Positions 1 through 64,000 of a DNA stretch of 64,000 bases are shown here, one piece after another (within the stretch, counting starts at the first letter, position 1; the number at the start of each line of letters is the position of its first letter). Source of the DNA: Alphaproteobacteria bacterium (lineage in GTDB: Bacteria > Pseudomonadota > Alphaproteobacteria > Ferrovibrionales > Ferrovibrionaceae). Position numbers and translations under genes: made by a program. Below the pieces are notes generated by a model. That model did no database searches. It saw nothing but the letters and a program-made list of their open reading frames with translations, and had not been told where the DNA came from. The stretch lies in contig JAFKFH010000004.1 of the NCBI GenBank assembly GCA_017307375.1, positions 682,001 to 746,000 on the forward strand, given 5' to 3'.

Positions 1-153
1 CGCGCGTCGAGCCTCGGCGTCGCCGATGCCGGCAAGGCGGCGAGTGCGCTGTGGCCGAAGCTGTCGGCCGTGCAGCAATCCGATGCGCAGGCCATGGCGA
101 CCGGCCGCAAACCGCTGCCCTGCGAATGGGAAACGGTCGTCGGCCGGTCGTAG
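1..153 (+). CDS. C-terminal fragment of an unrecognised protein (5' end outside window)
   Basis: The first plus-strand frame is open from the left edge and ends at TAG 151-153, giving about 50 residues that end in ETVVGRS. The codon positions are GC-rich in the way expected of a real gene here. The stop lies 10 bp before the stop of the convergent AtzH-like gene, which fits a normal convergent gene end. No domain can be named from so short a tail. Confidence 0.45.
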   Translation, partial: RASSLGVADAGKAASALWPKLSAVQQSDAQAMATGRKPLPCEWETVVGRS

Positions 154-163
154 CCGCCCTGGA

Positions 164-541
164 TCAGCCGATCAGGCTGACATGGGCGGCGACCACGCGC
201 CAGCCATCGGGTGTGCGCATCCATGTCTGGCTCTGCCGGCCGGTCTTCGGGCTGCCGTCGCGCTGAAACTCGGTATTCGCGGTCGCGAAATCGCGGCCGT
301 AGGTGGTGATGACCGTATTCCAGATCCGGCGGGCCAGTCCCGCCGGCGAACGGCCGGCGCGGAAGGCCGCGATCTCGGCATAGCCGTAGAGATTCTCGCC
401 CACGCCATAGCGCAGCGTGCGCGTATCGTTCCAGAACAACTCGTCGAGTACGGCGACGTCGTTCTCGACCAGCGCCTTTTCGTAGCGGGCGAAGGCCGCC
501 TCGACCTCGGCCTTGACCTCGGGGATATCGATCTCAGGCAT
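164..541 (-). CDS. atzH: AtzH-like (HpxZ/DUF3225) protein, 1,3-dicarboxyurea-type amidohydrolase candidate
   Basis: This is a 125-residue SnoaL/NTF2-like protein of the AtzH/HpxZ family (DUF3225), a usual length for that family. It opens with an acidic helix ([20 protein letters not shown]), followed by the conserved [11 protein letters not shown] and [14 protein letters not shown] segments and a C-terminal [19 protein letters not shown]. Start 541 was chosen over an ATG at 556 because GGAG lies about 7 bases upstream. It overlaps the end of atzE by 8 bp. AtzH of Pseudomonas sp. ADP is reported as a decarboxylating amidohydrolase that converts 1,3-dicarboxyurea to allophanate. Placement directly behind atzG-atzE and in the same run as atzF supports that role. 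HpxZ relatives occur in oxalurate pathways, so oxalurate-type ureides remain an alternative. Confidence 0.85.
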
Positions 542-1919
542 GGGCGATCTCCGCAACCGGGGCGGCGCAGATGCCGCGGGTTTCGAGTTCGGCGGCGACG
601 CGCAGCGCCCGGTCCTCGGCCCACGGCGCGGCGATGACCTGGACCCCGACGGGCAGGCCGCCGGCGGACTTCAGCGGCACCGCCACCACCGGCAGCCCGA
701 TGAACGAGATCGGCTGGGTGAAGATGCCCAGCGAAGCGCGCACCGGCACCGTCTGGCCGTCGATCACCATCGTCTGCTGGTCGACGGCCGGAGCCGCGCA
801 GGGCGTCGCCGGCGCCAGGATGATGTCGACCGCCGTGAACAGCTTGGCCACTTCGGCCTGGTACCAGCGCCGGAAGCGCTGGGCCTGCACATACCAAGTG
901 GCCGGCGCCAGCGCATTGGCGAGGAAGCGATCGCGGGTTTCCGGGTCGAAATCGCCCGGCCGCGCCTTCAGCCGCGCCAAATGGAGGTTTGCCCCTTCGG
1001 CGGCGGTGATGACGAACGCGGCTGCCCGCGCGCGCGCGGCTTCCGGAATTTCGATCCGGGTCGTCGCCCCCAGCGCCGCGGCGACACGCGACACCGCGCC
1101 GAGCGCATCGGCATCGGCGCCGCGCGTGAAGTAGCCGTCGGCCACGGCGATGCGCAAGCCTTCGGCACCACGCGCAAGCAGACCGGAAACCGGTTCCGCC
1201 GGCCGTACCGTGCAGACCGGATCGTCGGCGTCCGGTCCCTGCATCGCGTCGTAGGCGGCGGCGAGATCGGCTGAGGACCGGGCGATCGGCCCGAGATGGT
1301 CGAGGCTGCCGACGAACATGAAGCTGCCGGCGCGGGTCAGCCGGCCGTAGGTCGGCTTCAGCCCGAAGCAGCCGCACAGCGCCGACGGCACCCGGATCGA
1401 GCCGTTGGTGTCCGACCCCAGCGCCAGCGGCACCATCCCCGCCGCCACCGCCGCGCCCGACCCGGACGACGACCCCCCGGTCATCCGCGAGGGATCGTGC
1501 GGGTTGCGGCAATGGCCGTAATGGGCGTTCCGGCCGCTGAAGTCATAGGCATACTCGCCCATCGCCAACGTGCCGACCAGCACGGCACCGGCCGCCTCCA
1601 GCCGGCGCACCAGCGCGCCGTCGCGGCCAGCCGGGGGCAGGTCACGATTGATCTTCGAGCCGGCCAGGGTCGGCAACCCGGCGACGTCGATAAGGTTCTT
1701 GACGGCAAAGGGCACGCCGGCCAGCGGGCCCACATCCTGGCCGGCGGCAATGGCGGCATCCAGGCGGTCGGCGCGGGCACGGGCGCGATCGGCCAGCGTG
1801 TCGACCACGGCATTGACGACCGGGTTGACCTCGGCGATCCGGCGCAGGGCATTCTCGGTGACGCTGCGGGCGCTGACCTCGCCGCGGCGGACGGCGCGGG
1901 CAATGGTGGTCGCCTTCAT
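534..1919 (-). CDS. atzE: AtzE-type amidase, 1-carboxybiuret hydrolase large subunit
   Basis: This 461-residue amidase-signature enzyme has the Ser-cisSer-Lys triad visible as K74 ([11 protein letters not shown]), S150 (GGSSSGSG) and S174 ([10 protein letters not shown]). The 24-residue spacing of the two serines is normal for the family. AtzE with its small partner AtzG deaminates 1-carboxybiuret to 1,3-dicarboxyurea in the cytoplasm during cyanuric acid breakdown. The start at 1919 gives an ATGA overlap with the stop of atzG. An in-frame opening further upstream runs through atzG and is not used. Related GatA-like amidases could act on other ureides such as oxalurate, but the atzG-E-H order plus atzF in the same transcript favours the carboxybiuret reaction. 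Confidence 0.9.
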
Positions 1920-2095
1920 GCCGTGAACACCGGGGCGGCTTCGACGTCGTCGGGCATCGGGAATTCGGCGACTTGGCGCGCAACGGCGGCCAGGCGCTCC
2001 AGATTCTCGATTACGCCGGGGCGGCAGGCTTCGTCGATTTCGAGGCCGACCAGGCTTGCGGCCTGGTCGAGATAGGTTGACGCATCGAACGCCAT
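1916..2095 (-). CDS. atzG: AtzG-like (DUF4089) small subunit of the AtzE amidase
   Basis: This is a 59-residue GatC-like protein with the pattern DQAASLVGLEID followed by PGVIENLERLAAVARQVAEFPMPDD, typical of the AtzG/DUF4089 family that wraps around and stabilises AtzE. The start at 2095 has GAGGAG about 10 bases upstream; an ATG at 2113 would overlap the upstream ATPase gene and has no better site. Its stop overlaps the atzE start as ATGA, indicating translational coupling, which suits a two-subunit complex made in fixed ratio. Small size makes it easy to miss. Confidence 0.85.
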   Translation of the reverse strand: MAFDASTYLDQAASLVGLEIDEACRPGVIENLERLAAVARQVAEFPMPDDVEAAPVFTA

Positions 2096-2109
2096 GGGTC
2101 GTCTTCTCC

Positions 2110-3075
2110 TCACGCGAAATGGCAGGCGGCGAGATGGCCCGGCCCGACCGGCGACAGGCGGGGCATCGAATCGGCACAGGCCGGCCTGCCGTCCGGGCAG
2201 CGGCCGAAAAAGCGGCAGACCTTCGGGTCGGGGTTGATCGGGCTGCGCGGTTCGCCGCCCAGCCGCGGCCGTGGCCCCGGCGGTTCGAGCGTCAGTTCCG
2301 GCACGGCCGACAACAGGGCACGGGTGTAGGGATGGGCCGGCCGGCCAAGCACCTCGGCGGTAGGCCCCTGTTCGACGATCTTGCCGAGATACATCACAAT
2401 CACCCGATCGCAGATCAGCCGCACCACATTGATATCGTGGCTGACGAACAGATAGGACAGGCCGAGCCGCTGGCGCAGGTCCATCAGCAGCTTGAGGATC
2501 ACGACCTGGACCGACACGTCAAGCGCCGCGGTCGGTTCGTCGAGGATCAGCAGGCGCGGTTCGACCGCGATCGCCCGCGCGATGCCGACCCGCGCCTTCT
2601 GCCCGCCCGAAAGCTGGTGGGGGAAGCGACCGAGCAGCGCGCGCGGAATGCCCGTGGCATCGGCCAGTTCCTCGACCCGCTGCTGCAAGGCGGTGCCGCG
2701 CAGGCCCCGCAGCCGGCGCAGCGGTGCTGCAATCGCCTCGAACGCGGTATAGCGCGGATTGATCGATTCACCGGCATCCTGGAAGACCATCTGGATCGCC
2801 GCACGCTCGGGCCGGCGGGCGAAGCCGCGTGCCTTCATCCCCGCCAGGTCGGTATCGCCGAAATGGATCGCGCCGGCGGTCGGGTCGTGCAGCCGGGCCA
2901 GCAGACGCACCAGGGTCGACTTGCCGCAGCCTGACTCGCCGACCAGGCCGACGGTTTCGCCCGGCGCGATCGAGAAGCTGACGTCGTCGACGGCGTGGAG
3001 CTGGCCGCGGGCCTTGCCGCCGCCGCCGACGGGGTAGATTTTCTGCAGGTTGATGACGTCAAGCAGCGCGGTCAT
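2110..3075 (-). CDS. Dipeptide/oligopeptide-type ABC importer ATPase (DppF/OppF-like)
   Basis: This 321-residue ATPase has Walker [10 protein letters not shown] (about 46-54), Q-loop MVFQD, signature LSGGQ followed by KARVGIARA, Walker B LLILDEPTAALD and the H-loop SHD. A Cys-containing oligopeptide-ABC C-terminal segment (CRFFGRC) is present. It energises uptake together with the DppD-like ATPase, overlapping it by an ATGA junction. Position directly ahead of atzG suggests the cargo is a ureide or amide feeding AtzEGH/AtzF rather than a peptide. This family often carries non-peptide cargo. Confidence 0.92.
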   Translation of the reverse strand: MTALLDVINLQKIYPVGGGGKARGQLHAVDDVSFSIAPGETVGLVGESGCGKSTLVRLLARLHDPTAGAIHFGDTDLAGMKARGFARRPERAAIQMVFQDAGESINPRYTAFEAIAAPLRRLRGLRGTALQQRVEELADATGIPRALLGRFPHQLSGGQKARVGIARAIAVEPRLLILDEPTAALDVSVQVVILKLLMDLRQRLGLSYLFVSHDINVVRLICDRVIVMYLGKIVEQGPTAEVLGRPAHPYTRALLSAVPELTLEPPGPRPRLGGEPRSPINPDPKVCRFFGRCPDGRPACADSMPRLSPVGPGHLAACHFA

Positions 3076-4034
3076 AGCGGATTCCAGCAGGCAGCATCAT
3101 GCAGGGGGCCGGGCGGGATCGGCGGCAGGCTGCCGGCGCAGTCGTCGCGTCGCCGGTCGCACCGGCCGGCAAACCGGCAGACGCCGGCGGCCGCGCGGCG
3201 CAGGTCGGGCAACTCGCCGGGGATGGCCGCCAGGTCGCCGAGGGCAATGCCCGGGCGCGGCGTCGCGGCCAGCAGCCGCGCCGTGTAGGGATGGCGGGGG
3301 GCTGCCAGCAACTCGGCGACCGGGCCGCTCTCGACCACGTGGCCGGCATGCATGACGACGACCCGATCGCAATATTCCGAGGCCAGCGCCAGGTCGTGGG
3401 TGATCAGCAGCGTCGCCATCTGGCGCTCGCGCGCCAGGTCGCGCACCAGGTCCATCGCGACGGCCTGGGTCGTCACGTCGAGGCCGGTGGTCGGTTCGTC
3501 GGCGATCAGCAGCGACGGTGCGCAGGCCAGCGCGATGGCGATCATCACCCGCTGGCACATGCCGCCCGACAGTTCGAACGGATAGGCGCGCGACCGCCGC
3601 GCCGGATCGGGGATGCCGACCTGGGCCAGCAGCCGCACCGCCTCGGCCGGCGCGTCGGCCCGGCGGATATTGCCGTGCCGCAACAGCACGTCGGCAATCT
3701 GGGTGCCGATGCGGCGGATCGGATTGAGCGCGGCCCGCGGGTTCTGGAAGATCATCGACATCTCGCGGCCGCGCAGATCCTCGATCTCGCGTTCGCTCGC
3801 CTCGGTCAGGTCGATGCCGTCGAAGACGATGCGGCCGCCGGTCACCTGCCCGGCCGGGTCCAGGATGCCCATGGCGGCATAGGCGGTCACCGACTTGCCC
3901 GAGCCGGATTCGCCGACCAGCGCGACGGTCTCGCCGCGAGCGATGCTGAACGAGACGGTTTCCAGCGCCCGGACGATGCCGCCGCGGGTACGGAAAGCCA
4001 CCGACAGGTTCTCGACGCGTAGCAGTTCGCTCAT
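3072..4034 (-). CDS. Dipeptide/oligopeptide-type ABC importer ATPase (DppD/OppD-like)
   Basis: This 320-residue ATPase has Walker A GESGSGKSV, Q-loop MIFQNPRAALNPI, a signature LSGGM followed by CQRVMIAIALA, and Walker [15 protein letters not shown]. The oligopeptide C-terminal extension includes CRFAGRC. The variant LSGGM signature is usual for DppD proteins. Its start lies 4 bp after the stop of the DppC-like permease, and its stop overlaps the next ATPase start. It forms the second nucleotide-binding subunit of the five-gene importer at 2110-7513. Confidence 0.92.
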   Translation of the reverse strand: MSELLRVENLSVAFRTRGGIVRALETVSFSIARGETVALVGESGSGKSVTAYAAMGILDPAGQVTGGRIVFDGIDLTEASEREIEDLRGREMSMIFQNPRAALNPIRRIGTQIADVLLRHGNIRRADAPAEAVRLLAQVGIPDPARRSRAYPFELSGGMCQRVMIAIALACAPSLLIADEPTTGLDVTTQAVAMDLVRDLARERQMATLLITHDLALASEYCDRVVVMHAGHVVESGPVAELLAAPRHPYTARLLAATPRPGIALGDLAAIPGELPDLRRAAAGVCRFAGRCDRRRDDCAGSLPPIPPGPLHDAACWNPL

Positions 4035-4038
4035 CCGA

Positions 4039-4884
4039 TCAGCTCCGCCGCCGGGGGTCGACGATGTCGCGCAAGGCGTCGCCGAGCAGGTTGAAGCAGA
4101 ACACGGCCAGCATCAGGACGAGGCCCGGGAACAAGGCGACCCACCATTCGCCCGAAATCATCAGCCCCGCGCCTTCGGCGACCATGATCCCCCATTCCGG
4201 GGTCGGGGGCCTTACCCCCAGGCCGATGAACGAGAGCCCGGCGGCATTCAGGATCGCATAGCCCATGGTCAGAGAGGCCTGCACCATCATGATCGGCAGG
4301 ATGTTGGGCAGCAACTGGCCGAACAGGATCGCCGTCTCGCCGTCGCCCGACAGCCGCGCTGCCTCGATGAACCCGGCAGATTTGCGCTGGGCGGTTTCGG
4401 CCCGGGCGACGCGGACGTACAGCGGGAAGTTGATGATCGCGGTCGCCAGCACGATGTTGGTCACCGTATTGCCCAGCGCGGCGACGATGCCCATCGCCAG
4501 CACGAACAGCGGGAAGGCCATGATCGTGTCGACCAGCCGGCCGATCGCCTGGTCGGTCGCGCCGCCCAGGAATCCGGCGGCCAGCCCCGCCAGCGTGCCG
4601 AAGGCAAAGGCCAGGATGACCGACGAGACCGCGATCGCCATGTCGAGCCGGGTGGCGACCAGGACGCGCGAGAAGATGTCGCGCCCCAGCGCATCGGTTC
4701 CGAACCAGTGGCGCAGCGACGGTGGTTGCAGCGCGCGGGCGGCATCGGAGGCAAAGGGGTCATAGGGCGCCAGCGAGGGCCCCAGCAGCGCCGCCAGCAC
4801 GAAGAAGACGAACAGCCCGGCGGCGCCCAGCGTGACCGGATTTTCGGTCAGCACGTGGCGGACATGGCGCAGCGTCTCGTTCAT
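4039..4884 (-). CDS. Dipeptide-type ABC importer permease (DppC/OppC-like)
   Basis: This 281-residue inner-membrane permease has an N-terminal membrane helix (about 19-40, LGAAGLFVFFVLAALLG). The OppC-type segment HWFGTDALGRDIFSRVLVATR follows, and then a five-helix core with the EAA-loop motif EAARLSGDGETAILFGQLLPN. The C-terminus is the typical RDIVDPRRRS. The start overlaps the stop of the DppB-like gene as ATGA. Together they form the translocation channel of the importer encoded with atzG-E-H. Confidence 0.92.
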   Translation of the reverse strand: MNETLRHVRHVLTENPVTLGAAGLFVFFVLAALLGPSLAPYDPFASDAARALQPPSLRHWFGTDALGRDIFSRVLVATRLDMAIAVSSVILAFAFGTLAGLAAGFLGGATDQAIGRLVDTIMAFPLFVLAMGIVAALGNTVTNIVLATAIINFPLYVRVARAETAQRKSAGFIEAARLSGDGETAILFGQLLPNILPIMMVQASLTMGYAILNAAGLSFIGLGVRPPTPEWGIMVAEGAGLMISGEWWVALFPGLVLMLAVFCFNLLGDALRDIVDPRRRS

Positions 4885-5894
4885 GCCGCCGGCTCCAGCC
4901 GCGGATCGATGATGCCGTAGAGCAGGTCGATCGACAGGTTCAGCACGACGTAGAGCAGCGCCATGGTCAGCACGAAACCCTGGATCGGGGCATAGTCGGC
5001 CGCGATCAGCGCCTCGATCGCGTAGGAGCCGATGCCCGGCCAGGCAAACACCTTCTCGACCAGGACATTGGCGCCCAGCAGGAACGAGAACACCATGCCG
5101 AGGGTGGTGACGACCGGCAGCATCGCGTTCCTGAAGGCGTAGGCGAAGACGACGGTGCCACCCGACAGGCCGCTGGCCCGCGCCGTGCGGATGAAGTCGG
5201 CCGACAGCACTGCGAGCATCGAGGCCCGCGTCATCCGCGCCAGCGGCGCCAGGGTGAAGATCGCCAGCGTCGCCGCCGGCAGGACGAGTTGTCCTGCGGC
5301 GGCGACGAAGGTTTCGGCATCGCCGGCCAGCAGGCTGTCGACGAGATAGAGGCCGGTGCGGTCGGGCGGGCTGGAGAAGAACGCATCGAGCCGCCCGAGC
5401 GGCGCCGGCGACCAGCCGAGCAGGAAATAGAAGACGTAGACCAGTACCAGCCCGGTGAAGAACGTCGGCATCGAGACGCCGAGGGTGACGATCACCCGGC
5501 AGAGGTGATCGACCCAGGAATTGGGCCGGGTCGCGGCGAGAATGCCGAGCGGCAGCGCAATCGCCAGGCTGATGACGAGGCCGAGCAAGGTAAGCTCGAG
5601 CGACGCCGGCAGCCGGCTGGCCAGTTCGACCAGCACCGGCCGGCCGGTCGAAAGCGACTGCCCGAGGTCGCCGCGCAGCAGATCGCCGACATAGCGGACG
5701 AACTGCTCCGGCAGGCTGCGATCGAGGCCGAGCGCCGTGCGGATCTCGGCGATCGCCTTGGCATCGGCGTTGGGGCCGGCGAAATAGGCGGCGGGGTCGC
5801 CGGGCAGGGCCCGGGTCAGCACGAAGGTCACCACGACCACGCCGATCACGCTGGGAATGGCGGCGGCGAGCCTTCGTCCGATCAGGGTCAGCAT
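4881..5894 (-). CDS. Dipeptide-type ABC importer permease (DppB/OppB-like)
   Basis: This 337-residue permease opens with the family hallmark of one helix followed by FVLTRALPGDPAAYFAG. It has multiple membrane segments and the EAA-loop segment DFIRTARASGLSGGTVVFAYAFRN. The end, LLYGIIDPRLEPA, is typical of DppB proteins. It lies 17 bp after the binding-protein gene and is coupled by ATGA to the DppC partner. Nothing in the sequence fixes the cargo. Confidence 0.92.
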   Translation of the reverse strand: MLTLIGRRLAAAIPSVIGVVVVTFVLTRALPGDPAAYFAGPNADAKAIAEIRTALGLDRSLPEQFVRYVGDLLRGDLGQSLSTGRPVLVELASRLPASLELTLLGLVISLAIALPLGILAATRPNSWVDHLCRVIVTLGVSMPTFFTGLVLVYVFYFLLGWSPAPLGRLDAFFSSPPDRTGLYLVDSLLAGDAETFVAAAGQLVLPAATLAIFTLAPLARMTRASMLAVLSADFIRTARASGLSGGTVVFAYAFRNAMLPVVTTLGMVFSFLLGANVLVEKVFAWPGIGSYAIEALIAADYAPIQGFVLTMALLYVVLNLSIDLLYGIIDPRLEPAA

Positions 5895-5911
5895 CGGCGG
5901 CCCCTCCCCGT

Positions 5912-7513
5912 TCAGTTCTTCACCAGCTGGCGGAAATCGAGCTGGCGATGGAACCAGTACTTGTAGCCGGTGATGTTCTTCTGGAAGCCGACGTCCATGA
6001 ACTGCTGATAGAGCGGGACGCGCGGCACTTCCGTCATCGCCATCTGGATGAAGCCCTTCACCGCGCCCTCGTACTTCGCCGTGTCGTCCTCGTAGCGGGC
6101 GGCGTCGATGAACTTGTCCATCGCCGGGTTCTGGTAGCCCATGGTGTTGAAGGTTCCGTTCTGGCTGTGATAGCCCCAGTAGAACCAGTAGTCGGGGAAG
6201 TTGAGCCAGCCGCCGAACGACGCGATGTGGATCGGCAGGTCCTTCTTGGCCAGCGCGCCGCGCCAGTTGGCACCCGGCACCTTGTTGATCGTCGTCTTGA
6301 CCCCTGCCTGGGCCAGCGATTCCTGCAGCAGCACCGCAGCCGGTTCCGAGACGGTGGCATCGCCCAGGTCGATCGATATCGTCGATTCGAAGCCGTTGGG
6401 GAACCCGGCCTCGGCGAGCAGCGCCCGCGCCTTGGCGATATCGGTCTTATAGGGGAAAGGCTGTGGCCAGGCAGCCGTCTTCGGCTCGCCGCTCGGTGCG
6501 CCGAACATCGGCACCCCGCGACCGTAGACGGCGGTCTTCATGATCGCCTCGTAGGGAATCGCATAGGCCAGGGCCTGACGGACCTTGACGTTGTCGAACG
6601 GCGCCTGCTTGACCGCGAAGCCGACATAGAGCAGCGAGTTCTCGACCGGGACGCCGACGATCCGATACTTGCCCGAGGCGGAAATCTCGGCGGCGTCCTT
6701 GGGCGGCAGGTCGATCGAGATGTCGGCGTCGCCTTTTTCCATCAAGGCGCGGCGGTTGCCGGCCGACGGGACTTCGCGCAGGATCACGCGCTTCATCGCC
6801 GGCAGCGGCCCGTTCTTCCATTCGTCGAACCGGGTGTAGACGGTCTCCTGCCCCGGCGTCCATTTCTCCAGCTTGAAGGCGCCGCCCGCGGCGACGTTGT
6901 TCTTCAGCCAGTCGAGCGCCCAGGGATCGGCCGCGGTCGCATGCTTCTTGGCGAGTTCCGAGTTGTAGATCGCCGCGACCGGCACGGCCATGTCGGGCAG
7001 AGTCAGCTTGTCCTTGAGCAGGAACTTGACCTTGAACGTGTAGTCGTCGATCACCTCGAACTGCTCGGGCTTGGTCAGCGACCCCGCGCTCATCTGGAAC
7101 GTCGGGAAGCCGCCGACCGACACCGCCCGGTCGAACGACCACTTCACATCCTTGGCCGTGACGGGACTGCCGTCGTGGAACGTCGTGCCCCGGCGCAGGT
7201 AGAAAGTGACCGACATGCCGTCCGGCGCGAACTCGTAGCGCTCGGCCAGTTCGCCGACGATCTTGGTGTAGTCGTAGGACAGCGTGCCGTCGGCAAGCGT
7301 CTTGGTCCCGAACGACACCAGCCGGTCATGCGTGTTCCACGACGCGACATAGGAACGAAAGCTGGTGCCGACGCCCTGGATATCCAGGTTGTTCGGACCG
7401 CTCTCCACCAGCACCAGCAAGGTATCCTTGCGCCCCTGCGCCGCGGCGGGCATGGCGGTTGCCACCCCAGCCGCCAGCATCGCCGCCGCCACCCACTTGC
7501 CCCCAGCCTGCAT
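5912..7513 (-). CDS. Periplasmic substrate-binding protein, SBP_bac_5 (dipeptide/nickel type)
   Basis: This 533-residue protein has a Sec signal (about 1-26, hydrophobic core then AAAQG) and a family 5 solute-binding fold. Recognisable segments are YEFAPDGMSVTFYLRRGTTF and KDVKWSFDRAVS near the N-terminal domain, and VRQALAYAIPYEAIM in the middle. It delivers cargo to the DppBCDF-like importer downstream. The start has a strong AAGGAGG about 6 bases upstream. The 169-bp gap before it carries a TTGTATGCAA motif, so this gene may have its own GntR-controlled promoter inside the longer run from atzF. Confidence 0.92.
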   Translation of the reverse strand: MQAGGKWVAAAMLAAGVATAMPAAAQGRKDTLLVLVESGPNNLDIQGVGTSFRSYVASWNTHDRLVSFGTKTLADGTLSYDYTKIVGELAERYEFAPDGMSVTFYLRRGTTFHDGSPVTAKDVKWSFDRAVSVGGFPTFQMSAGSLTKPEQFEVIDDYTFKVKFLLKDKLTLPDMAVPVAAIYNSELAKKHATAADPWALDWLKNNVAAGGAFKLEKWTPGQETVYTRFDEWKNGPLPAMKRVILREVPSAGNRRALMEKGDADISIDLPPKDAAEISASGKYRIVGVPVENSLLYVGFAVKQAPFDNVKVRQALAYAIPYEAIMKTAVYGRGVPMFGAPSGEPKTAAWPQPFPYKTDIAKARALLAEAGFPNGFESTISIDLGDATVSEPAAVLLQESLAQAGVKTTINKVPGANWRGALAKKDLPIHIASFGGWLNFPDYWFYWGYHSQNGTFNTMGYQNPAMDKFIDAARYEDDTAKYEGAVKGFIQMAMTEVPRVPLYQQFMDVGFQKNITGYKYWFHRQLDFRQLVKN

Positions 7514-7622
7514 TGTCGCCTCCTTGGCATGACCCCTGTCGGTAAATGGCTACGCAAGGGGCATGCCAACTTGCTGCGATGCGGCAAGTCTTTGAAAAAA
7601 GAAGGTTATTTTTCATGTTACG

Positions 7623-7632
7623 TTGTATGCAA
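7623..7632. promoter_or_regulatory. Candidate GntR operator, TTGTATGCAA
   Basis: The sequence is a near-palindrome, TTG and CAA arms around TATG, extended to GTTG-TATG-CAAC at 7622-7633. It lies 110 bp upstream of the binding-protein start in a short AT-rich stretch. The same 10-mer recurs at 7694 and, with one change, at 10266. Short TTG-type palindromes are plausible operators for FCD-type GntR regulators, and one is encoded next to it. The assignment is inference. Confidence 0.5.
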
Positions 7633-7682
7633 CAATACTGAATGGATGAGAATCAAGTCATCGATGATAAAATTTTAGGCAG

Positions 7683-8360
7683 CTATGTGCTCGTTGTATG
7701 CAATGTGGGTACGGCAGCCACGACCTCGTGGCTGGCATCCGAAACCACCAGTACATGATGCAGCATCGCGCGCTGCGCCTCGGCACCGTCGCCGCGAAGG
7801 ATGGCGCGCACCACCTGGTCATGCTCGTCCCATGACTTCTTGAGGCGGCCGGCAATGCGGAACTGGGCGCGGCGAAACGGCTGGATGCGGGTGCGGATCG
7901 CCTGGGCCGTCTCGGCCATGACGTGATTGTGGGCGCCCTGGTAGATCGCCGAATGGAATTCGAGGTTTATCTGGTCATAGGTTTCGCGGGCGCCGACATG
8001 CATCGCCTCGCCGGCGCGGGCATGGATCGCTTCGAGCGCCTGGCGCTCGCGTCCGGTCATGCGGACCGCAGCCAGCCGCGCGCAGACCGCCTCCATCTCG
8101 GCCATCGCCTCGAAGGCTTCGTCGAGCTCGGGGTTCGACAATTGCCGCACCTCCGCGCCGCGATGGGGCTTGATGTCGACAAGGCCGGTGACGACCAGCA
8201 GTTTCAGGGCCTCGCGCACCGGGGTGCGCGAGACCTGGAAGCGGGCGGCGAGCGTGGTTTCGTCGAGCTTGGCGCCGGGCGGCAGTTCGCCGGCGAGGAT
8301 GGCATCGGCAATCTGCTGCTTCAGCCGCTCCGCTAGGGTTGCTTTCGAGAATCGGGCCAT
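7683..8360 (-). CDS. GntR-family (FadR/FCD subfamily) transcriptional regulator
   Basis: This 225-residue regulator has an N-terminal winged helix (about 8-75) with the signature FQVSRTPVREALKLLVVTGLV and a C-terminal all-helical FCD ligand domain containing INLEFHSAIYQGAHN. FCD regulators bind small carboxylates, often with a metal. It lies 12 bp after atzF and ahead of the importer, so it most likely controls this ureide locus and responds to a pathway intermediate. Candidate operators are at 7623, 7694 (inside its own 3' end) and 10266. It resembles, over its whole length, the GntR at 40465-41142, which heads another dipeptide-type importer operon. Confidence 0.9.
   Translation of the reverse strand: MARFSKATLAERLKQQIADAILAGELPPGAKLDETTLAARFQVSRTPVREALKLLVVTGLVDIKPHRGAEVRQLSNPELDEAFEAMAEMEAVCARLAAVRMTGRERQALEAIHARAGEAMHVGARETYDQINLEFHSAIYQGAHNHVMAETAQAIRTRIQPFRRAQFRIAGRLKKSWDEHDQVVRAILRGDGAEAQRAMLHHVLVVSDASHEVVAAVPTLHTTST
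7694..7703. promoter_or_regulatory. Second candidate GntR operator, TTGTATGCAA
   Basis: This is an exact copy of the 10-mer at 7623, located 71 bases away and inside the last codons of the GntR gene. Paired identical sites about seven helical turns apart would allow looping or cooperative binding upstream of the importer genes. Because it is inside coding sequence, chance conservation cannot be excluded. Confidence 0.4.
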
Positions 8361-8372
8361 GGCGGCCGGACT

Positions 8373-10160
8373 TTAGCGCTTCTCCCGCCAGGCGCGCCAC
8401 CCGCCATACGCCGTAATATCTTCGGCGCCGACGATGCCGATGCCCTCGCAGACGAAGCCCTTCACCCAGGATCCGTCATCGAGTTCGACCGAACCGATCG
8501 CAAGCGGCGGCGGCACCAGTGCCAGAAAGCCGCCGACGGCCTCGGCCGGCACCGACCAGACCTCCAGCGCGATCGGCGCGCCCCCCTCGGCGACACGAAT
8601 CAGGCCTGGGCGCGGGCCCATGGCGTAGAGCCGATAGGTCGGCGCCGTGTGCCGGCTGGCGACCAGTGTTGCTCCCCGGCTGGTGAGTTGATCGTTCAGC
8701 GGCTGCCCCGACAGATGGGCCCCGACCACCGCGATCTGTAGCCCTGCCGGCTCCGCCTCGGCCCAACCGACGGGTGGCAGCGGGGTGCTGGTGCCGCCCA
8801 TCAGCCCGCCGAGATCCGCATGAGCTGCCGCTGCTATGGCGGCAATCCGGGCATCGGCCAGGGCCGGACCGGCCAGGGTGACGCCGAAAGGCAGGCCGTT
8901 CGGCCGGAAGCCGGCCGGATAGGCGATGCCGCTCATGTCCAGCAGATTCATGAAATTGGTGTAGTGGCCGAGATTCGAATTGTACCGGATCGGTTCGGCC
9001 GCGAGATCGGCATGGGTATAGTTGGTCGGCGCCGTCGGCAGCAGCAGGCAGTCGACCTTCGCCATCTCGGCGGCGCAGCGCCGCTTGAGCGCCTCCAGGC
9101 GATAGAGCCCCTTGAACGCCTCGACCGCACTGCGACCGGCCGCCCCGTCATAGATGGCGCGCGTGACCGGGTGCAGGCTGTCGGCGTGATCGCGGAAGAA
9201 ATCCTCGATGGCGGCGACGCGTTCGGCGACCCATGGGCCTTCGTAAAGCAGCAAGGCCGTCTCGCGGAACGGGCCGAAGTCGATCGGCACGGCCGTGCCG
9301 CCGATCCGCTCCAGCCGCGCGACCGCGGCGGCAAACAGCGCCGGCCCATCGGCATTGCCATAGAACTCGAGCGCCTCGGGCGCCGGCACGCCGAAGCGGA
9401 AGCGGCCCGGCCGGACCAGGGCGAGTTCCGGCTCTTCGGACCGGGCATAGATGTCGCCGGCATCGAAGCCCTTCGCGACATCGAGCACGGCCAGCGCATC
9501 GGCGGTGGCGAGGCCGAAGATCGAGACGCAATCCAATGACCTGCAGGCGGGCACCACGCCGGTCGTGGGGATCAGACCGCGTGTCGGCTTGATGCCGACG
9601 AGGTTGTTGAGCATCGCCGGCACCCGCCCCGACCCGGCCGTGTCGGTGCCGAGGCTGAAGGAGACGAGACCCGCGGCGACGGCAACGGCCGAGCCCGAAC
9701 TGGATCCGCCCGAGACATAGGCCGGATCGAAGACGCAGGATGGCGCGCCGTAGGGCGAGCGCACCCCGACGAGGCCGGTGGCGAACTGATCGAGATTGGT
9801 CTTGCCGACCGCCAGCGCGCCGGCTGCCTCCAGCCGCGCGACGACGGTCGCGGAAACCGCCGGGACGTAGGAGAAATCGGGGCAGGCGGCGGTCGTCGGC
9901 CAGCCCGCGACATCGATGTTGTCCTTGATCGCGAAGGGTATGCCGTAGAGCGGCAGATCGTCCGCGTTGCCGCGCGCCATCAACGCTTCGGCCCGCGCGA
10001 TCGCCTCGGCCTCGTCGGGCAGGTGCAGCCAGACCTTGTCGTCGCCGCGGGCGGCAATGCGCGCGCGCACCGCGCGGATCACGTCGACCGGCGTCGCGGC
10101 GCCGCTGCGATAGAGTGCGCGCAGGCTCGTGATGTCGAGGCTGTCGATCGGCGTGGACAT
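8373..10160 (-). CDS. atzF: Allophanate hydrolase
   Basis: This 595-residue enzyme has the two-domain layout of AtzF. The amidase-signature domain (about 1-450) carries the triad K79 (FAIKDNID), S153 (GGSSSGSA) and S177 (TDTAGSGRVP). A C-terminal domain (about 475-595) carries the conserved YRLYAMGPRPGL and the ending EDITAYGGWRAWR. AtzF hydrolyses allophanate to ammonia and N-carboxycarbamate, which decays to CO2 and ammonia. It is stand-alone, not fused to urea carboxylase, which fits s-triazine/biuret breakdown better than urea amidolyase. It is the first gene of the minus-strand arm and faces the divergent promoter region 10161-10421. Confidence 0.95.
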   Translation of the reverse strand: MSTPIDSLDITSLRALYRSGAATPVDVIRAVRARIAARGDDKVWLHLPDEAEAIARAEALMARGNADDLPLYGIPFAIKDNIDVAGWPTTAACPDFSYVPAVSATVVARLEAAGALAVGKTNLDQFATGLVGVRSPYGAPSCVFDPAYVSGGSSSGSAVAVAAGLVSFSLGTDTAGSGRVPAMLNNLVGIKPTRGLIPTTGVVPACRSLDCVSIFGLATADALAVLDVAKGFDAGDIYARSEEPELALVRPGRFRFGVPAPEALEFYGNADGPALFAAAVARLERIGGTAVPIDFGPFRETALLLYEGPWVAERVAAIEDFFRDHADSLHPVTRAIYDGAAGRSAVEAFKGLYRLEALKRRCAAEMAKVDCLLLPTAPTNYTHADLAAEPIRYNSNLGHYTNFMNLLDMSGIAYPAGFRPNGLPFGVTLAGPALADARIAAIAAAAHADLGGLMGGTSTPLPPVGWAEAEPAGLQIAVVGAHLSGQPLNDQLTSRGATLVASRHTAPTYRLYAMGPRPGLIRVAEGGAPIALEVWSVPAEAVGGFLALVPPPLAIGSVELDDGSWVKGFVCEGIGIVGAEDITAYGGWRAWREKR

Positions 10161-10260
10161 GTCGGTACTCCTTCAGTCGACGATTTTACCCTGACCATTG
10201 CAGGTTTGGTGCCATCACACGGTGGCAGGCGGCAGGCCGCGTCTGCTCAGTCCCCGGGCG

Positions 10261-10275
10261 ATGTATTGCATACAT
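10261..10275. promoter_or_regulatory. Candidate GntR operator in the divergent atzF / BMP-importer promoter region
   Basis: ATGTAT-TGC-ATACAT forms a perfect 6-bp inverted repeat. Read on the minus strand it contains ATGTATGCAA, one base different from the TTGTATGCAA copies at 7623 and 7694. It sits 100 bp upstream of atzF and 147 bp upstream of the BMP binding protein, so one bound regulator could control both arms. The rest of the 261-bp gap holds AT-rich stretches but no gene. Confidence 0.55.
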
Positions 10276-10421
10276 TGCGCACCATATCGCCTATTTTTTC
10301 ATCAAATCTGGTATTCGAACGATGCCCGGTGGCTGGATTTCGGCGGTTCGGCGTCTGGCATCGAACCTGCATCGTCATGCTGCAGCCGCGAAAGGCTCAC
10401 GTCCAGACGAGGGGAGATGCC

Positions 10422-11540
10422 ATGACCAACTTCACCACGCCGTCCCGCCGGTCCCTGTTGCGCGGCGCTGCCGCCGGCGGCCTGCTTGCCGCCACCGGCC
10501 TGCCGATCGGCCGCGCCTTCGCCGCCGACCTCGTCGTCGGCTTCATCTATGTCGGGCCGCGCGACGACTACGGCTACAACCAGGCCCAGGCCGAGGGCGC
10601 CGCGGCGCTGAAGAAGCTGGCGGGCGTCAAGGTCGTCGAAGAGGAGAAAGTGCCGGAGACCATCGCCGTCGAGAAGACGATGGAGAGCATGATCAACCTC
10701 GACGGCGCCAAGCTGCTGTTCCCAACCTCGTTCGGCTACTACAACCCGCATATGCTGAAGCTGGCGAAGAAGTATCCCGCCGTGCGCTTCGAACATTGCG
10801 GCGGCCTGTGGACCGAGGGCGCGCCCAAGAACGCGGGCAGCTATTTCGGCTACATCGACGAAGCCCAGTATCTCGCCGGCATCGTCGCCGGCCATACCTC
10901 GAAGACCGGCAAGCTCGGCTTCATCGCCGCCAAGCCGATCCCGCAGGTCCTGCGCAACATCAATGCCTTCACCCTGGGCGCGCGGTCGGTCAATCCGAAC
11001 GCGACGACGCAGGTGATCTTCACCGGCGACTGGTCGCTGCCGGTCAAGGAAGCCGAGGCGTCGAACAGCCTGATCGACCAGGGCGTCGACGTCCTCACCT
11101 GCCACGTCGACAGCCCGAAGGTGGTGATGGAGACGGCCGAGCGCCGCGGCGTCTTCTGCTCGGGCTACCACGTCAACCAGGCGCCGCTGGCGCCCAAGGG
11201 ATACCTCACCGGCGCCGAATGGGCCTGGTCGGGACTGTTCACGTCGATGGTCGACGCGGTCAAGACCGGCAAGCCGATCCCGAACCTCGTCCGCGGCGGC
11301 CTGAAGGAAGGCCTGGTCAAGACCTCCGCCTACGGTCCTGCGGTGGGCGAGGCGGCGCGCAAGCAGGCCGACGCGGTCAAGGCGCGTTTCCTCGATTCCG
11401 GCTTCGTCATCTTCAAGGGCCCGCTGAAGGACAACAAGGGCGCGGTGGTCATCCCGGCCGGCCAGGAGCAGGGCCAGACCGACCTGCGGCTGGAAAGCAT
11501 GAACTACCTGGTCGAAGGCGTCCTGGGCGCCCTGGCCTGA
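10422..11540 (+). CDS. BMP-family (PnrA-like) ABC importer substrate-binding protein, Tat-exported
   Basis: This 372-residue protein has a twin-arginine signal (SRRSLLRGAAAGG, about 7-33) and a basic-membrane-protein domain with FIYVGPRDDYGYNQAQAEGA near its start. BMP proteins bind nucleosides and other small heterocycles or ureides for CUT2-like importers. GGGGAG precedes the ATG; the longer upstream frame lacks such support. Two permeases and a double-domain ATPase follow, interleaved with amidohydrolases. The cargo is therefore likely a nitrogen-rich amide or ureide, not a classical nucleoside. Confidence 0.92.
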   Translation: MTNFTTPSRRSLLRGAAAGGLLAATGLPIGRAFAADLVVGFIYVGPRDDYGYNQAQAEGAAALKKLAGVKVVEEEKVPETIAVEKTMESMINLDGAKLLFPTSFGYYNPHMLKLAKKYPAVRFEHCGGLWTEGAPKNAGSYFGYIDEAQYLAGIVAGHTSKTGKLGFIAAKPIPQVLRNINAFTLGARSVNPNATTQVIFTGDWSLPVKEAEASNSLIDQGVDVLTCHVDSPKVVMETAERRGVFCSGYHVNQAPLAPKGYLTGAEWAWSGLFTSMVDAVKTGKPIPNLVRGGLKEGLVKTSAYGPAVGEAARKQADAVKARFLDSGFVIFKGPLKDNKGAVVIPAGQEQGQTDLRLESMNYLVEGVLGALA

Positions 11541-11566
11541 CGTCTCGGGCGATCGCCCTTGGACTG

Positions 11567-11600
11567 GACCGTCACGCCGGCATTTGCCGGGGTGACGGTC
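11567..11600. repeat. Intergenic inverted repeat (REP-like hairpin)
   Basis: GACCGTCAC at 11567-11575 pairs with GTGACGGTC at 11592-11600. The inner arms GCCGGCA and TGCCGGG extend the stem to about 16 bp with one mismatch and a 2-base loop. It sits between the binding-protein gene and the first permease. Such hairpins often stabilise the upstream mRNA and damp downstream expression, giving excess binding protein. No second copy was noticed in the window. Confidence 0.7.
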
Positions 11601-11663
11601 GGCCGGCAGGCGATCGGTCGGAACTGCGATGCGACAGCAGCGGGGCAACAAGGAGATGACAGC

Positions 11664-12737
11664 ATGACCCGATCCGACGGTTGGGCGGCGACGATCGACG
11701 CGGTGGCGATCCCCGTGCTTGCCATCGTCGTTGCCCTGGTCCTGTTCGGCGCCTTCGTCGCCATTTATGGCGTCGACCCGTTCGCCGCGTACGGCCTGAT
11801 GTTCGAAGGTGCCTTCGGATCGGCTTTCTCCTGGCAGAACTCGCTGCTGCGCTCGGCGCCGCTTATCCTTACCGCGCTGTGCACGGCCCTGCCCGCCCGT
11901 GCCGGCCTCGTCGTCATCGGCGCCGAGGGGGCGCTGGCGCTGGGTGGCCTTGCGGCCGCCGCGGTCGGCCATGCCCTCGACGGTGCGAACGGCATGGTCA
12001 CCGTGACGGTCATGGCAGTGGCGGCCGCTGTGATCGGCGGGGCCTGGGTCGCGCTGGCCGGCGCACTGCGCTACTGGCGCGGGGTCAACGAAACCATCGC
12101 CAGCCTGCTGCTCGTCTACATCGCGATCGCCCTGTTCAATCATCTGGTCGAAGGCCCGCTGCGCGATCCGGCGTCGCTGAACAAACCGTCGACGCCGCCG
12201 ATCGCCGACGACGCAATGATCGGCGCGATCCCCGGCTTCGACGTGCATTGGGGCCTCGTCACCGGCGTCCTGCTGTGCCTTGCCTTCTGGGTGCTGATCG
12301 AGCGGACCACGATCGGCTTTGCCATCCGGCTGATCGGCGACAACCAGAAGGCGGCGCGGCTGGCCGGGCTGCGTCTCGGCGGCTACGTGCTCGTCGTCTG
12401 CGCGCTGGGCGGCGCGGCGGCGGGCCTCGCCGGTCTCTACGAGGTCGCGGCGGTCCACGGCCAGGCCAATGCCTCGCTGCTGGTCGGGTACGGGTTCACC
12501 GGCATCCTGGTGTCGTTCCTGGCCCGGCATAATCCGCTGGCGATCATTCCGGTCGCGATCCTGATCGGCGGCATCGGCGCCTCGGGCGGGCTGCTGCAAC
12601 GCCGCCTCGATCTGCCCGATGCCGCGGTGCTGGTGCTGCAGGGCATCCTGTTCGTCACCATTCTCGCCAGCGAAACGATGTACGGCCGCATCCGCTGGCG
12701 CCTGCCCAGCCTGGTCGCGGCAAGGAGGCCGGCATGA
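11664..12737 (+). CDS. BMP-type ABC importer permease 1 (CUT2-like, BPD_transp_2)
   Basis: This 357-residue membrane protein has about eight to nine hydrophobic segments of the BPD_transp_2 fold. It contains PLILTALCTALPARAGLVVIGAEGAL, the hallmark region of nucleoside-type permeases, and the loop IRLIGDNQKAARLAGL. AGGAG at 11651-11655 is spaced 8 bases from ATG 11664; an in-frame ATG at 11559 lies inside the hairpin repeat and is rejected. The stop overlaps the second permease start. It forms half of the channel for the BMP protein's cargo. Confidence 0.9.
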   Translation: MTRSDGWAATIDAVAIPVLAIVVALVLFGAFVAIYGVDPFAAYGLMFEGAFGSAFSWQNSLLRSAPLILTALCTALPARAGLVVIGAEGALALGGLAAAAVGHALDGANGMVTVTVMAVAAAVIGGAWVALAGALRYWRGVNETIASLLLVYIAIALFNHLVEGPLRDPASLNKPSTPPIADDAMIGAIPGFDVHWGLVTGVLLCLAFWVLIERTTIGFAIRLIGDNQKAARLAGLRLGGYVLVVCALGGAAAGLAGLYEVAAVHGQANASLLVGYGFTGILVSFLARHNPLAIIPVAILIGGIGASGGLLQRRLDLPDAAVLVLQGILFVTILASETMYGRIRWRLPSLVAARRPA

Positions 12738-13666
12738 GCAACGCTGCCGAGGCCCTGGGCTGGTGGGGCGTACCGCTCGCCGTCATCGGCGGCGCCATCC
12801 GCGTCTCGACCCCGTTTCTCTTCGTCTCGCTCGGCGAATGCCTGACCGAACGGGCAGGTCGGATCAATCTCGGCCTCGAAGGCACGCTGATCATGGGGGC
12901 GATGAGCGGCTATGCCACCGCCCTGCATACCGGCTCGCCCTGGGCCGGGGTGCTGGTCGCCGGTCTTGCCGGCCTGCTGTTCGGCCTGCTGCACGGGGCG
13001 ATCTGCTCGCTGCCGCGGGTCAACGACATCGCCGTCGGCATCGGGCTGATGCTGCTCGGCACCGGCCTCGCCTTCTTCCTGGGCAAGCCCTACATCCAGC
13101 CGAAGGCACCCGGCCTGCCGGCGATCGACCTGGGCTGGTGGAGCAGCCTGCCGCAGGTGCAGGCGGCGCTGAAGATCAACGTGCTGTTCGTGATCGGCGT
13201 GATCTGCGCCCCGGTCATGCTGTGGTGGCTGAAGAATGCCCGGCTGGGCCTCGTCGTCCGCACGGTCGGCGACAGCGCCGATGCCGCCCGCGCCCTCGGC
13301 TTCCCGGTCATCGCCACACGTATCTGGGCGACGGCCGCCGGCGGGTTCCTGGCCGGCGTCGGCGGGGCGTTCCTGTCGCTCTACTATCCCGGCAGCTGGT
13401 CGGAGGGGCTGTCGAGCGGCCAGGGCATCACCGCCGTCGCCCTGGTGATCTTCGCGCGCTGGAACCCGATGGGCTGCTTCTATGCCTCGCTGCTGTTCGG
13501 CGGGGCGGGGGCGCTTGGCCCGGCACTGCAGTCGGTCGGGGTGACGCAGGGCTACTACCTGTTCAACGCCCTGCCCTATGCGCTGACCCTGGCCGTGATG
13601 ATCATCGCCTGCTCGCCCCGCCGCACGCTGGCCGGCGCGCCCGGCGAGCTCGGCGTCACCAACTGA
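12734..13666 (+). CDS. BMP-type ABC importer permease 2 (CUT2-like, BPD_transp_2)
   Basis: This 310-residue permease is overwhelmingly hydrophobic, with ECLTERAGRINLGLEGTLIMGA, the standard motif of the second permease in BMP systems, and the cytoplasmic loop VVRTVGDSADAARALGF. It starts inside the last codons of permease 1 (ATGA overlap) and ends 10 bp before the formamidase-like gene. It pairs with permease 1 in the inner membrane. Confidence 0.9.
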   Translation: MSNAAEALGWWGVPLAVIGGAIRVSTPFLFVSLGECLTERAGRINLGLEGTLIMGAMSGYATALHTGSPWAGVLVAGLAGLLFGLLHGAICSLPRVNDIAVGIGLMLLGTGLAFFLGKPYIQPKAPGLPAIDLGWWSSLPQVQAALKINVLFVIGVICAPVMLWWLKNARLGLVVRTVGDSADAARALGFPVIATRIWATAAGGFLAGVGGAFLSLYYPGSWSEGLSSGQGITAVALVIFARWNPMGCFYASLLFGGAGALGPALQSVGVTQGYYLFNALPYALTLAVMIIACSPRRTLAGAPGELGVTN

Positions 13667-13676
13667 GGAGACGGAG

Positions 13677-14684
13677 ATGAGCGGCCTGGGCGGTCTCAAC
13701 AAGTCACCCCACGGCGTCGTGATCGGGCTGGTGCAGCTGCAACTGCCGCTGGTCGTGACACCTGACGACCTGGCGCGTCAGACCGCGCGGATCTGCGCGC
13801 TGGTCGCCAAGGCGCGGCGCGCCTCGGCGACGATGGATCTGGTGGTCTTTCCCGAATACGCGCTGCACGGCCTGACGATGGACACCAACCCGGCGATCAT
13901 GTGCCGGGTCGACGGGCCGGAGGTCGCGGCCTTCCGCGCCGCCTGCGCCGAGCACCGGATCTGGGGCTGCTTCTCGATCATGGAGCTGAACGAGGGCGGC
14001 AATCCCTACAACAGCGGCCTGATCATCGATGCCGAGGGCGAGATCCGCCTCTATTACCGCAAGCTGCATCCCTGGGTGCCGGTCGAACCCTGGGAACCCG
14101 GCGATATCGGCATCCCCGTCTGCGACGGACCCAACGGTTCCAGGCTGGCGCTGATCATCTGCCACGACGGCATGTTCCCCGAGATGGCGCGCGAATGCGC
14201 CTACAAGGGGGCCGAGATCATGCTGCGCACCGCCGGCTATACCGCGCCGATCCGCCACGCCTGGACCGTCACGAACCAGGCCAACGCCTTCTGCAACCTG
14301 ATGGCGACAGCCAGCGTCTGCCTCGCCGGCAGCGACGGCACGTTCAATTCGATGGGCGAGGCGATGATCTGCAATTTCGACGGCACGATCATGGTGCAGG
14401 GCAACGGCCTCGCCGACGAGATCGTCACCGCCGAGATCCGCCCGGACCTGGTGCGCGAGGCACGGCGCCTGTGGGGCGTCGAGAACAACATCTACCAGTT
14501 CGGCCATCGCGGTTATGTCGCCGTCAAGGGCGGCGCGGGCGACTGCCCCTACACCTACATGCATGACCTGGCGGCCGGCCACTACCGCCTGCCCTGGGAG
14601 GACGAGGTCGCCGTGACCGACGGCACCTCCTGCGGCTTTGCCGCACCGGAACGGCTCTATCGTGGAGGACGCGACCAGCAATGA
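13677..14684 (+). CDS. amiF: Formamidase-like nitrilase-superfamily amidohydrolase (AmiF type)
   Basis: This 335-residue C-N hydrolase is collinear with AmiF formamidases. The catalytic triad is visible as E60 ([10 protein letters not shown]), K129 ([14 protein letters not shown]) and C162 ([10 protein letters not shown]). Family-specific stretches such as NAFCNLM, FNFDGT-like [11 protein letters not shown] and the C-terminal [19 protein letters not shown] are conserved. AmiF hydrolyses formamide to formate and ammonia in the cytoplasm. Its place inside a ureide importer operon suggests either that formamide arises in the pathway or that it accepts another very small amide. GAGG precedes the start. 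Confidence 0.88.
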
Positions 14685-15361
14685 GCAGAACCGTCGCCGC
14701 CGATCCTTACGCCTGGCCCTACGACGGGCGCCTCGATCCCGCCATCACCGCGCTGATCGTCATCGACATGCAGACCGATTTCTGCGGCCCGGGCGGGTAT
14801 GTCGACCGCATGGGCTACGACATCGGCCTGACCCGCGCGCCGATCCAGCCGATCGCCGACGTGCTGGAAACGTTGCGGCCGCGCGGCTTCACCATCCTGC
14901 ATACGCGCGAAGGCCATCGGCCCGACCTGGCCGACCTGCCGGACAACAAGCGCTGGCGGTCGCGGCAGATCGGCGCCGGCATCGGCGACGACGGCCCCTG
15001 CGGCCGCATCCTGGTACGCGGCGAGCCGGGCTGGGAGATCATTCCCGAACTGGCGCCCCGGCCAGGCGAGGCGATCATCGACAAGCCGGGCAAGGGCAGC
15101 TTCTATGCCACCGACCTCGACCTGCTGCTGCAGCGCGCCGGTATCCGCAACATCATCCTGACCGGCATCACCACCGATGTCTGCGTCCACACGACGATGC
15201 GCGAGGCCAACGACCGCGGCTACGAATGCCTGCTGCTGTCCGATTGCTGCGCCGCGACCGATCGCGGCAATCACGAGGCGGCGTTGAAGATGATCAAGAT
15301 GCAGGGTGGCGTGTTCGGGGCGGTGGCCAGCTCGGCCCAGTTGATCGAGGCCGTGTCGTGA
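14681..15361 (+). CDS. biuH: Biuret hydrolase-like isochorismatase-family cysteine hydrolase
   Basis: This 226-residue cysteine hydrolase has triad residues D29 ([11 protein letters not shown]), K135 ([13 protein letters not shown]) and C168 ([17 protein letters not shown]). These match the D/K/C layout of characterised BiuH with a uniform shift of seven residues. The segment [18 protein letters not shown] and the ending [16 protein letters not shown] are also BiuH-like. BiuH converts biuret to allophanate and ammonia, which AtzF would consume. The ATG overlaps the formamidase stop. Ureidoacrylate hydrolase RutB is a related alternative, but no rut genes are present. Confidence 0.88.
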
Positions 15362-16890
15362 CCGGCGCGCTGGGTATCGAAGCGGTCGCGATGACCAAGC
15401 GGTTCGGCGATTTCGTCGCCCTCGACGACGTCACCATCCGCGTCCGCCCCGGTTCCTTCCACGCCCTGCTGGGTGAGAACGGTGCCGGCAAATCGACGCT
15501 GGTCAAATGCATCATGGGCTATTACCGCCCGGAGGAAGGGCAGGTCATCGTCGGCGACCGCGAGCGCGAAATCGCCAATCCGCGCCAGGCGCACGGCCTC
15601 GGGATCGGCATGGTCTACCAGCATTTCACGCTGGTCCCGAACATGACCGTCGCCGAGAATCTGGTGCTGGCCCAGCCCGACCTGCCGGCGGTGATCGACT
15701 GGCGCAAGGAGCGGCCGCGGCTCGAAGCCTTCCTCGCGCAGATGCCGTTCAAGGTGCCGCTCGACCGCGTCGCCTCGAGCCTGGCGGCCGGCGAGAAGCA
15801 GAAGGTCGAGATCCTGAAGCAGCTCTATCTCGATCGCCGCTTCCTGATCCTGGACGAGCCGACCTCGGTGCTGACGCCGGCCGAAGCCGACGAGGTCCTG
15901 GGCCTGCTGCAGCGGATGACGCGTGCCGGCCGGCTGACCATCCTGATGATCACGCACAAGTTCCGCGAGGTCATGGCCTTTGCCGACGAAGTCAGTGTCC
16001 TGCGCCGCGGCAAGCTGGTCGGCGGCGGGCTGGTCACCGAGCTCGATACCGACCGGATGGCCGCGATGATGGTCGGCGAGGCCGCGCTGCCCCAGCCGAA
16101 ATCGCGCAACGAGCAGCCCGCTGGTGCCGTGCGCCTGCGCATCGACAGCATCTCGGCTCTCGATGATGGCGGCCAGCCGGCCGTGCGCGGGCTGTCGCTC
16201 GAGGTGCGGGCCGGCGAAATCCTTGGCATCGCCGGCGTCTCCGGCAACGGCCAGCGCGAACTGGTCGAGGTGCTGGCCGGCCAGCGGCCGGCAACCGGCG
16301 GCAAGATCCTGGTCGACGGCCAGCCCTTCCACGCCCGCCGCGACCAGATCCGGCGGCATCGCATCGCCCTGCTGCCGGAAGAGCCGCTGCGCAACGCCTG
16401 CGCCCCGAACCTCACCGTCGCCGAGAACATGGGGTTGCGCCGCTTCGACATCGCGCCCTACGCGCGCGGGCCGTGGCTGAAGCCGTCGGCCTTCCGCGAG
16501 GCCGCGACCGGCCTGATCAGCCGCTACCGGGTCAAGACGCCCTCGCCGCTCGCCCCGATCAAGGCGCTGTCGGGCGGCAACATCCAGCGCGCCGTGCTCG
16601 CCCGCGAACTGGGCGAACCGCCGTCGCTGCTGATCGTCGCCAATCCGGTCTTCGGCCTCGACTTCCAGGCGGTGGCCGAAATCCACAACCAGATCATCGA
16701 GGCGCGCAACCTCGGCGCCGCGGTGCTGCTGATTTCGGAAGACCTCGACGAACTGTTCGAACTCGCCGACCGTATCGCGGTCATGTTCGCCGGCCGCATC
16801 GTGCACGAAACCGCGGTCGCGGGAACCCGGCCGACCGAGATCGGCCGGCATATGGCCGGCCATGGCGAGGATGCCCATGAAGCAGCTTGA
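15358..16890 (+). CDS. BMP-type ABC importer ATPase with two nucleotide-binding domains
   Basis: This 510-residue ATPase is of the RbsA/nucleoside type. Domain 1 has Walker [10 protein letters not shown], a degenerate signature [12 protein letters not shown] and Walker [14 protein letters not shown]. Domain 2 has [10 protein letters not shown] in place of Walker A, signature [14 protein letters not shown] and a degenerate Walker [13 protein letters not shown], with N where the Asp-Glu pair usually starts. Such asymmetry is normal in BMP systems. The start is GTG at 15358, overlapping the biuH stop as GTGA; a later ATG at 15391 would cut off the first strand. Confidence 0.92.
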
Positions 16891-17545
16891 AGCCGCCCTG
16901 CCCTACCCGTTCCGCTTCGATCCCGAGCGCACCGCCCTGGTCGTCATCGACATGCAGCGCGACTTCATCGAACCGGGCGGTTTCGGCTCGACGCTCGGCA
17001 ACGACGTGACCCTGCTGCAGGCGATCGTGCCGACGACGCGGCGGTTGCTCGACGGCTGCCGCGCCGCCGGGATGACGATCATCCACACCAAGGAGGCGCA
17101 CAAGCCCGACCTGTCGGACTGCCCCGAAGCCAAGCGCCAGCGCGGCAGGCCGGGCCTCAGGATCGGCGATCCCGGGCCGATGGGCCGCATCCTGATCGCC
17201 GGCGAGCCGGGCAACGACTTCGTGCCGCAACTGGCCGCCTTGCCGGGAGAAATCGTGATCGAGAAGCCCGGCAAGGGCGCCTTCTACGCCACCGAGCTGC
17301 AGGCGATCCTGCGCGCCCGCCATATCGGACAGCTGGTCTTCGCCGGGGTCACGACCGAAGTCTGCGTGCAGACCTCGATGCGCGAAGCCAATGATCGCGG
17401 CTATGACTGCCTGCTGATCGAGGATGCGACGGAAAGCTATTTCCCGCAGTACAAGGCCGCCGCGCTCGACATGATCCGCGCCCAGGGCGCGATCGTCGGC
17501 TGGACGGCAACCTGCGACGACTTCCTGGCCGTATTGCCGGACTGA
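16877..17545 (+). CDS. Second isochorismatase-family cysteine hydrolase
   Basis: This is a 222-residue paralogue of the biuret-hydrolase-like gene. Triad residues are D25 ([10 protein letters not shown]), K130 ([13 protein letters not shown]) and C163 ([17 protein letters not shown]). It differs around the substrate pocket, for example [17 protein letters not shown] and [15 protein letters not shown], so a different amide substrate is likely. ATG 16877 has AGGA nearby; ATGs at 16862 and 16871 are possible. It overlaps the ATPase gene. It probably hydrolyses another ureide or carbamoyl amide delivered by the same importer. Confidence 0.88.
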
Positions 17546-17675
17546 ACCCGGCAGGATTTGGCGGCAAATCGTTATCGTTTGTCCTCCCCGCGGAAGGCTT
17601 GCCCGAACATCGCCGCTATCTTGGCGGCGTTGGTAAAACCCGCGCGTCCGATCGCGCTGTGCCGGGGAATACGGG

Positions 17676-18377
17676 ATGGGCGGCGAACCAGGATTGATCA
17701 CGCGCAAGCTGCTGCAACTGCTGATGCGGCCGGCCCGGGTTGCCGGCATCGAGACGCCGTTGCCGCGCTTCCGGATCGTGCAACTGCAAGGCGAGGCGCT
17801 GCGCAATGTCGGCTGGATGCCCGGCCAGAAGGTCCAGATTGCGATCGGTTCGGGCCTGGCCAGCCGGACCTATACCCCGATGTCCTGGGACGAGGCCGCC
17901 GGCAGTACCCGCCTCCTCGCCTTCCTCCACGGCGACGGCCCCGGCAGCCGGTGGGCGGCTGGCTTGCGTGCGGGTGACGGCTGCCATCTCTTCGGGCCGC
18001 GCCGTTCGCTCGACCTGACGGCGCCCGGGGCACCGCTGGTGCTGTTCGGCGACGAAACCTCGTTCGGCCTGGCCGCGTCGCTGCGGCGCGACGCGACCCT
18101 GCTGTTCGAAGCCGGTGATACCGGCGAAGCGCATGCCATCCTCGCCGGGATCGGCATCGGGCACGCCATGGTCCTCGGGCGGACCGTCGGCGACGCACAT
18201 CTCCTGACGATGGAAGCCGAGATCGCGCGCCATGCGGTCACCGGCGCGCATTTCGCATTGACCGGCAAGGCTTCGTCGATCCAGCGGCTGATCCGCTGCC
18301 TCCGGTCGGCCGGCGTCGGATCGTCGCGGATCAGCAGCAAGGCCTACTGGGCGCCGGGCAAGACCGGGCTGGATTGA
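17676..18377 (+). CDS. Siderophore-interacting FAD-binding protein (ferric-chelate reductase family)
   Basis: This 233-residue cytoplasmic flavoprotein has the FAD-binding motif SRTYTPMSWD (about 62-71). The C-terminal NAD(P)H domain ends with the family signature AYWAPGKTGLD. SIP-family proteins reduce ferric siderophores to release iron. It is somewhat short for the family (usually 240-330 residues), and no siderophore receptor or synthesis gene is nearby. The 130-bp gap before it contains no gene or clear terminator. A general flavin reductase role is possible. Confidence 0.85.
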   Translation: MGGEPGLITRKLLQLLMRPARVAGIETPLPRFRIVQLQGEALRNVGWMPGQKVQIAIGSGLASRTYTPMSWDEAAGSTRLLAFLHGDGPGSRWAAGLRAGDGCHLFGPRRSLDLTAPGAPLVLFGDETSFGLAASLRRDATLLFEAGDTGEAHAILAGIGIGHAMVLGRTVGDAHLLTMEAEIARHAVTGAHFALTGKASSIQRLIRCLRSAGVGSSRISSKAYWAPGKTGLD

Positions 18378-18386
18378 ACCCGCCGC

Positions 18387-18869
18387 TCAAGTGCCGAACA
18401 GACGGCGATCCCAGAACACCGGCTCATGCAGGCCGGTTTCGATCGCGGGATATTCCGGATGAGCCGGGTTGATCAGGACATTCTTGTCGACCCTGGCGAC
18501 CACGCTGGGCACCAGCAGAATGACGCTGCGGCGTTCGGTGCACCAGCGTTCGCCAAAGTCCCTGCTGACCGTTGCCGGCAACGCATCCCAGCCGGGCAGC
18601 GCCGGCGGCGAGAACACCTCGTAGCTCAGTCCCCGTGGCACGGTGATCCGGATGAAGTGCTGGTTTGGCGGCAGCCGCCCGCTGCCGCGGACCAGCTTTT
18701 CCAGCAGCGCCGTCGAATAGTGCAGGCTGGCATAGATCATGGGGCTGCCCGGCGTATTCCAGCGCCCCGGCGCCAGGGTCGGACCTGTCGCATCGAAGAT
18801 CGGATAGCTGCCGCGGGGATCGCCGATCCGGTAGCAGGATAACGTGCGGTCCAGGATCTGCGCCGTCAC
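18387..18869 (-). CDS. RES-domain toxin
   Basis: This 160-residue RES-family protein shows the conserved core YRIGDPRG, APGRWNTPGSPMIYAS and the acidic residue in ALLEKLVRGSG. The ending DKNVLINPAHPEYPAI is also typical. Characterised RES toxins (MbcT, ParT, Res) degrade or transfer NAD+ and halt growth. It overlaps the antitoxin stop by ATGA, the standard antitoxin-first order. The pair lies between the flavoprotein and the ROK regulator with no other accessory genes. Confidence 0.92.
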   Translation of the reverse strand: MTAQILDRTLSCYRIGDPRGSYPIFDATGPTLAPGRWNTPGSPMIYASLHYSTALLEKLVRGSGRLPPNQHFIRITVPRGLSYEVFSPPALPGWDALPATVSRDFGERWCTERRSVILLVPSVVARVDKNVLINPAHPEYPAIETGLHEPVFWDRRLFGT

Positions 18870-19297
18870 GCGGCCGTGCCGTATTTCAGCCCGGCCAGGA
18901 TATCCATGACCATCTCGGCGCCGAACTCGTTCCGGATCACCGCGTCGATGGGTGGGCGGTCCTCCAGCATCGGATGCGACCGGAACAGAAAATCCCGCGC
19001 CTCGGTATCGTTCTGCCAGACATCGAGGGCCAGACTCCAGACCCGGGCAAGCCGTGCCAAGCGGACACCTTCGTCCGGCGAAAGTTGCCCCGCAGCTTTT
19101 CTCCGCTCATAGGTAGCCTTCGGGATCAGCCGATACCTGAACTGGCTGTCGCCAGGGGCCAGCAAGCGGACCAGACGCTCGAAGGCAGCGATCGGCAACC
19201 CGCCTTCGATGCGCTGGATCAGCCCGAAGGTCGATCGCGACGCAACTTCTTTGGCTGGCAGACCGAGCACGTCGGCAACCCGCGACAGAGCCAGCAT
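18866..19297 (-). CDS. Xre/MbcA/ParS-family antitoxin
   Basis: This 143-residue protein has an N-terminal helix-turn-helix-like region (LSRVADVLGLPAKEVASRST). The C-terminal toxin-binding domain of the DUF2384 type carries RLARLARVWSLALDVWQNDTEARDFLFRSHPML. These antitoxins plug the RES active site and repress their own promoter. The upstream gap to the ROK gene is only 62 bp, so the operon promoter lies there. The gene is coupled to the RES toxin by a 4-bp overlap. Confidence 0.9.
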   Translation of the reverse strand: MLALSRVADVLGLPAKEVASRSTFGLIQRIEGGLPIAAFERLVRLLAPGDSQFRYRLIPKATYERRKAAGQLSPDEGVRLARLARVWSLALDVWQNDTEARDFLFRSHPMLEDRPPIDAVIRNEFGAEMVMDILAGLKYGTAA

Positions 19298-19359
19298 TTG
19301 ACCCTCCTCATCACCTGATGGAGAATATAGTATCAGCTGGACCAGGCAACAAGGGCTGC

Positions 19360-20568
19360 CTAGTCCCCGAGCAGCGCTGCCAGCGTGCGGGTGAACAAGG
19401 GCCGGGCCGCGCCGTCACGCTCCAGCCGCTGGCTGGCCTGATCGGTCATCAGGTCGGGCGGGCTGAGGCCCGCCAGGATGTCGTCCTGGCGGAACAGGGC
19501 GTTCAGCCGGGCCCAGATCGCGGCATTGGCCACGAACGGTCCGGTGACGATGATCCGCTGCGGCACGATGACCCGGCAGAAATTGCGCAGGGTATGCGCC
19601 ATCGTCACCGTCGCCTCGGCCATCGCCGGCAGGCTGAGCAGGTCGAGGTCGCGGGCGCGATCGGCGAAGGCGCCCTCGTCGGCGGCGAGGTCGGGCCAGC
19701 GCTTGCGCAGTTCCGGCAGCAGCGCCCACAGCGCCGCCGAGGTTTCGACGCAGCCGCGCTGGCCGCAACGGCAGGGGCGGTCGTCGAAACTGCGCAGGCG
19801 CCAATGGCCGATCTCACCCAGGAAACCGCCGGCGAGACCCAGCGGCTGGCCACCCAGCCGGCAGGCCAGCCCGATACCATAGCCCCAATGCAGCAGCAGC
19901 AGGTTGTCGCGCCGCGAAGCCGCCTCGTCGCCGCTGCGCGCTCGCAGCTCGGCATCGAGATGCCGCGTGACCTCGAGCGGGCCGGCCGCCGGTTGGAAGC
20001 AGGCGTCGAGATCGAGAGCGCGCAGCCGCGGCCAGCGCGAGGAGACGAGCCAGGTGCGGGCCGCGATGTCGACCGCGCCGGCTACCGACAGCACCGTCCC
20101 GGCATGGCGGCCCAGGCGGCGGCTGCGCGGGGTCAACGTGGCCGCCAGGCTCTTCAGCGCCGCCGCCATCTCGGCATTGTCGCAGTCGCGGTCGATATCG
20201 ACGCTGTGCTCGGCCAGGACGTGGCCGGCAAGATCGACGATCGAGCCGACCAGCGAGCGCGAGACGATCTGGATGACGATGCCGGTCAGGCCGCGCGGAT
20301 TCAGGACCAGGGTGGCAGCCGGCCGCCCGCGACCCGCCGCTGCCGCGGTCGCCTCCAGCACCAGGCCGCGTTCCACCAGGTCGCTGACGATCTGCGACGT
20401 GGTCGACGAACGCAGGGAGAGGATCTCGCTGATATCGCGGCGCGACCCGGCGCGGCCGGAAGCGACCAGCGCGAACGCGTTCGAGCGTTCGCGCGCCCGG
20501 GCGGCGGCAAACTGGTCGGGCAGGACATCGGCAAGGATCGAGCTGGGCATTGCGGCGGCGACTGTCAT
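19360..20568 (-). CDS. ROK-family transcriptional regulator (NagC/Mlc-like)
   Basis: This 402-residue regulator has an N-terminal winged helix (about 30-85, SRRDISEILSLRSSTTSQIVSDLVERGLV), an ROK sugar-sensing domain and the zinc motif CRCGQRGCVE. It is encoded divergently from a GlcN6P deaminase/GlcNAc6P deacetylase pair, so it probably represses amino-sugar catabolism and is released by a phosphorylated sugar such as GlcNAc-6-P, as NagC is. An inverted repeat at 20574-20602 begins 6 bp upstream of its start codon and is a candidate shared operator and autoregulatory site. Confidence 0.9.
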   Translation of the reverse strand: MTVAAAMPSSILADVLPDQFAAARARERSNAFALVASGRAGSRRDISEILSLRSSTTSQIVSDLVERGLVLEATAAAAGRGRPAATLVLNPRGLTGIVIQIVSRSLVGSIVDLAGHVLAEHSVDIDRDCDNAEMAAALKSLAATLTPRSRRLGRHAGTVLSVAGAVDIAARTWLVSSRWPRLRALDLDACFQPAAGPLEVTRHLDAELRARSGDEAASRRDNLLLLHWGYGIGLACRLGGQPLGLAGGFLGEIGHWRLRSFDDRPCRCGQRGCVETSAALWALLPELRKRWPDLAADEGAFADRARDLDLLSLPAMAEATVTMAHTLRNFCRVIVPQRIIVTGPFVANAAIWARLNALFRQDDILAGLSPPDLMTDQASQRLERDGAARPLFTRTLAALLGD

Positions 20569-20573
20569 CGGGA

Positions 20574-20602
20574 TATTTTAGAACGTCAACGGTTCAAAAA
20601 TA
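20574..20602. promoter_or_regulatory. Candidate ROK operator (AT-rich inverted repeat)
   Basis: TATTTTAGAAC (20574-20584) is mirrored by GTTCAAAAATA (20592-20602), matching at 10 of 11 positions with a 7-base spacer. AT-rich arms around a short GC centre resemble NagC/Mlc-type sites. It lies between the divergent ROK and deaminase genes. Binding is inferred, not shown. Confidence 0.55.
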
Positions 20603-20665
20603 GATTGACGTACCGGCAGGACTGCGGCGAGGCTTGTGCATCGGGTTCAGGGCGGCGGGGAGCGC

Positions 20666-21406
20666 ATGCAGGTCGAAATTCTCGAAGATGCCGTGGCGCT
20701 GGGCCGTGCCGCCGCCGAAGCCGGGGCCGCCGTCATCCGCGAGGCGCTGACGCGCCGCGACCGGGTCGACATCATCGTCGCCACCGGGGCCAGCCAGTTC
20801 GACATGCTGGAGGTGCTGACCACCGCGCCCGGCATCGACTGGTCGCGGGTGACTGCCTTCCACCTCGACGAGTATATCGGCCTGCCCGTCACCCATGGCG
20901 CCAGTTTCCGCCGCTATCTGCATGAGCGCTTCGTCGCCCGGCTGCCGGCGCTGGGCCAGTTTGTCGACGTGGTCGGCGACGCGCCCGACATCGCTGCCGA
21001 ACTGGCGCGGCTGAACGGCCTGATCGGGCCGCGGACGATCGAGGTCTGCTTTGCCGGGATCGGCGAGAACGGCCATCTTGCCTTCAACGATCCGCCCGCC
21101 GATTTCGCGACGACCGAGCCCTATATCGTCGTCGATCTGGACGAGGCCTGCCGCCGCCAGCAGATCGGCGAAGGCTGGTTCCCCGACATGACCGCGGTGC
21201 CGCGCCAGGCGATCTCGATGTCGATCCGCCAGATGCTGGCGGCGCGGACGCTGATCATCACCGTGCCCGGTCCGAAGAAGACCGCGGCGGTGGCCGCCGC
21301 CCTCGACGGCCCGCTGACGCCTGACGTGCCGGCCTCGATCCTGCGCCAGCACGCGGATTGCCGCATCTTCCTCGATCCCGCCTCGTCGGCCGGGCTGAAG
21401 CGCTGA
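20666..21406 (+). CDS. nagB: Glucosamine-6-phosphate deaminase
   Basis: This 246-residue sugar isomerase-fold enzyme has D68 in the catalytic motif FHLDEYIGL and H137 in [17 protein letters not shown], both diagnostic of NagB. It converts glucosamine-6-phosphate to fructose-6-phosphate and ammonia. ATG 20666 has GGGGAG 3-8 bases upstream and is preferred to one at 20636. The nagA-like start follows the stop by 2 bp. Close relatives acting on other amino-sugar phosphates cannot be separated by sequence alone. Confidence 0.9.
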
Positions 21407-21408
21407 CC

Positions 21409-22404
21409 ATGCGCAGCGCCGGTCTCTTCGACCTGCAGGTCAACGGCTTTGCCGGAGTCGACTTCAACGACGACGCGATCGACGCGGCCGCCATCGACCT
21501 GGCGCTGGAACGCATGCTGGCGACCGGCGTGACCGCCTGCCTGCCCGCGATCATCACGGCGACGGCCGATCAGCTGGCCGCCCGGCTGACCGCGCTGGAC
21601 CGCGCGATATCGGCGAGCCGGCTGGGGCCGCTGATGATCCCGGGCTATCATCTGGAAGGTCCGTTCCTCAACCCCGCCGCCGGCTATGCCGGATGCCATC
21701 CGCCGGCGGCGATGACGCGGCCGGATGCCGGGCTCGTCGCCCGGCTGGAAGCGCCGCTGGCCCGGCCCATCCTGCTCGTCACCATCGCCCCGGAGATCGA
21801 GGGCGGCGAAGCATTCGTCGCGGCGATGGCCGGCGAGGGGCGCGTCGTCGCGATCGGACATTCCGCCGCCGATTCCGCGGTGGTCCGCCGCGCCGCCGCG
21901 GCCGGGGCGGGATTGTCGACCCATCTGGGCAATGGCCTGCCCCAGCAGCTGCACAAGGTGAACAACACGCTGTTCGCCCAACTGGCCGAGGATCGGCTGG
22001 CCGCGTCGATCATCGCCGACGGCATCCATCTGCCGCCCGACGCGGTCAAGGTGATCCTGCGGGCGAAGGGGCTGGATCGCATCATCCTGGTCACCGACGC
22101 GGTGGCCGCCGCCGACGCGCCGCCCGGCATCTACCGCTTCGCGGACATGACGCTCGAACACCACGCCGACGGCAGCGTGCGCGAACCCGGCGCCAATCAC
22201 CTCGCCGGCTCGGCGCTGACGCTCGACCGCGCGGTGCGCAACCTGGTCGCCTGGGGCATCGCCGGCACGACGGAGGCGATCGCGATGGCGAGCGCCACAC
22301 CGCGCGCGCTGATGGCCCCTGCCCTTGCCCGCCGCGGCATCGCGATGCCCGGCGGCACGGTCGAGTGGCGCGACGACCTCACCGTCGCCCGCGCCAGCCT
22401 CTAG
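21409..22404 (+). CDS. nagA: N-acetylglucosamine-6-phosphate deacetylase
   Basis: This 331-residue amidohydrolase-superfamily enzyme has the NagA opening FDLQVNGFAGVDFND, the metal Glu in YHLEGPFLNP, the metal His pair in VAIGHSAAD and STHLGN, ADGIHLP, and the catalytic Asp in LVTDAVAAAD. It is shorter than E. coli NagA (about 380) because the small N-terminal beta domain is reduced. It removes acetate from GlcNAc-6-P (or a related N-acetyl hexosamine phosphate) to feed NagB. It lies 2 bp after nagB, so the two are translationally linked. Confidence 0.88.
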   Translation: MRSAGLFDLQVNGFAGVDFNDDAIDAAAIDLALERMLATGVTACLPAIITATADQLAARLTALDRAISASRLGPLMIPGYHLEGPFLNPAAGYAGCHPPAAMTRPDAGLVARLEAPLARPILLVTIAPEIEGGEAFVAAMAGEGRVVAIGHSAADSAVVRRAAAAGAGLSTHLGNGLPQQLHKVNNTLFAQLAEDRLAASIIADGIHLPPDAVKVILRAKGLDRIILVTDAVAAADAPPGIYRFADMTLEHHADGSVREPGANHLAGSALTLDRAVRNLVAWGIAGTTEAIAMASATPRALMAPALARRGIAMPGGTVEWRDDLTVARASL

Positions 22405-22446
22405 TCATCGACAACAACGACAGCACAAACGGGGAGTCCTGCTGCC

Positions 22447-23646
22447 ATGGCCCACAATCCGACAGACCTTACCCGCCGCACCGTCCTCGGTGCAGGCGCC
22501 GGAATCGCGGCGCTCGCCGCCACGGGCGCGCGGGCCCAAGGCCTCGCGCTGCCGAAATCCCCGGTCACGCTGACCATCATGGATGTCGGCGGCGCCCTCG
22601 CCCTGATGCAGACGGCGTTCGAGAACTATGCCGCCGCCCGCCCCGACCTGGTTTCCAAGATCACCTTCAGCAAGGGGCCGGCGCCCGAACTCGCCGGCAA
22701 GATCAAGGCCCAGCAGGCCGCCGACAAGCTGCTCTACGAACTGGTCCTGACCGGGTCCGACGGGCTTGCCGCGGGCATGGCAGCCGGGCCGATCTGGCTG
22801 AAGCTGCTGCCCGAGCATGCCGACAAGCTGCCGGGTCTGGAAGAAAACTACGAGCCGGCGGCGCTGCGCCTGCACAAGGTGCAGGGCCAGGGCTACGGCG
22901 TGGTGATCAATTATTACCCGTCAGGCCCGCTGATCGAATACATGCCGGCCAAGGTGCCGACCCCGCCGACGTCGGCCGAGGAACTGCTGGCCTGGGCCAA
23001 GGCCAATCCGAACCGCTTCATGTATGCCCGGCCGGCCAATTCCGGCCCGGGCCGTACCTTCATGATGGGCCTGCCCTACATTCTCGGCGACAAGGACCCG
23101 ACCGATCCCGAGAACGGCTGGGACAAGACCTGGGCCTATCTGAAGGAATTGAACAACTACATCGAATACTATCCCTCGGGCACCGGCGCGACGATGAAGG
23201 AGCTGGGCGAAGGCTCGCGCGACATGGTGATCACGACGACCGGCTGGGACATCAATCCCCGCGCGCTCGGCGTGGTGCCCAAGGAAGCCAGGATCGGCAC
23301 GCTGAAGGGGTTCCACTGGGTCTCGGATGCCTTCTTCATGGTGGTGCCGAAGGGCATCTCCAACGACAAGCTCGCCGTCGTGCTCGACATGATGGCCTTC
23401 GTGCTGAAGCCCGAGCAACAGGCCCTGTCCTACGACGAGGGCTATCTCTATCCCGGTCCGGCGGTGAAGAACGTGCCGCTGTCGATGGCGCCGGCCGCGA
23501 GCCAGAAGGTGATCCAGGAATTCGGCCGCCCGGAATACGCCGAGCTGATCGCCAACAATCCGATCGAACTGCCGCTCTCGACCGACAAGATGGTCATCGC
23601 CTTCCGGCGCTGGGATTCGGAAGTCGGGGCGGCCAAGAAGAAGTAA
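22447..23646 (+). CDS. Tat-exported extracellular solute-binding protein (family 1 type), orphan
   Basis: This 399-residue protein has a twin-arginine signal (LTRRTVLGAGAGIAALAATGARA, about 8-30). The two-lobed binding-protein fold includes GYGVVINYYPSGPLIEYMP and MVITTTGWDINPRALG. It is located between the amino-sugar genes and uronate isomerase, so it is probably the periplasmic receptor for that sugar substrate. No permease or ATPase is present nearby, so its transporter must be elsewhere or shared. The fold resembles binding proteins for thiamine, polyamine or iron as well as sugars, so cargo is uncertain. Confidence 0.8.
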   Translation: MAHNPTDLTRRTVLGAGAGIAALAATGARAQGLALPKSPVTLTIMDVGGALALMQTAFENYAAARPDLVSKITFSKGPAPELAGKIKAQQAADKLLYELVLTGSDGLAAGMAAGPIWLKLLPEHADKLPGLEENYEPAALRLHKVQGQGYGVVINYYPSGPLIEYMPAKVPTPPTSAEELLAWAKANPNRFMYARPANSGPGRTFMMGLPYILGDKDPTDPENGWDKTWAYLKELNNYIEYYPSGTGATMKELGEGSRDMVITTTGWDINPRALGVVPKEARIGTLKGFHWVSDAFFMVVPKGISNDKLAVVLDMMAFVLKPEQQALSYDEGYLYPGPAVKNVPLSMAPAASQKVIQEFGRPEYAELIANNPIELPLSTDKMVIAFRRWDSEVGAAKKK

Positions 23647-23678
23647 CTGCCCGATACCGCGGCGAAAGGCCTGAAGCC

Positions 23679-25079
23679 ATGCTGATCCACCCCGACCGCT
23701 TGTTTTCGGCCGATCCGGCCACCCGGGACGTGGCGCGCAGGCTTTACGCCGCGGTTAAGGATTTGCCGATCGTCTCGCCGCACGGCCATACCGACCCCCG
23801 CTGGTTCGCCGAGAACCGGCCCTTCGCCGATCCAGCGCAGCTGCTGGTCATTCCCGACCATTACGTGCTGCGCATGCTCTACAGCCAGGGCCTCACGCTG
23901 GAAGAACTCGGCGTGGCGCCGAAGGCGGCGGGCAGGCCGGCCGACCCGCGCGCCGTGTGGCGCCGGTTCGCGGCGAACTATCACCTGTTCCGCGGCACGC
24001 CCTCGCGGCTTTGGCTCGACCATACCTTCGCCACGCTGTTCGGCCTCGACGTCAGGCTGACGGCCGCGACCGCGGACCACTACTACGATCACATCGCCGC
24101 CTGCCTCGCGCGAGAGGACTATCTTCCCCGGGCCCTGTTCGAACGCTTCGGCATCGAGGTCATCGCCACGACCGAAAGCCCGCTGGACGACCTGCGCCAT
24201 CACCAGGCGATCCGCGACAGCGGCTGGCCGGGCCGGGTGGTCACCGCCTATCGGCCCGATCCGGTGGTCGATCCCGAGTACGAGGGGTTTGCGGCCAATC
24301 TTCGTGCCTTCGGCGACCGGACCGATTGCGACGTCGGCACGTTTGCCGGGTATATCGAGGCGCATCGGCGGCGTCGGCTCTACTTCAAGGCATTCGGCGC
24401 CACCTCGACCGATCACGGCCATCCGACCGCCCGGACCGCCGATCTCGACCCCGCTTCCTGCGAGGCGCTGTACCAGCGCATCCGCCATGGCGGCGCCGGT
24501 GCCGAGGATGCCGAACTGTTCCGCGCCCAGATGCTGACCGAAATGGCCGGGCTGAGCCGCGAGGACGGGCTGGTGATGCAGATCCATCCCGGCGCCTTCC
24601 GCAACCACAATGCAGCGATCTTCCGCGATTTCGGCCGCGACCTCGGGGCCGACATTCCGCAGGCGACCGACTACGTCCGGTCGCTCAAACCGCTGCTGGA
24701 CCGGCACGGCAACGATCGCGACCTGACGATCATCCTGTTCACCCTCGACGAAACCGCCTATGCGCGGGAACTGGCGCCGCTGGCCGGTCATTATCCGGCC
24801 CTGCGGCTCGGGCCGGCCTGGTGGTTCTTCGACAGCCCCGACGGCATGCGCCGCTATCGCGAGGCGGTGACCGAGACCGCCGGTTTCTACAACACCGTCG
24901 GCTTCAACGACGATACCCGCGCCTTCCCGTCGATCCCTGCCCGCCACGACGTGGCCCGCCGGATCGATTGCCGGCATCTCGCCGACCTCGTCGCGACACA
25001 CCGCCTGGACGAGGACGAGGCGCACGAGGTCGCCCACGACCTCGCCTATCGTCTGGCCAAGCGCGCCTACAAGCTTTAG
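23679..25079 (+). CDS. uxaC: Uronate isomerase
   Basis: This 466-residue enzyme opens with the metal motif SPHGHTDPRWFAEN, contains the family segments RGTPSRLWLDHTF and GRVVTAYRPDPVVDPEYEGF, and ends with HEVAHDLAYRLAKRAYKL. UxaC interconverts glucuronate/fructuronate and galacturonate/tagaturonate, the first step of hexuronate breakdown. It closes the plus-strand run with nagB and nagA. The next steps (uxaB/uxuB, uxuA, kdgK) are not in the window. Confidence 0.93.
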   Translation: MLIHPDRLFSADPATRDVARRLYAAVKDLPIVSPHGHTDPRWFAENRPFADPAQLLVIPDHYVLRMLYSQGLTLEELGVAPKAAGRPADPRAVWRRFAANYHLFRGTPSRLWLDHTFATLFGLDVRLTAATADHYYDHIAACLAREDYLPRALFERFGIEVIATTESPLDDLRHHQAIRDSGWPGRVVTAYRPDPVVDPEYEGFAANLRAFGDRTDCDVGTFAGYIEAHRRRRLYFKAFGATSTDHGHPTARTADLDPASCEALYQRIRHGGAGAEDAELFRAQMLTEMAGLSREDGLVMQIHPGAFRNHNAAIFRDFGRDLGADIPQATDYVRSLKPLLDRHGNDRDLTIILFTLDETAYARELAPLAGHYPALRLGPAWWFFDSPDGMRRYREAVTETAGFYNTVGFNDDTRAFPSIPARHDVARRIDCRHLADLVATHRLDEDEAHEVAHDLAYRLAKRAYKL

Positions 25080-25184
25080 CGGAAGAAGCCGCGGGCACGC
25101 TCGGCATCGAGATATGCGTTTATTTTTTTGTCGCCTTCTTTATATGCTACTATACATAGATAAATATATAGAAAGAGCAATGTA

Positions 25185-26780
25185 ATGGCCGACTTAAGTA
25201 TTCGCGAAATTCTGGAGCAGGTGGCGCGTGGTCAAATTAGGATACCAGCGTTTCAGCGTGGTTTTGTATGGGAGCCCGAGCGTGTCGCCTACTTAATGGA
25301 TAGTATTTACAAGAGATTTCCATTTGGGTCCGTGTTGTTTTGGCGGACAAGAGAAAAACTGAAATTTGATAAAAAGCTTGGACCTTTCGAACTTCCCGAA
25401 CCGAAGGCAGATTATCCTATTGATTATGTATTAGATGGTCAGCAGCGAATCACGTCGATTTTCGGTGTTTTTCAGTCAGAACTACCTGCACCAGGTACCG
25501 ACGACAATTGGTTGCCAATCTATTTTGATTTGATAGCAGAGCAGACTGCCCAAGATAGTCAATTTATTGCGTTATCGCCCGATAAGGTCGATCCAGAACG
25601 ACATTTTCCTCTCTCCACACTGTTTAATACGGTGGCTTACAGAAAAGCCAATGAAGGGCGACCTGATAGTACAATAGAAAAAATTGATAAGATGCAGGAG
25701 ATATTTAAAGAAGTTAAGATTCCGACCCAAACATCAACAACCGAAGATAAGGCAACGGTTGCGATAATTTTTGAAAGGGTCAATAGACAGGGCGTCGAAC
25801 TAGATACATTACAGTTGCTGTCCGCGTGGACTTGGAGTGAAGAATTTCAGTTGCAAGATCAATTCGCTGAACTAGCAGAAGAACTTACACCATTTGGATT
25901 TGAGGAAATTGGAGGAGATACAAATCTTCTTCTAAGGTGTTGCTCTGCTGTGCTTAAAGGCGATGCATCCCCTCAAGCGCTTATGAGTATAAATGGTGCA
26001 GACGTAAGAAAGGAGTTCGATAGAGTAACAAATGGTGTGAAATACGCTGTTGATTATTTAAGGAAAAATTTCCTTGCTGAAAAGTTGAATAATTTGCCTT
26101 TTTCGACTTTATTAGTTCCTTTATCTGTATTCTTTGCGGTGCCCGGCAAAAAAGAGGCTAGATATAGCGACGATCAGCGCAAGAAAATAAATAAATGGTT
26201 CTGGAGAACATCGTTCTCTAAGAGATACAGTTCCGCCGTAATTAGAAACTTAAATGTTGATATTGAGCAGATGAAGAATCTTCGCACCTACGGCGACAGC
26301 CATTTGGGAGATTTTTCAACTGATTTTGGGCCAGAATTCTTTAAAAATAATACATTTGGTCTAAACAATGTCAACACAAAGACTTTTGTATTACTTCTTG
26401 CTACAAGAACACCCCGGTCGTTCATATCAGGCCAGCCCGTTGATCTAGCAAAAACATTGAAAGAATCAAATAGAACTGAATTTCATCACCTCATGCCTCG
26501 GGCATTTCTGAAAAATAAAAATACGCAATACGATGAAAATGTTCTTGCGAACTTTTCATTCCTTTCTCGGGCGGACAACAGAGAAATTGGAGGGGCGCCT
26601 CCATCTGCATACAAATCAAAGATGCCAGAAGATTTGACTTCTATACTAGCAGGTGCGGCGGCTCCGATGTCACTATTTGACGATGATTTTAATAAGTTCG
26701 TTGAAGAGAGATCAGACCTCCTTGCCAAAATAGCTTGGGATTTGTGTGAGATAGATTTTCGGGCGGATTTCCCTGCTTAG
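25185..26780 (+). CDS. DUF262 + HNH/DUF1524-like protein, AT-rich, possible anti-phage nuclease
   Basis: This 531-residue protein has an N-terminal DUF262 (ParB/Srx-like) domain with IPAFQRGFVWEPERV (20-34) and the hallmark DGQQR at 84-88. A C-terminal HNH-like block shows H434-H435 (EFHHLMPRAF), N456 and N465. This layout matches the GmrS+GmrD or SspE type of nucleotide-dependent restriction and phage-defence nucleases, here in one chain. The gene is strikingly AT-rich with unusual codon use compared with every neighbour, a sign of recent transfer. It stands alone, with an AT-rich promoter region (about 25120-25170). The substrate and target are unknown. Confidence 0.85.
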   Translation: MADLSIREILEQVARGQIRIPAFQRGFVWEPERVAYLMDSIYKRFPFGSVLFWRTREKLKFDKKLGPFELPEPKADYPIDYVLDGQQRITSIFGVFQSELPAPGTDDNWLPIYFDLIAEQTAQDSQFIALSPDKVDPERHFPLSTLFNTVAYRKANEGRPDSTIEKIDKMQEIFKEVKIPTQTSTTEDKATVAIIFERVNRQGVELDTLQLLSAWTWSEEFQLQDQFAELAEELTPFGFEEIGGDTNLLLRCCSAVLKGDASPQALMSINGADVRKEFDRVTNGVKYAVDYLRKNFLAEKLNNLPFSTLLVPLSVFFAVPGKKEARYSDDQRKKINKWFWRTSFSKRYSSAVIRNLNVDIEQMKNLRTYGDSHLGDFSTDFGPEFFKNNTFGLNNVNTKTFVLLLATRTPRSFISGQPVDLAKTLKESNRTEFHHLMPRAFLKNKNTQYDENVLANFSFLSRADNREIGGAPPSAYKSKMPEDLTSILAGAAAPMSLFDDDFNKFVEERSDLLAKIAWDLCEIDFRADFPA

Positions 26781-26791
26781 AGAAAAGGCAG

Positions 26792-27571
26792 CTAGTCTAG
26801 CGTCGCAACGAAGAACAGCCGCGGGAACGGGAGCAGCACGGTGCCGTCGGCCATCGTCGGATAGGCACCGGCGAGTGCTGCTTCGTACTGCGCGAGATAG
26901 CCGGTCCGCTCGTCCTCGTCGAGCGGATCGAGGAACGGCCGCAACCCGGTTCCCTTGAACCATTCGACGACCGCCGCCGGGCCGCCGGCCAGCGGATGAT
27001 GATAGACGGTCCGCCAGACGTCGACCTGCACCCCCGCCCCGCGCACAACGCGGAAATACCAGTCGGCGTCATGCCGGCTGGCGCGCGCCTGGGCGGCATC
27101 GACGAGCTTGCCCGCCCATGGGCCATCGGCTGCCACCTTGCGCATCAGGCGATGGGCCGGTTCGTCGAGATTGTCGGGCATCTGCACCGCCAGGCTGCCG
27201 CCAGGGGCCAGGCGCGCCAGCAGGGCCGGCAGCAGCCGGGCGTGGTCCGGAACCCATTGCAGCGCGGCGTTGGCCAGGATCACGTCGAACCGTTCCGACC
27301 CGGTCCAGTCGGCGATGTCGGCGACGGCGAACCGGGCCGCCGGCAGGCGCCTGCGCGCCGCCTCGATCATCGCCGGCGAACTGTCCATGCCGAACAAGGC
27401 GGCCTCAGGGTAGCGCCGTCCCAGCAATTCGGTCGAATTGCCGGGGCCGCAACCGATGTCGGCCGCCTGCGCCACGGCCGTGTTGGGGATCTGGGCGAGC
27501 AGATCGCGGATCGGCCGGTTCCGCTCGTCCTCGAACTTGGTGTACTGGGTCGGCGACCAGGTCATCGGCAT
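26792..27571 (-). CDS. tam: Trans-aconitate 2-methyltransferase
   Basis: This 259-residue SAM-dependent methyltransferase has the SAM motif ADIGCGPGNSTELL (about 37-50). Tam-specific features include the N-terminus TWSPTQYTKFEDERNRP, NAALQWVPDH and the ending FPRLFFVATLD. Tam methylates trans-aconitate, which forms from cis-aconitate and inhibits aconitase. It is divergent from a LysR regulator that may control it; an LTTR-like box lies in the 91-bp gap. Confidence 0.92.
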   Translation of the reverse strand: MPMTWSPTQYTKFEDERNRPIRDLLAQIPNTAVAQAADIGCGPGNSTELLGRRYPEAALFGMDSSPAMIEAARRRLPAARFAVADIADWTGSERFDVILANAALQWVPDHARLLPALLARLAPGGSLAVQMPDNLDEPAHRLMRKVAADGPWAGKLVDAAQARASRHDADWYFRVVRGAGVQVDVWRTVYHHPLAGGPAAVVEWFKGTGLRPFLDPLDEDERTGYLAQYEAALAGAYPTMADGTVLLPFPRLFFVATLD

Positions 27572-27645
27572 CTCCGCTCATCGCTGCGGTTGCGATCCTG
27601 GCTGGCGCCGGCCATGACTTCCAGTATCCTTGTCGAACGATATCC

Positions 27646-27660
27646 ATACCCTGGAGGTAT
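27646..27660. promoter_or_regulatory. Candidate LysR-type operator (T-N11-A) overlapping the regulator's RBS
   Basis: ATACC (27646-27650) and GGTAT (27656-27660) form an inverted repeat with a 5-base spacer, containing the T-N11-A pattern of LysR boxes. It overlaps the GGAGG ribosome site (27653-27657) of the LysR gene and lies about 75 bp upstream of divergent tam. Binding there would couple autorepression to control of tam. Wider arms AACGATA and TATCGTT extend the symmetry. Confidence 0.5.
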
Positions 27661-27662
27661 CG

Positions 27663-28562
27663 TTGATCGACTTGCGCCGGCTGCGCGCCTTCGTCGCCCT
27701 GGCCGAGGAAGGCCACGTCACCCGGGCGGCGGAACGGCTGGGCATGCAGCAACCGCCGCTGACCCGATTGCTGCGCGGGCTGGAAACCGAATTGGGCGTA
27801 TTGCTGATGCATCGCCTGCCCCGCGGCGTGCGTCCGACCGAGGCGGGCAAGGCCCTGCTGGCCGAAGCGCACAATATCCTGGCGCGGGCCGACCAGTTGC
27901 CCGCGATCGTTGCCCGCGCGGCACGCGGCGAGGCGGGAAGCCTGGCCATCGGGTTCACGTCGTCGGCCGCCTTTCACGCCGTCGTGCCGGCGACGCTGCG
28001 CCGGTTTCGCCAGCGTTTCCCCGGCGTCGCCGTCACGCTGGAGGAGGCCGGCACGGCCGAACTTGTCGACGGACTGATGGCCGAGCGGCTGGATGCGGCA
28101 TTCGTGCGCTCGCCCGTTTCCCATATCGGCGACCTCGACGTGCTGTCGGTGGTCGAGGAACCGATGGTGGCGGCGATTCCGGCAGGTCACCGTCTTGCCC
28201 GTGCCACGATCGTCGATCTGGCCGAGCTGGCGGGCGAACCACTGATCCTCTATCGCCGGGCCAGCGGGCCCGGCCTCCATGACGCCATCGTGGCCGCCTG
28301 TCGCGGGCTGGGCTTCAGCCCGATCGTCGCCCAGGAAGCGCCGCGCCTGCCGGCGACCCTGAGCCTGGTGGCCGCAGGTCTCGGCATCACCATCGTGCCG
28401 GCCTCGATGCAGCGGCTGGGCGGCGACGACATCGTCTATCGGCCGCTCGGCCCCGCCGGCGTCCTGTCCGCCCCGATCGACCTGGCCAGCCGGCGTGCCC
28501 GCCCTTCGCCGGTACTGCGGCAATTCCGCAAGATGGTCAGCGGCGCGGCGTCCAGGCCGTGA
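27663..28562 (+). CDS. LysR-family transcriptional regulator (TTG start)
   Basis: This 299-residue LTTR begins with IDLRRLRAFVALAEEGHVTRAAERLGMQQPPLTRLLRGLE (winged helix) and has a C-terminal periplasmic-binding-like effector domain. No ATG fits: TTG at 27663 is preceded by GGAGG at 27653-27657 with 5-base spacing, whereas an earlier TTG at 27630 has no such site. It is divergent from tam. Its 3' end overlaps the convergent EamA gene by 26 bp. The effector is unknown. Confidence 0.88.
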   Translation: MIDLRRLRAFVALAEEGHVTRAAERLGMQQPPLTRLLRGLETELGVLLMHRLPRGVRPTEAGKALLAEAHNILARADQLPAIVARAARGEAGSLAIGFTSSAAFHAVVPATLRRFRQRFPGVAVTLEEAGTAELVDGLMAERLDAAFVRSPVSHIGDLDVLSVVEEPMVAAIPAGHRLARATIVDLAELAGEPLILYRRASGPGLHDAIVAACRGLGFSPIVAQEAPRLPATLSLVAAGLGITIVPASMQRLGGDDIVYRPLGPAGVLSAPIDLASRRARPSPVLRQFRKMVSGAASRP

Positions 28563-29448
28563 GGGCGATGCCGGCAAGGACCAGCCCGGCACCGGCAAGG
28601 AAAGTCGCGCCGATCGCGTCCCCGAACAGCCAAGCCGAGGCGACGATGCCGACCAGCGGCTGCAGGTATTGCGACCCTGCCGCGATCCGCGCCGGCAGGC
28701 TGCGCATCAGATTTAGCCAGACGACGACGCCGGCGACGGTCACGAAGATGCCGAGATAGAGAACCGAGGCGATGCCCGTCGCCGTCGGCGGCAGCAGCGG
28801 GGTCGTTGCCAGTTCCCAGGCGGCGAACGGCAACAGCGCCGCGGTGCCGAACAGCGAGCCCCAGGCCGCCACCGTGAGCACGCCATGGCGTGCGGCCAGT
28901 TCCGTCGACAGGACGTAATAGAGCGCGACGCTGACGGCCGAGACCACCATCAGGCCGTCGCCGAGCAGGGCGCCGCCGGCCTCGGCCAGGGCCGAAAGCC
29001 TGCCGCCGGTGGCGATCACGCCGACACCGCCGATCGCCACGAGCAGGCCGAGGATATGAATGCCGCGGATCCGCTGACCCAGGCGGAGCGCGGCCAGCAG
29101 CACGACGAGGATCGGGATCGTCGCCCCGATCACGGTCGCCACCGATGCCGCGGTCAGGTTGACGCCGACCGCCTGGCTGACCTGGCCGATGCCGATGCCG
29201 ACGATTCCGATAGCGGCCATCGCGATCAGCGCCCGCAACGGCGGCAACGGCGCGCGCAGCGCGAACCAGACGAAGAACGGGGCAGCCGCGAGATAGCGCA
29301 GGGTGGTGAGCGTCATCGGCGGAAAATCGGCGAGGCCCAGCTTGGTCACCGGGATCGACAGGCCCCAGACCACGATCAGCACGGCCAGCGCGACCAGCGA
29401 CATGACCGGGATCGGCTGTTTTTCGGCGACGAAGGTTGCGGCAGTCAT
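28537..29448 (-). CDS. EamA/DMT-superfamily transporter (RhaT-like exporter)
   Basis: This 303-residue membrane protein has ten predicted helices in two EamA repeats. The first repeat shows VVWGLSIPVTKLGLADFPPMTLTTLRYLAAAP and the second ends with the conserved RIAAGSQYLQPLVGIVASAWLFGD. DMT proteins of this group mostly export amino acids or metabolites. ATG 29448 was chosen because the upstream extension is Arg-rich and non-family-like. It is divergent from the LysR regulator at 29532, which likely controls it. Confidence 0.88.
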   Translation of the reverse strand: MTAATFVAEKQPIPVMSLVALAVLIVVWGLSIPVTKLGLADFPPMTLTTLRYLAAAPFFVWFALRAPLPPLRALIAMAAIGIVGIGIGQVSQAVGVNLTAASVATVIGATIPILVVLLAALRLGQRIRGIHILGLLVAIGGVGVIATGGRLSALAEAGGALLGDGLMVVSAVSVALYYVLSTELAARHGVLTVAAWGSLFGTAALLPFAAWELATTPLLPPTATGIASVLYLGIFVTVAGVVVWLNLMRSLPARIAAGSQYLQPLVGIVASAWLFGDAIGATFLAGAGLVLAGIALTAWTPRR

Positions 29449-29531
29449 GAGGCGGAGCTTCCGGCAAGGTCGAAGAGGCCGCGACAATGACCGGCGCTGG
29501 CGCCGGCTGACAATCGATATATAGTCAAGCC

Positions 29532-30440
29532 ATGCGCGAGGAAAACTCACACATACGCCTGCCGCCACTGAATACCCTGCCGGACTTCGAGGCGGCGGGC
29601 CGGCATCTCAGCTTCACGCTCGCCGCCGCCGAAATGAACGTCACGCATGGCGCCGTCAGCCGCCAGGTCAAGGCGCTGGAGCAGTATCTCGGGGTCAAGC
29701 TGTTCCGCAGGCTCACGCGCCGGCTGGTGCTGACCGACGAAGGACAGGCCTATCTGCCGGCGGTGCGCCGCCTGCTCGACGGCCTGGCCGAGGAAACCAG
29801 GCGCCTGAAGCGGCGCGATCGCACCGGGCATCTGACGGTGTCGACCAACGTCTCGTTCGGGACGAAATGGCTTGCCGCCCGCCTCGTCCGCTTCCAGGCG
29901 ATCGAACCCGGAATCGACGTCAACCTCAACGTCACCGACACGCTGATCGACTTCGCGCGCGACGATGTCGACATCGCGATCCGCTACGGCTTCGGCGACT
30001 ATCCCGGCGTCATCGCCGAGCGGCTGTTCGCCGAGCATGTCGTGCCGGTCTGCAGCCCTGGCCTTCGCCGCCGCCTGCGCCGGCCCGAGGATCTTCGCCA
30101 TCACGTCCTGCTGCACGAATCGCGGATGGGCGCGAACTGGCACGCCTGGCTCGGCCAGATGGGCATAACCGGTGTGGATGCCGGCCGCGGCCCGATCTTC
30201 AGCCACGGCAGCATGATGATCGAGGCCGCGATCAACGGCGAGGGTGTCGCGCTGGGGCGCAGCGTGCTGATCGCTGAGGATCTTGCCGCCCGCCGCCTGG
30301 TGCGCCCGTTCGGCAATGCGACGCTGCAGGCCGAGCGGCGCTACGACCTGGTCTACCCGCCTGGCGCCCTCGAGCGTCCGAAGGTCGCCGCCTTCCGCAA
30401 CTGGCTGCTGGGCGAGGTCGCGCGCGCCGGCCTCGCCTAA
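29532..30440 (+). CDS. LysR-family transcriptional regulator (GcvA-like)
   Basis: This 302-residue LTTR of the GcvA type has LPPLNTLPDFEAAGRHLSFTLAAAEMNVTHGAVSRQVKALEQ at the N-terminus. Effector-domain segments such as VDIAIRYGFGDYPGV and the conserved GVALGRSVLIAEDLAARRLVRPF follow. It is adjacent to and divergent from the EamA transporter across 83 bp, a common regulator/exporter pairing. It ends 4 bp into the convergent PIN gene. Confidence 0.9.
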   Translation: MREENSHIRLPPLNTLPDFEAAGRHLSFTLAAAEMNVTHGAVSRQVKALEQYLGVKLFRRLTRRLVLTDEGQAYLPAVRRLLDGLAEETRRLKRRDRTGHLTVSTNVSFGTKWLAARLVRFQAIEPGIDVNLNVTDTLIDFARDDVDIAIRYGFGDYPGVIAERLFAEHVVPVCSPGLRRRLRRPEDLRHHVLLHESRMGANWHAWLGQMGITGVDAGRGPIFSHGSMMIEAAINGEGVALGRSVLIAEDLAARRLVRPFGNATLQAERRYDLVYPPGALERPKVAAFRNWLLGEVARAGLA

Positions 30441-30907
30441 GCCAGCTTGAAACGGCGGGGCTCGTCGGTCCAGGGGTTGAACAGCGCGGCTCCGGTAGCC
30501 CGCAGGTCGTCGACGTCGCGGGACACGAGATAGAGGCGATGCTCGATCGCCGTGGCGGCGATCAGCGTGTCGATCGGGGGCGGCGCAACCCCGGTCCGGC
30601 CCAGTACGCTGCCGGCGATCAACCCCCAGCGGCGGGCAACCGCCGCGTCGACCGGCAGGACACGCCCGTCGAACCGGCGGGCGATCTGGTCGCGCAACGC
30701 CGCGATGCGCGCCCGTTCGGCATGGCTGTCCGGCAGATTGGCAATGCCCTTGTCGTATTCGCCGAGGGTCAGGACGCTGATGAAGCAGCGCTCGGATTCC
30801 AATGTCGCTGCCCAGCCCTGCGCTGCAGCCGGCAATCCGCCCGCCGCCATCGCGCTGACGACATTGGTGTCGAACAGCCAGCCGACCGGCCTGCGCGTCC
30901 AGCCCAT
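30437..30907 (-). CDS. PIN-domain protein (VapC-like ribonuclease)
   Basis: This 156-residue PIN domain has acidic residues D13 (WLFDTNVVS), E50 (LTLGEYDKG), D113 (PPIDTLIAATA) and D131 (VSRDVDDL), the full set expected of an active metal-dependent RNase. VapC toxins usually follow a small antitoxin gene. Here the gene upstream, overlapping by ATGA, is a DUF523 protein and no antitoxin is seen. It may be a solitary PIN RNase or its antitoxin may lie elsewhere. Confidence 0.85.
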   Translation of the reverse strand: MGWTRRPVGWLFDTNVVSAMAAGGLPAAAQGWAATLESERCFISVLTLGEYDKGIANLPDSHAERARIAALRDQIARRFDGRVLPVDAAVARRWGLIAGSVLGRTGVAPPPIDTLIAATAIEHRLYLVSRDVDDLRATGAALFNPWTDEPRRFKLA

Positions 30908-31386
30908 CAGAGCCGTGCCGCCAGCCGCTCGAGATCGTCGTGGGCGAACACCTCGATGCCGTGGCGGCGCAGCAGCACTGCGGTAACCCCCGCCCCCGCA
31001 TGGGCGAAGCCGGCGAAGCGACCGTCGTAGATGCGGGTCGAGCCGCAGGACGGGCTGGCGTCGGTCAGCACCGCGTATCGGCATCGATGGGCTTGAGCCA
31101 GAGCAAGGGTGGCCTGCGCGCCGGCCAGGTAGCCGGCCGTCACATCACACCCGCCACGTTCGACGATGCGGGCGCGACCGTCGAGGACATCGCCGCCGTC
31201 GCGGCCGTCGGCAATCTCGGCCGGCGGGCGCGGAGTCGGAAAACCACCGGCGAGTTCGGGGCAGGTCGCGACCAGTCGCCCTTCGGCCTGCCAACGGGCG
31301 AGCAGGCCGGAGGCGCCCTGCTTGCTGGTCCCGTCGTAACGGATCGGCTGGCCCAGCAGGCAGCCGGAGACGAGGATCTTTTCCAT
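30907..31386 (-). CDS. DUF523 family protein
   Basis: This 159-residue protein has the DUF523 signature near the start, ILVSGCLLGQPIRYDG, then VATCPELAGGFPTPRPPAE and the Cys motif DASPSCGSTRIYDG. The three conserved cysteines suggest metal or Fe-S binding; the biochemical role is not established. ATG 31386 gives the usual N-terminus. It overlaps the PIN gene by ATGA and follows DUF3303 by 30 bp. Confidence 0.88.
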   Translation of the reverse strand: MEKILVSGCLLGQPIRYDGTSKQGASGLLARWQAEGRLVATCPELAGGFPTPRPPAEIADGRDGGDVLDGRARIVERGGCDVTAGYLAGAQATLALAQAHRCRYAVLTDASPSCGSTRIYDGRFAGFAHAGAGVTAVLLRRHGIEVFAHDDLERLAARL

Positions 31387-31416
31387 GTCGTCCGCCATCC
31401 GTCGCCCGCCCCGCTC

Positions 31417-31689
31417 TCAGAGCCGGCAGGCCAGCGCCGCGGCCGTGGCCGAGCCGGGCGTCACCGGCACGATCTCGAAGGCGACGAGGTCGGACCATTC
31501 GGCGACCCAGCGCTGCAGCAACGTCGGGTCGTCACAGTCCATGACCTGGAAACACCGGCCGAGATCGGCCGATGTCCAGCTCGACACATAGGTCAGGCCT
31601 TCCGGCGCCAGGCGGCCCTGGTCGCGGAAGCGGCGATAGACCGCCTTGGCATCCTGGTTGCGGAATGTCTCGATCACCATGAACAGCAT
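31417..31689 (-). CDS. DUF3303-like small protein
   Basis: This 90-residue ferredoxin-like-fold protein has the pattern MLFMVIETFRNQDAKAVYRRFRDQGR, then EGLTYVSSWTSADLGRCFQVM and WVAEWSDLVAFEIVPV, as in the DUF3303 family. Function is unknown; many members act as small stress-type or monooxygenase-like proteins. It is the first small gene after the second dipeptide-type importer, 18 bp downstream, so may share its transcript. Confidence 0.8.
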   Translation of the reverse strand: MLFMVIETFRNQDAKAVYRRFRDQGRLAPEGLTYVSSWTSADLGRCFQVMDCDDPTLLQRWVAEWSDLVAFEIVPVTPGSATAAALACRL

Positions 31690-31707
31690 GGCCCGCCCCT
31701 CTTCCCG

Positions 31708-32580
31708 TCATCCCCGATGGCGCGGGTCGAGTGCGTCGCGCAGACCGTCGCCGACGAGGTTGAAGGAGAGTACCACCAGGAAGATCGAAATCCCCGGCCA
31801 GACGGCCATCCACGGCGCCTGGGTCAGGAAATTCTTCGCGGTGTTCAGCATGCTGCCCCAGGATGGGGCCGGCGGCTGCTGGCCGAGCCCGAGGAAGGAC
31901 AGGCTGGCCTCGGCGATGATGGCGGCGGCAATGGTCAGCGTCCCCTGCACCATCAGTGCGGGCACGATATTGGGCAGGATGTGGCGCAAGGCGATTCGCC
32001 AGGGCGGATTGCCGACGGCGCGCGCCGCCTCGACGAAATCCTCGACTTTGACGGCTTGGACCTGCGCACGGGTCAGGCGGATGAAGATCGGCGTTGCCGA
32101 CAGCCCGATCGCGATCATCGCATTGGCCAGCGACGGCCCGAGGAAGGCCGCCAGCGCGATCGCCAGGATCAGGAACGGACAGGCCAGCATCGCATCGGTC
32201 AGGCGCATCAGCAGGCCGTCGACGAAGCCGCCGGCATAGCCGGCGATCATGCCGATCGGAATGCCCAGGCCAAGCGCCAGGCAGACCGAGATCAGCCCGG
32301 CCATCAGCGAGGCGCGCGCGCCGTGGATGACGCGCGAGAGCACGTCACGCCCGATTTCGTCGGTGCCGAACCAGTGGGCCGCACTCGGCCCCTTGCGGAC
32401 CGCCATCCAGTCGGTCGCGGTCGGATCGTAGGGGCTGAAGACGTCGGCGCCGATTGCCAGCACGACGAAGACGAGAACGATGGCGAGGCCGACCAGCGCG
32501 CCGCGGCGGCGCGCCAGCCGGCGCAAGGCCCGCTTCAGCGGGCTTTGGATGACGGTAGCGTCGAGCGTGGCGGCAGTCAT
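31708..32580 (-). CDS. Dipeptide-type ABC importer permease (DppC-like), second system
   Basis: This 290-residue permease has the OppC N-terminal segment, one helix and then FSPYDPTATDW and HWFGTDEIGRDVLSRVIHGAR. A five-helix core carries EDFVEAARAVGNPPWRIALRHILPN, and the ending is DALDPRHRG. It starts 3 bp after the DppB-like gene. It belongs to the importer in the gamma-glutamyltransferase operon (31708-41142). Confidence 0.92.
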   Translation of the reverse strand: MTAATLDATVIQSPLKRALRRLARRRGALVGLAIVLVFVVLAIGADVFSPYDPTATDWMAVRKGPSAAHWFGTDEIGRDVLSRVIHGARASLMAGLISVCLALGLGIPIGMIAGYAGGFVDGLLMRLTDAMLACPFLILAIALAAFLGPSLANAMIAIGLSATPIFIRLTRAQVQAVKVEDFVEAARAVGNPPWRIALRHILPNIVPALMVQGTLTIAAAIIAEASLSFLGLGQQPPAPSWGSMLNTAKNFLTQAPWMAVWPGISIFLVVLSFNLVGDGLRDALDPRHRG

Positions 32581-32583
32581 GCG

Positions 32584-33525
32584 TCAGGCCCTCAGCCGCG
32601 GGTTGACCAGGACATAGGCTATGTCGGCGAGGAGATTGAGCATAAGATAGGCCGTCGCGGTGCACAGCACCACGCCCTGCACCACCGCATAGTCGCGGTT
32701 GAACACCGCGTCGACGATCAGCTTGCCGAAGCCGGGAATGGAAAAGACCTGCTCGGTCAGCACCGCCCCGGACAACAGCTGACCGAATTCGAGGGCGCCC
32801 AGCGTGATCACCGGCACCGCGGCATTGCGAAAGCCATGCTTGAAGATCACCACGCGCTCGACCAGCCCCTTGGCCCGGGCGGTGCGGATATAGTCCGACG
32901 ACAGCACCTGCAGCATCGCCGCCCGCGTGTGGCGCATCATCACCGCGGCAATCGCATTGCCCAGCACGAAGGCCGGCATGATCATGGCCTTCAGGTTGCC
33001 CCACAGATCTTCCGACGGCGGCACGTAGCCCGAGGCCGGCAGCCAGCCTAGCTCGACCGAGAACAGCAGGATCAGCATGATGCCGAGCCAGAAATTCGGG
33101 GTCGAAAGACCCCACAGCGCGACGGCGTTGGCGGCGTAGTCGGCGACCTTGCCGTTCTTGACCGCCGACAGGATGCCCATCGGTATGCCGATCAGCAGCG
33201 CCACCAGCATCGACAGCAGCGCCAGTTCGACCGTCACCGGCAGCTTTTCCAGGATCAGCTGGGAAACCGGCTGCTGGATCCGGATCGATTCGCCGAAATC
33301 GCCCTGCACCACCCCGCCGACCCAGCGCAGGTAGCGCATCGGCACCGGATCGTCGAGGTGGTACTTGGCGCGGATATGGGCGATCACCTCGGGGTCGCGC
33401 TCCTCGCCGGCCAGCGCCGTCGCCGGGTCGCCCGGCAACAGCTGCTGCAGGCCGAAGATGATCATCGAGACGAAGATCACCGTCGGCACCATCACGGCGA
33501 ACCGCCGGACAAGGAAGCGCAACAC
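32584..33525 (-). CDS. Dipeptide-type ABC importer permease (DppB-like), second system
   Basis: This 313-residue permease starts with MLRFLVRRFAVMVPTVIFVS, followed by LLPGDPATALAGEE, the DppB hallmark. Later it has SDYIRTARAKGLVERVVIFKHGFRNA and ends in VLVNPRLRA. It lies 13 bp after the binding-protein gene. The channel partner is the DppC-like protein encoded next. Confidence 0.92.
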   Translation of the reverse strand: MLRFLVRRFAVMVPTVIFVSMIIFGLQQLLPGDPATALAGEERDPEVIAHIRAKYHLDDPVPMRYLRWVGGVVQGDFGESIRIQQPVSQLILEKLPVTVELALLSMLVALLIGIPMGILSAVKNGKVADYAANAVALWGLSTPNFWLGIMLILLFSVELGWLPASGYVPPSEDLWGNLKAMIMPAFVLGNAIAAVMMRHTRAAMLQVLSSDYIRTARAKGLVERVVIFKHGFRNAAVPVITLGALEFGQLLSGAVLTEQVFSIPGFGKLIVDAVFNRDYAVVQGVVLCTATAYLMLNLLADIAYVLVNPRLRA

Positions 33526-33538
33526 CCCGGCCGGTCCT

Positions 33539-35041
33539 TCAGTTCAAGGTCATGTTGGCAAACCGCACCAGGCCGTCCGGATACTCGGTGAAGCCCGACA
33601 GCTTGGCGGTGGCCGCCCACAGCCACTTGCGGTGGTAGAGATAAACCACCGGGCGATCGGCCAGCGTCGCCTTGGCGACACCGTTCCAGGCCTTGCGCCG
33701 GGCCTCGATATCGGTCGTCGTGCGCGACTGGTCGAGCAGCGCGTCGACTTCCGGCTTGCAATACTTGCCGTAGTTCAGCGGGCCCTTGCAGGCGACGAAG
33801 TTGTAGAGGTTGCCGTCCGGATCGGTCCGGCCCGACCAGGCCAGCAGATAGGCCTCGAAGTCGCCTTTCTCGGCCAGGTTCAGCGACGACGCGAACTCGG
33901 TCGCCTGGATCCTGACGTCGAAACCGGCTTCCTTGGTCATCGCCTGGATCACCTGGGCCAGCTGCTGCTGCTCGCCGGTGGTCGGCGTCATCAGATTGAC
34001 CACCGGGTTGGCGACGCCGGCCTCCTTCAGCAGCGCCCGGGCCTTGGCCACGTCCCGCTTCGGAATCGGGAATGCCTTGTCGTAGTTCGGGTTCGACGGC
34101 GACAGCCACTGATTGCCGGCCTGGTATTCGCCGTTGAAGACGACCTGGACGATCGCCTGACGGTCGAGCGCCAGCTCGAAGGCCTCGCGCACCTTCTCGG
34201 ACTGACCGATCGGCGACTTCGCCTTGTCGCCGTTGTTGGTGTTGATGGTGATGCCCTGGTAGCCGAGCTCGACGATCGAGGCGAACTTGAGCTTCGGATC
34301 CTTCTTGACCTCGGCAACGTCGGTCGCTGCCAGCCGTTCGATGATGTCGAGCTGGCCGGCCTTGAGATTGGCGAGCTTGACCGCGTTGTCGGTGAACGGC
34401 CGGAACTCGATCCGCTTCAGCTTGATCGCGTCCTTGTTCCAGTACTGCTCGAACTTCTCGACGACGATGCGATCCTGGGCCACACGCTCGACGAACTTGA
34501 ACGGCCCGGCGCAGACCGGGGCGGTGGCGAACTTGTCGCCCAGCGCCTGGGCCGCCTTGGGCGAAACCATCATGCCGGCGCGATCGGTCAGCTGGGCCAT
34601 CAGGGGCGCGAACGGCGCCGCAAGCGTCATCCGGATCGTCAGGTCGTCGACCGCATCGATCTGCTTGATCGCCGAAATCTCGCCGCGCCGCTGGGAGCCG
34701 GCCATCGTCAGATGGCGCTCGAGGCTGAACTTGGCAGCGGCGGCATCGAATTTCTCGCCATCATGGAAGACGACGTTCGGGCGCAGCTTCATGGTCAGGA
34801 CCTTGCCGTCGTCCGACCAAGTCCATTCGGTGGCCAGCTGCGGCACGACCTTGAGGTCGGGGGTGATGTCGACGAGCTTGTCGCACATCGCCGAAAAGAC
34901 GATGCGGCCGACGAAGGTCCGGCCCATCGTCGGGTCGAGTGCGTCGGGATCCTCGGCGAGGCCGAAGCGCAGGGTCTGCGCCTGGGCCGTGCCCAGCGTC
35001 AGCAGCAGGCTCAGCCCGACGGCGGTGGCGGTCCTCAACAT
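33539..35041 (-). CDS. Periplasmic substrate-binding protein, SBP_bac_5, second system
   Basis: This 500-residue protein has a Sec signal (about 1-21, cleavage after AQA) and a family 5 binding fold with MGRTFVGRIVFSAMCDKL, VVPQLATEWTWSDDG and LKLRPNVVFHDGEKF-like segments. Given the gamma-glutamyltransferase gene in the same run, peptides such as glutathione or gamma-glutamyl compounds are plausible cargo, but this is inference. AAGGTCG precedes the start, a weak ribosome site. Confidence 0.92.
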   Translation of the reverse strand: MLRTATAVGLSLLLTLGTAQAQTLRFGLAEDPDALDPTMGRTFVGRIVFSAMCDKLVDITPDLKVVPQLATEWTWSDDGKVLTMKLRPNVVFHDGEKFDAAAAKFSLERHLTMAGSQRRGEISAIKQIDAVDDLTIRMTLAAPFAPLMAQLTDRAGMMVSPKAAQALGDKFATAPVCAGPFKFVERVAQDRIVVEKFEQYWNKDAIKLKRIEFRPFTDNAVKLANLKAGQLDIIERLAATDVAEVKKDPKLKFASIVELGYQGITINTNNGDKAKSPIGQSEKVREAFELALDRQAIVQVVFNGEYQAGNQWLSPSNPNYDKAFPIPKRDVAKARALLKEAGVANPVVNLMTPTTGEQQQLAQVIQAMTKEAGFDVRIQATEFASSLNLAEKGDFEAYLLAWSGRTDPDGNLYNFVACKGPLNYGKYCKPEVDALLDQSRTTTDIEARRKAWNGVAKATLADRPVVYLYHRKWLWAATAKLSGFTEYPDGLVRFANMTLN

Positions 35042-35061
35042 GTCACGACCTTCCTTGTTCT

Positions 35062-36110
<1,049 letters not shown>

Positions 36111-36114
<4 letters not shown>

Positions 36115-37079
36115 AGCGGCGCCCGCCAGCAGGCGGCGGCATGATCGCCCGCGATCGCGGCCAGCGGCGGCGCCTCGGCCCGGCAGCGATCGATCGCAAA
36201 CGGACAGCGCGGGCTGAACCGGCAGCCGGGCGGCATCCGCAGCGGATCGGGCACCGTGCCGTCGATGGCGTTCAGCCGTGCCTGCTCGCGGTCCAGCCGG
36301 GGCACCGAGCCGAGCAGGCCGATGGTATAGGGATGCTGCGGCTGATCGAACAGCCGGGCCACCGGCGCCTGTTCGACCACCTGCCCGGCATACATGACGA
36401 CGACGTCGTCGGCCATCTCGGCAACCACCCCGAGGTCGTGGGTGATCAGCAGGATCGCGGTTCCGAAATCACGCTGCAACGCCCGCAGCAGATCGAGAAT
36501 CTGGGCCTGGACCGTCACGTCCAGGGCGGTCGTCGGCTCGTCGGCGATCAGCAGTTCGGGATCGCAGGCCAGCGCCATCGCGATCATCGCGCGCTGGCGC
36601 ATGCCGCCGGACAGCTTGTGCGGATAGTCGTCGATGCGCCGTTCCGGTGCGGGAATGTTGACGCGCCTGAGCATCTCGATGGCCCGCGTCCGTGCCGCCG
36701 CCCGCGACAGTTTCTTGTGTCGGACCAGCCCTTCCATGATCTGCTCGCCGATCGTGAAGGCCGGGTTCAGCGACGTCATCGGTTCCTGGAAGATCATCGC
36801 CAGGCGGTTGCCGCGCAGGTCGCGCAGGTCGGCCGGATCGAGACCTGTCAGCTCGCGTCCGGCAAATCGAACCGTGCCGCCGGCGATGCGGCCCGGCGGC
36901 GATGGAACCAGGCCCATGATCGACAGCGACGTGACCGACTTGCCGCAGCCGGATTCACCGACGATGGCCAGCGTCCGGCCCCGGCCGACGCGGAACGAAA
37001 CGCCGTCGACGGCGCGAAATTCGCCGCCGTCCACGGCAAAATGGGTACGCAGATCCTCGACCTCGAGCAGGTCGGTCAT
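36111..37079 (-). CDS. Dipeptide-type ABC importer ATPase (DppD-like), second system
   Basis: This 322-residue ATPase has Walker [11 protein letters not shown]-loop [16 protein letters not shown], signature [15 protein letters not shown], Walker [15 protein letters not shown] and tail CRFSPRC. ATG 37079 overlaps the DUF1028 stop by 4 bp; the in-frame opening that runs upstream crosses that gene and is not coding. It is the first importer gene of the run, preceding DppF, binding protein, DppB and DppC. Confidence 0.93.
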
Positions 37080-37786
37080 AGGGCTGCGGCTTCCCGCCGC
37101 TGGGCCTCCGCCTCGATGACGTCGCGATCCCATGTGCCGGACGGGTTGGCGCGGGTCGCCATGAACTGGTGGAATGCCGCATAGCGGCCCTGCGAAACGC
37201 CGTACAGCCGCCGCAGTTCGGCCAGCGGCTCGGGATGGTCGTCGACCCGCAGGGAAAGCGCCGGATAATCCTCGGACGTGTAGATCACCAGCGCGGCGGA
37301 CTGCTTGCCGCGCTTGTCGCCCCCTTCGGCCTGACCCGCGTCGAGCGCGTCGAGGAAACGCTCGGCCAGGCTGCGGCCGGCGGACTCGGCGAAGCTCGCC
37401 GCCGTGGCCTCGATCACGGCCGGTCCGGCAAGCATGTTGCCGGCGACCGAAAAGCCCGGGCCGTCGTCGTGACCGGCCCAGCCGATGCAGCCGCTGCCGG
37501 TATGGCGGCCGATCCGCCCGGCGGTATCGACGACATGCAACTGCCGGGTCTCCCGTCCCTCGTCGCTTTCGACCAGCAGCCGGACCACATCCGGCGCGGG
37601 CACGCCTTCTCGCAGCAGCGCCAGGCCCCGCGCCCCCCAGGTCGGATTGAGCAGGGCCTGGGTGGCCAGGGCGCCGATGCCGCTGGCGGCATGGGGGCAC
37701 AAGGCGCCCACCGCGAAGAACTTGGTGGTGACAGCGACACCCAGCGCCCCCGTCACCGGATCACGCGCCACGATCGACCAGGTCAT
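37076..37786 (-). CDS. DUF1028 protein (Ntn-hydrolase-like)
   Basis: This 236-residue protein has the DUF1028 opening [42 protein letters not shown] and [22 protein letters not shown]. The family adopts an Ntn-hydrolase fold and is often found beside peptidases and peptide importers; its reaction is unknown. GGGAGGGGAG precedes ATG 37786. It is located between gamma-glutamyltransferase and the ABC importer, suggesting hydrolysis of a peptide or amide intermediate. Confidence 0.88.
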
Positions 37787-37808
37787 CTCCCCTCCCCCCT
37801 GCCGGCTG

Positions 37809-39635
37809 TCAGCGACCGACGGCGTAGCCCTGCATGCCCCGCGGATTGGCACCGGCCTTGAACACCCGGCCTTCCGGGGTCTCGTCGATGCCGCAGGCGC
37901 AGAGCCGCCCCTCCGACCAGTCGCCGCCGACCTCGACGAGATGGCCGCGGGCCCGCAGGGCCTCGACCGTCGCCGCCGGCATGCGCCCCTCGACCGCGAG
38001 ATAACCGGGCCGCGCCGCCCGCGGATAGAACGACGACGGAAAGTGCTCCGAATGGAAGGCCGGGGAATCGATGGCTTCCTGAAGGTTCAGTCCATGGTGG
38101 ACATGCTTCAGGAACAATTGGATCGACCACTGGTCCTGCTGGTCGCCGCCCGGCGTGCCGAAGGCAAGGGCCGGCTTGCCGTCGCGCAGCGCCATCGATG
38201 GGGACAGCGTCGTCCGCGGCCGCTTGCCCGGCGCCAGCGAATTCGGCAGGCCTTCCTCCAGCCAGAACATCTGGCCGCGGGTGCCCAGGCACATGCCCAG
38301 TTCCGGGATGATCGGCGACGACTGCAGCCAGCCACCCGACGGGGTCGCGGCCACCATGTTGCCGTGCCGGTCGATGACGTCGACATGGCAGGTGTCGCCC
38401 GACATCGCGCCCCGCTTCGTCGGCGATTCCGACAGGCGGCCGACGGTGGGTTCGCCGATGCCGGCCCCGCCGGCGGCCGCATCGCGTGCGGCGGCCAGCC
38501 GGGCGTCGCGCCCGGTCGGATTGCCCGGCCGGATTTCCATCGATGCCGCATCGGTGATCAGCGACCGGCGCTCGGCCTGATAGCCATCCGACAGCAGGTC
38601 GGCCATCGGCACGTCGACGACGGCGGGATCGCCGTACCAGGCTTCGCGATCGGCGAAGGCCAGCTTGGACGCCTCGATCACGGTATGGATGAAATCGGGG
38701 CCATGCGGGTCCATCGCGGACAGGTCGAAGCCTTTCAGCAGTGCCAGTTGCTGCAACAGCGCCGGCCCCTGGCTCCACGGGCCGCATTTGGCGACCGTCC
38801 AGCCGTGATAGTCGTAGGTCAGCGGCGCCTCGACCGTCGCCTGCCAGCGCGCCATGTCATCGCCGGTCAGCAGGCCGCGATGACGCCGGCCCGACGAATC
38901 CATCGCCTCGGTCTCACGGCAGAACCGGTCGACCGCTTCGGCAACGAAACCCTCCGACCATGCCTTGCGCACCGCATCGATCCGCGTCTCGCGGCTGCCG
39001 GCGGTGTCGGCGGCAATCCGCGCGAAGCGGCGATAGGTCGCGGCCAATGCCGGGTTCCGGAACAGGCGCGACGGATCGGGCAGGTTGCCGCCGGGCAGAT
39101 AGAGGTCGGCAGACGTCTTCCATTCGTCGGTGAACAGCTCGCGCACCGTGGCGATGGTGTCGACGATGCGCGATACCAGCGGATAGCCGCCGTCGGCATA
39201 GTGGATCGCGGGGGCCAGCGCCTCGTCGAGCCCGATGGTGCCATAATCACGCAGCATCAGCGCCCAGGCATCGAAGGCACCGGGCACGCAGGGCGCCAGC
39301 AAGCCCGAGCCAGGGACGAGATCGAGGCCCAGCCCGCGGAAATGGGCCAGGGTTGCGGCCTGCGGTGCCGGCCCCTGGCCGCAGATCACATCGAGCCGCT
39401 GATTTCTCGCCGACCAGACCAGCGCCGGCAGGTCCCCGCCCAGCCCGTTCAGGTGTGGTTCCACGACTTGCAGGACGAAGCCTGCCGTCACCGCCGCATC
39501 GAACGCGTTGCCGCCGCGCTCGAGCACCCCCATCGCGGCCGAGGACGCCAGCCAGTGGGTCGACGAGACGACGCCGAACGTGCCGCGGATTTCCGGGCGG
39601 GTGGTGAAGGCCATGGCATAGGGCGATGCGGTCAT
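37809..39635 (-). CDS. ggt: Gamma-glutamyltransferase family protein
   Basis: This 608-residue GGT-family Ntn hydrolase has VVSSTHWLASSAAMGVLERGGNAFDAAVTAGF near the N-terminus. The predicted self-cleavage/nucleophile Thr is T415 in SGDTCHVDVID, with the later signature RTTLSPSMALRDGKPALAFGTPGGD. GGT cleaves gamma-glutamyl bonds, as in glutathione. No signal peptide is visible, unlike E. coli GGT, so it probably acts in the cytoplasm after import by the neighbouring ABC system. ATG 39635 overlaps the TauE/SafE stop by 4 bp. Some members of this branch are acylases, an alternative. Confidence 0.9.
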   Translation of the reverse strand: MTASPYAMAFTTRPEIRGTFGVVSSTHWLASSAAMGVLERGGNAFDAAVTAGFVLQVVEPHLNGLGGDLPALVWSARNQRLDVICGQGPAPQAATLAHFRGLGLDLVPGSGLLAPCVPGAFDAWALMLRDYGTIGLDEALAPAIHYADGGYPLVSRIVDTIATVRELFTDEWKTSADLYLPGGNLPDPSRLFRNPALAATYRRFARIAADTAGSRETRIDAVRKAWSEGFVAEAVDRFCRETEAMDSSGRRHRGLLTGDDMARWQATVEAPLTYDYHGWTVAKCGPWSQGPALLQQLALLKGFDLSAMDPHGPDFIHTVIEASKLAFADREAWYGDPAVVDVPMADLLSDGYQAERRSLITDAASMEIRPGNPTGRDARLAAARDAAAGGAGIGEPTVGRLSESPTKRGAMSGDTCHVDVIDRHGNMVAATPSGGWLQSSPIIPELGMCLGTRGQMFWLEEGLPNSLAPGKRPRTTLSPSMALRDGKPALAFGTPGGDQQDQWSIQLFLKHVHHGLNLQEAIDSPAFHSEHFPSSFYPRAARPGYLAVEGRMPAATVEALRARGHLVEVGGDWSEGRLCACGIDETPEGRVFKAGANPRGMQGYAVGR

Positions 39636-40456
39636 GCGAGCAATCCGTAGAACATGCGCAGGGCGGTGAGCCCGAGGAAGGCGGCGAAGACTTGCTTGAG
39701 GCGCCGAGTATCCAGGCTGTGGGCGAGACGCGCGCCCACCGGCGCCAGCAGCATCGAGGTCGGCAACAGCGCGGCGACGCCGAGCAGATTGACGTAGCCG
39801 AGGCTCCAGGCCGGGCGGTTGGGCACGTCCCACCCGGCCAGCACGAAGCCGATGGTACCAGGAATGCCGATGATCAGGCCAATGGCCGCGGCCGTGCCGA
39901 CCGCCTTGTGGATGGGATAGCCGAACAGCGTCAGCGTCGGCACCGACAGCGTGCCGCCGCCGATCCCCATCATCGCCGAGACGGCACCGATGAAACCGGC
40001 GATCCCATGGCGCAGCGCGCCGGTCGGCAACTGGTCGGCGATGCGCCAGTGCGGCCGCCCGAAGGCCATGTAGAACGAGACGATCGTCGCCATCACCGCA
40101 AACACGGCGGTCAGCGCCGACCCGCGGACGAAGCCGGCGATCGCCGTTCCGGCCAGCACGCCGACGAAGATCGCCGGCCCCCAGGATTTCAGCAGCCCGC
40201 TGTCGACCGCCCCCCGTTTGGCATGGGCGCGTATCGACGTGGTCGATGTGGCGATGATCGTGGTCAGGCTGGTTCCGACGGCCAGATGCATGCGCACCGC
40301 CTCGTCGACGCCGAGCTGGGTGAACAGATGATAGAGCACCGGCACGATGATGATGCCCCCTCCGACGCCGAGCAGACCGGCAGCGACACCCGAAACGGCG
40401 CCGACGGTCAGCAGGATGCCGCCGAGCATGAGGGGATTGGCAAGCACGAAACCCAT
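39632..40456 (-). CDS. TauE/SafE-family sulfite/organosulfonate exporter
   Basis: This 274-residue membrane protein has about eight helices in two TauE repeats, GLLGVGGGIIIVPVL (28-42) and MMGIGGGTLSVPTL (162-175). TauE/SafE proteins are linked to export of sulfite, sulfoacetate or similar anions. Between the GntR regulator and ggt, it may rid the cell of sulfite from breakdown of cysteine-containing gamma-glutamyl peptides. ATG 40456 lies 8 bp after the GntR stop. Confidence 0.9.
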   Translation of the reverse strand: MGFVLANPLMLGGILLTVGAVSGVAAGLLGVGGGIIIVPVLYHLFTQLGVDEAVRMHLAVGTSLTTIIATSTTSIRAHAKRGAVDSGLLKSWGPAIFVGVLAGTAIAGFVRGSALTAVFAVMATIVSFYMAFGRPHWRIADQLPTGALRHGIAGFIGAVSAMMGIGGGTLSVPTLTLFGYPIHKAVGTAAAIGLIIGIPGTIGFVLAGWDVPNRPAWSLGYVNLLGVAALLPTSMLLAPVGARLAHSLDTRRLKQVFAAFLGLTALRMFYGLLA

Positions 40457-40464
40457 ATTGAACT

Positions 40465-41142
40465 CTATTCTCCGACCGGTTCTGAACGACGGCCCGGCAT
40501 CAGCAGGTCCGCGGACGCCCCGCCCGCTTCGGCGACATGGCCGCGCATGGCGCGGGCGGCCGCGTCCTCGTCCTGGGCCAGAATGGCGTCGAGAATCCGC
40601 TGATGCTCGGCAAACGACCGGGTGATGCGCTCGGCGCGGCGGAACTGCGCCCGACGGAACGGCATGACGCGCTGGCGCAGCGACTGGGCGACATCCGCCA
40701 GATAGCTGTTGCGCGCCCCACGCAGGATCAGGGCGTGAAATTCCCGGTTCATCGCGTCGTAGCGTTCGCCATCCCCGCTGACCACCGCCTGATGGCTGAG
40801 GACGTGAAGATCGGCCAGCATCTGACGATCGGTAGCGGTCATCCGGCGGGCGGCGTGGCGGGCGCAGGCCGCCTCGCAATCGGCGATCGCTTCGAACATC
40901 AGGCCCAATGCCTCCGGCGAGATTTCGGCCACCACGACGCCCTTGTGCGGCCGCGCCTCGACCAGACCCGTCACCGCCAGCTGTTTCAGCGCCTCTCGAA
41001 CCGGCGTCCGTGACACGCCATAGCGCAGCGACAGCGATTGCTCGTCCAGGCGATGGCCCGGCAGGAACTGGCCGAACAGGATTTCGTCCGCCAGGCGCTG
41101 GCGGACCTCGTCGGTCGTCGTGCTCCGTTTCAGGGCTGTCAT
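40465..41142 (-). CDS. GntR-family (FCD) transcriptional regulator of the peptide/GGT operon
   Basis: This 225-residue regulator, the same length as the one at 7683-8360, shares the winged helix (YGVSRTPVREALKQLAVTGLV), an FCD domain with MNREFHALILRGARNSYLADVAQ and the distinctive VMPFRRAQFRRAER. It is the first gene of the minus-strand operon and probably its local repressor. ATG 41142 aligns with the paralogue's start. A TTGACA-like -35 (41215-41210, minus strand) with a weak -10 near 41190 would place transcription downstream of the alternative ATG at 41190, supporting 41142. Confidence 0.88.
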   Translation of the reverse strand: MTALKRSTTTDEVRQRLADEILFGQFLPGHRLDEQSLSLRYGVSRTPVREALKQLAVTGLVEARPHKGVVVAEISPEALGLMFEAIADCEAACARHAARRMTATDRQMLADLHVLSHQAVVSGDGERYDAMNREFHALILRGARNSYLADVAQSLRQRVMPFRRAQFRRAERITRSFAEHQRILDAILAQDEDAAARAMRGHVAEAGGASADLLMPGRRSEPVGE

Positions 41143-41492
41143 CAGAACCGAATCCCCGCCGGCCCCATCCCCTGCCAGCTTGTTCGGCATACGGGCGTTC
41201 GGGACGTCGTGTCAACCGGCGTTTTGCATAAAATTTAGGCTGAAATTCTGAGCCCAACAGTTTCAATATATAAATAACAACGACTTATGTCGCTTCTTTA
41301 ATATTCCATATTGCATGGAATATCTGCCCGAAAGTTGCCCGCGAGCGGAACGATCTGCACGTCCTTCCGCGAAGATCGGCCCGGTTTTTTCGGAATGGCA
41401 GCGGACGCGCGGCAATTATTGGACGATCATCATGCCGTAATGCGGCATGCGCATTGTGTCGGCCTCTGAAAGCTTCACAGTCGAGGACGGTC
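41143..41492. other. 350-bp divergent intergenic region between GntR and the chemoreceptor
   Basis: No gene is seen here. The stretch is AT-rich around 41225-41310 compared with its surroundings, carries a TTGACA-like -35 for the minus strand at 41215-41210 and a 9-bp inverted repeat at 41301-41323. It must hold the promoters of both the GntR-led operon and the chemoreceptor. Confidence 0.6.
41301..41323. promoter_or_regulatory. Perfect 9-bp inverted repeat, candidate operator
   Basis: ATATTCCAT (41301-41309) and ATGGAATAT (41315-41323) are exact inverted copies around ATTGC. AT-rich arms without a T-tract argue for a protein-binding site rather than a terminator. It lies 158 bp upstream of the GntR start and 170 bp upstream of the chemoreceptor. 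Whether GntR or an unlinked regulator binds it is unknown. Confidence 0.55.
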
Positions 41493-43223
41493 ATGACACA
41501 AGGGCGCCCGACCGGCAGGATGTCGCTGAAGACCAGGACGATCCTGATCCTGGCAACATTGGTCAGCCTCGTGGTCGGCGTGTCCGACGCCGTGCGGCTG
41601 TGGCGCGGCGCCGTCGATCGCGAAGCCGGGCTTGCCGCCCGCGCCGAGCAGGTTGCCGTCATTCAGGCCGAAGCGCTGGTGCAGCCGCTCTGGGATCTCG
41701 ACAACGGCCAGATCGCCAATGTGCTGCAGGCCTTGAGCCGGGATCCCGATTTTCTCGCCGCCCGCGTGGTGGATCCCGCAGGCAAGCTGGTCGTCGCCCA
41801 GGGTCAGGTTCCCGCCACGGCCGCCGTCATCGCGGTACAGGTTGAGATCCGGCGGGCAGAAAAGACGATCGGCAGGCTGATCCTGACCCTGAACAAAGCC
41901 GGGCTCGACCGGGCCTTCAACGCCGATTTGTTGCTTGCCCTGGTCAACTGGGCCGCGCTTCTCCTGGTGATCGTCGTTGCCGCATACCTGTCACTGCGCC
42001 TGATCCTGAAACCATTGGACGGGCTGCGCCGGGCGATGGCGGAGATTGCCGGCGGCCAGCTCGACAATCCCGTCCCGTCGCTCGACCGTGCGGACGAGGT
42101 TGGTGCGATGGCGCAGGCCGTCGAGGTATTGCGCCGCAACGGCCTCGAACGGATCGAACTGCAGCGCGCCGCAGAAGAAAGCCGCCGGCGCGAGGACGAA
42201 GCGCGCGAACGAGATCGACGGCACCGGGCCGAGCGTGAAGCCGCCGAACGCCTGGCGGCGGAAGAAGCCCGGGAAGCCGAGGCCCGGCGGGATCGGGAAC
42301 GGGAAGCGACCCAACTGCAGGTCCGCGAGGCCGAGCGCGCGCGAGAGATCGCCCTGGCAGCCGAGCGTGCCGCCCGCGCCGAGGCACTGACGGCGTTGAT
42401 CGCCAGGTTCGATGACCGGGCTAAGGGCGCCATCGCGCATCTGGCGGATGCGGCAGCCGGATTGCGGGGAACGGCGCAGGCCATGGTCTCGACTGCTCAG
42501 GACGCCTCAAGTCGGGCCAGCGCGGTTGCCGGGGCGTCCGAAACGGCGTCTGGCAACGTTCAGACGGTGGCCGCGGCTGCCGAGCAACTTTCGGCATCCA
42601 TCGACGAGATTTCCCGTCAGGTCAGCCAGTCATCAGCCGTGGTTTCCGCGGCCGAGCGCGACGCCGCAAGGGCGAATGATGCGATCCGCGACCTGTCCAC
42701 CGCGTCGGTGCGCATCGGCGAGGTCGTCGACCTGATTACCGGTATTGCCGGTCAGACCAATCTGCTCGCGCTGAATGCCACGATCGAGGCCGCCCGTGCC
42801 GGCGAAGCCGGAAAGGGATTTGCCGTCGTCGCGTCCGAAGTGAAGAACCTGGCCACCCAGACGACAAAGGCCACCGGCGATATCGGCCAGCAGATCGGCG
42901 GCATGCAGACGGCAACCGGGGACGCGGTCAACTCCGTCAGGCAGATCAGCGAGGTGATCGCGGAGATCAACGGCATCGCCACGGCCATTGCCACCGCTGT
43001 CGAGCAGCAAGGGGCCGCAACCCAGGAAATTGCCCGCAACATTACCCGCGCTGCGGCGGGTACGCGGGAAGTGATGGGGCAGGTCGCCGACATGTCGGCT
43101 GCCGCAGGCCGGACCGGCGACGGCGCCCAGGCAGTACTCGATGCCGCCGGTTCGCTGGAACAGCTGTCGCGCCATCTGCGCGGCGATATCGAGAGCTTTC
43201 TTGCGGAGGTCCGGGCGGTCTGA
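41493..43223 (+). CDS. Methyl-accepting chemotaxis protein
   Basis: This 576-residue chemoreceptor has TM1 about 16-34, a small periplasmic domain about 35-145 ([19 protein letters not shown]), TM2 about 146-170 and HAMP about 171-222. A long Arg/Glu-rich coiled coil spans about 222-310. The signalling domain has the tip motif [24 protein letters not shown] followed by [18 protein letters not shown] precedes ATG 41493. It would pass ligand signals to CheA/CheW encoded elsewhere. The convergent gene encodes a free amino-acid-type binding protein that could be its ligand carrier. Confidence 0.95.
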
Positions 43224-43233
43224 CGACCGCCCG
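43212..43233. terminator. GC-rich hairpin between convergent genes
   Basis: CGGGCGGTC (43212-43220) pairs perfectly with GACCGCCCG (43225-43233) around a TGAC loop that contains the chemoreceptor stop codon. It lies between convergent genes ending at 43223 and 43242. No T-tract follows, so it may be a weak or Rho-assisted two-way terminator. Confidence 0.55.
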
Positions 43234-43241
43234 TCCCCGGA

Positions 43242-43991
43242 TCACATGCCGCCGAGCCGGGCGAGATACTCGGCCTGGATCGCCTTCACGTCGATCTTCC
43301 TGATGCCCACGTCGAAGGCGGCCTTCATCTTTTCGCCCAAGGGGCTCTTGGCGAACGCGATGTGAAGGGTCTTGTTCTCGAGCACCGTCGGGTTGAACGA
43401 GACTTTGCCGCGGTCCCCGGTCAGTTCCCGGTTTGCCAACAGTTCATAGCGCATGACGTACTCGTCGATGATGGCGGCATCGATGCGCCCGGCAACGACC
43501 TTGCGCAGGTTGGTCAAGTCATCCTTGACCGCCTCGACCGGCAGGGTCTTGTCACCGATCGCCTTGTCGACAGCCTCGGTATTGACATAACCCGACACGA
43601 CGCCGAGCTTCAGGCGGGCAAGTGCCGGCACGCTGACATCCGCGATCGTCTTGCCCGCGGGGACGACCAGCCCCAGCGGACTTTCCCCCAGCGGCGCCGA
43701 CAGCGTGAACTTGTCGAAACTACCGGCATATTCCGGAAAATAGCCGGCGACTTTCGGATCGTTCTCGGCAGTCTGGACTGCGCGTTGCCAGGGCAGAAAT
43801 TCGACCTTGACGTCGATGCCCGAGACGGCAAAGGCGCGGCTTACGATCAGCGTCGACAGTCCCTGGTCGGGCAGTGTGGCGCAGGTATAGGGGCACCAGT
43901 CCAGCGTCGTCAGCATGACGGTCTCGGCGCGGGCGCCGCCTGCGGTCGCGAGCAGCGCCAGCAGGGCAGCCGCGGTCGGATATGGCTTCAT
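43242..43991 (-). CDS. SBP_bac_3 (amino-acid-type) periplasmic binding protein, orphan
   Basis: This 249-residue protein has a Sec signal (about 1-22, ending GGARA) and a family 3 binding fold with IDVKVEFLPWQRAVQTAENDPKVAGYFPEY, LKLGVVSGYVNTEAVDKAI and VVAGRIDAAIIDEYVMRYEL. No permease or ATPase is nearby. With a chemoreceptor on one side and a hybrid sensor kinase on the other, a sensing rather than transport role is plausible. Start 43991 gives a normal signal peptide. Confidence 0.85.
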   Translation of the reverse strand: MKPYPTAAALLALLATAGGARAETVMLTTLDWCPYTCATLPDQGLSTLIVSRAFAVSGIDVKVEFLPWQRAVQTAENDPKVAGYFPEYAGSFDKFTLSAPLGESPLGLVVPAGKTIADVSVPALARLKLGVVSGYVNTEAVDKAIGDKTLPVEAVKDDLTNLRKVVAGRIDAAIIDEYVMRYELLANRELTGDRGKVSFNPTVLENKTLHIAFAKSPLGEKMKAAFDVGIRKIDVKAIQAEYLARLGGM

Positions 43992-44260
43992 GATCGCTCG
44001 ATCTCCTATCGGATGGCAACGCGACGATAAGTCCCCAGGATGACCGTCCAGCGACATTGATCGGGAATTGGCCCTCCTTCGCGTTTCCCGTGACACGGAA
44101 TTACCAAGCTTGACGCTCAGCCATGCAGCCTTCGGGCACGATGCCGCGGATGAATCGAGTAACCCGCATCCCGCGTGAATCGGAGCGCCACGCAGCAGAG
44201 CCTCGCCGCAGGCAGTCATGGCCAGGCCAAAGCGCGTGGCGCGGAGATCGCGACCCCGAC

Positions 44261-46711
44261 ATGAAAACGGGGTCGGCCACCGCGTGGCTTGCGCGGGCCC
44301 CGCTACGGACGTTGCTGCTCATCATTCTCGTCTGGGGCCTCATTATCGGCGACGTGATCGACGAACGGCGCAGCCTGATCGGCGAGACGACGGCGCGCAA
44401 CGACGCGATCGCCTCGACCCTGGCGCTGCAGACGGCGGAGACCCTGCTGCAGGTCGACCAGATGCTGGCCGGGCTCGCGCGCGACATCGCGGACCTCCCC
44501 GAGGACGGTCAGGGCTTCAGTCCGCGGCTTCACGAGATGCTGGCGCGCCGCGCCGCGTCCGAGCCGGGTATCGCCAGCGTTTTCGTGACCGACGAGTACG
44601 GCATCGTCCGGAATTCTTCTCACGAACCGGTCTCGCCGGGCGCAGATCAATCGACACGCGAGTGGTATATCGGTCCCGCTGCCGCAAGCGACGATCGCAC
44701 CTACATCGCGTCGACAATCCGATTGCGGTCTTCGAGCAATGCCGTCGAGCCGGGTTTCGTCATGTCGCGGCGTCTCGGTCGCGGCCCCGAAAGCTTCAAT
44801 GGCGTCATCGCCGCAACCGTCCCGGTCCTCAAGCTGACCAGCCTCTATGCCAAGCTGTCGCCCGGCGAAGGGCGCACGATCGCGTTGTGGCGCGATGATG
44901 GTTCACTGATGGCCGAATGGCCCAACCGTCATGGCGAATACCCCCAGCATGACAGCCAGGAGGTAAGGCAGCGGCCGATCGCAGACGGTCTCGTCGCCGA
45001 CGCGATGAGTGGCCGTGAGGTCGTGCGTGCGAGCGAAGACGTGCCCGGATTCGATCTTCACGTCGTGGTTGCCAGCGACCTCGTGCCATTGCTGGCCGAA
45101 AACTGGGACCGGACGCTCTACCGCGGACTCGCGGTTGCCGCGCTGACGACGCTCGCGCTTGTGATGGCTGCCTGGTGGTCGCATCTGGTGCAGGATCGCG
45201 CGCGACACATGCGCATCAAGGCGCAGCGGGCGCAGGAACGGCTGGCGTCGGTGGTCAATTCGCTCGACGAACTGGTGTGGAGCTTCGATCCGGCGCGCCG
45301 CAAGCTCTCGATCCTGGGGCGGGAATCGCCACGACGCGCCCGATTGTCGCGCAATCTCGAGGCGGCGTTCGGCATTGCAGCGTCCTCAGCCGATGTGCCG
45401 AAGCCGCTGCGCGACGTCGATTGGACGACACGAGAGTCGGTAATCGAACAGGAGGTTACACAGGCCGATGGCAGCACCACCTGGTTGCTGGTGCGAGGCC
45501 GCGGCGTCGTGGACGACCATGGGCGGATCATCCAGGTCGAGGGCATCGCCGGCGACATCACCGCGCGCAAGGCGGCCGACGCGCAGTTGCAGCACAACAG
45601 GCGCCTTCAGGCGCTGGGACAGCTAACCGGCGGCATCGCCCACGATTTCAACAATCTGCTGGGCATCGTCGTCGGCAATCTGGAACTCGTGGCCAAGACG
45701 GCCGACACTGCCCCCGCGGTCGCGGGCCGGATCGATGCCGCACTGGCGGCGGCGTTGCGAGGCGCCGAACTCACGACGAAGCTGCTCGGCCTGTCACGGC
45801 CCAGGCCCGAACGCAGCCAGATCGTCGATTGCAACGATGTCGCGGTTTCGATCCGCAACCTGGCGGCCACCATTCTGCCGTCGTCGATCACGCTCGATCT
45901 CGATCTCGATCCACCGGGCTGCCTGGTCAGGGTCGATGCCGGGGGGCTGCAGGATGCCTTGATGAACCTGGTGCTGAACGCGCGCGACGCCATGCCCGAA
46001 GGCGGATGGCTCACCATCGCGACGCGCCGTCGGCACGTCGACGATCCCGCGACACTCAACCTGCCGGGCACCGGCCCCCATGTCGTCGTGACCGTCCGCG
46101 ATACCGGCACCGGCATGACGCCAGAGGTACTGGAACGCATCTTCGAACCCTATTTCACCACGCGCGAACCGGGCCGCGGTGCCGGGCTGGGGCTCTCTCA
46201 GGTCTTTGCCTTCGTGCGCGGCGCCTCCGGGACGGTCACGGCCCGGTCGACGCCGGGCAACGGCGCGACCTTCGACCTCTATCTGCCGGCGGAGACGCCA
46301 TCGCAGGCAGAGACCGACGGCGGCCCGGCCGAGGCATTGCCGCGGGGCAGCGAAACGATCTTGCTGGTCGACGACGAACCGGGCCTGCTCTCGATCATGA
46401 CCCAGCAACTCGACCTGCTCGGCTATCGCGTCATCGCCGCCCACGACGGCGAAACCGCGCTGGCGTTGCTGCATGCCGAGGCAAACAAGGTCGATCTGCT
46501 GATCACAGATTTAGCGATGTCGCCTTCATTCGACGGCGTTGCGCTGGTGCGCGCCGCCCGCGCGCTCCATCCGCTGATGCCTGCCATCCTGATGTCGGGT
46601 TCGCACCCGGGCGTGCTCGACTGGGATGCCGGCTTCGGCCCGATGCCGTGGATCGTCGAAAAACCGTTGCTGCTGGGCCCGCTGGCCCATCTGATCCGCT
46701 CGGCGCTGTGA
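44261..46711 (+). CDS. Membrane-bound hybrid sensor histidine kinase with receiver domain
   Basis: This 816-residue protein has TM1 about 15-32, a periplasmic double-Cache-like domain about 33-285 (STREWYIGPAAASDDRTYIAS), TM2 about 290-310 and a PAS-like region. HisKA has H461 in GGIAHDFNNLLG. HATPase_c has N-box NLVLNARDAMPEGG and G boxes DTGTGM and GAGLGLS. The C-terminal receiver has D750 (LLITDLAM) and a Lys in VEKPLL. Start 44261 was picked because upstream codons (ATGs at 44123 and 44150) give a charged, non-helical leader; it is uncertain. No partner response regulator is adjacent, so it may phosphorylate an unlinked one. Confidence 0.88.
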   Translation: MKTGSATAWLARAPLRTLLLIILVWGLIIGDVIDERRSLIGETTARNDAIASTLALQTAETLLQVDQMLAGLARDIADLPEDGQGFSPRLHEMLARRAASEPGIASVFVTDEYGIVRNSSHEPVSPGADQSTREWYIGPAAASDDRTYIASTIRLRSSSNAVEPGFVMSRRLGRGPESFNGVIAATVPVLKLTSLYAKLSPGEGRTIALWRDDGSLMAEWPNRHGEYPQHDSQEVRQRPIADGLVADAMSGREVVRASEDVPGFDLHVVVASDLVPLLAENWDRTLYRGLAVAALTTLALVMAAWWSHLVQDRARHMRIKAQRAQERLASVVNSLDELVWSFDPARRKLSILGRESPRRARLSRNLEAAFGIAASSADVPKPLRDVDWTTRESVIEQEVTQADGSTTWLLVRGRGVVDDHGRIIQVEGIAGDITARKAADAQLQHNRRLQALGQLTGGIAHDFNNLLGIVVGNLELVAKTADTAPAVAGRIDAALAAALRGAELTTKLLGLSRPRPERSQIVDCNDVAVSIRNLAATILPSSITLDLDLDPPGCLVRVDAGGLQDALMNLVLNARDAMPEGGWLTIATRRRHVDDPATLNLPGTGPHVVVTVRDTGTGMTPEVLERIFEPYFTTREPGRGAGLGLSQVFAFVRGASGTVTARSTPGNGATFDLYLPAETPSQAETDGGPAEALPRGSETILLVDDEPGLLSIMTQQLDLLGYRVIAAHDGETALALLHAEANKVDLLITDLAMSPSFDGVALVRAARALHPLMPAILMSGSHPGVLDWDAGFGPMPWIVEKPLLLGPLAHLIRSAL

Positions 46712-46733
46712 CCTGACGCCGATCGACGTCAGG
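46712..46733. terminator. Hairpin between convergent sensor kinase and glpD
   Basis: CCTGACG (46712-46718) pairs with CGTCAGG (46727-46733) around an 8-base loop, immediately after the sensor-kinase stop and overlapping the glpD stop. It is short and lacks a T-tract, so terminator function is only suggested by the convergent setting. Confidence 0.4.
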
Positions 46734-48249
46734 CAGACGCCGCCAGCTTGCCCGGTTCCGCCTGCATCCAGCGATCAAGCTCGAAACGTTCGGCCGGGCT
46801 GAGCCGCAGGCCGAGCTTGGAGCGGCGCCACAGCACATCGTCGGCAGTACGGGCCCATTCGTGCGCCATCAGATAGCGGACCTCGCGCTCGAACAGGTCG
46901 GCACCGAAGGACAGGCCGAGATCGGCGGCCGAGCGTGCACCGTCGAGCAGGACATGAGTGCGCGTGCCATAGGTGCGGGCCAGGCGCTGGGCATGGCTGC
47001 GCGACAGGTAGGGGTGGCGCTTGCCGATATCCGCGGCGAGCGCCGCCAGCGCGGTCAGCGGAAAATCGCCGCCCGGCAGCCGCGCGGTGCGAGTCCAGCC
47101 CGCGGCCTCACCCGTTGCGGCCGGCAGATGCGGCGCAAGCTTCTCCAGGGCGGATTCGGCCAGCCGGCGGAAGGTCGTGATCTTGCCGCCGAATACCGAC
47201 AACAGCGCGGCACCGCCCTGCGGCGCCTCGAGCGACAGGACGTAGTCCCGCGTCACTGCCTTCGCGTCGGATGATCCGTCATCATAAAGCGGACGCACGC
47301 CCGAATAGGTCCAGACCACCTGATCCGGCCTCACCGGAACGGCGAAGTACTCCGAGGCAGCCGCGCAAAGATAGGCGATCTCCTCCTGGCTGGCCTCGAC
47401 CTTGCCCGGCTCGCCCTTGAAGTCGCGATCGGTGGTGCCGATCAGGGTGAAATCCCCTTCATAGGGGATAGCGAAGATGATCCGCCCGTCCGCATTCTGG
47501 AAGATGTAGCAGCGATCGTGGTCGAACAGCTTCGGGACCACGATATGCGAGCCCTGAACAAGTCGCACGCCGGCCGGGGCGTTGGCGCGGATCGCGCCGG
47601 CCAGGACCTGGGCGACCCAGGGACCGGCGGCGTTGACCAGCGCGCGCGCCTCGATCGTCTCGCGGGTACCGGACGCGAGATCCTCGACGGTCACCGCCCA
47701 GATCTCGCCGCGCCGTTCGGCCGACACGCAACGCGTGCGGGTACGGATGACCGCGCCGCGGGCAGCCGCATCCATCGCATTGAGCACGACGAGCCGGGCA
47801 TCCTCGACCCAGCAGTCGGAATATTCGAAGCCGCGATGGAAACCGGGCTTCAGCGGCTTGCCGGTGGGATCGCGCGACAGATCGACGCTGCGCGTCGCCG
47901 GCAGCAGACGGCGGCCGCCCAGATGATCGTAGAGGAACAGCCCCAGCCGCAGCAGCCAGGCCGGGCGCAGGCCCTTGTGATGCGGCAGCACGAAACGCAA
48001 CGGCCGGATGATATGCGGCGCCACCGCCCACAGCGCCTCGCGCTCCATCAGCGCCTCGCGCACCAGCCGGAATTCGTAATATTCGAGATAGCGCAGGCCG
48101 CCGTGGATCAGCTTGGTCGACGCCGACGAGGTGGCCGAGGCCAGATCGTTCTGCTCGCACAGAAACACGCTGTGGCCCCGCCCGACCGCGTCGCGGGCAA
48201 TGCCGCAGCCGTTGATGCCGCCGCCGATGATGGCCAGATCGTAAATCAT
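46729..48249 (-). CDS. glpD: Glycerol-3-phosphate dehydrogenase (FAD, respiratory)
   Basis: This 506-residue flavoprotein has the FAD motif IIGGGINGCGIARDAVGRG at the N-terminus. GlpD-specific segments include DLASATSSASTKLIHGGLRYLE, YEGDFTLIGTTDRDF, VWTYSGVRPLYDDG, LSVFGGKITTFRRLAE and the C-terminal HEWARTADDVLWRRSKLGL. It oxidises glycerol-3-phosphate to dihydroxyacetone phosphate and passes electrons to quinone at the inner membrane. ATG 48249 has GGAG 7 bases upstream, better than 48282. No glpK or glpF is adjacent. Confidence 0.96.
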   Translation of the reverse strand: MIYDLAIIGGGINGCGIARDAVGRGHSVFLCEQNDLASATSSASTKLIHGGLRYLEYYEFRLVREALMEREALWAVAPHIIRPLRFVLPHHKGLRPAWLLRLGLFLYDHLGGRRLLPATRSVDLSRDPTGKPLKPGFHRGFEYSDCWVEDARLVVLNAMDAAARGAVIRTRTRCVSAERRGEIWAVTVEDLASGTRETIEARALVNAAGPWVAQVLAGAIRANAPAGVRLVQGSHIVVPKLFDHDRCYIFQNADGRIIFAIPYEGDFTLIGTTDRDFKGEPGKVEASQEEIAYLCAAASEYFAVPVRPDQVVWTYSGVRPLYDDGSSDAKAVTRDYVLSLEAPQGGAALLSVFGGKITTFRRLAESALEKLAPHLPAATGEAAGWTRTARLPGGDFPLTALAALAADIGKRHPYLSRSHAQRLARTYGTRTHVLLDGARSAADLGLSFGADLFEREVRYLMAHEWARTADDVLWRRSKLGLRLSPAERFELDRWMQAEPGKLAASA

Positions 48250-48344
48250 CGCGCCACTCCGAACGCCAAAGTTCTTTCGCATTCAGATTTAAACGAACCA
48301 GAAACGAAACTCAACCAGGCGCAACCCTGCCCTGCAAAAACTGA

Positions 48345-48383
48345 AGGTGCCGGCCGATCCCCTTGATCGGCCGACACCTTTTT
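48345..48383 (-). terminator. Intrinsic terminator hairpin between nemA and glpD
   Basis: AGGTG plus CGGCCGATC (48345-48359) pairs with GATCGGCCG plus CACCT (48365-48379), interrupted by one mismatch, around a 5-base loop. TTTTT follows on the plus strand, and on the minus strand the stem is followed by TTCAGTTTTTGC. It would stop nemA transcription before glpD, and the T-runs on both sides suggest it can act both ways. Confidence 0.75.
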
Positions 48384-48413
48384 GTAACAAACGGGCAGAT
48401 TTCGGTGACGAAC

Positions 48414-49505
48414 TTATGCCGCGTCGAGGCGCGGATAATCGGTATAGCCGGCGGCACCGCCGCCGTAGAACGTCGCCCGGTCCGGCTCGTTCAGCGGCGC
48501 GTTCTTCTCCAGGCGTTCGGCCAGGTCGGGGTTGGAAATCGCCAGCTTGCCGAAGGCAATCATGTCGGCACGGCCTTCGGCCACTGCCGCGATCGCCATG
48601 TCGCGGTCGTAACCGTTATTGGCCATGTAAGGCCCCTTGAACAGCCGGCGCAGTGCCTGGATGTCCTGGCCCGGGGCGAGGTCGCGGCTGCCGCCGGTCT
48701 GGCCTTCGACCATGTGCAGATAGGCGAGGCCCGCCGGCGCGATCTGCTCGATGGCGTAGGAGAAGGTCGCCACCGGATCGCTGTCGACCACGTCATTGGC
48801 ATTCGAGAACGGGCTGAGCCGGATCCCGACGCGATCGGCCGGAATCGCGCCGGTCACGGCGTCGACCACCTCGCGCAGCAGCCGCGCCCGGTTGGCGATC
48901 GAGCCGCCATAACCGTCCGTGCGCTGGTTCGACCCGTCGCGTAGGAACTGGTCGATCAGGTAGCCGTTGGCGGCGTGGATCTCGACCCCGTCGAAGCCGG
49001 CCTCCAGCGCGCGCTTCGAGGCACGGGCATAGTCGGCGACGATCCCGGGGATCTCGGCGACGTCGAGGGCGCGGGGTTGCGACGTCGCGACGAAGCCCTG
49101 CCCGTCATAGGTCTTCGTCCGGGCAGCGATCGCCGACGGCGCCACCGGATCGGCGTTGCCCGGCTGCAGCACGTTGTGCGAGACGCGGCCGACATGCCAG
49201 AGTTGGATGACGATGCGCCCGCCGGCCTTGTGCACGGCTTCGGTCACGGCCCGCCAGCCGGCGACCTGGGCATCGGAGTAGATCCCGGGCGTCCAGGCAT
49301 AACCCTTGCCCTGGGGGGAAATCTGCGATGCCTCGGTGATCAGCAGGCCCGCCGAAGCGCGCTGGGCATAGTACTCCGCGTTGAGCGCATGGGGCACGTC
49401 GCCGTCGGGCAGCGCCCGGTTGCGGGTCAGCGGCGCCATTACCACCCGGTTCGGCAGCTCGATCGCGCCAGCCTTGAACGGGGTGAACAGTTTTTCCTTC
49501 GTCAT
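48414..49505 (-). CDS. nemA: Old Yellow Enzyme family alkene reductase
   Basis: This 363-residue FMN enzyme has PFKAGAIELPNRVVMAPLTRNRA at the start, TEASQISPQGKGYAWTPGIY, the substrate-binding pair in IQLWHVGRVSH, HAANGYLIDQFLRDGSNQRTDGYGGS and a C-terminal GKLAISNPDLAERL. NemA-type enzymes reduce activated alkenes, maleimides and nitro compounds with NAD(P)H. It is divergent from the MaoC gene; a TetR/NemR-like palindrome lies in the 187-bp gap. No regulator gene is adjacent. Confidence 0.93.
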   Translation of the reverse strand: MTKEKLFTPFKAGAIELPNRVVMAPLTRNRALPDGDVPHALNAEYYAQRASAGLLITEASQISPQGKGYAWTPGIYSDAQVAGWRAVTEAVHKAGGRIVIQLWHVGRVSHNVLQPGNADPVAPSAIAARTKTYDGQGFVATSQPRALDVAEIPGIVADYARASKRALEAGFDGVEIHAANGYLIDQFLRDGSNQRTDGYGGSIANRARLLREVVDAVTGAIPADRVGIRLSPFSNANDVVDSDPVATFSYAIEQIAPAGLAYLHMVEGQTGGSRDLAPGQDIQALRRLFKGPYMANNGYDRDMAIAAVAEGRADMIAFGKLAISNPDLAERLEKNAPLNEPDRATFYGGGAAGYTDYPRLDAA

Positions 49506-49640
49506 CGACGACAGCTCCGATGTTGCAGTGCGTCAACACATTGGGACGAGCGGTTCAGGCTTCAATACCCCAACAACGTCAACCAATTAGCGCCTGTCGG
49601 GTGTAAAATGATCTACCCCACCCAAGGTGGGGGTGGCGGT

Positions 49641-49652
49641 TACCGACCGGTA
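49641..49652. promoter_or_regulatory. Candidate TetR/NemR-type operator between nemA and maoC
   Basis: TACCGACCGGTA is symmetric at 10 of 12 positions and resembles the ACCG...CGGT sites of TetR-family repressors that control Old Yellow Enzymes. A strong hairpin CCCCACC-CAA-GGTGGGG (49616-49632) lies just before it. The site is 41 bp from the maoC start. The regulator is not in the window. Confidence 0.4.
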
Positions 49653-49692
49653 GGGCATAGTAGCGCGCGACCGGAACAGAAGGGAATCGCAG

Positions 49693-50151
49693 ATGACCAC
49701 CATCATCAACGGGGTGGCCGGTGCCAAGGCGCTGGTCGGGCAAGTCCTCGGCTCCAGCGACTGGGTGACGATCGACCAGGATCGGATCAATCAGTTCGCC
49801 GACGTCACCGGCGACCATCAATGGATCCATGTCGATGTCGAGCGGGCCAAGGCCGGCCCGTTCGGCGCGCCGATCGCGCATGGTTTCCTGACGCTTTCGA
49901 TGGTCGTCGCGCTCAACCAGCAGATCGTGCGGTACGAAGGCTTCACCGCCGGCATCAACTATGGCCTGAACAAGGTTCGCTTTCTGACCCCGGTCAAGGT
50001 CGGATCCCGGGTGCGGTCGACGCTGACGATGCAGTCGATCGAGGACAAGCCGATGGGCATCCTGATCACCAACGCAGCCGTCATCGAGATCGAAGGGGCG
50101 CCGAAGCCGGCGTGCACGATCGAACAGCTGAGCCTGATGATTCCGGCATAG
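49693..50151 (+). CDS. MaoC-family dehydratase (R-specific enoyl-CoA hydratase type)
   Basis: This 152-residue hot-dog protein has the MaoC hydratase motif DQDRINQFADVTGDHQWIHVD followed by GPFGAPIAHGFLTLS, giving the catalytic Asp/His pair. It hydrates trans-2-enoyl-CoA to (R)-3-hydroxyacyl-CoA. It is alone on its strand between nemA and recQ. A role in fatty-acid or PHA precursor metabolism is likely but not indicated by neighbours. Confidence 0.92.
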   Translation: MTTIINGVAGAKALVGQVLGSSDWVTIDQDRINQFADVTGDHQWIHVDVERAKAGPFGAPIAHGFLTLSMVVALNQQIVRYEGFTAGINYGLNKVRFLTPVKVGSRVRSTLTMQSIEDKPMGILITNAAVIEIEGAPKPACTIEQLSLMIPA

Positions 50152-50194
50152 AGACCATTGCATCGGCCGTCATCGCCGGTGCAGTGTCCCGGCC

Positions 50195-51979
50195 ATGTTG
50201 GCGGCATCGCGACTCCTGAAGGAGGTTTTCGGCTTCCCCGGCTTCCGGCCCGGGCAGGAAGAGATCGTGCGCACCGTGCTGGACGGCGACGACGTCCTTG
50301 CGGTATTGCCGACCGGCGCCGGAAAATCCCTGTGCTACCAGTTGCCGGCCCTGGTCCTGGGCGGCATCACCGTGGTCGTATCGCCGCTTATCGCGCTGAT
50401 GCGCGATCAGGTCGCGGCCCTGCGCGAATACGGCGTCGGCGCCGGCAGCCTGACCTCGGCCAATGACGAGGCGGAAAAGCGCCGCGTGGCCGACGAGATG
50501 CGGGCCGGCACGCTGCGCCTGCTCTATGCCGCGCCCGAGCGGCTGTTGCAGCCGGGGACGCTGGACTGGCTGGCCCGGCAGAACGTACGGTTGCTCGCGA
50601 TCGACGAGGCCCATTGCGTATCGCAATGGGGCCATGATTTCCGCCCGGAATATGCCGCGCTGGGCGAGGTAAAACGACGCCTGGGCGTACCTGCGATCGC
50701 GCTGACCGCGACCGCCGACAAGGCGACGCGCGCGGATATCCTCAACCAGCTGTTCGAATCCGAGCCGAAGATCTTCGTACACGGCTTCGATCGCCCGAAC
50801 CTGCGCCTCGCGATCCAGCCCAAGGACAACGCGCGCCAGCAACTGCTTCGCCTGCTCGATCGCCAACGCGGGCAGAGCGGCGTGATCTATTGCCCGTCGC
50901 GGCGCGAGACCGAGCGGCTGGCCGAGGCCATCACCACAGCCGGCTACCGCGCCCTGCCCTATCATGCCGGCATGGCCGCGCCCGAGCGCGACCGCAACCA
51001 GGACATCTTCCTGCGCGAAGACGGCGTCGTCATGGTCGCGACGATCGCGTTCGGCATGGGCATCGACAAACCCGACGTGCGCTTCGTCGCCCATGCCGGC
51101 CTGCCGAAATCGATCGAGGCCTATTATCAGGAGATCGGGCGTGCCGGGCGCGACGGCCTGCCGGCCGATACGCTGACGCTGTGGGGGTTCGACGACCTGC
51201 GGCTGCGCCGCCAGCAGATCGAGGATGCCCAGTCCTCCGACGAACAGAAGCGCATCGACCGCCAGCGTCTCAACGCGCTGATCGCGCTATGCGAGGCCCC
51301 GACCTGCCGGCGCCAGACCCTGCTGGCCTATTTCGGCGAGGACAGCGGCCCCTGCGGCAATTGCGATCTCTGCCAGGAGGGTGTCGCCGGCTTCGACGGC
51401 ACGGTCGCAGCCCAGATGCTGCTGTCGGCCATCTATCGCACCGGCGAGCGTTTCGGGGCCGAACATCTCGTCAGCGTACTGCTCGGCGAGGAGACCGATG
51501 CGATCAAGCGGCTCGGCCACGACGCGCTCAAGACCTTCGGCGTCGGCAAGGCGCGCTCGAAGGACGAATGGCGCTCGCTGCTGCGCCAGATCTATGCCGC
51601 GCAGCTGGTGTCGCTCGACGTGACCGGCCCCGGCGGCTTCACCATCGCCGAGCGCGGCTGGGCGGTGCTGCGCGGCCAGGAAACCATCCAGTTGCGCACC
51701 TTCGTGCCGCGGACGAAGGAGAAGGCCCGACGCCGCGCCTCGAACCTCGAGGCGCAGCCGCATGACAGCGCGCTGCTGGCGCGGCTGAAAGCCCTGCGGA
51801 CGGAACTGGCCCGCTCGCACGGCGTGCCGGCCTATGTCATCTTTCCCGACCGCAGCCTGATCGACATGGCGGCCCGCCAGCCCAGAACGCTCGACGAAAT
51901 GGCGCTGGTCCACGGCGTCGGCCAGGCCAAGCTCGATCGCTACGGCGATGTTTTCCTTGCCGCAATCGCTGCCGGCTGA
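50195..51979 (+). CDS. recQ: ATP-dependent DNA helicase RecQ
   Basis: This 594-residue SF2 helicase has Walker A LPTGAGKSLCYQLPA, the DEAH box in LLAIDEAHCVSQWGHDFRPEY, motif VI QEIGRAGRDG, a RecQ zinc-binding set C-x-(...)-C with CEAPTCRRQ and GPCGNCDLC, a winged-helix RQC region and a C-terminal HRDC domain (about 520-590). It unwinds recombination and replication intermediates in the RecF pathway. Length is normal. It meets the convergent monooxygenase gene end to end. Confidence 0.96.
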   Translation: MLAASRLLKEVFGFPGFRPGQEEIVRTVLDGDDVLAVLPTGAGKSLCYQLPALVLGGITVVVSPLIALMRDQVAALREYGVGAGSLTSANDEAEKRRVADEMRAGTLRLLYAAPERLLQPGTLDWLARQNVRLLAIDEAHCVSQWGHDFRPEYAALGEVKRRLGVPAIALTATADKATRADILNQLFESEPKIFVHGFDRPNLRLAIQPKDNARQQLLRLLDRQRGQSGVIYCPSRRETERLAEAITTAGYRALPYHAGMAAPERDRNQDIFLREDGVVMVATIAFGMGIDKPDVRFVAHAGLPKSIEAYYQEIGRAGRDGLPADTLTLWGFDDLRLRRQQIEDAQSSDEQKRIDRQRLNALIALCEAPTCRRQTLLAYFGEDSGPCGNCDLCQEGVAGFDGTVAAQMLLSAIYRTGERFGAEHLVSVLLGEETDAIKRLGHDALKTFGVGKARSKDEWRSLLRQIYAAQLVSLDVTGPGGFTIAERGWAVLRGQETIQLRTFVPRTKEKARRRASNLEAQPHDSALLARLKALRTELARSHGVPAYVIFPDRSLIDMAARQPRTLDEMALVHGVGQAKLDRYGDVFLAAIAAG

Positions 51980-53125
51980 TCAGACCGGCTCGGCCAGGAA
52001 CGTCTCGTGCGGCCGTGGCCGACCGGGTTCGGCGCTGCGGATCCGCTCGTTGCGGGCGGCGCAGGCGGCGGGGTCGGTCAACTGACCTTCGTCGCCGATG
52101 CGGCGCGAGGTTTCCTGGACGAAACGGCAGCGCGGCAGGCGGCGTGCCATGAAGGCATCGAGCGCCGCGGCAGGAACGAAGTCGGGCGCCGCCGCCAGTT
52201 CGGCCAGGACCACGGCATCCTCCATCGCCATCGTCGCGCCCTGGCTGAGATAGGGCGTCGAGGCGTGCGCGGCGTCGCCGATGAGCCAGATGCGGCCGCG
52301 CCCCCAGGGTGCCGGCAGGATCACTTCCTCGACCGGGGTATAGACGATCGGGGTTTCTGGCCCGATCATCGCCGCGGCCTGCGCAACCGGGCCGCCGAAA
52401 TGAGACAGATAGCCGGCGAGCATCCGGCGCTGTTCCGGCAGGTCGACATGCGCCGGCGACGGTTCGTTGCTGATCAGCAGCAGATACATTTCCGCCCGGG
52501 TCAGCGGCACCATGCCCGCTTTCAGCCCGATGCCGAAGAACAGCGCACAACGATCGAGGTCGGCGGGCCGCGGCACGGTGACGCGCCAGCAGGAATGGCC
52601 GACGAACTGCGGGTCATGACCGTCGCCGAACAGGCGGCGGCGCAGGGCCGAGCGAATGCCGTCGGCACCGACAATCAGGTCGTATCGCTGCCGGCGGCCG
52701 TCGGACAGCGCCACGTCGACGCCGGCATCGTCCTCGGCAAGGCCGGCGACCGTCGTTCCAAGGGCAATGTGCACGCCAAGGCTTGCGGCCCGTTCGGTCA
52801 GGATGGCGTGCAGCGCCGGCCGCGGCAGGGCATTGTTGGGCGGGCGGTGGTCGCCGACCAGCCGCAGGCTGTCGAACCGAGTCAGCTCGATCCCGCGATG
52901 ATCGTAGTATACCCAGCCCTCGGTCGGATAGCCCGCCGCCAGGCACGGTTCGAGGATGCCGAGTTGGTCCAGCACGCGCAACGCGTTGTTCGGCTGGATG
53001 ATGCCGACGCCGAGCACCGCGTTCTGCGGCTTGACCTCGACCAGGTCGACCGCCGCGCCGCGCATCGCCAGCGCGATCGCCGCCGACAGCCCGGCAATCC
53101 CGCCGCCGACGACGAGGGCGCGCAT
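51980..53125 (-). CDS. Group A FAD-dependent aromatic-type monooxygenase
   Basis: This 381-residue flavoprotein has the GGGIAGLSAAIALAMRG dinucleotide motif at residues 7-23, the DG motif VGADGIRSALRRRLFG, and the GD motif IWLIGDAAHASTPYLSQGATMAMEDA. These are the three marks of p-hydroxybenzoate/salicylate-type hydroxylases. It would hydroxylate an aromatic or heteroaromatic ring using NAD(P)H and O2. ATG 53125 overlaps the aldehyde dehydrogenase stop by one base. It is the last gene of the long catabolic run, and its ring hydroxylation fits the extradiol-type VOC protein upstream. Confidence 0.9.
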   Translation of the reverse strand: MRALVVGGGIAGLSAAIALAMRGAAVDLVEVKPQNAVLGVGIIQPNNALRVLDQLGILEPCLAAGYPTEGWVYYDHRGIELTRFDSLRLVGDHRPPNNALPRPALHAILTERAASLGVHIALGTTVAGLAEDDAGVDVALSDGRRQRYDLIVGADGIRSALRRRLFGDGHDPQFVGHSCWRVTVPRPADLDRCALFFGIGLKAGMVPLTRAEMYLLLISNEPSPAHVDLPEQRRMLAGYLSHFGGPVAQAAAMIGPETPIVYTPVEEVILPAPWGRGRIWLIGDAAHASTPYLSQGATMAMEDAVVLAELAAAPDFVPAAALDAFMARRLPRCRFVQETSRRIGDEGQLTDPAACAARNERIRSAEPGRPRPHETFLAEPV

Positions 53126-54588
53126 CACCGTCCGGCCCAGGGCAGCGGCGCGGCGTTGAGGCCGAAATAGAGGCTTTTCTGGCTGGTGTATTCGAGAATG
53201 CCGAGCCGGCCCTTCTCGCGGCCCATGCCGGAGTCCTTCATCCCACCGAACGGCGTGGCGATCGACAGCTGCTTGTAGGTGTTGATCCACACCGTCGCCG
53301 CCTCGATCCGGCGGGCGACCCGCCAGGCCTTCTTGTAGTCGGTCGTCCAGATGCCGCAGGCGAGGCCGTAGACCGAATCATTGGCTTCCTCGATCAACGC
53401 CGCCTCGTCGTCGAACGGCATCACGACAAGAACGGGACCGAAGATCTCTTCCTGCACGACGCGGGCACGATTGGACAGGCCCGCGATCACCGTCGGCTGG
53501 TAGTACCAGCCCTGGTCGTAGATGCCGCCGGTCGGCCGGGCGCCGCCGCAGAGGATCGCCCCCCCCTCCTCGACCGCCAGCGCCACGTAGCGCTCGACCG
53601 AATCGCGGTGCTTCGGATGGATCAGCGGGCTGATCTGGGTTGCCGGATCGTCGGGATGACCGATGCGCAGCCGCCGGGCCTTGTCCACCAGCCGGCCGAG
53701 GAACGTGTCGTAGATGCCGCGCTGGACGAACAGGCGCGACCCGGCGATGCAGGACTGGCCGTTCGACGAGAAGATGCCGAACAGCACGCCGTCCACAGCG
53801 TGATCGAGATCGGCGTCGTCGAACACGATCGTCGGCGACTTGCCGCCCAGTTCGAGCGAGACCGGCATCAGCTTCTGGGCGGCGATCGCGGCAATATGCC
53901 GGCCGGTCGTCGTGCCGCCGGTGAAGGAGACGCGGCGGACGTCGGGATGGCGAACCAGCGCGTCGCCGATTTCCGAACCCGAACCGGGCAGCACCGAGAC
54001 GAGACCCGGCGGCAGCCCGGCCTCCATGCAGATGCGGCCGAGCTCGAGCGCCAGCAGCGGCGTCCAGTTCGCGGGCTTCAGGATGCAGCCGTTGCCGGCG
54101 GCCAGGGCCGGGGCAAGCTTCTGCGCATCGGAGGCGATCGGCGAGTTCCACGGCGTGATCGCGGCAACCACCCCGATCGGATCATGTACGCTCATCGACA
54201 GATAATCGCCGCGCGGCGGCGTCAGGCTTTCCTCGAACGTCTCCAGCGCCGCGGCAAAGAAGCGGAAGGTGCCGGCGGCCGAGGCGACAAGGAGGCGCGC
54301 CTCACCCAGCGTCTTGCCGTTGTCGCGCGACTGCAGCCGGGCCAACTCGTCGGCTTCGGCCGTGATCCGCCGGCTGATCTCGTAGAGATAGTTGGCGCGC
54401 TGATGCGGCAGCAGGTCGCGCCACACCGGGAAACGCATCGCCGCCTTGGCGGCGGCGACCGCTTCGTTGACGTCCTCGACCGAAGCGCCGGGAAATTCCT
54501 CGGTCAGGCTGCCGTCGGCCGGATAATGGGTCTGCTGCAGCGCGCCGCGCCCGACGCGCCATTCGCCACCGACCAGGATCTTGCGCAT
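53125..54588 (-). CDS. Aldehyde dehydrogenase (NAD(P)+), semialdehyde type
   Basis: This 487-residue ALDH has N148 (TPWNSP), E246 (LELGGKSP) and nucleophile C280 (NGQSCIAGSR), the complete catalytic set. The C-terminal FGGMKDSGMGREKG is also present. Close family members oxidise hydroxymuconic or betaine-type aldehydes. It sits between the aspartate-dehydrogenase-like gene and the flavin monooxygenase, so it probably oxidises a ring-cleavage semialdehyde in this pathway. Confidence 0.92.
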   Translation of the reverse strand: MRKILVGGEWRVGRGALQQTHYPADGSLTEEFPGASVEDVNEAVAAAKAAMRFPVWRDLLPHQRANYLYEISRRITAEADELARLQSRDNGKTLGEARLLVASAAGTFRFFAAALETFEESLTPPRGDYLSMSVHDPIGVVAAITPWNSPIASDAQKLAPALAAGNGCILKPANWTPLLALELGRICMEAGLPPGLVSVLPGSGSEIGDALVRHPDVRRVSFTGGTTTGRHIAAIAAQKLMPVSLELGGKSPTIVFDDADLDHAVDGVLFGIFSSNGQSCIAGSRLFVQRGIYDTFLGRLVDKARRLRIGHPDDPATQISPLIHPKHRDSVERYVALAVEEGGAILCGGARPTGGIYDQGWYYQPTVIAGLSNRARVVQEEIFGPVLVVMPFDDEAALIEEANDSVYGLACGIWTTDYKKAWRVARRIEAATVWINTYKQLSIATPFGGMKDSGMGREKGRLGILEYTSQKSLYFGLNAAPLPWAGR

Positions 54589-54599
54589 GCGCCCTCTCG

Positions 54600-55406
54600 T
54601 CAGATTTCGATCGTGCCCGAGCGGTTGAGGATCGCGCGGGCGACGCTCAGCGCCGTCAGCGCCGAGGTCTTGGGATTGTCGACGGAAGGCTTGCCTTCCA
54701 GCCGGATGGCGAACCGGCCCGACTGGCCTTCCGCCTCGATTTCGTGGATGTTCTCGGTGACGGCAGGATCGGCCATCAGCTCGACCTCGGTCGCCTCGAA
54801 GCCCAGCCCCGCCAATGCCACCGTCGCCGCGACATTGGCGTTCTTCGGATAATCGAGCGCGGCGGCGCGTGCCGTGCCGCGATAGAAGACGGTCGCCTCG
54901 CCCAGCGCATCGAGGTCGACGGCCGCCTCGGCCGGCGTACCCTTCCATGCCGACGGCGGCTTGCGCGACCGGTAGCGCACCTTGGCCAGGCCACCCAGCC
55001 GCATCGCGGCCAGTGCATCGATGCCGCCGACCGCACCGGCGGGCAGCAACAGGCGGGCGCCGCCCTGCCGCGCCGCGTCGCGCAGCCGCTTGAGGAAATC
55101 GTCGTCGGCCAGGGCGCCGATCGACGAGACCAGCAGATCGCAACCGGCAGCCAGCACCGCCTGGCCATAGGCGCGCAGCGGTTCCTGGCCGGCGACCTCG
55201 ACGACCAGTTCGGGCTTGTGCGCCAACAATTCCGGCAGGGTCGTCGCCAGCGCCACCGCCTCGCCCAGCTTGGCGCGTGCGGCTTCCGCCCGTCCCGGCC
55301 GCATCAGCGCGGCGGTCAGCATCACGTTGCCCAGCCCTTCGCGGGCAAGCGTGCGGGCGACCGTGGCGGCAATGCCGCCATAGCCGATCATCGCCACCGA
55401 CAGCAT
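54600..55406 (-). CDS. nadX: L-aspartate dehydrogenase-like protein (NadX family)
   Basis: This 268-residue protein has the Rossmann motif MIGYGGIAATVARTL, the AspDH segments SSIGALADDDFLKRLRDAAR and LLPAGAVGGIDALAAM, and YPKNANVAATVALAGLGFEATEVELMADP. The catalytic His lies in VTENIHEIEAEG. AspDH converts L-aspartate to iminoaspartate with NAD(P)+. In a degradative operon it may run on a different amino acid or imine, or use aspartate nitrogen. It is packed 1 bp after the ThDP enzyme. De novo NAD synthesis is less likely, as nadA/nadC are absent. Confidence 0.85.
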   Translation of the reverse strand: MLSVAMIGYGGIAATVARTLAREGLGNVMLTAALMRPGRAEAARAKLGEAVALATTLPELLAHKPELVVEVAGQEPLRAYGQAVLAAGCDLLVSSIGALADDDFLKRLRDAARQGGARLLLPAGAVGGIDALAAMRLGGLAKVRYRSRKPPSAWKGTPAEAAVDLDALGEATVFYRGTARAAALDYPKNANVAATVALAGLGFEATEVELMADPAVTENIHEIEAEGQSGRFAIRLEGKPSVDNPKTSALTALSVARAILNRSGTIEI

Positions 55407-55407
55407 G

Positions 55408-57066
55408 TCAGGCGGCCGGCTTGCCGGTCGGCGGACCGGCGAAGGACGATGCAAAGGGACCGATCGACGTCATATCCACCTCGAGCAGCGCCGGCCCCTT
55501 GTGGGCCACCGCCGCGGCAATCGCCGCCGGGAAGTCGGCGAGCGTTCCGGCGTACCAGTAACGCAGGCCCATCAGATCGGCCAGCCTGGCGTGATCGGTG
55601 GTGGTGACGTCGGTGTAGTAGTGGCGCTTGCCGTAGAGCTCGTCCTGGATATTGCGGATGACGCCATAGCCCTTGTCGTTCATGACGATGAAGGTGACGT
55701 CCGCATTCTCCTGCGCCGCCGTCGCCAGCTCGGTCATGCAAAGGGTCAGGCCGCCATCGCCGGTCAGGCAGACGGTCTTGGCGCCATTGGCGGCCAGCGC
55801 GGCGCCGACGGCCATTGGCACGCCCTGGCCGATGCCGCCGCCCAGCGCATGCACGCCGGCACGGCTGTCGGCGATGCGCAGCAGGCGATTGCCCCAGGTC
55901 GAATTCGAGATCGTGATGTCGCGGACCCAGCGCAGGTCGCGCGGCAGCGCCGCCTGCAGCTGGGAGACCAGTTCGCCATAGGGGCCGAGCTGCTTGCGCA
56001 AGGCGGCCTCGGCATCGCGACGCATCGCGGCGACATCGTCGCCCAGCGCGGGATCGAGGCCCACGCCTTCGGCCTCCAGCCGGTCGGCAAGGGCGGTCAG
56101 AGCGGTACGGGCATCGGCGCAGACGAATTCGTCGACGGCAACGGCGCGCCCCGCCTGGCCGGCATCGATGTCGATCTGGCAGAACGGCCGCGGCCAGGGC
56201 AGCGCATAGTTCTTGGTCTCGTTCGACCTGAGGCGGGTACCGACGGCAAGCAGCAGGTCGCAGGTCTTCAGGAAGGCTTCGGTCACCGGCCCCTGGGTAT
56301 AGGCGCCGAGCGACAGCGGATGATCCTCGGGCAGGACGCCGCGGCCGTTGACCGACGTCATCACCGGCAAGCCCAGCGCGGCAAGGCGCGCCACCGCCCG
56401 CTCGGTCCCGCGCGCACCGCCGCCGAGCCACAGCAGCGGCCGCTTCGCCGCCTTGAGGCGGGCGACCAGGCGGGCAATCCCCGCCGGTTCCACCGGCGCC
56501 GGCTGAGGCAGCAGGGCGCGGAAGCTATCGGCATCGAAGGTGATCTGGCTGCGCTGCACGTCGATCGGGATTTCAACCGATACCGGCCCCATCGGCGGGG
56601 TCAGCGCGGTCCGCACCGCTTCCGCCACCACGCCCAGCGCCATTTCCGGCGTCCAGACCCGGAAATAGGCCTTCGACACCGCCTTCAGCAACGCCGGCTG
56701 GGCCGGGAATTCGTGGATGAACGCACGGGCGCGATCGAGATGCGCGGAATCGATCTGGCCCGTCAGATGCAGCACGGGGCTGCCCGCGGTCAACGCCTCG
56801 ACCAGTCCGCCCGCCGCATTGCCCGCACCGGTGCCGGTCGAGGTGACGCAGACGCCCAGCCCGCCGGCGACCCGGGCATGGGCGTCGGCCATGTTCATCG
56901 AGCCGGCTTCGCCGCGGGCCGGCACGAAGCGGATCTTGCCGCGCCGGCCGAAGGCATCGAGGATCGGCATGTTGTGAATCGAGATCACACCATAGGCGTG
57001 GGTCACGCCGCAGGCTTCGAGATAGGCGGCAATCAGCTCGCCGACATTGCTGGTGATCTCAGGCAT
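55408..57066 (-). CDS. Thiamine-diphosphate-dependent decarboxylase/ligase (acetolactate-synthase-like)
   Basis: This 552-residue ThDP enzyme has an N-terminal Pyr domain with the activating Glu in VPARGEAGSMNMADAHAR, a central domain, and a C-terminal PP domain with the GDG...N motif LTGDGGLTLCMTEL...MNDKGYG. It lacks clear marks of acetohydroxyacid synthase and has no regulatory-subunit gene, so a 2-keto-acid decarboxylase or C-C lyase role within this catabolic run is likelier. ATG 57066 overlaps the SDR stop by 8 bp. Confidence 0.88.
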   Translation of the reverse strand: MPEITSNVGELIAAYLEACGVTHAYGVISIHNMPILDAFGRRGKIRFVPARGEAGSMNMADAHARVAGGLGVCVTSTGTGAGNAAGGLVEALTAGSPVLHLTGQIDSAHLDRARAFIHEFPAQPALLKAVSKAYFRVWTPEMALGVVAEAVRTALTPPMGPVSVEIPIDVQRSQITFDADSFRALLPQPAPVEPAGIARLVARLKAAKRPLLWLGGGARGTERAVARLAALGLPVMTSVNGRGVLPEDHPLSLGAYTQGPVTEAFLKTCDLLLAVGTRLRSNETKNYALPWPRPFCQIDIDAGQAGRAVAVDEFVCADARTALTALADRLEAEGVGLDPALGDDVAAMRRDAEAALRKQLGPYGELVSQLQAALPRDLRWVRDITISNSTWGNRLLRIADSRAGVHALGGGIGQGVPMAVGAALAANGAKTVCLTGDGGLTLCMTELATAAQENADVTFIVMNDKGYGVIRNIQDELYGKRHYYTDVTTTDHARLADLMGLRYWYAGTLADFPAAIAAAVAHKGPALLEVDMTSIGPFASSFAGPPTGKPAA

Positions 57067-57850
57067 GGCGGGAGACTCCTCCGGAAACCTCGAGCGCGGC
57101 GCCGGTGATGTAGGCGGCGGCGGGCGAGGCGAGAAAGACGACGGCGCGGGCGGCCTCCTCGGGTTCGCCGAGGCGGCCGAGGGGGATGTGCTTGGACTTG
57201 GCGAGCTGGGCGTACCATGCGTCGCGCGTCTGGCCCTGGTCGGCGCGCGCGGCGAAGCGGCGCTGCCACTGGCCGGAATCGACAAGGCCCAACAGGATCG
57301 AATTGACCCGGATGCCTTCCGGTGCCAGCTCGACCGACAACGACTTGACCAGGTTCTGCACGCCGGCGCGGGCGGCCGAGGTGCAGACCATGTGCGGCTC
57401 GGGCTGGCGGGCCAGCAGCGAGTTGACGCAGACGACCGCGCCGGCGTCGGACGCGGCAAGCGCGGCGCGCGCCGCCCGTGTCGGCCGGATGACGCTGAAG
57501 AATTTCAGCCGCAGCTCGGCTTCCCAGTCTTCGTCGGTCGTATCGGTAAAGGTCGAGACCCGACCCTGCCCGGCATTGTTGACGAGGATGTCGAGCCCGC
57601 CGAAGCGGTCGCAGGTCCCCGCGATGAACGCCTTGACCGCGGCCTCGTCGAGCACGTCGCAGGCCGCGGCATGGACCGCCTCGCCGTACTCGGCCGCCAG
57701 TCCGGCCGCCACGGCATCAAGCCGCGCGGCATCGCGGGCGCAGAACGCAACCTTGGCCCCCTCGGCCAAAAACAGCCGCACGGCGGCAAGGCCGATGCCG
57801 GACGAGCCGCCGGTGACGAGAACGCGCCGACCGTGAAGACCGAGGTCCAC
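57059..57850 (-). CDS. SDR-family protein with altered active site (T-x3-R in place of Y-x3-K)
   Basis: This 263-residue short-chain dehydrogenase fold has cofactor motif TGGSSGIG (13-20), NNAG (91-94) and a dinucleotide-binding CARDAARL. The catalytic Ser is S144, but the Tyr and Lys positions are T157 and R161 (CTSAARAG), checked against the bases. GTG 57850 is the start, with AGGAG 8 bases upstream, located inside the end of the VOC gene. It may be a non-oxidoreductase SDR or use other catalytic residues. Confidence 0.88.
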   Translation of the reverse strand: MDLGLHGRRVLVTGGSSGIGLAAVRLFLAEGAKVAFCARDAARLDAVAAGLAAEYGEAVHAAACDVLDEAAVKAFIAGTCDRFGGLDILVNNAGQGRVSTFTDTTDEDWEAELRLKFFSVIRPTRAARAALAASDAGAVVCVNSLLARQPEPHMVCTSAARAGVQNLVKSLSVELAPEGIRVNSILLGLVDSGQWQRRFAARADQGQTRDAWYAQLAKSKHIPLGRLGEPEEAARAVVFLASPAAAYITGAALEVSGGVSRHA

Positions 57851-57855
57851 CGCCG

Positions 57856-58740
57856 TTACTCCTGGTTGGGGTCGGGGTTGCCTGCCATGACCGCGCGGAT
57901 CACCGGCGACGGCGGACCGGCAGTGCCCCACAGATCGGACTGCGCGGGAATGCGCTGCCAGACCTTCGGCTCGTGCGTCGCCTCGTCGATCTGCTGCAGC
58001 TCGCAGGTATATTCGAAGACGAAATTGCCGGGCACGACGAAATAGGCGAACGGGTTGTTGCCCGGCCCATGCCGGCCCGGCCCCCAGGCCACCGCGCTGC
58101 CTGCCGCCTTCATCCGGCCCTGGCCACGCATATAGGCGTGCATCGAGCACATCTCGAAGGCGACATGGTTGAGCGAGGCATGCGACAGGCGGTTGAGCGC
58201 GATGCAGTGATGATCGGTCGCGGCCCGCAGGAACACCATCTGGTCCTCGGACCAGTCGGAAATGCGGAAGCCGACCGGGCCGCAGAAGAAATCCTTGACC
58301 GTGTCGAGCTGCGCCGAGTTGAGCACGACATGGCTGAGCTTGCGCGGCCGGTCGTCGTGATCGGCCGTGTCGGCATGCTGGGCGATGTCGGCGATCACGC
58401 GCAGGCGGCGACCGTCGGGATCCTGCATCGTGAAGCCATAGCCGCCACCCGGCGTCGACAGCTCGGCCGGGCTGGTCACCGCGACGCCCTGCCCGGCCAG
58501 CCGGTCGTGCATGCGGTCGACCGCGGCGCGATCCGGCGCGCCGAAATCGATCGAGATGATGCCGCGCACCGGCCGGTCATGCAGCGCGACGATGTGGTGC
58601 TCCGCACCGGTGCCGCGCAGATAGACCACGCCATCCTGCTCGGCCGCGATGGCCAGCCCCCAGGCATCGCGGAAGAAGCTGGCCTGGGCGGTCAGGCCCG
58701 GTGCCCCGAGGGCGATGGCACGCAGACGGTCGATTGCCAT
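57856..58740 (-). CDS. VOC-superfamily extradiol-dioxygenase-like protein
   Basis: This 294-residue protein has two VOC modules, as in type I extradiol dioxygenases. The metal triad is visible as H137 (LSHVVLNS), H192 (LNHVAFEM) and E243 (VFEYTCE). A His pair at 177-178 sits where the catalytic His of BphC-like enzymes lies. It could cleave a catechol-type ring next to the hydroxyls. ATG 58740 has AGGAG 8 bases upstream; a GTG at 58749 is less well placed. It is followed by the SDR after 5 bp. Confidence 0.87.
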   Translation of the reverse strand: MAIDRLRAIALGAPGLTAQASFFRDAWGLAIAAEQDGVVYLRGTGAEHHIVALHDRPVRGIISIDFGAPDRAAVDRMHDRLAGQGVAVTSPAELSTPGGGYGFTMQDPDGRRLRVIADIAQHADTADHDDRPRKLSHVVLNSAQLDTVKDFFCGPVGFRISDWSEDQMVFLRAATDHHCIALNRLSHASLNHVAFEMCSMHAYMRGQGRMKAAGSAVAWGPGRHGPGNNPFAYFVVPGNFVFEYTCELQQIDEATHEPKVWQRIPAQSDLWGTAGPPSPVIRAVMAGNPDPNQE

Positions 58741-58745
58741 GTCGA

Positions 58746-59537
58746 TCACTCCTGGAAACGATGGCCGAGATGGCGCGAGATCGCCTTGGCGGCGGCCATC
58801 ACCCGGTCCTTGAACACACCTTCGAGCGCCCCGGTATCGAGAGCCGTCGCCGGACCGGAGATGTTCACCGCCGCGACGACCACACCCTGTGCGTCGACCA
58901 CCGGCGCGGCCACGGCCACGATGCCGCGCTCGAAATTCCCGCGGCTGACGACGTAGCCGCGGGCGCGGTCCTCGGCGATGCGGGCCTTCAGTTCGGCGAA
59001 GTCGCCGGGCGTATCCTCGGTGAACTTGTCCAAGGCGACGCCGGCATAGAGTGCCTCCAGCTCGGCCGCCGGCAGAGCGGCCAGCAGCAGGCGGCCCATC
59101 GACTGGGCGTGGGCGGGAAACCGGCTGCCGACCGATACGCGGCTGGACAGCTGGCGCAGCGACGAGACCTGCGCGACATAGATGACGTCGCGGCCGTCGA
59201 GCACGCCGAGATGCGAGGAGGCGCCGGTGGCATCGCGCAGCGCCGTCAGTTCCGGCAACGCCACCTCGATCAGGTCCTGCGAGGCGAGGTAGTCGAAACC
59301 GAGCGTCAGAATGCGGGCACCCAGCTTGAAGCCGCCGGGCGAACGCTTGAGGAAACCCATCTGGTCGAGGGTATAGGTCAGGCGAAAGGCGGTCGATCGC
59401 GGCACCTCGAGACGCCGCGCGATTTCGGACAGCGACAATTCCGGTTCGGTCCGGCTGAACAGGGCCAGCAGGTTCAGCCCGCGCTCCAGCCCAGGCACCA
59501 TGTATTGCTCATGGTTCTTGCCGACATGCATGTTCAT
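58746..59537 (-). CDS. IclR-family transcriptional regulator
   Basis: This 263-residue regulator has an N-terminal winged helix (about 15-75) with VPGLERGLNLLALFSRTEPELSLSEIARRLEVPRSTAFRL and a C-terminal effector domain with SVGSRFPAHAQSMGRLLLAAL and GIVAVAAPVVDAQG. IclR proteins commonly govern aromatic catabolism (PcaR, PobR, HmgR) and bind pathway intermediates. It lies within the operon and overlaps the alpha/beta hydrolase stop by 4 bp. GGGGGAA precedes ATG 59537. Confidence 0.92.
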   Translation of the reverse strand: MNMHVGKNHEQYMVPGLERGLNLLALFSRTEPELSLSEIARRLEVPRSTAFRLTYTLDQMGFLKRSPGGFKLGARILTLGFDYLASQDLIEVALPELTALRDATGASSHLGVLDGRDVIYVAQVSSLRQLSSRVSVGSRFPAHAQSMGRLLLAALPAAELEALYAGVALDKFTEDTPGDFAELKARIAEDRARGYVVSRGNFERGIVAVAAPVVDAQGVVVAAVNISGPATALDTGALEGVFKDRVMAAAKAISRHLGHRFQE

Positions 59538-60331
59538 GCCGTTTCCCCCAGGAATGCCGTCAAGGCGGTGTCGAAGGCGGCCGGCGCCTCGGCGTAGAGC
59601 GCATGTCCGGCCCCGGAAATTTCGAGATAGCGATGCCCGGCCAGCCGCGCCGCGACATCGCGGCAGCGCTGCGGCGGCACGATCCTGTCCTCGGCGCCGC
59701 AGATCACCAGCGTCGGCGCCGCGATCGCCGGCAGATCGGCGAACAGATCGCCCTGCGCCAGCAGCGCGCAGGCCTGGGCATAGCCCGCCGGGCGGATGCG
59801 CGCCATCATCTCGGTCACATGGGCCACGACCGCGGGGTCGGCGCCGTCGGCACACAGCCGCGGCGCGCGCTCGGCGGCAAAAGCCGCCGGGCCCTGGCGG
59901 TTCAGATCGTCGATGCGGGCCTGGACCGAGGCGGGCAGCGGCGCGTCGAGCGCCGTACCATTGCCCACCGCGGCGGCCGCCAGCACCAGGCGCCTGACCC
60001 GCTCGGGCCAGATCCGGGCATAGCTTGCCGCCATCAGCGCGCCCAGCGAATGGCCGACCAGGTTGCAGGAGGCGACGCCGAGATTCTCGAGCAGCTGGGC
60101 AAGACGGGCCGCATAGTCGCGGGCGATCGGCCGGTCGACGTCGAGATTGGCCGAGCTGCCGTAGCCCGGCGCATCCCAGGCGATGACCCGGTAGGCGCGC
60201 GACAGCGTCTCGAACTGATGCTTCCAGGAATCGGCGCAGCCGCCGATGCCGTGCAGCAGAACCAATGCCTCGCCCTGCCCGGCCTCGCGATAGCCGGTGA
60301 GCTTGTCGCCGATGTTGCAGACCGCGGCCAT
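59534..60331 (-). CDS. Alpha/beta-fold hydrolase (ring-cleavage product or enol-lactone hydrolase type)
   Basis: This 265-residue hydrolase has oxyanion motif LLHGIGG (25-31), nucleophile S95 in LVGHSLGAL, acid D215 (CGAEDRIVP) and H243 (SGAGHALY). Its overall look is that of PcaD/meta-cleavage-product hydrolases. In the same run as an extradiol-type protein it may hydrolyse the ring-opened product. Its ATG shares one base with the SDR stop. Confidence 0.9.
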   Translation of the reverse strand: MAAVCNIGDKLTGYREAGQGEALVLLHGIGGCADSWKHQFETLSRAYRVIAWDAPGYGSSANLDVDRPIARDYAARLAQLLENLGVASCNLVGHSLGALMAASYARIWPERVRRLVLAAAAVGNGTALDAPLPASVQARIDDLNRQGPAAFAAERAPRLCADGADPAVVAHVTEMMARIRPAGYAQACALLAQGDLFADLPAIAAPTLVICGAEDRIVPPQRCRDVAARLAGHRYLEISGAGHALYAEAPAAFDTALTAFLGETA

Positions 60332-61086
60332 CAGTTGAACACGAAGCCGCCGTTGAGCGGCAGTACTTGGCCGGTCACGAAGCTCGCCCCCGGCGACAGC
60401 AGAAAGACCACGGCACCGGTGCAGTCATCGGGCATCTGGGCGCGCGGGATCGCCCGGCCGTTCTCGTACAGGCGATGGCGTTCGGCCGGCACGTATTCGG
60501 TCGCTTCGACGCGGACGAGGCCGGGGGCGATCGCGTTCACTGCGATGTTGTCGGGCCCGAGTTCGCGCGCCAGGCTGCGGGTCATCGAGATGATCGCGCC
60601 CTTGGATGAGGTATAGTGGAGCAGACGCGGCGCCCCCCACAGCGCGGTATCGGATGCGACATTGACGATCTTGCCGGCATCGGACTTGCGCAACAGCGGT
60701 GCCATCGCCCTGATCATGAGCCAGGTGCCGCGGACGTTGACGGTCATCACCCGGTCCCAGGTCTCGATATCGATCTCCTCGAAGGTCTTGCCGCCGATGC
60801 CGGTCGCGATGGCCGCATTGTTGACCAGGCCATCGATCCGCCCGTGACGCCCGGCCACCGCCGCCCCGAAGGCCGCGACCGAGGCGGGATCACCGAGATC
60901 GACCGGCAGGAAGTCGACCTCGGCACCGGTCGCAGCGATCGCCTTGGCAGTCGCCTGCCCCAACTCGACCTCGCGGTCTGCCAGCACCAGCCGCGCACCA
61001 GCCGCGGCCGCGGCCTCGGCGAAGGCCCGGCCGAGGCCGCGGGCGGCCCCGGTGATCACGATGATGCGCTGGCTGAGCTGGGTCAT
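60331..61086 (-). CDS. SDR-family NAD(P)-dependent oxidoreductase
   Basis: This 251-residue classical SDR has TGAARGLGRAFAEAA (12-26), NNAA, catalytic Ser in NVASDTALWG and an intact Tyr/Lys pair in LLHYTSSKGAI. The C-terminal FVTGQVLPLNGGFVFN is typical of FabG-like members. Unlike the SDR at 57059, its active site is complete. It probably oxidises or reduces an alcohol/ketone intermediate (for example a dihydrodiol or ketoacyl group). Confidence 0.92.
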   Translation of the reverse strand: MTQLSQRIIVITGAARGLGRAFAEAAAAAGARLVLADREVELGQATAKAIAATGAEVDFLPVDLGDPASVAAFGAAVAGRHGRIDGLVNNAAIATGIGGKTFEEIDIETWDRVMTVNVRGTWLMIRAMAPLLRKSDAGKIVNVASDTALWGAPRLLHYTSSKGAIISMTRSLARELGPDNIAVNAIAPGLVRVEATEYVPAERHRLYENGRAIPRAQMPDDCTGAVVFLLSPGASFVTGQVLPLNGGFVFN

Positions 61087-61092
61087 GTCAGG

Positions 61093-61644
61093 TCACTTGT
61101 TGCGCTTGATCTTCGACAGCGGATGATCCGGCGGATAGGTCGGGGTCACCGGCTTGGCCGCGCCGAGCATGACGCACATCAGCGCCTCTTCCCGGCCTTC
61201 GTTGCGCAGCCCGCGATAGACGCCGGCCGGGCAGGAAATCAGGTCGCGCTCGCCCAGCACCGTTTCCCAGGTCCGGCCCTCGTACTCGAAGAACAGCCGG
61301 ATGCTCTCGCCTTTCAGGATGAAGAAGACTTCCTCGACATCGGTATGGATGTGCAGCGGGCCTTCGCAGCCGGCGGGCAGCACCATCGTCGAGAAGGTGA
61401 AATGCTCCGGCGGGACGGCGTTGTCGTCGCCGTCGGTCTTGCCGGTGCCGCCGGTGCCGATATAGCGCATCTGGGCGCGGCGATACTTCGGGTCGTAATC
61501 GGCCTGGAACTTGAGCACGTCCCAGTCGTAGGTACGGGTCTTGAACCGGGCGATGCGGGTGGTCAGCCAATCCTCGAACGACATGCCCTCGGGGATCAGG
61601 GCGCCGGGCTTGGGCGCTTCGGCGGCGGCAGCTTGGGCGGACAT
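61093..61644 (-). CDS. Cupin-domain protein
   Basis: This 183-residue protein has a central single cupin barrel (about 95-165). The metal motif GPLHIHTDVEEVFFILKG gives His, His and Glu ligands, and the second motif ends CPAGVYRGLRNEG. It could be a dioxygenase, isomerase or sensor; length and lack of a second domain do not decide. It lies between the importer permease and the SDR in the catabolic run. Confidence 0.85.
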   Translation of the reverse strand: MSAQAAAAEAPKPGALIPEGMSFEDWLTTRIARFKTRTYDWDVLKFQADYDPKYRRAQMRYIGTGGTGKTDGDDNAVPPEHFTFSTMVLPAGCEGPLHIHTDVEEVFFILKGESIRLFFEYEGRTWETVLGERDLISCPAGVYRGLRNEGREEALMCVMLGAAKPVTPTYPPDHPLSKIKRNK

Positions 61645-61659
61645 CGGTTCTTCTCCTTG

Positions 61660-62439
61660 TCAGCGGGCGCCGAAGTCGCGCTTCGGCAGGTAATGCAGGA
61701 CGCGGCCCTCGGTCACGGCGACTGCGAGATAGGCGACGAGGCCGATCAGGGTGAGCAGGAGGATGACGACGAAGACCATCGCGGTATTGGCCTGGCCCTG
61801 GCCGTAGACCAGCAGATAGCCGAGCCCGACATTGCCGCCGACGAGTTCGCCGACCACGACGCCGATGACGGCCAGGGTGGCGGCGATGCGCAGGCCCGAG
61901 AACAGCGCGGGCATCGAGGCGGGGATTTCGATCTTCCAGAAGACTTCCAGCCGGTTGGCCGAGAACGCGCGGGCCAGGTTGATCTGGTCGCGATCGATCG
62001 TGCGGACGGCGCCGAGCACGTTGACCATCACCGGAAAGAAGACGATCAGCACGGCGACCAGGATCTTGGGATAGACGGTGAAGCCGAACCACATGACGAA
62101 CAGCGGCGCGAACGCGACCTTGGGCGCGATCTGCAAGGCCAGGATATAAGGCGACAGCACCATCTCGGCCGACGGCGACATGCCCAGCGCGTAGCCGACG
62201 ACCATGCCAAGCAGGGCGCCCAGCACGAAGCCCGCGATCACCGACAGACTGGTCGCGCCTACATGGAAGAAGACGCGCTCGTTGGCGATCATGTAGAGGA
62301 ATTCGTTCCAGACTTCCGACGCCGGCGGGATGATGAACGGCGGAACGCCCAGCAGGCCCGGCACCCATTGCCATACGGCAAGGAAGACGATGCCGAGCAG
62401 GAGCCCGCCGATGGCGGCCAGTCGCGCGCTGTCACTCAT
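61660..62439 (-). CDS. Taurine/NMT1-type ABC importer permease (SsuC/TauC-like)
   Basis: This 259-residue inner-membrane permease has about six helices and the EAA loop NLARAFSANRLEVFWKIEIPASMPALFSGLRIA, standard for SsuC/TauC/ThiX proteins. GGGAG precedes ATG 62439. It pairs with the binding protein and ATPase encoded upstream. Cargo for this family ranges from sulfonates to aromatic acids such as phthalate. Confidence 0.92.
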   Translation of the reverse strand: MSDSARLAAIGGLLLGIVFLAVWQWVPGLLGVPPFIIPPASEVWNEFLYMIANERVFFHVGATSLSVIAGFVLGALLGMVVGYALGMSPSAEMVLSPYILALQIAPKVAFAPLFVMWFGFTVYPKILVAVLIVFFPVMVNVLGAVRTIDRDQINLARAFSANRLEVFWKIEIPASMPALFSGLRIAATLAVIGVVVGELVGGNVGLGYLLVYGQGQANTAMVFVVILLLTLIGLVAYLAVAVTEGRVLHYLPKRDFGAR

Positions 62440-62465
62440 TGCGGGCTCCCCTCGTTCATTCGGTC

Positions 62466-63449
62466 TCAGTTCAGGAATTCGTTGGTGTAGAGCTCGGCGA
62501 CCGGGGTCGCGCGGCGGATGATGCCTTCCTTCAGGTAGAAGTCCTGAAGCTGGGTCAGCTTGTCGGGATCCATCGCGCCGGGCTGCTTCTGGCCGGCGTA
62601 GATCTTGTTCTTGTACTCGACCATGATCTTGAGGACGTCGGCCTTCTTGTCGGCATATTGCGGCAGCGCCTTGACATAGACGTCGGCTGCGGCCTCGGGA
62701 TCGTTCATGATGTCGACCATCGCCTTGACCACGGCGCGGGCGACACCGCCGACGACCTTGGGCTTCTTCTTGATGGTCTCGTCCGAGGCAAGGATTGCCT
62801 GGGCCATGCCCGGGTAGTAGGCACGCGTCTGGAAGGCCCGCACCTTGACACCGGCCGCCTCGACCGCCTGGCCCCATTCCGGAGGACCGGCCAGTGCCTG
62901 GGCCTGACCGCCGACGACCAGCTGAACGATGCCGCCCGGGCCTACGGCCTGGGCATTGACGTCGTTCTTCTTCATGCCGAAATGGGCCAGGGTGCCGAGC
63001 AGCGCGTAGTAGGTGGTGTCCTGATAGGACATCACGGAGATGGTCTTGCCCTTCAGCTCTGCCGGCGAGGGAATCCCGGCATCGTCGCGGATGTAGATCT
63101 GGGTCAGCGCGCCGCCGCCCAGCACCGCGACCGCCTTGATCGGAACGCCGTTGGCGCGGACGATGACAGGGGTATCGCCGATGCCGCCGCCGACATCGGC
63201 GTTGCCGGCACCGACCTGGGTGGCGACGTCGGCGCCGCCCTGGCCGACCTTGAACTCGACGTCGAGGCCTTCGGCCTTGTAGTAGCCCTTGGCCATCGCG
63301 ATGTTATGCGGCGCGAAGGCCTGCAGGACCGGCGGCGCCGGCAGCAGGAATACCACCTTCTCCTGCGCGGCGGCAGCCGCGGCAAGGCCGAGCCCGAGGG
63401 CCAGGGCGGCGGCGCCGGCAAGCCGGCTGATCATGCGTGACGTCTTCAT
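62466..63449 (-). CDS. NMT1/SsuA-type periplasmic substrate-binding protein
   Basis: This 327-residue protein has a Sec signal (about 1-28, ending AAAAAQ) and the NMT1 fold with PHNIAMAKGYYKAEGLDVEFKVGQGG, NADVGGGIGDTPVIVRANG and LKGKTISVMSYQDTTYY. It is the first complete gene after the truncated ATPase of the importer at the right edge. With a ring-cleavage gene set in the same run, an aromatic or heteroaromatic acid is a plausible cargo. Confidence 0.92.
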   Translation of the reverse strand: MKTSRMISRLAGAAALALGLGLAAAAAAQEKVVFLLPAPPVLQAFAPHNIAMAKGYYKAEGLDVEFKVGQGGADVATQVGAGNADVGGGIGDTPVIVRANGVPIKAVAVLGGGALTQIYIRDDAGIPSPAELKGKTISVMSYQDTTYYALLGTLAHFGMKKNDVNAQAVGPGGIVQLVVGGQAQALAGPPEWGQAVEAAGVKVRAFQTRAYYPGMAQAILASDETIKKKPKVVGGVARAVVKAMVDIMNDPEAAADVYVKALPQYADKKADVLKIMVEYKNKIYAGQKQPGAMDPDKLTQLQDFYLKEGIIRRATPVAELYTNEFLN

Positions 63450-63481
63450 CTCGGTTCTGTCCTCTCCTGTCGAAATCGTCT

Positions 63482-64000
63482 TCAGACCTTGGCGTGGGCG
63501 AGGTCGAGCAATTCGCCCAGGCGATGCAGGTAACCGTTCATCATCGGGCTTTCGCGCCGGATCAGCGGGTTGTCGCGGCCCGGAATCTCGATGACGATCT
63601 CCTCGATGATCCGGCCGGGACGGTGGCTCATCACCAGCACGCGATCCGACAGGGCCACCGCCTCGGCCAGATCGTGGGTGATGAACAGGCAGGTCTTGCG
63701 CATCGACGACAGCGTCTGCGCCAGATCCTTCTGCAGGATCATCTTGGTCTGCGCGTCCAGCGCCGAGAACGGCTCGTCCATCAGCACGACGGTCGGGTCG
63801 GTCGCCATGGTCCGCGCCAGCGCCGCCCGCTGGCGCATGCCGCCCGACAGCTGATGGGGATAGTGATCCGGGAAACCTTCGAGATGGCAGGCCTTCAGCA
63901 TCGCCAGCGCGGTCGACTTGCGCTCGGCCGCCGGTACCTTGCGGATTTCCAGGCCGAACTCGACGTTTTCGCGGATGGTGCGCCAGGGCAGCAGCAGATC
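63482..64000 (-). CDS. Taurine/NMT1-type ABC importer ATPase (N-terminus outside window)
   Basis: The frame is open through the right edge, giving 172 residues of an SsuB/TauB-like ATPase. It starts in the Q-loop region (DLLLPWRTIRENVEFGL), then signature [14 protein letters not shown], Walker B VVLMDEPFSALD and H-loop FITHDLAEAVAL. Walker A lies beyond base 64000. A short internal ATG at 63901 is not the real start. It energises the permease/binding-protein pair downstream. Confidence 0.93.
   Translation of the reverse strand, partial: DLLLPWRTIRENVEFGLEIRKVPAAERKSTALAMLKACHLEGFPDHYPHQLSGGMRQRAALARTMATDPTVVLMDEPFSALDAQTKMILQKDLAQTLSSMRKTCLFITHDLAEAVALSDRVLVMSHRPGRIIEEIVIEIPGRDNPLIRRESPMMNGYLHRLGELLDLAHAKV

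Follow-up and report, generated by a model that had tools for sequence, protein, structure and literature searches.

Gene content of the locus

Which nitrogen compounds feed a locus in which the atzG-E-H cassette, best known from herbicide breakdown, stands beside biuret-type cysteine hydrolases, an allophanate hydrolase and two unrelated importers? We analysed this locus in its window, a 64,000-nucleotide stretch of alphaproteobacterial DNA. All genes named in a preliminary description were found open, in the order and range (164-17545) given there (ORF check); family matches are given in Table 1 and below. We place the end of the locus at atzH: from a reading of their translations by eye, the genes that follow look unrelated.

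Table 1. Genes and predicted control elements of the locus, in window coordinates
Feature	Position	Strand	Match or remark
atzH (AtzH-like, NTF2 superfamily), predicted 1,3-dicarboxyurea decarboxylase	164..541	-	NF033625, PF11533, 6bjt
atzE, predicted 1-carboxybiuret amidohydrolase	534..1919	-	NF006631, structure 6c62
atzG, small partner of AtzE	1916..2095	-	PF13318
oppF-type ATPase, dipeptide-class importer	2110..3075	-
oppD-type ATPase	3072..4034	-
oppC-type permease	4039..4884	-
oppB-type permease	4881..5894	-
SBP_bac_5 substrate-binding protein (SBP)	5912..7513	-	PF00496, 267 bits
Sigma-54-type promoter TGGCATGCCCCTTGC	7554..7568	-	starts 55 bases before SBP gene
Candidate operator, word TTGCATACA	7624..7632	-	in gap before SBP gene
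GntR-FCD regulator gene (gntR)	7683..8360	-	PF00392, PF07729
atzF, allophanate hydrolase, amidase + AH_C domains	8373..10160	-	TIGR02713, PF21986
Sigma-54-type promoter TGGCACCAAACCTGC	10200..10214	-	starts 54 bases before atzF
Candidate operator, perfect palindrome TGTATTGCATACA	10262..10274	.	in divergent promoter
Sigma-54-type promoter TGGCATCGAACCTGC	10356..10370	+	starts 66 bases before bmp
BMP substrate-binding protein (bmp)	10422..11540	+	Bmp PF02608; closest solved relative AtzT
BMP-importer permease 1	11664..12737	+	PF02653
BMP-importer permease 2	12734..13666	+
Formamidase (AmiF)	13677..14684	+	NF009803, structure 5g3o
biuH, biuret hydrolase	14681..15361	+	NF050097, structure 6azo, BiuH residue set
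BMP-importer ATPase, GTG start proposed	15358..16890	+
trtA, triuret hydrolase	16871..17545	+	structure 6xix, TrtA residue set

The right arm is a triuret/biuret operon with an added formamidase

The second cysteine hydrolase of the right arm is, judged by its residues and closest structures, the triuret hydrolase TrtA: TrtA is its closest solved relative (6xix, E = 3e-91, against 4e-65 for 6xjm), and in the alignment it carries all 14 of the 14 published TrtA residues. Of the 187 rows aligned, which combine TrtA and BiuH and include some overlapping loci, 103 show exactly this set. Assignment as a second BiuH was rejected on these features and on its score of 261 bits against the NF050097 cut-off of 370. 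The neighbouring BiuH exceeds that cut-off (419 bits), aligns with structure 6azo (E = 2e-114) and has the BiuH residue set, and the formamidase matches NF009803 (570 bits; cut-off 406) and structure 5g3o (E = 5e-110). The BMP protein aligns with the AtzT structure 6pi5 at E = 2e-65, its pocket differing at polar positions; among BMP proteins the aromatic sandwich of AtzT is kept (Tyr45 in 73 of 75, Trp194 in 75 of 75) and its base-reading residues are changed (Glu165 to Gln in 71 of 75, Asn218 to His and Asn220 to Asp in all 75). We predict triuret and biuret as the right-arm substrates, which retains the earlier general idea of at least two nitrogen-rich amides drained to CO2 and ammonia, and sharpens it.

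A triuret operon of trtA, biuH and a bmp importer is known from Rhizobium, Herbaspirillum and ammonia oxidisers, and AtzF has been placed together with TrtA and BiuH (PMC7948467, PMC12625717); the importer has been described as bmpA-nupABC (PMC12625717). In Rhizobium sp. BT03 (L091) the gene order bmp, two permeases, biuH, ATPase, trtA is that of the window, formamidase aside, and a GntR gene likewise lies beside the operon. The rhizobial operon ends in a small cupin gene, which the window does not have, whereas atzGEH, an opp importer of the window's type and a formamidase are seen in the window and not in L091. For the carboxybiuret decarboxylase TrtB, the genome was searched with this rhizobial cupin as query, which returned no close relative (best match 30% over 67 residues, E = 6e-4).

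The left arm and the shared allophanate hydrolase

In the left arm, AtzE scores 719 bits against NF006631 (cut-off 461) and aligns with the AtzE structure 6c62 (E = 2e-142), the AtzG-like protein scores 75 bits against PF13318 (cut-off 24), and AtzH matches PF11533, the AtzH/HpxZ profile NF033625 (217 bits; cut-off 135) and structure 6bjt (E = 8e-51). The 6bjt alignment gives Y20 and R44 of the window's AtzH as the equivalents of Tyr22 and Arg46, the numbering being mapped by the spacing of both residues. The three genes lie in the order of the carboxybiuret cassette; AtzEG is reported to act on carboxybiuret, and AtzH then to increase the release of ammonia, but only together with active AtzF (PMC6219798). 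Whether AtzE prefers carboxybiuret or oxalurate cannot be read from its own sequence; one alignment column splits 33 TrtA-linked from 3 HpxW-linked rows, and the window AtzE has neither letter there.

AtzF scores 766 bits against TIGR02713 (cut-off 511), with both the amidase and the AH_C domain present. Its AH_C domain is the only one matched in the whole genome, where no other allophanate hydrolase was found, so both arms need AtzF. The earlier picture of divergent arms with unrelated importers and enzymes converging on allophanate is supported.

Neither arm is new in kind, and the suggestion that the arrangement resembles nothing described does not hold. Besides the triuret operon, clusters of atzF, an ABC transporter and atzG-E-H are on record from beta-proteobacteria, with their function left open in that account (PMC6219798), and a Roseomonas locus (L093) reproduces the left arm (AtzF, SBP_bac_5, two permeases, ATPase(s), AtzG, AtzE and an adjoining GntR), although, unlike the window, the stretch shows no TrtA/BiuH arm. 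In pADP-1, too, atzDGEHF is paired with a divergently oriented BMP importer. The two-armed order itself recurs in one Burkholderiales genome (L258).

Promoters predict three nitrogen-controlled transcripts

The sigma-54-type pattern TGGCAYNNNNNYTGC occurs 7 times in the window, against 0.59 expected; three of these sites precede atzF, the SBP gene and bmp, at distances of 54-66 bases. In relatives, sigma-54-type sites lie upstream of bmp in 28 of 81 cases, of SBP in 14 of 34 and of atzF in 20 of 58 (0.5-0.7 expected each); the counts for comparison genes were 2/91 (biuH), 2/121 (trtA), 0/80 (atzE) and 0/32 (oppB). We predict three transcripts, atzF-gntR, SBP-opp-atzGEH and the BMP arm, all with promoters of this type; nitrogen shortage would therefore turn on both arms together. 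A single left-arm transcript that includes atzF, as first proposed, is unlikely, given the 169-base gap between gntR and the SBP gene with its own promoter, and the position of atzF on the strand opposite to the SBP-opp-atzGEH run in 10 of 10 family regions with a left arm (L139-L148). The GntR-FCD protein is a candidate regulator of both arms and probably adds substrate control via TTGCATACA-type sites. The atzDGEHF and atzRSTUVW operons of pADP-1 are sigma-54 dependent (PMC6834077), which matches the prediction for the window.

Proposed pathway

We consider it probable that the locus is a nitrogen-regulated system for triuret and biuret uptake and mineralisation with a deaminating branch at carboxybiuret, in which AtzG-E-H would convert carboxybiuret to allophanate and both arms would run into AtzF. 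Triuret and biuret would be imported by the BMP importer, and TrtA would hydrolyse triuret to carboxybiuret and ammonia, a chemistry published for Herbaspirillum TrtA; the carboxybiuret so formed has a half-life of about 20 min (PMC7948467). AtzE-AtzG would deaminate carboxybiuret to 1,3-dicarboxyurea, which AtzH would decarboxylate to allophanate, so that carboxybiuret would have an enzymatic drain instead of slow spontaneous CO2 loss. Biuret, imported or arising by decarboxylation, would be converted to allophanate by BiuH (like TrtA, identified by sequence), and the single AtzF would serve both arms by splitting allophanate into ammonia and CO2. Formamide would be removed by the formamidase; its source may be formylurea, on which TrtA has a weak side activity. 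The dipeptide-type importer may take up a further ureide, or triuret itself.

AtzE and TrtA across genomes, and competing explanations

AtzE was found in 16 and TrtA in 19 of 240 Alphaproteobacteria, with both in 9 (1.3 expected); without the window's family the figures are 13, 16 and 6 of 237 genomes (0.9 expected), and among 250 Burkholderiales 31, 36 and 21 (4.5 expected), all of these tests being subject to the kinship caution given below for the cupin/atz split. AtzE and TrtA lie no more than 8 kb apart in 5 of the 6 Alphaproteobacteria outside the family that have both, and within 2.2 kb in 12 of the 21 Burkholderiales, and in 8 of these 12 both genes share a strand and trtA precedes atzE by 197-260 bases, which leaves room for atzG. 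Triuret loci in general can do without AtzGEH: of 80 TrtA loci, 25 have a cupin and no atzE/atzH, 9 have atzH and no atzE, and 10 of 36 Burkholderiales TrtA genomes have no AtzE and neither atzH nor cupin near TrtA. The cupin/atz split across the 80 loci gives a Fisher value of 1.6e-7; as 2 changes on the TrtA tree are enough to account for the split, kinship inflates this value. Where full-flank TrtA loci lack cupin, atzE and atzH, AtzE is encoded elsewhere in the genome (11/11). Triuret loci without a decarboxylase have been described, with the step left open in that account (PMC12625717); the AtzGE-TrtA association offers one answer.

That AtzE and TrtA so often occur together and close to each other, in both large samples, argues against a view of the arms as independent pathways with AtzF and nitrogen control in common. 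In that view carboxybiuret would lose CO2 spontaneously in the right arm, and the left arm would import its own ureide for AtzGEH through the dipeptide-type importer. Two further loci (L175, L196), which join one opp importer, TrtA, AtzF and AtzE without a triuret-type BMP gene, also speak against this view, and we know of no stable ureide that would give allophanate via AtzE and AtzH; carboxybiuret would, but is unstable. We regard such a division as unlikely, while acknowledging that the left arm has its own importer and sigma-54-type promoter, that the specificity of AtzE is not legible in its sequence, and that opp-type arms occur without any TrtA match in 1 of 18 genomes of the window's order (G008) and in 5 of the 10 such arms met among 20 Burkholderiales regions, out of 31, that were read. 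In the window's family the left arm is a separate module, mostly away from TrtA: among 11 genomes with TrtA and AtzE, the two are unlinked in 9 assemblies, where contig ends may hide some links, linkage being confined to the window and G013, so that the expectation of arms conserved together holds in part. The same unlinked assemblies would suit two functionally unconnected nitrogen modules that are neighbours by chance, a reading that is nevertheless very improbable given the single promoter class on all three units, a right arm lacking an AtzF of its own in a genome with no other found, the two-armed order in L258, and the opp/SBP gene set in the flanks of 10 of 80 TrtA loci, 9 of which also have the BMP gene.

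Two readings would give the cassette a different substrate. That AtzGEH is HpxXYZ, for oxalurate, is improbable: the locus genes include no member of the Ggt (HpxW) family, AtzG falls below the HpxX cut-off (27.4 against 70 bits), and the same arm encodes an allophanate hydrolase, an enzyme dispensable for oxalurate breakdown. AtzH does exceed the HpxZ cut-off, and the sister genes in Klebsiella (L092), which shares the cassette, are hpxXYZ; that stretch is annotated for oxalurate catabolism and, unlike the window, has no AtzF, TrtA or BiuH. Also in favour of this reading, nine Ggt-family stretches occur in the genome, the nearest on the contig (37836-39530, in the window) being 20 kb from the locus. 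Least credible of all is a cyanuric acid pathway as in pADP-1 (L090), in spite of the shared AtzG-E-H-F set and divergent BMP importer and an AtzE 53% identical to that of the window. In pADP-1, carboxybiuret comes from cyanuric acid via AtzD, the regulator is of the LysR type and the stretch has no TrtA/BiuH; family searches found no AtzD among the locus genes, and a genome search found none either, with the control genomes silent too.

A possible origin of the herbicide-degrading cassette

The atzG-E-H genes occur in many genomes without a cyanurate gene, and their role there was left open in the account that describes them (PMC6219798); the AtzGE-TrtA association would answer this at least partly. 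Tentatively, and with somewhat more doubt than confidence, we suggest that the natural job of the cassette outside triazine operons is largely a deaminating carboxybiuret exit in triuret catabolism, that pADP-1 took its cassette from a triuret locus, that AtzH next to trtA without AtzE acts as a lone carboxybiuret decarboxylase, and that the two-importer form of the window is the fullest. The association would also explain the origin of the herbicide-degrading operon's parts, and it bears on what becomes of triuret, which occurs as an impurity in urea fertiliser. In support of the proposed pathway, the characterised pADP-1 AtzE falls, in the AtzE tree, in an 8-row clade (bootstrap 100, SH-aLRT 100) with 6 of 8 rows TrtA-linked, and within a 5-row clade (97/90) whose remaining 4 rows are all TrtA-linked; against it, the window AtzE clusters with opp-arm AtzEs, outside the pADP-1 clade.

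Identification of TrtA and BiuH

All of the genes named in the preliminary description were found in the window, and the locus is bounded by atzH and trtA. The protein described there as BiuH-like is BiuH, and the cysteine hydrolase that it had left unnamed is now identified as TrtA. The closest solved structure to the latter protein is that of the triuret hydrolase TrtA (6xix, E 3e-91), with BiuH structures matching at 4e-65 or weaker, and that of its neighbor is BiuH 6azo (E 2e-114). Active-site residues and positions separating TrtA from BiuH are given in the accessible text of PMC7948467; at 14 discriminating positions the second cysteine hydrolase carries DFFNEKKATECYQI, the TrtA set, and its neighbor carries DFYYEKKSTDCTQV, the BiuH set. 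Across a 187-row alignment, in which the window rows are counted and some loci overlap, the exact TrtA string occurs in 103 rows and the exact BiuH string in 79. A second BiuH was ruled out by closest structure, family match, and residue set; oxalurate and cyanurate readings of the locus were treated as rivals and set aside. The structures and residue sets identify this as a predicted triuret and biuret locus.

A TrtA-like protein encoded in L276, 58% identical, has a residue set (DYYLQKKATECYSL) that differs from both the TrtA and the BiuH sets, and perhaps acts on another substrate. Divergent TrtA-like proteins (53–60% identical) in L259, L261, L262, L264–L267, L269, and L275 have the complete TrtA residue set, and neither BiuH nor a triuret-type BMP gene was found near their genes. 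In L260 and L268, paired TrtA copies ~2–4 kb apart adjoin one triuret operon.

The Right Arm and Its Importer

The annotated order in Rhizobium sp. BT03 is GntR / bmp, permease, permease, biuH, ATPase, trtA, cupin. Among the best-scoring 80 of 576 TrtA loci, which for that reason lean towards window-like TrtA and include some short stretches, a close BMP gene is present in 62, BiuH in 68, and formamidase in 27. Ammonia oxidizers have trtA-biuH-trtB-atzF with bmpA-nupABC, according to the accessible text of PMC12625717. The right arm is therefore of a known kind, in which the formamidase is optional.

The nearest solved relative of the window BMP protein is AtzT, which holds guanine between Tyr45 and Trp194 (PMC6834077, accessible part). 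Among 75 BMP proteins (74 from TrtA loci and the window's own), this aromatic sandwich is kept (Tyr in 73, Trp in all 75); the AtzT residues Glu165, Asn218, and Asn220 are replaced by Gln (71/75), His (75/75), and Asp (75/75), respectively. From these residues we infer that the ligand is planar but is not guanine, which would suit biuret and triuret.

The Left Arm and the Two-Armed Order

AtzF, the SBP, oppB-C-D-F, and AtzG-E(-H) form a separate module in the window's family, seen in ten regions from relatives (L139–L148), eight of which have a close GntR gene; atzH was not found in two of the ten (L143 and L146), and in one (L140, from G013) TrtA lies ~9 kb from AtzE. The equivalents of AtzH Tyr22 and Arg46 are kept in the window protein. 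Clusters of atzF, an ABC transporter, and atzG-E-H, beside further ABC transporters and amidases, are reported for beta-proteobacteria including Variovorax in the accessible text of PMC6219798; the Variovorax loci seen here suggest that those neighbors are triuret genes, recognized two years later.

The complete two-armed order is found in a Burkholderiales locus (L258, from G509), with trtA, ATPase, biuH, amiF, permease, permease, and bmp on one strand, and atzF, SBP, oppB, oppC, oppD, oppF, atzG, atzE, and atzH, as in the window, on the other. Its atzG was identified by reading the translation, and no GntR gene was seen in L258. Among the best 80 of 576 TrtA loci, nine have opp/SBP genes in flanks that also hold a BMP gene and a tenth has them without a BMP gene; a cupin gene is present in all ten. 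L258 and these flanking genes indicate that the arrangement recurs. The preliminary description did not recognize the two-armed arrangement as described. As worded, that view is not supported: the order recurs in L258, and the right arm is of a known kind. No paper on the order itself was found in the open-licence literature.

Connection of the Two Arms

TrtA produces carboxybiuret (PMC7948467, accessible part), which AtzEG converts to 1,3-dicarboxyurea, and AtzH then probably to allophanate (PMC6219798, accessible part). No AH_C protein other than the left-arm AtzF was found in the window's genome, so the allophanate from BiuH should also go to AtzF. AtzE and TrtA occur together far above expectation among 240 Alphaproteobacteria (AtzE 16, TrtA 19, both 9; Fisher 1.3e-7), among the 237 outside the window's own family (13, 16, and 6; 4.6e-5), and among 250 Burkholderiales (31, 36, and 21; 6.8e-14), values that are inflated by kinship and in which absence is bounded by E-value limits and, in Burkholderiales, by how complete the assemblies are. 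The Burkholderiales sample is centered on a genome (G268) itself chosen from its TrtA locus, without which the counts are 31, 35, and 21 (n = 249); one of the 19 alphaproteobacterial "TrtA" genomes (G223, source of L276) lacks the TrtA residue set and also an AtzE match.

The two genes are also close. Outside the window's own family, five of six alphaproteobacterial pairs are at most 8 kb apart, the sixth being split over two contigs. Twelve of the 21 Burkholderiales pairs are within 2.2 kb, a thirteenth (G509) spans 14.7 kb, and in the remaining eight the genes lie on separate contigs; in eight of the 12 close pairs, atzE follows trtA on the same strand by 197–260 bases. A gammaproteobacterial Thiogranum record (L088) has the order trtA-atzG-atzE-atzH. 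The left arm, however, occurs without TrtA in one genome (G008) and in five of the ten opp-type arms inspected among Burkholderiales; it can thus serve a role apart from triuret, which speaks for two pathways that share AtzF. AtzE substrate classes were not separable by alignment columns, which gave no signal and were dropped as a substrate guide. Given the left arms without TrtA and an AtzGE substrate unreadable from sequence, we consider it probable, though well short of certain, that both arms form one joint pathway, and rather unlikely that they are two pathways sharing AtzF. No paper placing atzGEH in triuret loci was found in the text of the open-licence literature; the accessible text of PMC7948467 names AtzEG merely as an existing enzyme for carboxybiuret.

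Alternatives at the Carboxybiuret Node

Among the best 80 of 576 TrtA loci, 25 have the small cupin gene, 23 atzE, nine atzH without atzE, and 23 none of these; in none of the 80 does the cupin occur together with atzE or atzH. This split requires two changes on the TrtA tree and is thus first of all a lineage pattern, and the exclusion was given little weight as proof of replacement. Full flanks (at least 7 kb before and at least 3 kb after trtA) are available for 64 of the 80 loci, including 11 of the 23 without cupin, atzE, or atzH; AtzE is encoded elsewhere in all 11 of those genomes, and was not found at 1e-90 in the four atzH-only genomes searched (the search covered 15 of 16 loci, leaving out L038). 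Fifteen of the 36 Burkholderiales TrtA genomes lack AtzE. Five of these have atzH near trtA (G268, which contains L049, and the genomes of L263, L270, L271, and L272); in the other ten, cupin, atzE, and atzH are all absent nearby, eight having divergent TrtA only (55–60%) and two (G292 and G422) a close and a divergent copy. The TrtA residue set is present in all 16 TrtA proteins of 14 Burkholderiales regions from AtzE-less genomes.

AtzH-like genes lie near trtA, with no atzE in the stretch, in L038, L040, and L083 (after trtA), and in L049, L051, L063, L069, L073, L078, L263, L270, L271, and L272. The Tyr22/Arg46 equivalents are kept in 13/13 of the encoded proteins, which could be stand-alone carboxybiuret decarboxylases. 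An AtzD-like cyanuric acid hydrolase gene (52% and 62%) is located inside or beside the triuret operon in two loci (L062:7385 and L271 at ~11.4 kb), joining two sources of carboxybiuret. In L107, L109, L110, L112, and L153, window-family TrtA adjoins a GatA-like amidase that is only 34–36% identical to AtzE, recalling the uncharacterized gatA-like gene found with biuH in archaea (PMC12625717, accessible part); L153 also has a distant BMP importer.

Relationship to the pADP-1 Cassette

A first AtzE tree comprised 60 rows and excluded 12 that came from short duplicate loci (L159–L170); a second, of 65 rows, combined 35 of the 60 (near-copies and long branches thinned by hand) with 30 of 31 Burkholderiales matches, two rows duplicating others. 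In the 65-row tree, the biochemically studied pADP-1 AtzE falls in an eight-row clade (100/100) with six TrtA-linked rows, five of which were fetched via TrtA, which favors such grouping. The sixth (G318) was retrieved by searching Burkholderiales for AtzE, where it is the best match to pADP-1 AtzE (70%), and has TrtA 1.1 kb away. The clade also contains a Pseudomonas putida plasmid copy beside a ring-opening amidohydrolase, and an inner five-row clade (97/90) unites pADP-1 AtzE with four companions, all TrtA-linked. The topology suggests that triuret loci supplied the cyanurate operon with its cassette. The window AtzE is outside this clade and groups with opp-arm AtzEs.

Promoters and Candidate Operators

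Each predicted transcription unit is preceded on its own strand by a sigma-54-type site, 54 (atzF), 55 (SBP), and 66 (bmp) bases upstream. A stricter pattern used in the first scan gave 14 matches against 23 expected, three of them lying immediately before the three units; the looser pattern TGGCAYNNNNNYTGC was picked after looking, so its window count (seven observed, 0.59 expected) is post hoc, and four of the seven exact matches are outside the unit starts, one of them inside biuH. A better test compares upstream stretches of relatives with internal genes: in 300-base stretches the pattern precedes bmp in 28/81 (0.68 expected), SBP in 14/34 (0.50), and atzF in 20/58 (0.60), versus biuH 2/91, trtA 2/121, atzE 0/80, and oppB 0/32 within units. 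Both pADP-1 operons use sigma-54 promoters (PMC6834077, accessible part). Together with these, the sites point to both arms probably being under general nitrogen control.

A sigma-70 scan of 7400–10500 gave one promoter-like site, and a terminator scan of the same interval found none. The word TTGCATACA is present in three copies in the 64-kb window, each of them within the locus (0.06 expected), and its 8-base core is upstream of bmp in 15/73 (0.36 expected) and SBP in 9/26 (0.38 expected), overlapping loci being left in; these statistics are post hoc because the word was noticed after looking. The perfect palindrome TGTATTGCATACA and TTGCATACA constitute a putative operator for the GntR protein.

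Positions of the locus and of individual features in the window
Feature	Position	Strand	Location
Locus, atzH to trtA	164-17545		
Sigma-70 promoter-like site	7646-7673	+	gap
TTGCATACA copy	7695		inside gntR
Palindrome TGTATTGCATACA	10262-10274		divergent gap
RES/Xre type II toxin-antitoxin pair	18387-19297	-	just downstream of locus
Exact sigma-54-type match	31647		beyond locus
Ggt-family match	37836-39530	-	20 kb from locus
Exact sigma-54-type match	52135		beyond locus
Exact sigma-54-type match	60690		beyond locus

Genomic Surroundings

The window (G000:C38:682001-746000) is part of a 7.54 Mb genome, and the 18 genomes sampled from its order all belong to one family. The genes upstream of the locus look unrelated; downstream are an ORF that partially matches FAD_binding_9 and the RES/Xre pair. 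A Ggt gene adjoining an amidase on contig C37 was ruled out as a second hpxWXYZ set: the amidase is only 34% identical to AtzE, and an ORF that we take to be RidA-like sits between the two.

Follow-up and report, generated by a model that had tools for sequence, protein, structure and literature searches.

How a compositionally foreign gene came to lie among ordinary neighbours, and what its product does, are the questions raised by an ORF at positions 25185-26780 of a 64,000-nucleotide stretch of alphaproteobacterial DNA (the window). The ORF, here called the window gene, is intact, begins with ATG and encodes a protein of 531 amino acids.

A lone gene in an AT-rich segment

The GC content of the ORF is 0.413, compared with 0.682 +/- 0.020 (minimum 0.625) in the other 1.6-kb windows of the 64 kb (z = -13.4), and amounts to 0.50/0.38/0.36 at codon positions 1-3. 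The third-position value of 0.36 lies far below the 0.85-0.89 of seven flanking genes, from which the ORF also departs in codon usage (distance 8.8 versus 1.9-3.1 for the flanking genes). These values bear out the sharp compositional break with both flanks reported by the first-pass annotation. Segmentation on GC delimits an AT-rich segment of about 1.7 kb that contains one gene only (Table 1).

The gene order is solute-binding protein, UxaC (PF02614, 2.8e-72) and the window gene, followed on the other strand by genes for a SAM methyltransferase (previously labelled tam), LysR, EamA and a further LysR. The neighbours are ordinary chromosomal genes, and the solitary position between uxaC and the methyltransferase gene is as first described. 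The uxaC gene is absent from 17 of 17 family relatives, and the 64-kb window contains no tRNA gene. Two other elements of the initial description hold less well. A promoter of its own had been ascribed to the gene, but a promoter scan found no sigma-70-like consensus in the AT-rich leader upstream of it. Repeats had been said to be absent, but the AT-rich segment is flanked by two imperfect copies of a direct repeat, 18-20 nt long (GAAGA--AGCCGCGGG[C/A]ACG). Against random pairs from the window its score has an empirical p of 0.002, 0.009 and 0.04 for flanks of 40, 60 and 100 bases, respectively; because p changes with the flank length chosen, the repeat is suggestive only, a weak sign of a possible target duplication.

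Table 1. Features of the AT-rich segment and of the protein that it encodes (window positions)
Feature	Position	Strand	Basis or remark
Imperfect direct repeat, left copy	25082..25099	+	possible target duplication, weak
AT-rich acquired segment	25106..26799		maximum-scoring segmentation on GC
531-aa GmrSD/BrxU-like protein (DUF262 + HNH)	25185..26780	+	Pfam, PADLOC, profile and fold matches
GmrSD_N / DUF262 domain, residues 6-215	25200..25829	+	ParB/Srx-like NTPase fold; PF03235; ParB/Noc fold match
YLMDS, residues 36-40	25290..25304	+	counterpart of BrxU RLFDS
DGQQR, residues 84-88	25434..25448	+	invariant in 20 relatives; aligns with BrxU DGQQR
Predicted HNH (beta-beta-alpha metal) nuclease domain, ~residues 394-500	26364..26684	+	Cas9 HNH fold match; predicted strands and helix
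H434-H435	26484..26489	+	invariant in 20 relatives; counterpart of BrxU D474-H475 (catalytic DHIYP)
N456 ... N465, HNH asparagines	26550..26579	+	invariant in 20 relatives; BrxU alignment
Imperfect direct repeat, right copy	26810..26829	+	inside 3' end of methyltransferase gene

A two-domain protein related to BrxU

The N-terminal part of the protein matches PF03235 (GmrSD_N) at 1.7e-30 (107 bits, cut-off 33.2). PF07510 (GmrSD_C / DUF1524) finds no match in the 531-aa protein; BrxU itself reaches only 17 bits with this model, whose cut-off is 23. Structure prediction and fold comparison, both suggested by the first-pass annotation, gave an AlphaFold model (from 16 sequences, with plasmid-record sequences left out) of mean pLDDT 85.8. 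Foldseek placed BrxU first (8e-14), followed by DndI, and VIA-align gave Z scores of 17.5 for BrxU over both domains, 8-9.6 for SspE and 9.1 for DndI. The BrxU superposition has a large overall rmsd (17-19 A). This would follow if the domains were turned relative to each other, and only the domain-level match is therefore secure. Single-domain matches are to ParB/Noc on the N domain (Z 5.3-5.7) and to the Cas9 HNH domain on residues 394-504 (Z 5-6), where the model contains beta-beta-alpha elements (strands 433-435 and 457-459, helix 462-468). Because its fold matches the HNH domains of BrxU and Cas9, the C-terminal domain is read from the model as an HNH nuclease despite the absent PF07510 match, in keeping with the DUF262-HNH architecture first proposed. 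Thus, the N-terminal DUF262, the DGQQR motif and the C-terminal HNH/His-Me finger that mark the GmrSD family in its broad sense (PMC12373910) are all present.

The best PADLOC model is PDC-M55C (4.8e-59 over the full length), followed by HEC-05 (8e-28), the model of the BrxU family, and by a weak SspE match; the first two models match all 20 relatives. A profile of these relatives matched BrxU (7p9k) at 4e-27 across both domains, and SspE weakly, while profile comparison with pEFER BrxU spans residues 3-520 (probability 99.7). The suggested kinship with GmrSD and SspE therefore stands for GmrSD/BrxU, whereas SspE is more distant. Since BrxU prefers HEC-05 (7e-234) over PDC-M55C (2e-17) and the window protein shows the reverse preference, the latter is a sister branch of BrxU and not a BrxU orthologue.

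The same comparisons bear on whether the protein is an SspE/DndI-like effector, in which DUF262 would sense phosphorothioate marks placed by host Ssp or Dnd systems and HNH would nick unmarked phage DNA. The weak SspE sequence match and the SspE and DndI folds are compatible with such a role, but BrxU is far closer by both fold and profile. No Ssp or Dnd genes lie beside the window gene, whose close relatives are mostly solitary, and a search of the host genome for DndC found no match, which speaks against a DndI role and leaves an Ssp role untouched. An SspE/DndI-like function is thus very unlikely.

Residues essential in BrxU are largely retained. The DGQQR and H-H...N...N blocks are intact and had been numbered correctly, and positions invariant in 20 relatives include D39-S40, D84-G-Q-Q-R88, H434-H435, P438, N456, N465, P473 and Y476. 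In BrxU, mutations at S42, Q101, R102, D474 and H475 abolish phage resistance and DNA cleavage, while D474A and H475A retain NTP hydrolysis (PMC8565348). In the profile alignment S42, Q101, R102 and H475 are conserved as S40, Q87, R88 and H435, and the sole change among these positions is D474 to H434, at the first nuclease position. A histidine at this place, where GmrSD proteins have Asp or Glu, argues against nuclease activity, given that BrxU D474A is dead. However, the H-H form is fixed across the whole branch, and on this pattern of conservation it is probably functional.

Distribution and mobility of the relatives

Relatives with 42-68% identity have a scattered distribution that takes in alpha-, beta- and gammaproteobacteria as well as plasmids and prophages. 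The closest (54-68%) occur in Microvirga, Methylocaldum, a gammaproteobacterial MAG, Granulosicoccus, Massilia and an Agrobacterium plasmid; further plasmid copies are found in Rhizobium (53%) and Paraburkholderia (49%), and viral contigs carry copies of 42-50%. They are AT-rich relative to nearly all their surroundings, and most of them lie at variable sites. A close copy occurs in only one of 385 genomes of the class, the window's own, and the 17 family relatives yield a single distant match of 30%. The foreign composition, the patchy distribution and the plasmid and prophage relatives support the horizontal origin that had been proposed, in which the AT-rich segment was acquired as a lone gene.

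Comparison of related replicons reveals the gene as an insertion at two sites. Agrobacterium pAtA6 carries it together with an MgtC gene in 3.1 kb (locus L020, 7818-10922). The corresponding place spans about 70 bp in pAtCFBP5877a and contains other cargo in pAtAF1_95, and is hence filled, empty or differently loaded. The cargo of pAtAF1_95 that replaces the DUF262-MgtC pair (L057, 3818-6630) encodes two proteins of 587 and 296 aa, which matched no Pfam or PADLOC family. In Microvirga the flanks of the gene are matched in 40 other genomes, and none of the matches listed covers the gene. In one of these genomes homology ends at position 5862 of locus L007 and restarts at 7655, which makes the insert, with its one gene, no longer than 1.8 kb, the same size as the AT-rich segment of the window. 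Thus, the gene is absent from related replicons at both the Agrobacterium and the Microvirga site. Just 3' of the gene in M. guangxiensis lies a repeated element (L007, 7655-7922), which has several copies in Microvirga genomes.

On viral contigs one relative lies between a P2-like replication gene A (gpA) and an integrase gene (L028) and another just after a portal gene (L024), while a plasmid copy (L021) sits amid an ISP restriction-modification gene, TcmP genes and a TniB/TniQ transposition module. Defence genes are commonly found in P2-like prophage intervals of the first kind and in plasmid islands such as the last. Most close relatives are solitary, on unrelated backbones and without a recurrent neighbour; a recurrent downstream partner was considered and rejected, as the next genes differ (DUF5677 in L021, HNH_5 in L022 and an unknown gene in L010). 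In the gammaproteobacterial MAG an attC-like hairpin (TAACAAGTTGCTGCACTCGG...GGCGTTA; L009, 7569-7650) directly follows the stop codon of the relative, which may be an integron cassette. The idea was dropped for the window gene: the core sites in L009 depart from the canonical form, and no attC-like structure is present in the window.

Two viral contigs carry frameshifted copies (L027, 5001-6543; L037, 1063-1624), and the gene therefore also decays in prophages. Such copies would fit a passenger without defensive function, whether a mobile gene in decay or an enzyme of DNA metabolism that belongs to a mobile element. However, the window copy is intact, it differs from its closest relatives by a dN of about 0.27 with dS saturated, and the catalytic residues are invariant in the 20 relatives. 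A passenger is quite unlikely.

Predicted function and known systems

The window gene is best explained as encoding a single-chain, NTP-gated restriction enzyme of Type IV (modification-dependent) that belongs to the GmrSD/BrxU family and was acquired as a lone gene (probability about 0.72); its anti-phage role is a prediction. By analogy with BrxU, the DUF262 domain would bind and hydrolyse NTP on meeting modified DNA, and, as in BrxU, GmrSD and SspE, hydrolysis would position or license the HNH domain to cut incoming phage DNA.

The host genome contains a second AT-rich island (L052, G000:C12:287000-301000, positions 5620-10652), with GC of 0.36-0.49 in surroundings of about 0.70. It encodes a RiboL-PSP-HEPN protein, a DUF262-only protein resembling NsnA/PD-T4-2, a C5-cytosine methyltransferase, a Bse634I/Cfr10I-like restriction enzyme and Vsr, and constitutes a restriction-modification cassette with a HEPN and DUF262 pair. 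Because of this methyltransferase, host DNA is probably 5mC-methylated at some sites.

The DUF262-only protein could be the distant partner of a multi-gene system in which the window protein is one component, either of PDC-M55 or of a GmrS + GmrSD pair like TgvAB. Such a system would account for PDC-M55C, one gene of a multi-gene candidate, being the best PADLOC model, and both TgvAB and GmrS1/GmrSD2 require two proteins (PMC11411939, PMC12373910). However, the DUF262-only protein belongs to its own cassette and resembles NsnA, and the majority of the window gene's close relatives occur singly on varied backbones. Neither PDC-M55 partner gene, A or B, is adjacent to the window gene. M55A has host matches on other contigs and was discarded as a partner, since its model also matches 7 of 14 control genomes; M55B had no match in the host genome, and its control search likewise matched nowhere. 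The name PDC-M55 was not found in the literature searched. Dependence on a partner encoded elsewhere is accordingly unlikely.

The window protein must at least spare the sparser cytosine-methylation pattern of its host, as expected from the host's own cytosine-5 methyltransferase, which is a simple constraint on specificity. BrxU cuts DNA fully substituted with 5mC, 5hmC or glc-5hmC (PMC8565348). The predicted target is probably a heavier or different modification than the cytosine methylation of the host. A bolder proposal, which we consider doubtful, is that the HH-type branch (PDC-M55C-like, 20 relatives) constitutes its own Type IV specificity class, recognizing a modification other than the cytosine marks that BrxU and GmrSD cut, and spreads as a 1.7-kb gene alone, lacking its own recombinase.

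Single-gene defences of this type, initially called poorly described, are in fact well described: Eco94GmrSD, BrxU/HEC-05 and 12 single-gene groups are known (PMC12373910). The GmrSD family combines ParB_n with HNH or DUF1524. Its members from Enterobacteria were divided in 2025 into 12 single-gene and 3 two-gene groups and representatives were tested; five systems, in addition to three known before, acted against T-even phages (PMC12373910). What is new is a distinct HH-type branch of this family, a defined and widely scattered single-chain GmrSD-type branch outside Enterobacteria, the group in which nearly all tests have been carried out. Should the enzyme prove active, its target would be a lead to DNA modifications in phages of other proteobacteria.

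The nearest known system is BrxU (HEC-05) of Escherichia fergusonii pEFER (PDB 7P9K/7P9M), which has the same DUF262 + HNH order and a similar length. The two proteins share a full-length profile and fold match, DGQQR, an RLFDS-like motif, the second catalytic His, the HNH Asn residues and the following P-x-x-Y. They differ in that their 36% identity extends over the first 100 residues only, in that DHIYP of BrxU corresponds to HHLMP, and in that the window gene is not embedded in BREX. Gene C of the PADLOC candidate PDC-M55 matches the window protein over its full length, as it does 20 of 20 relatives, but the solitary window gene does not fit the multi-gene definition. Single-chain GmrSD proteins (Eco94GmrSD and the 12 single-gene groups of PMC12373910) share the DUF262-HNH fusion, DGQQR and the His-Me finger nuclease, but have E/D-H in place of H-H and a third GmrD motif, NxxFxxKK, that is absent from the window protein, which has GGxPPSxY. 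TgvAB and GmrS1-GmrSD2 have a GmrSD-type nuclease subunit in common with it but need a second DUF262 protein, whereas the window gene is solitary. SspE and DndI have the overall DUF262 + HNH fold in common with the window protein; SspE is longer and its match weaker, and the host lacks a DndC match.
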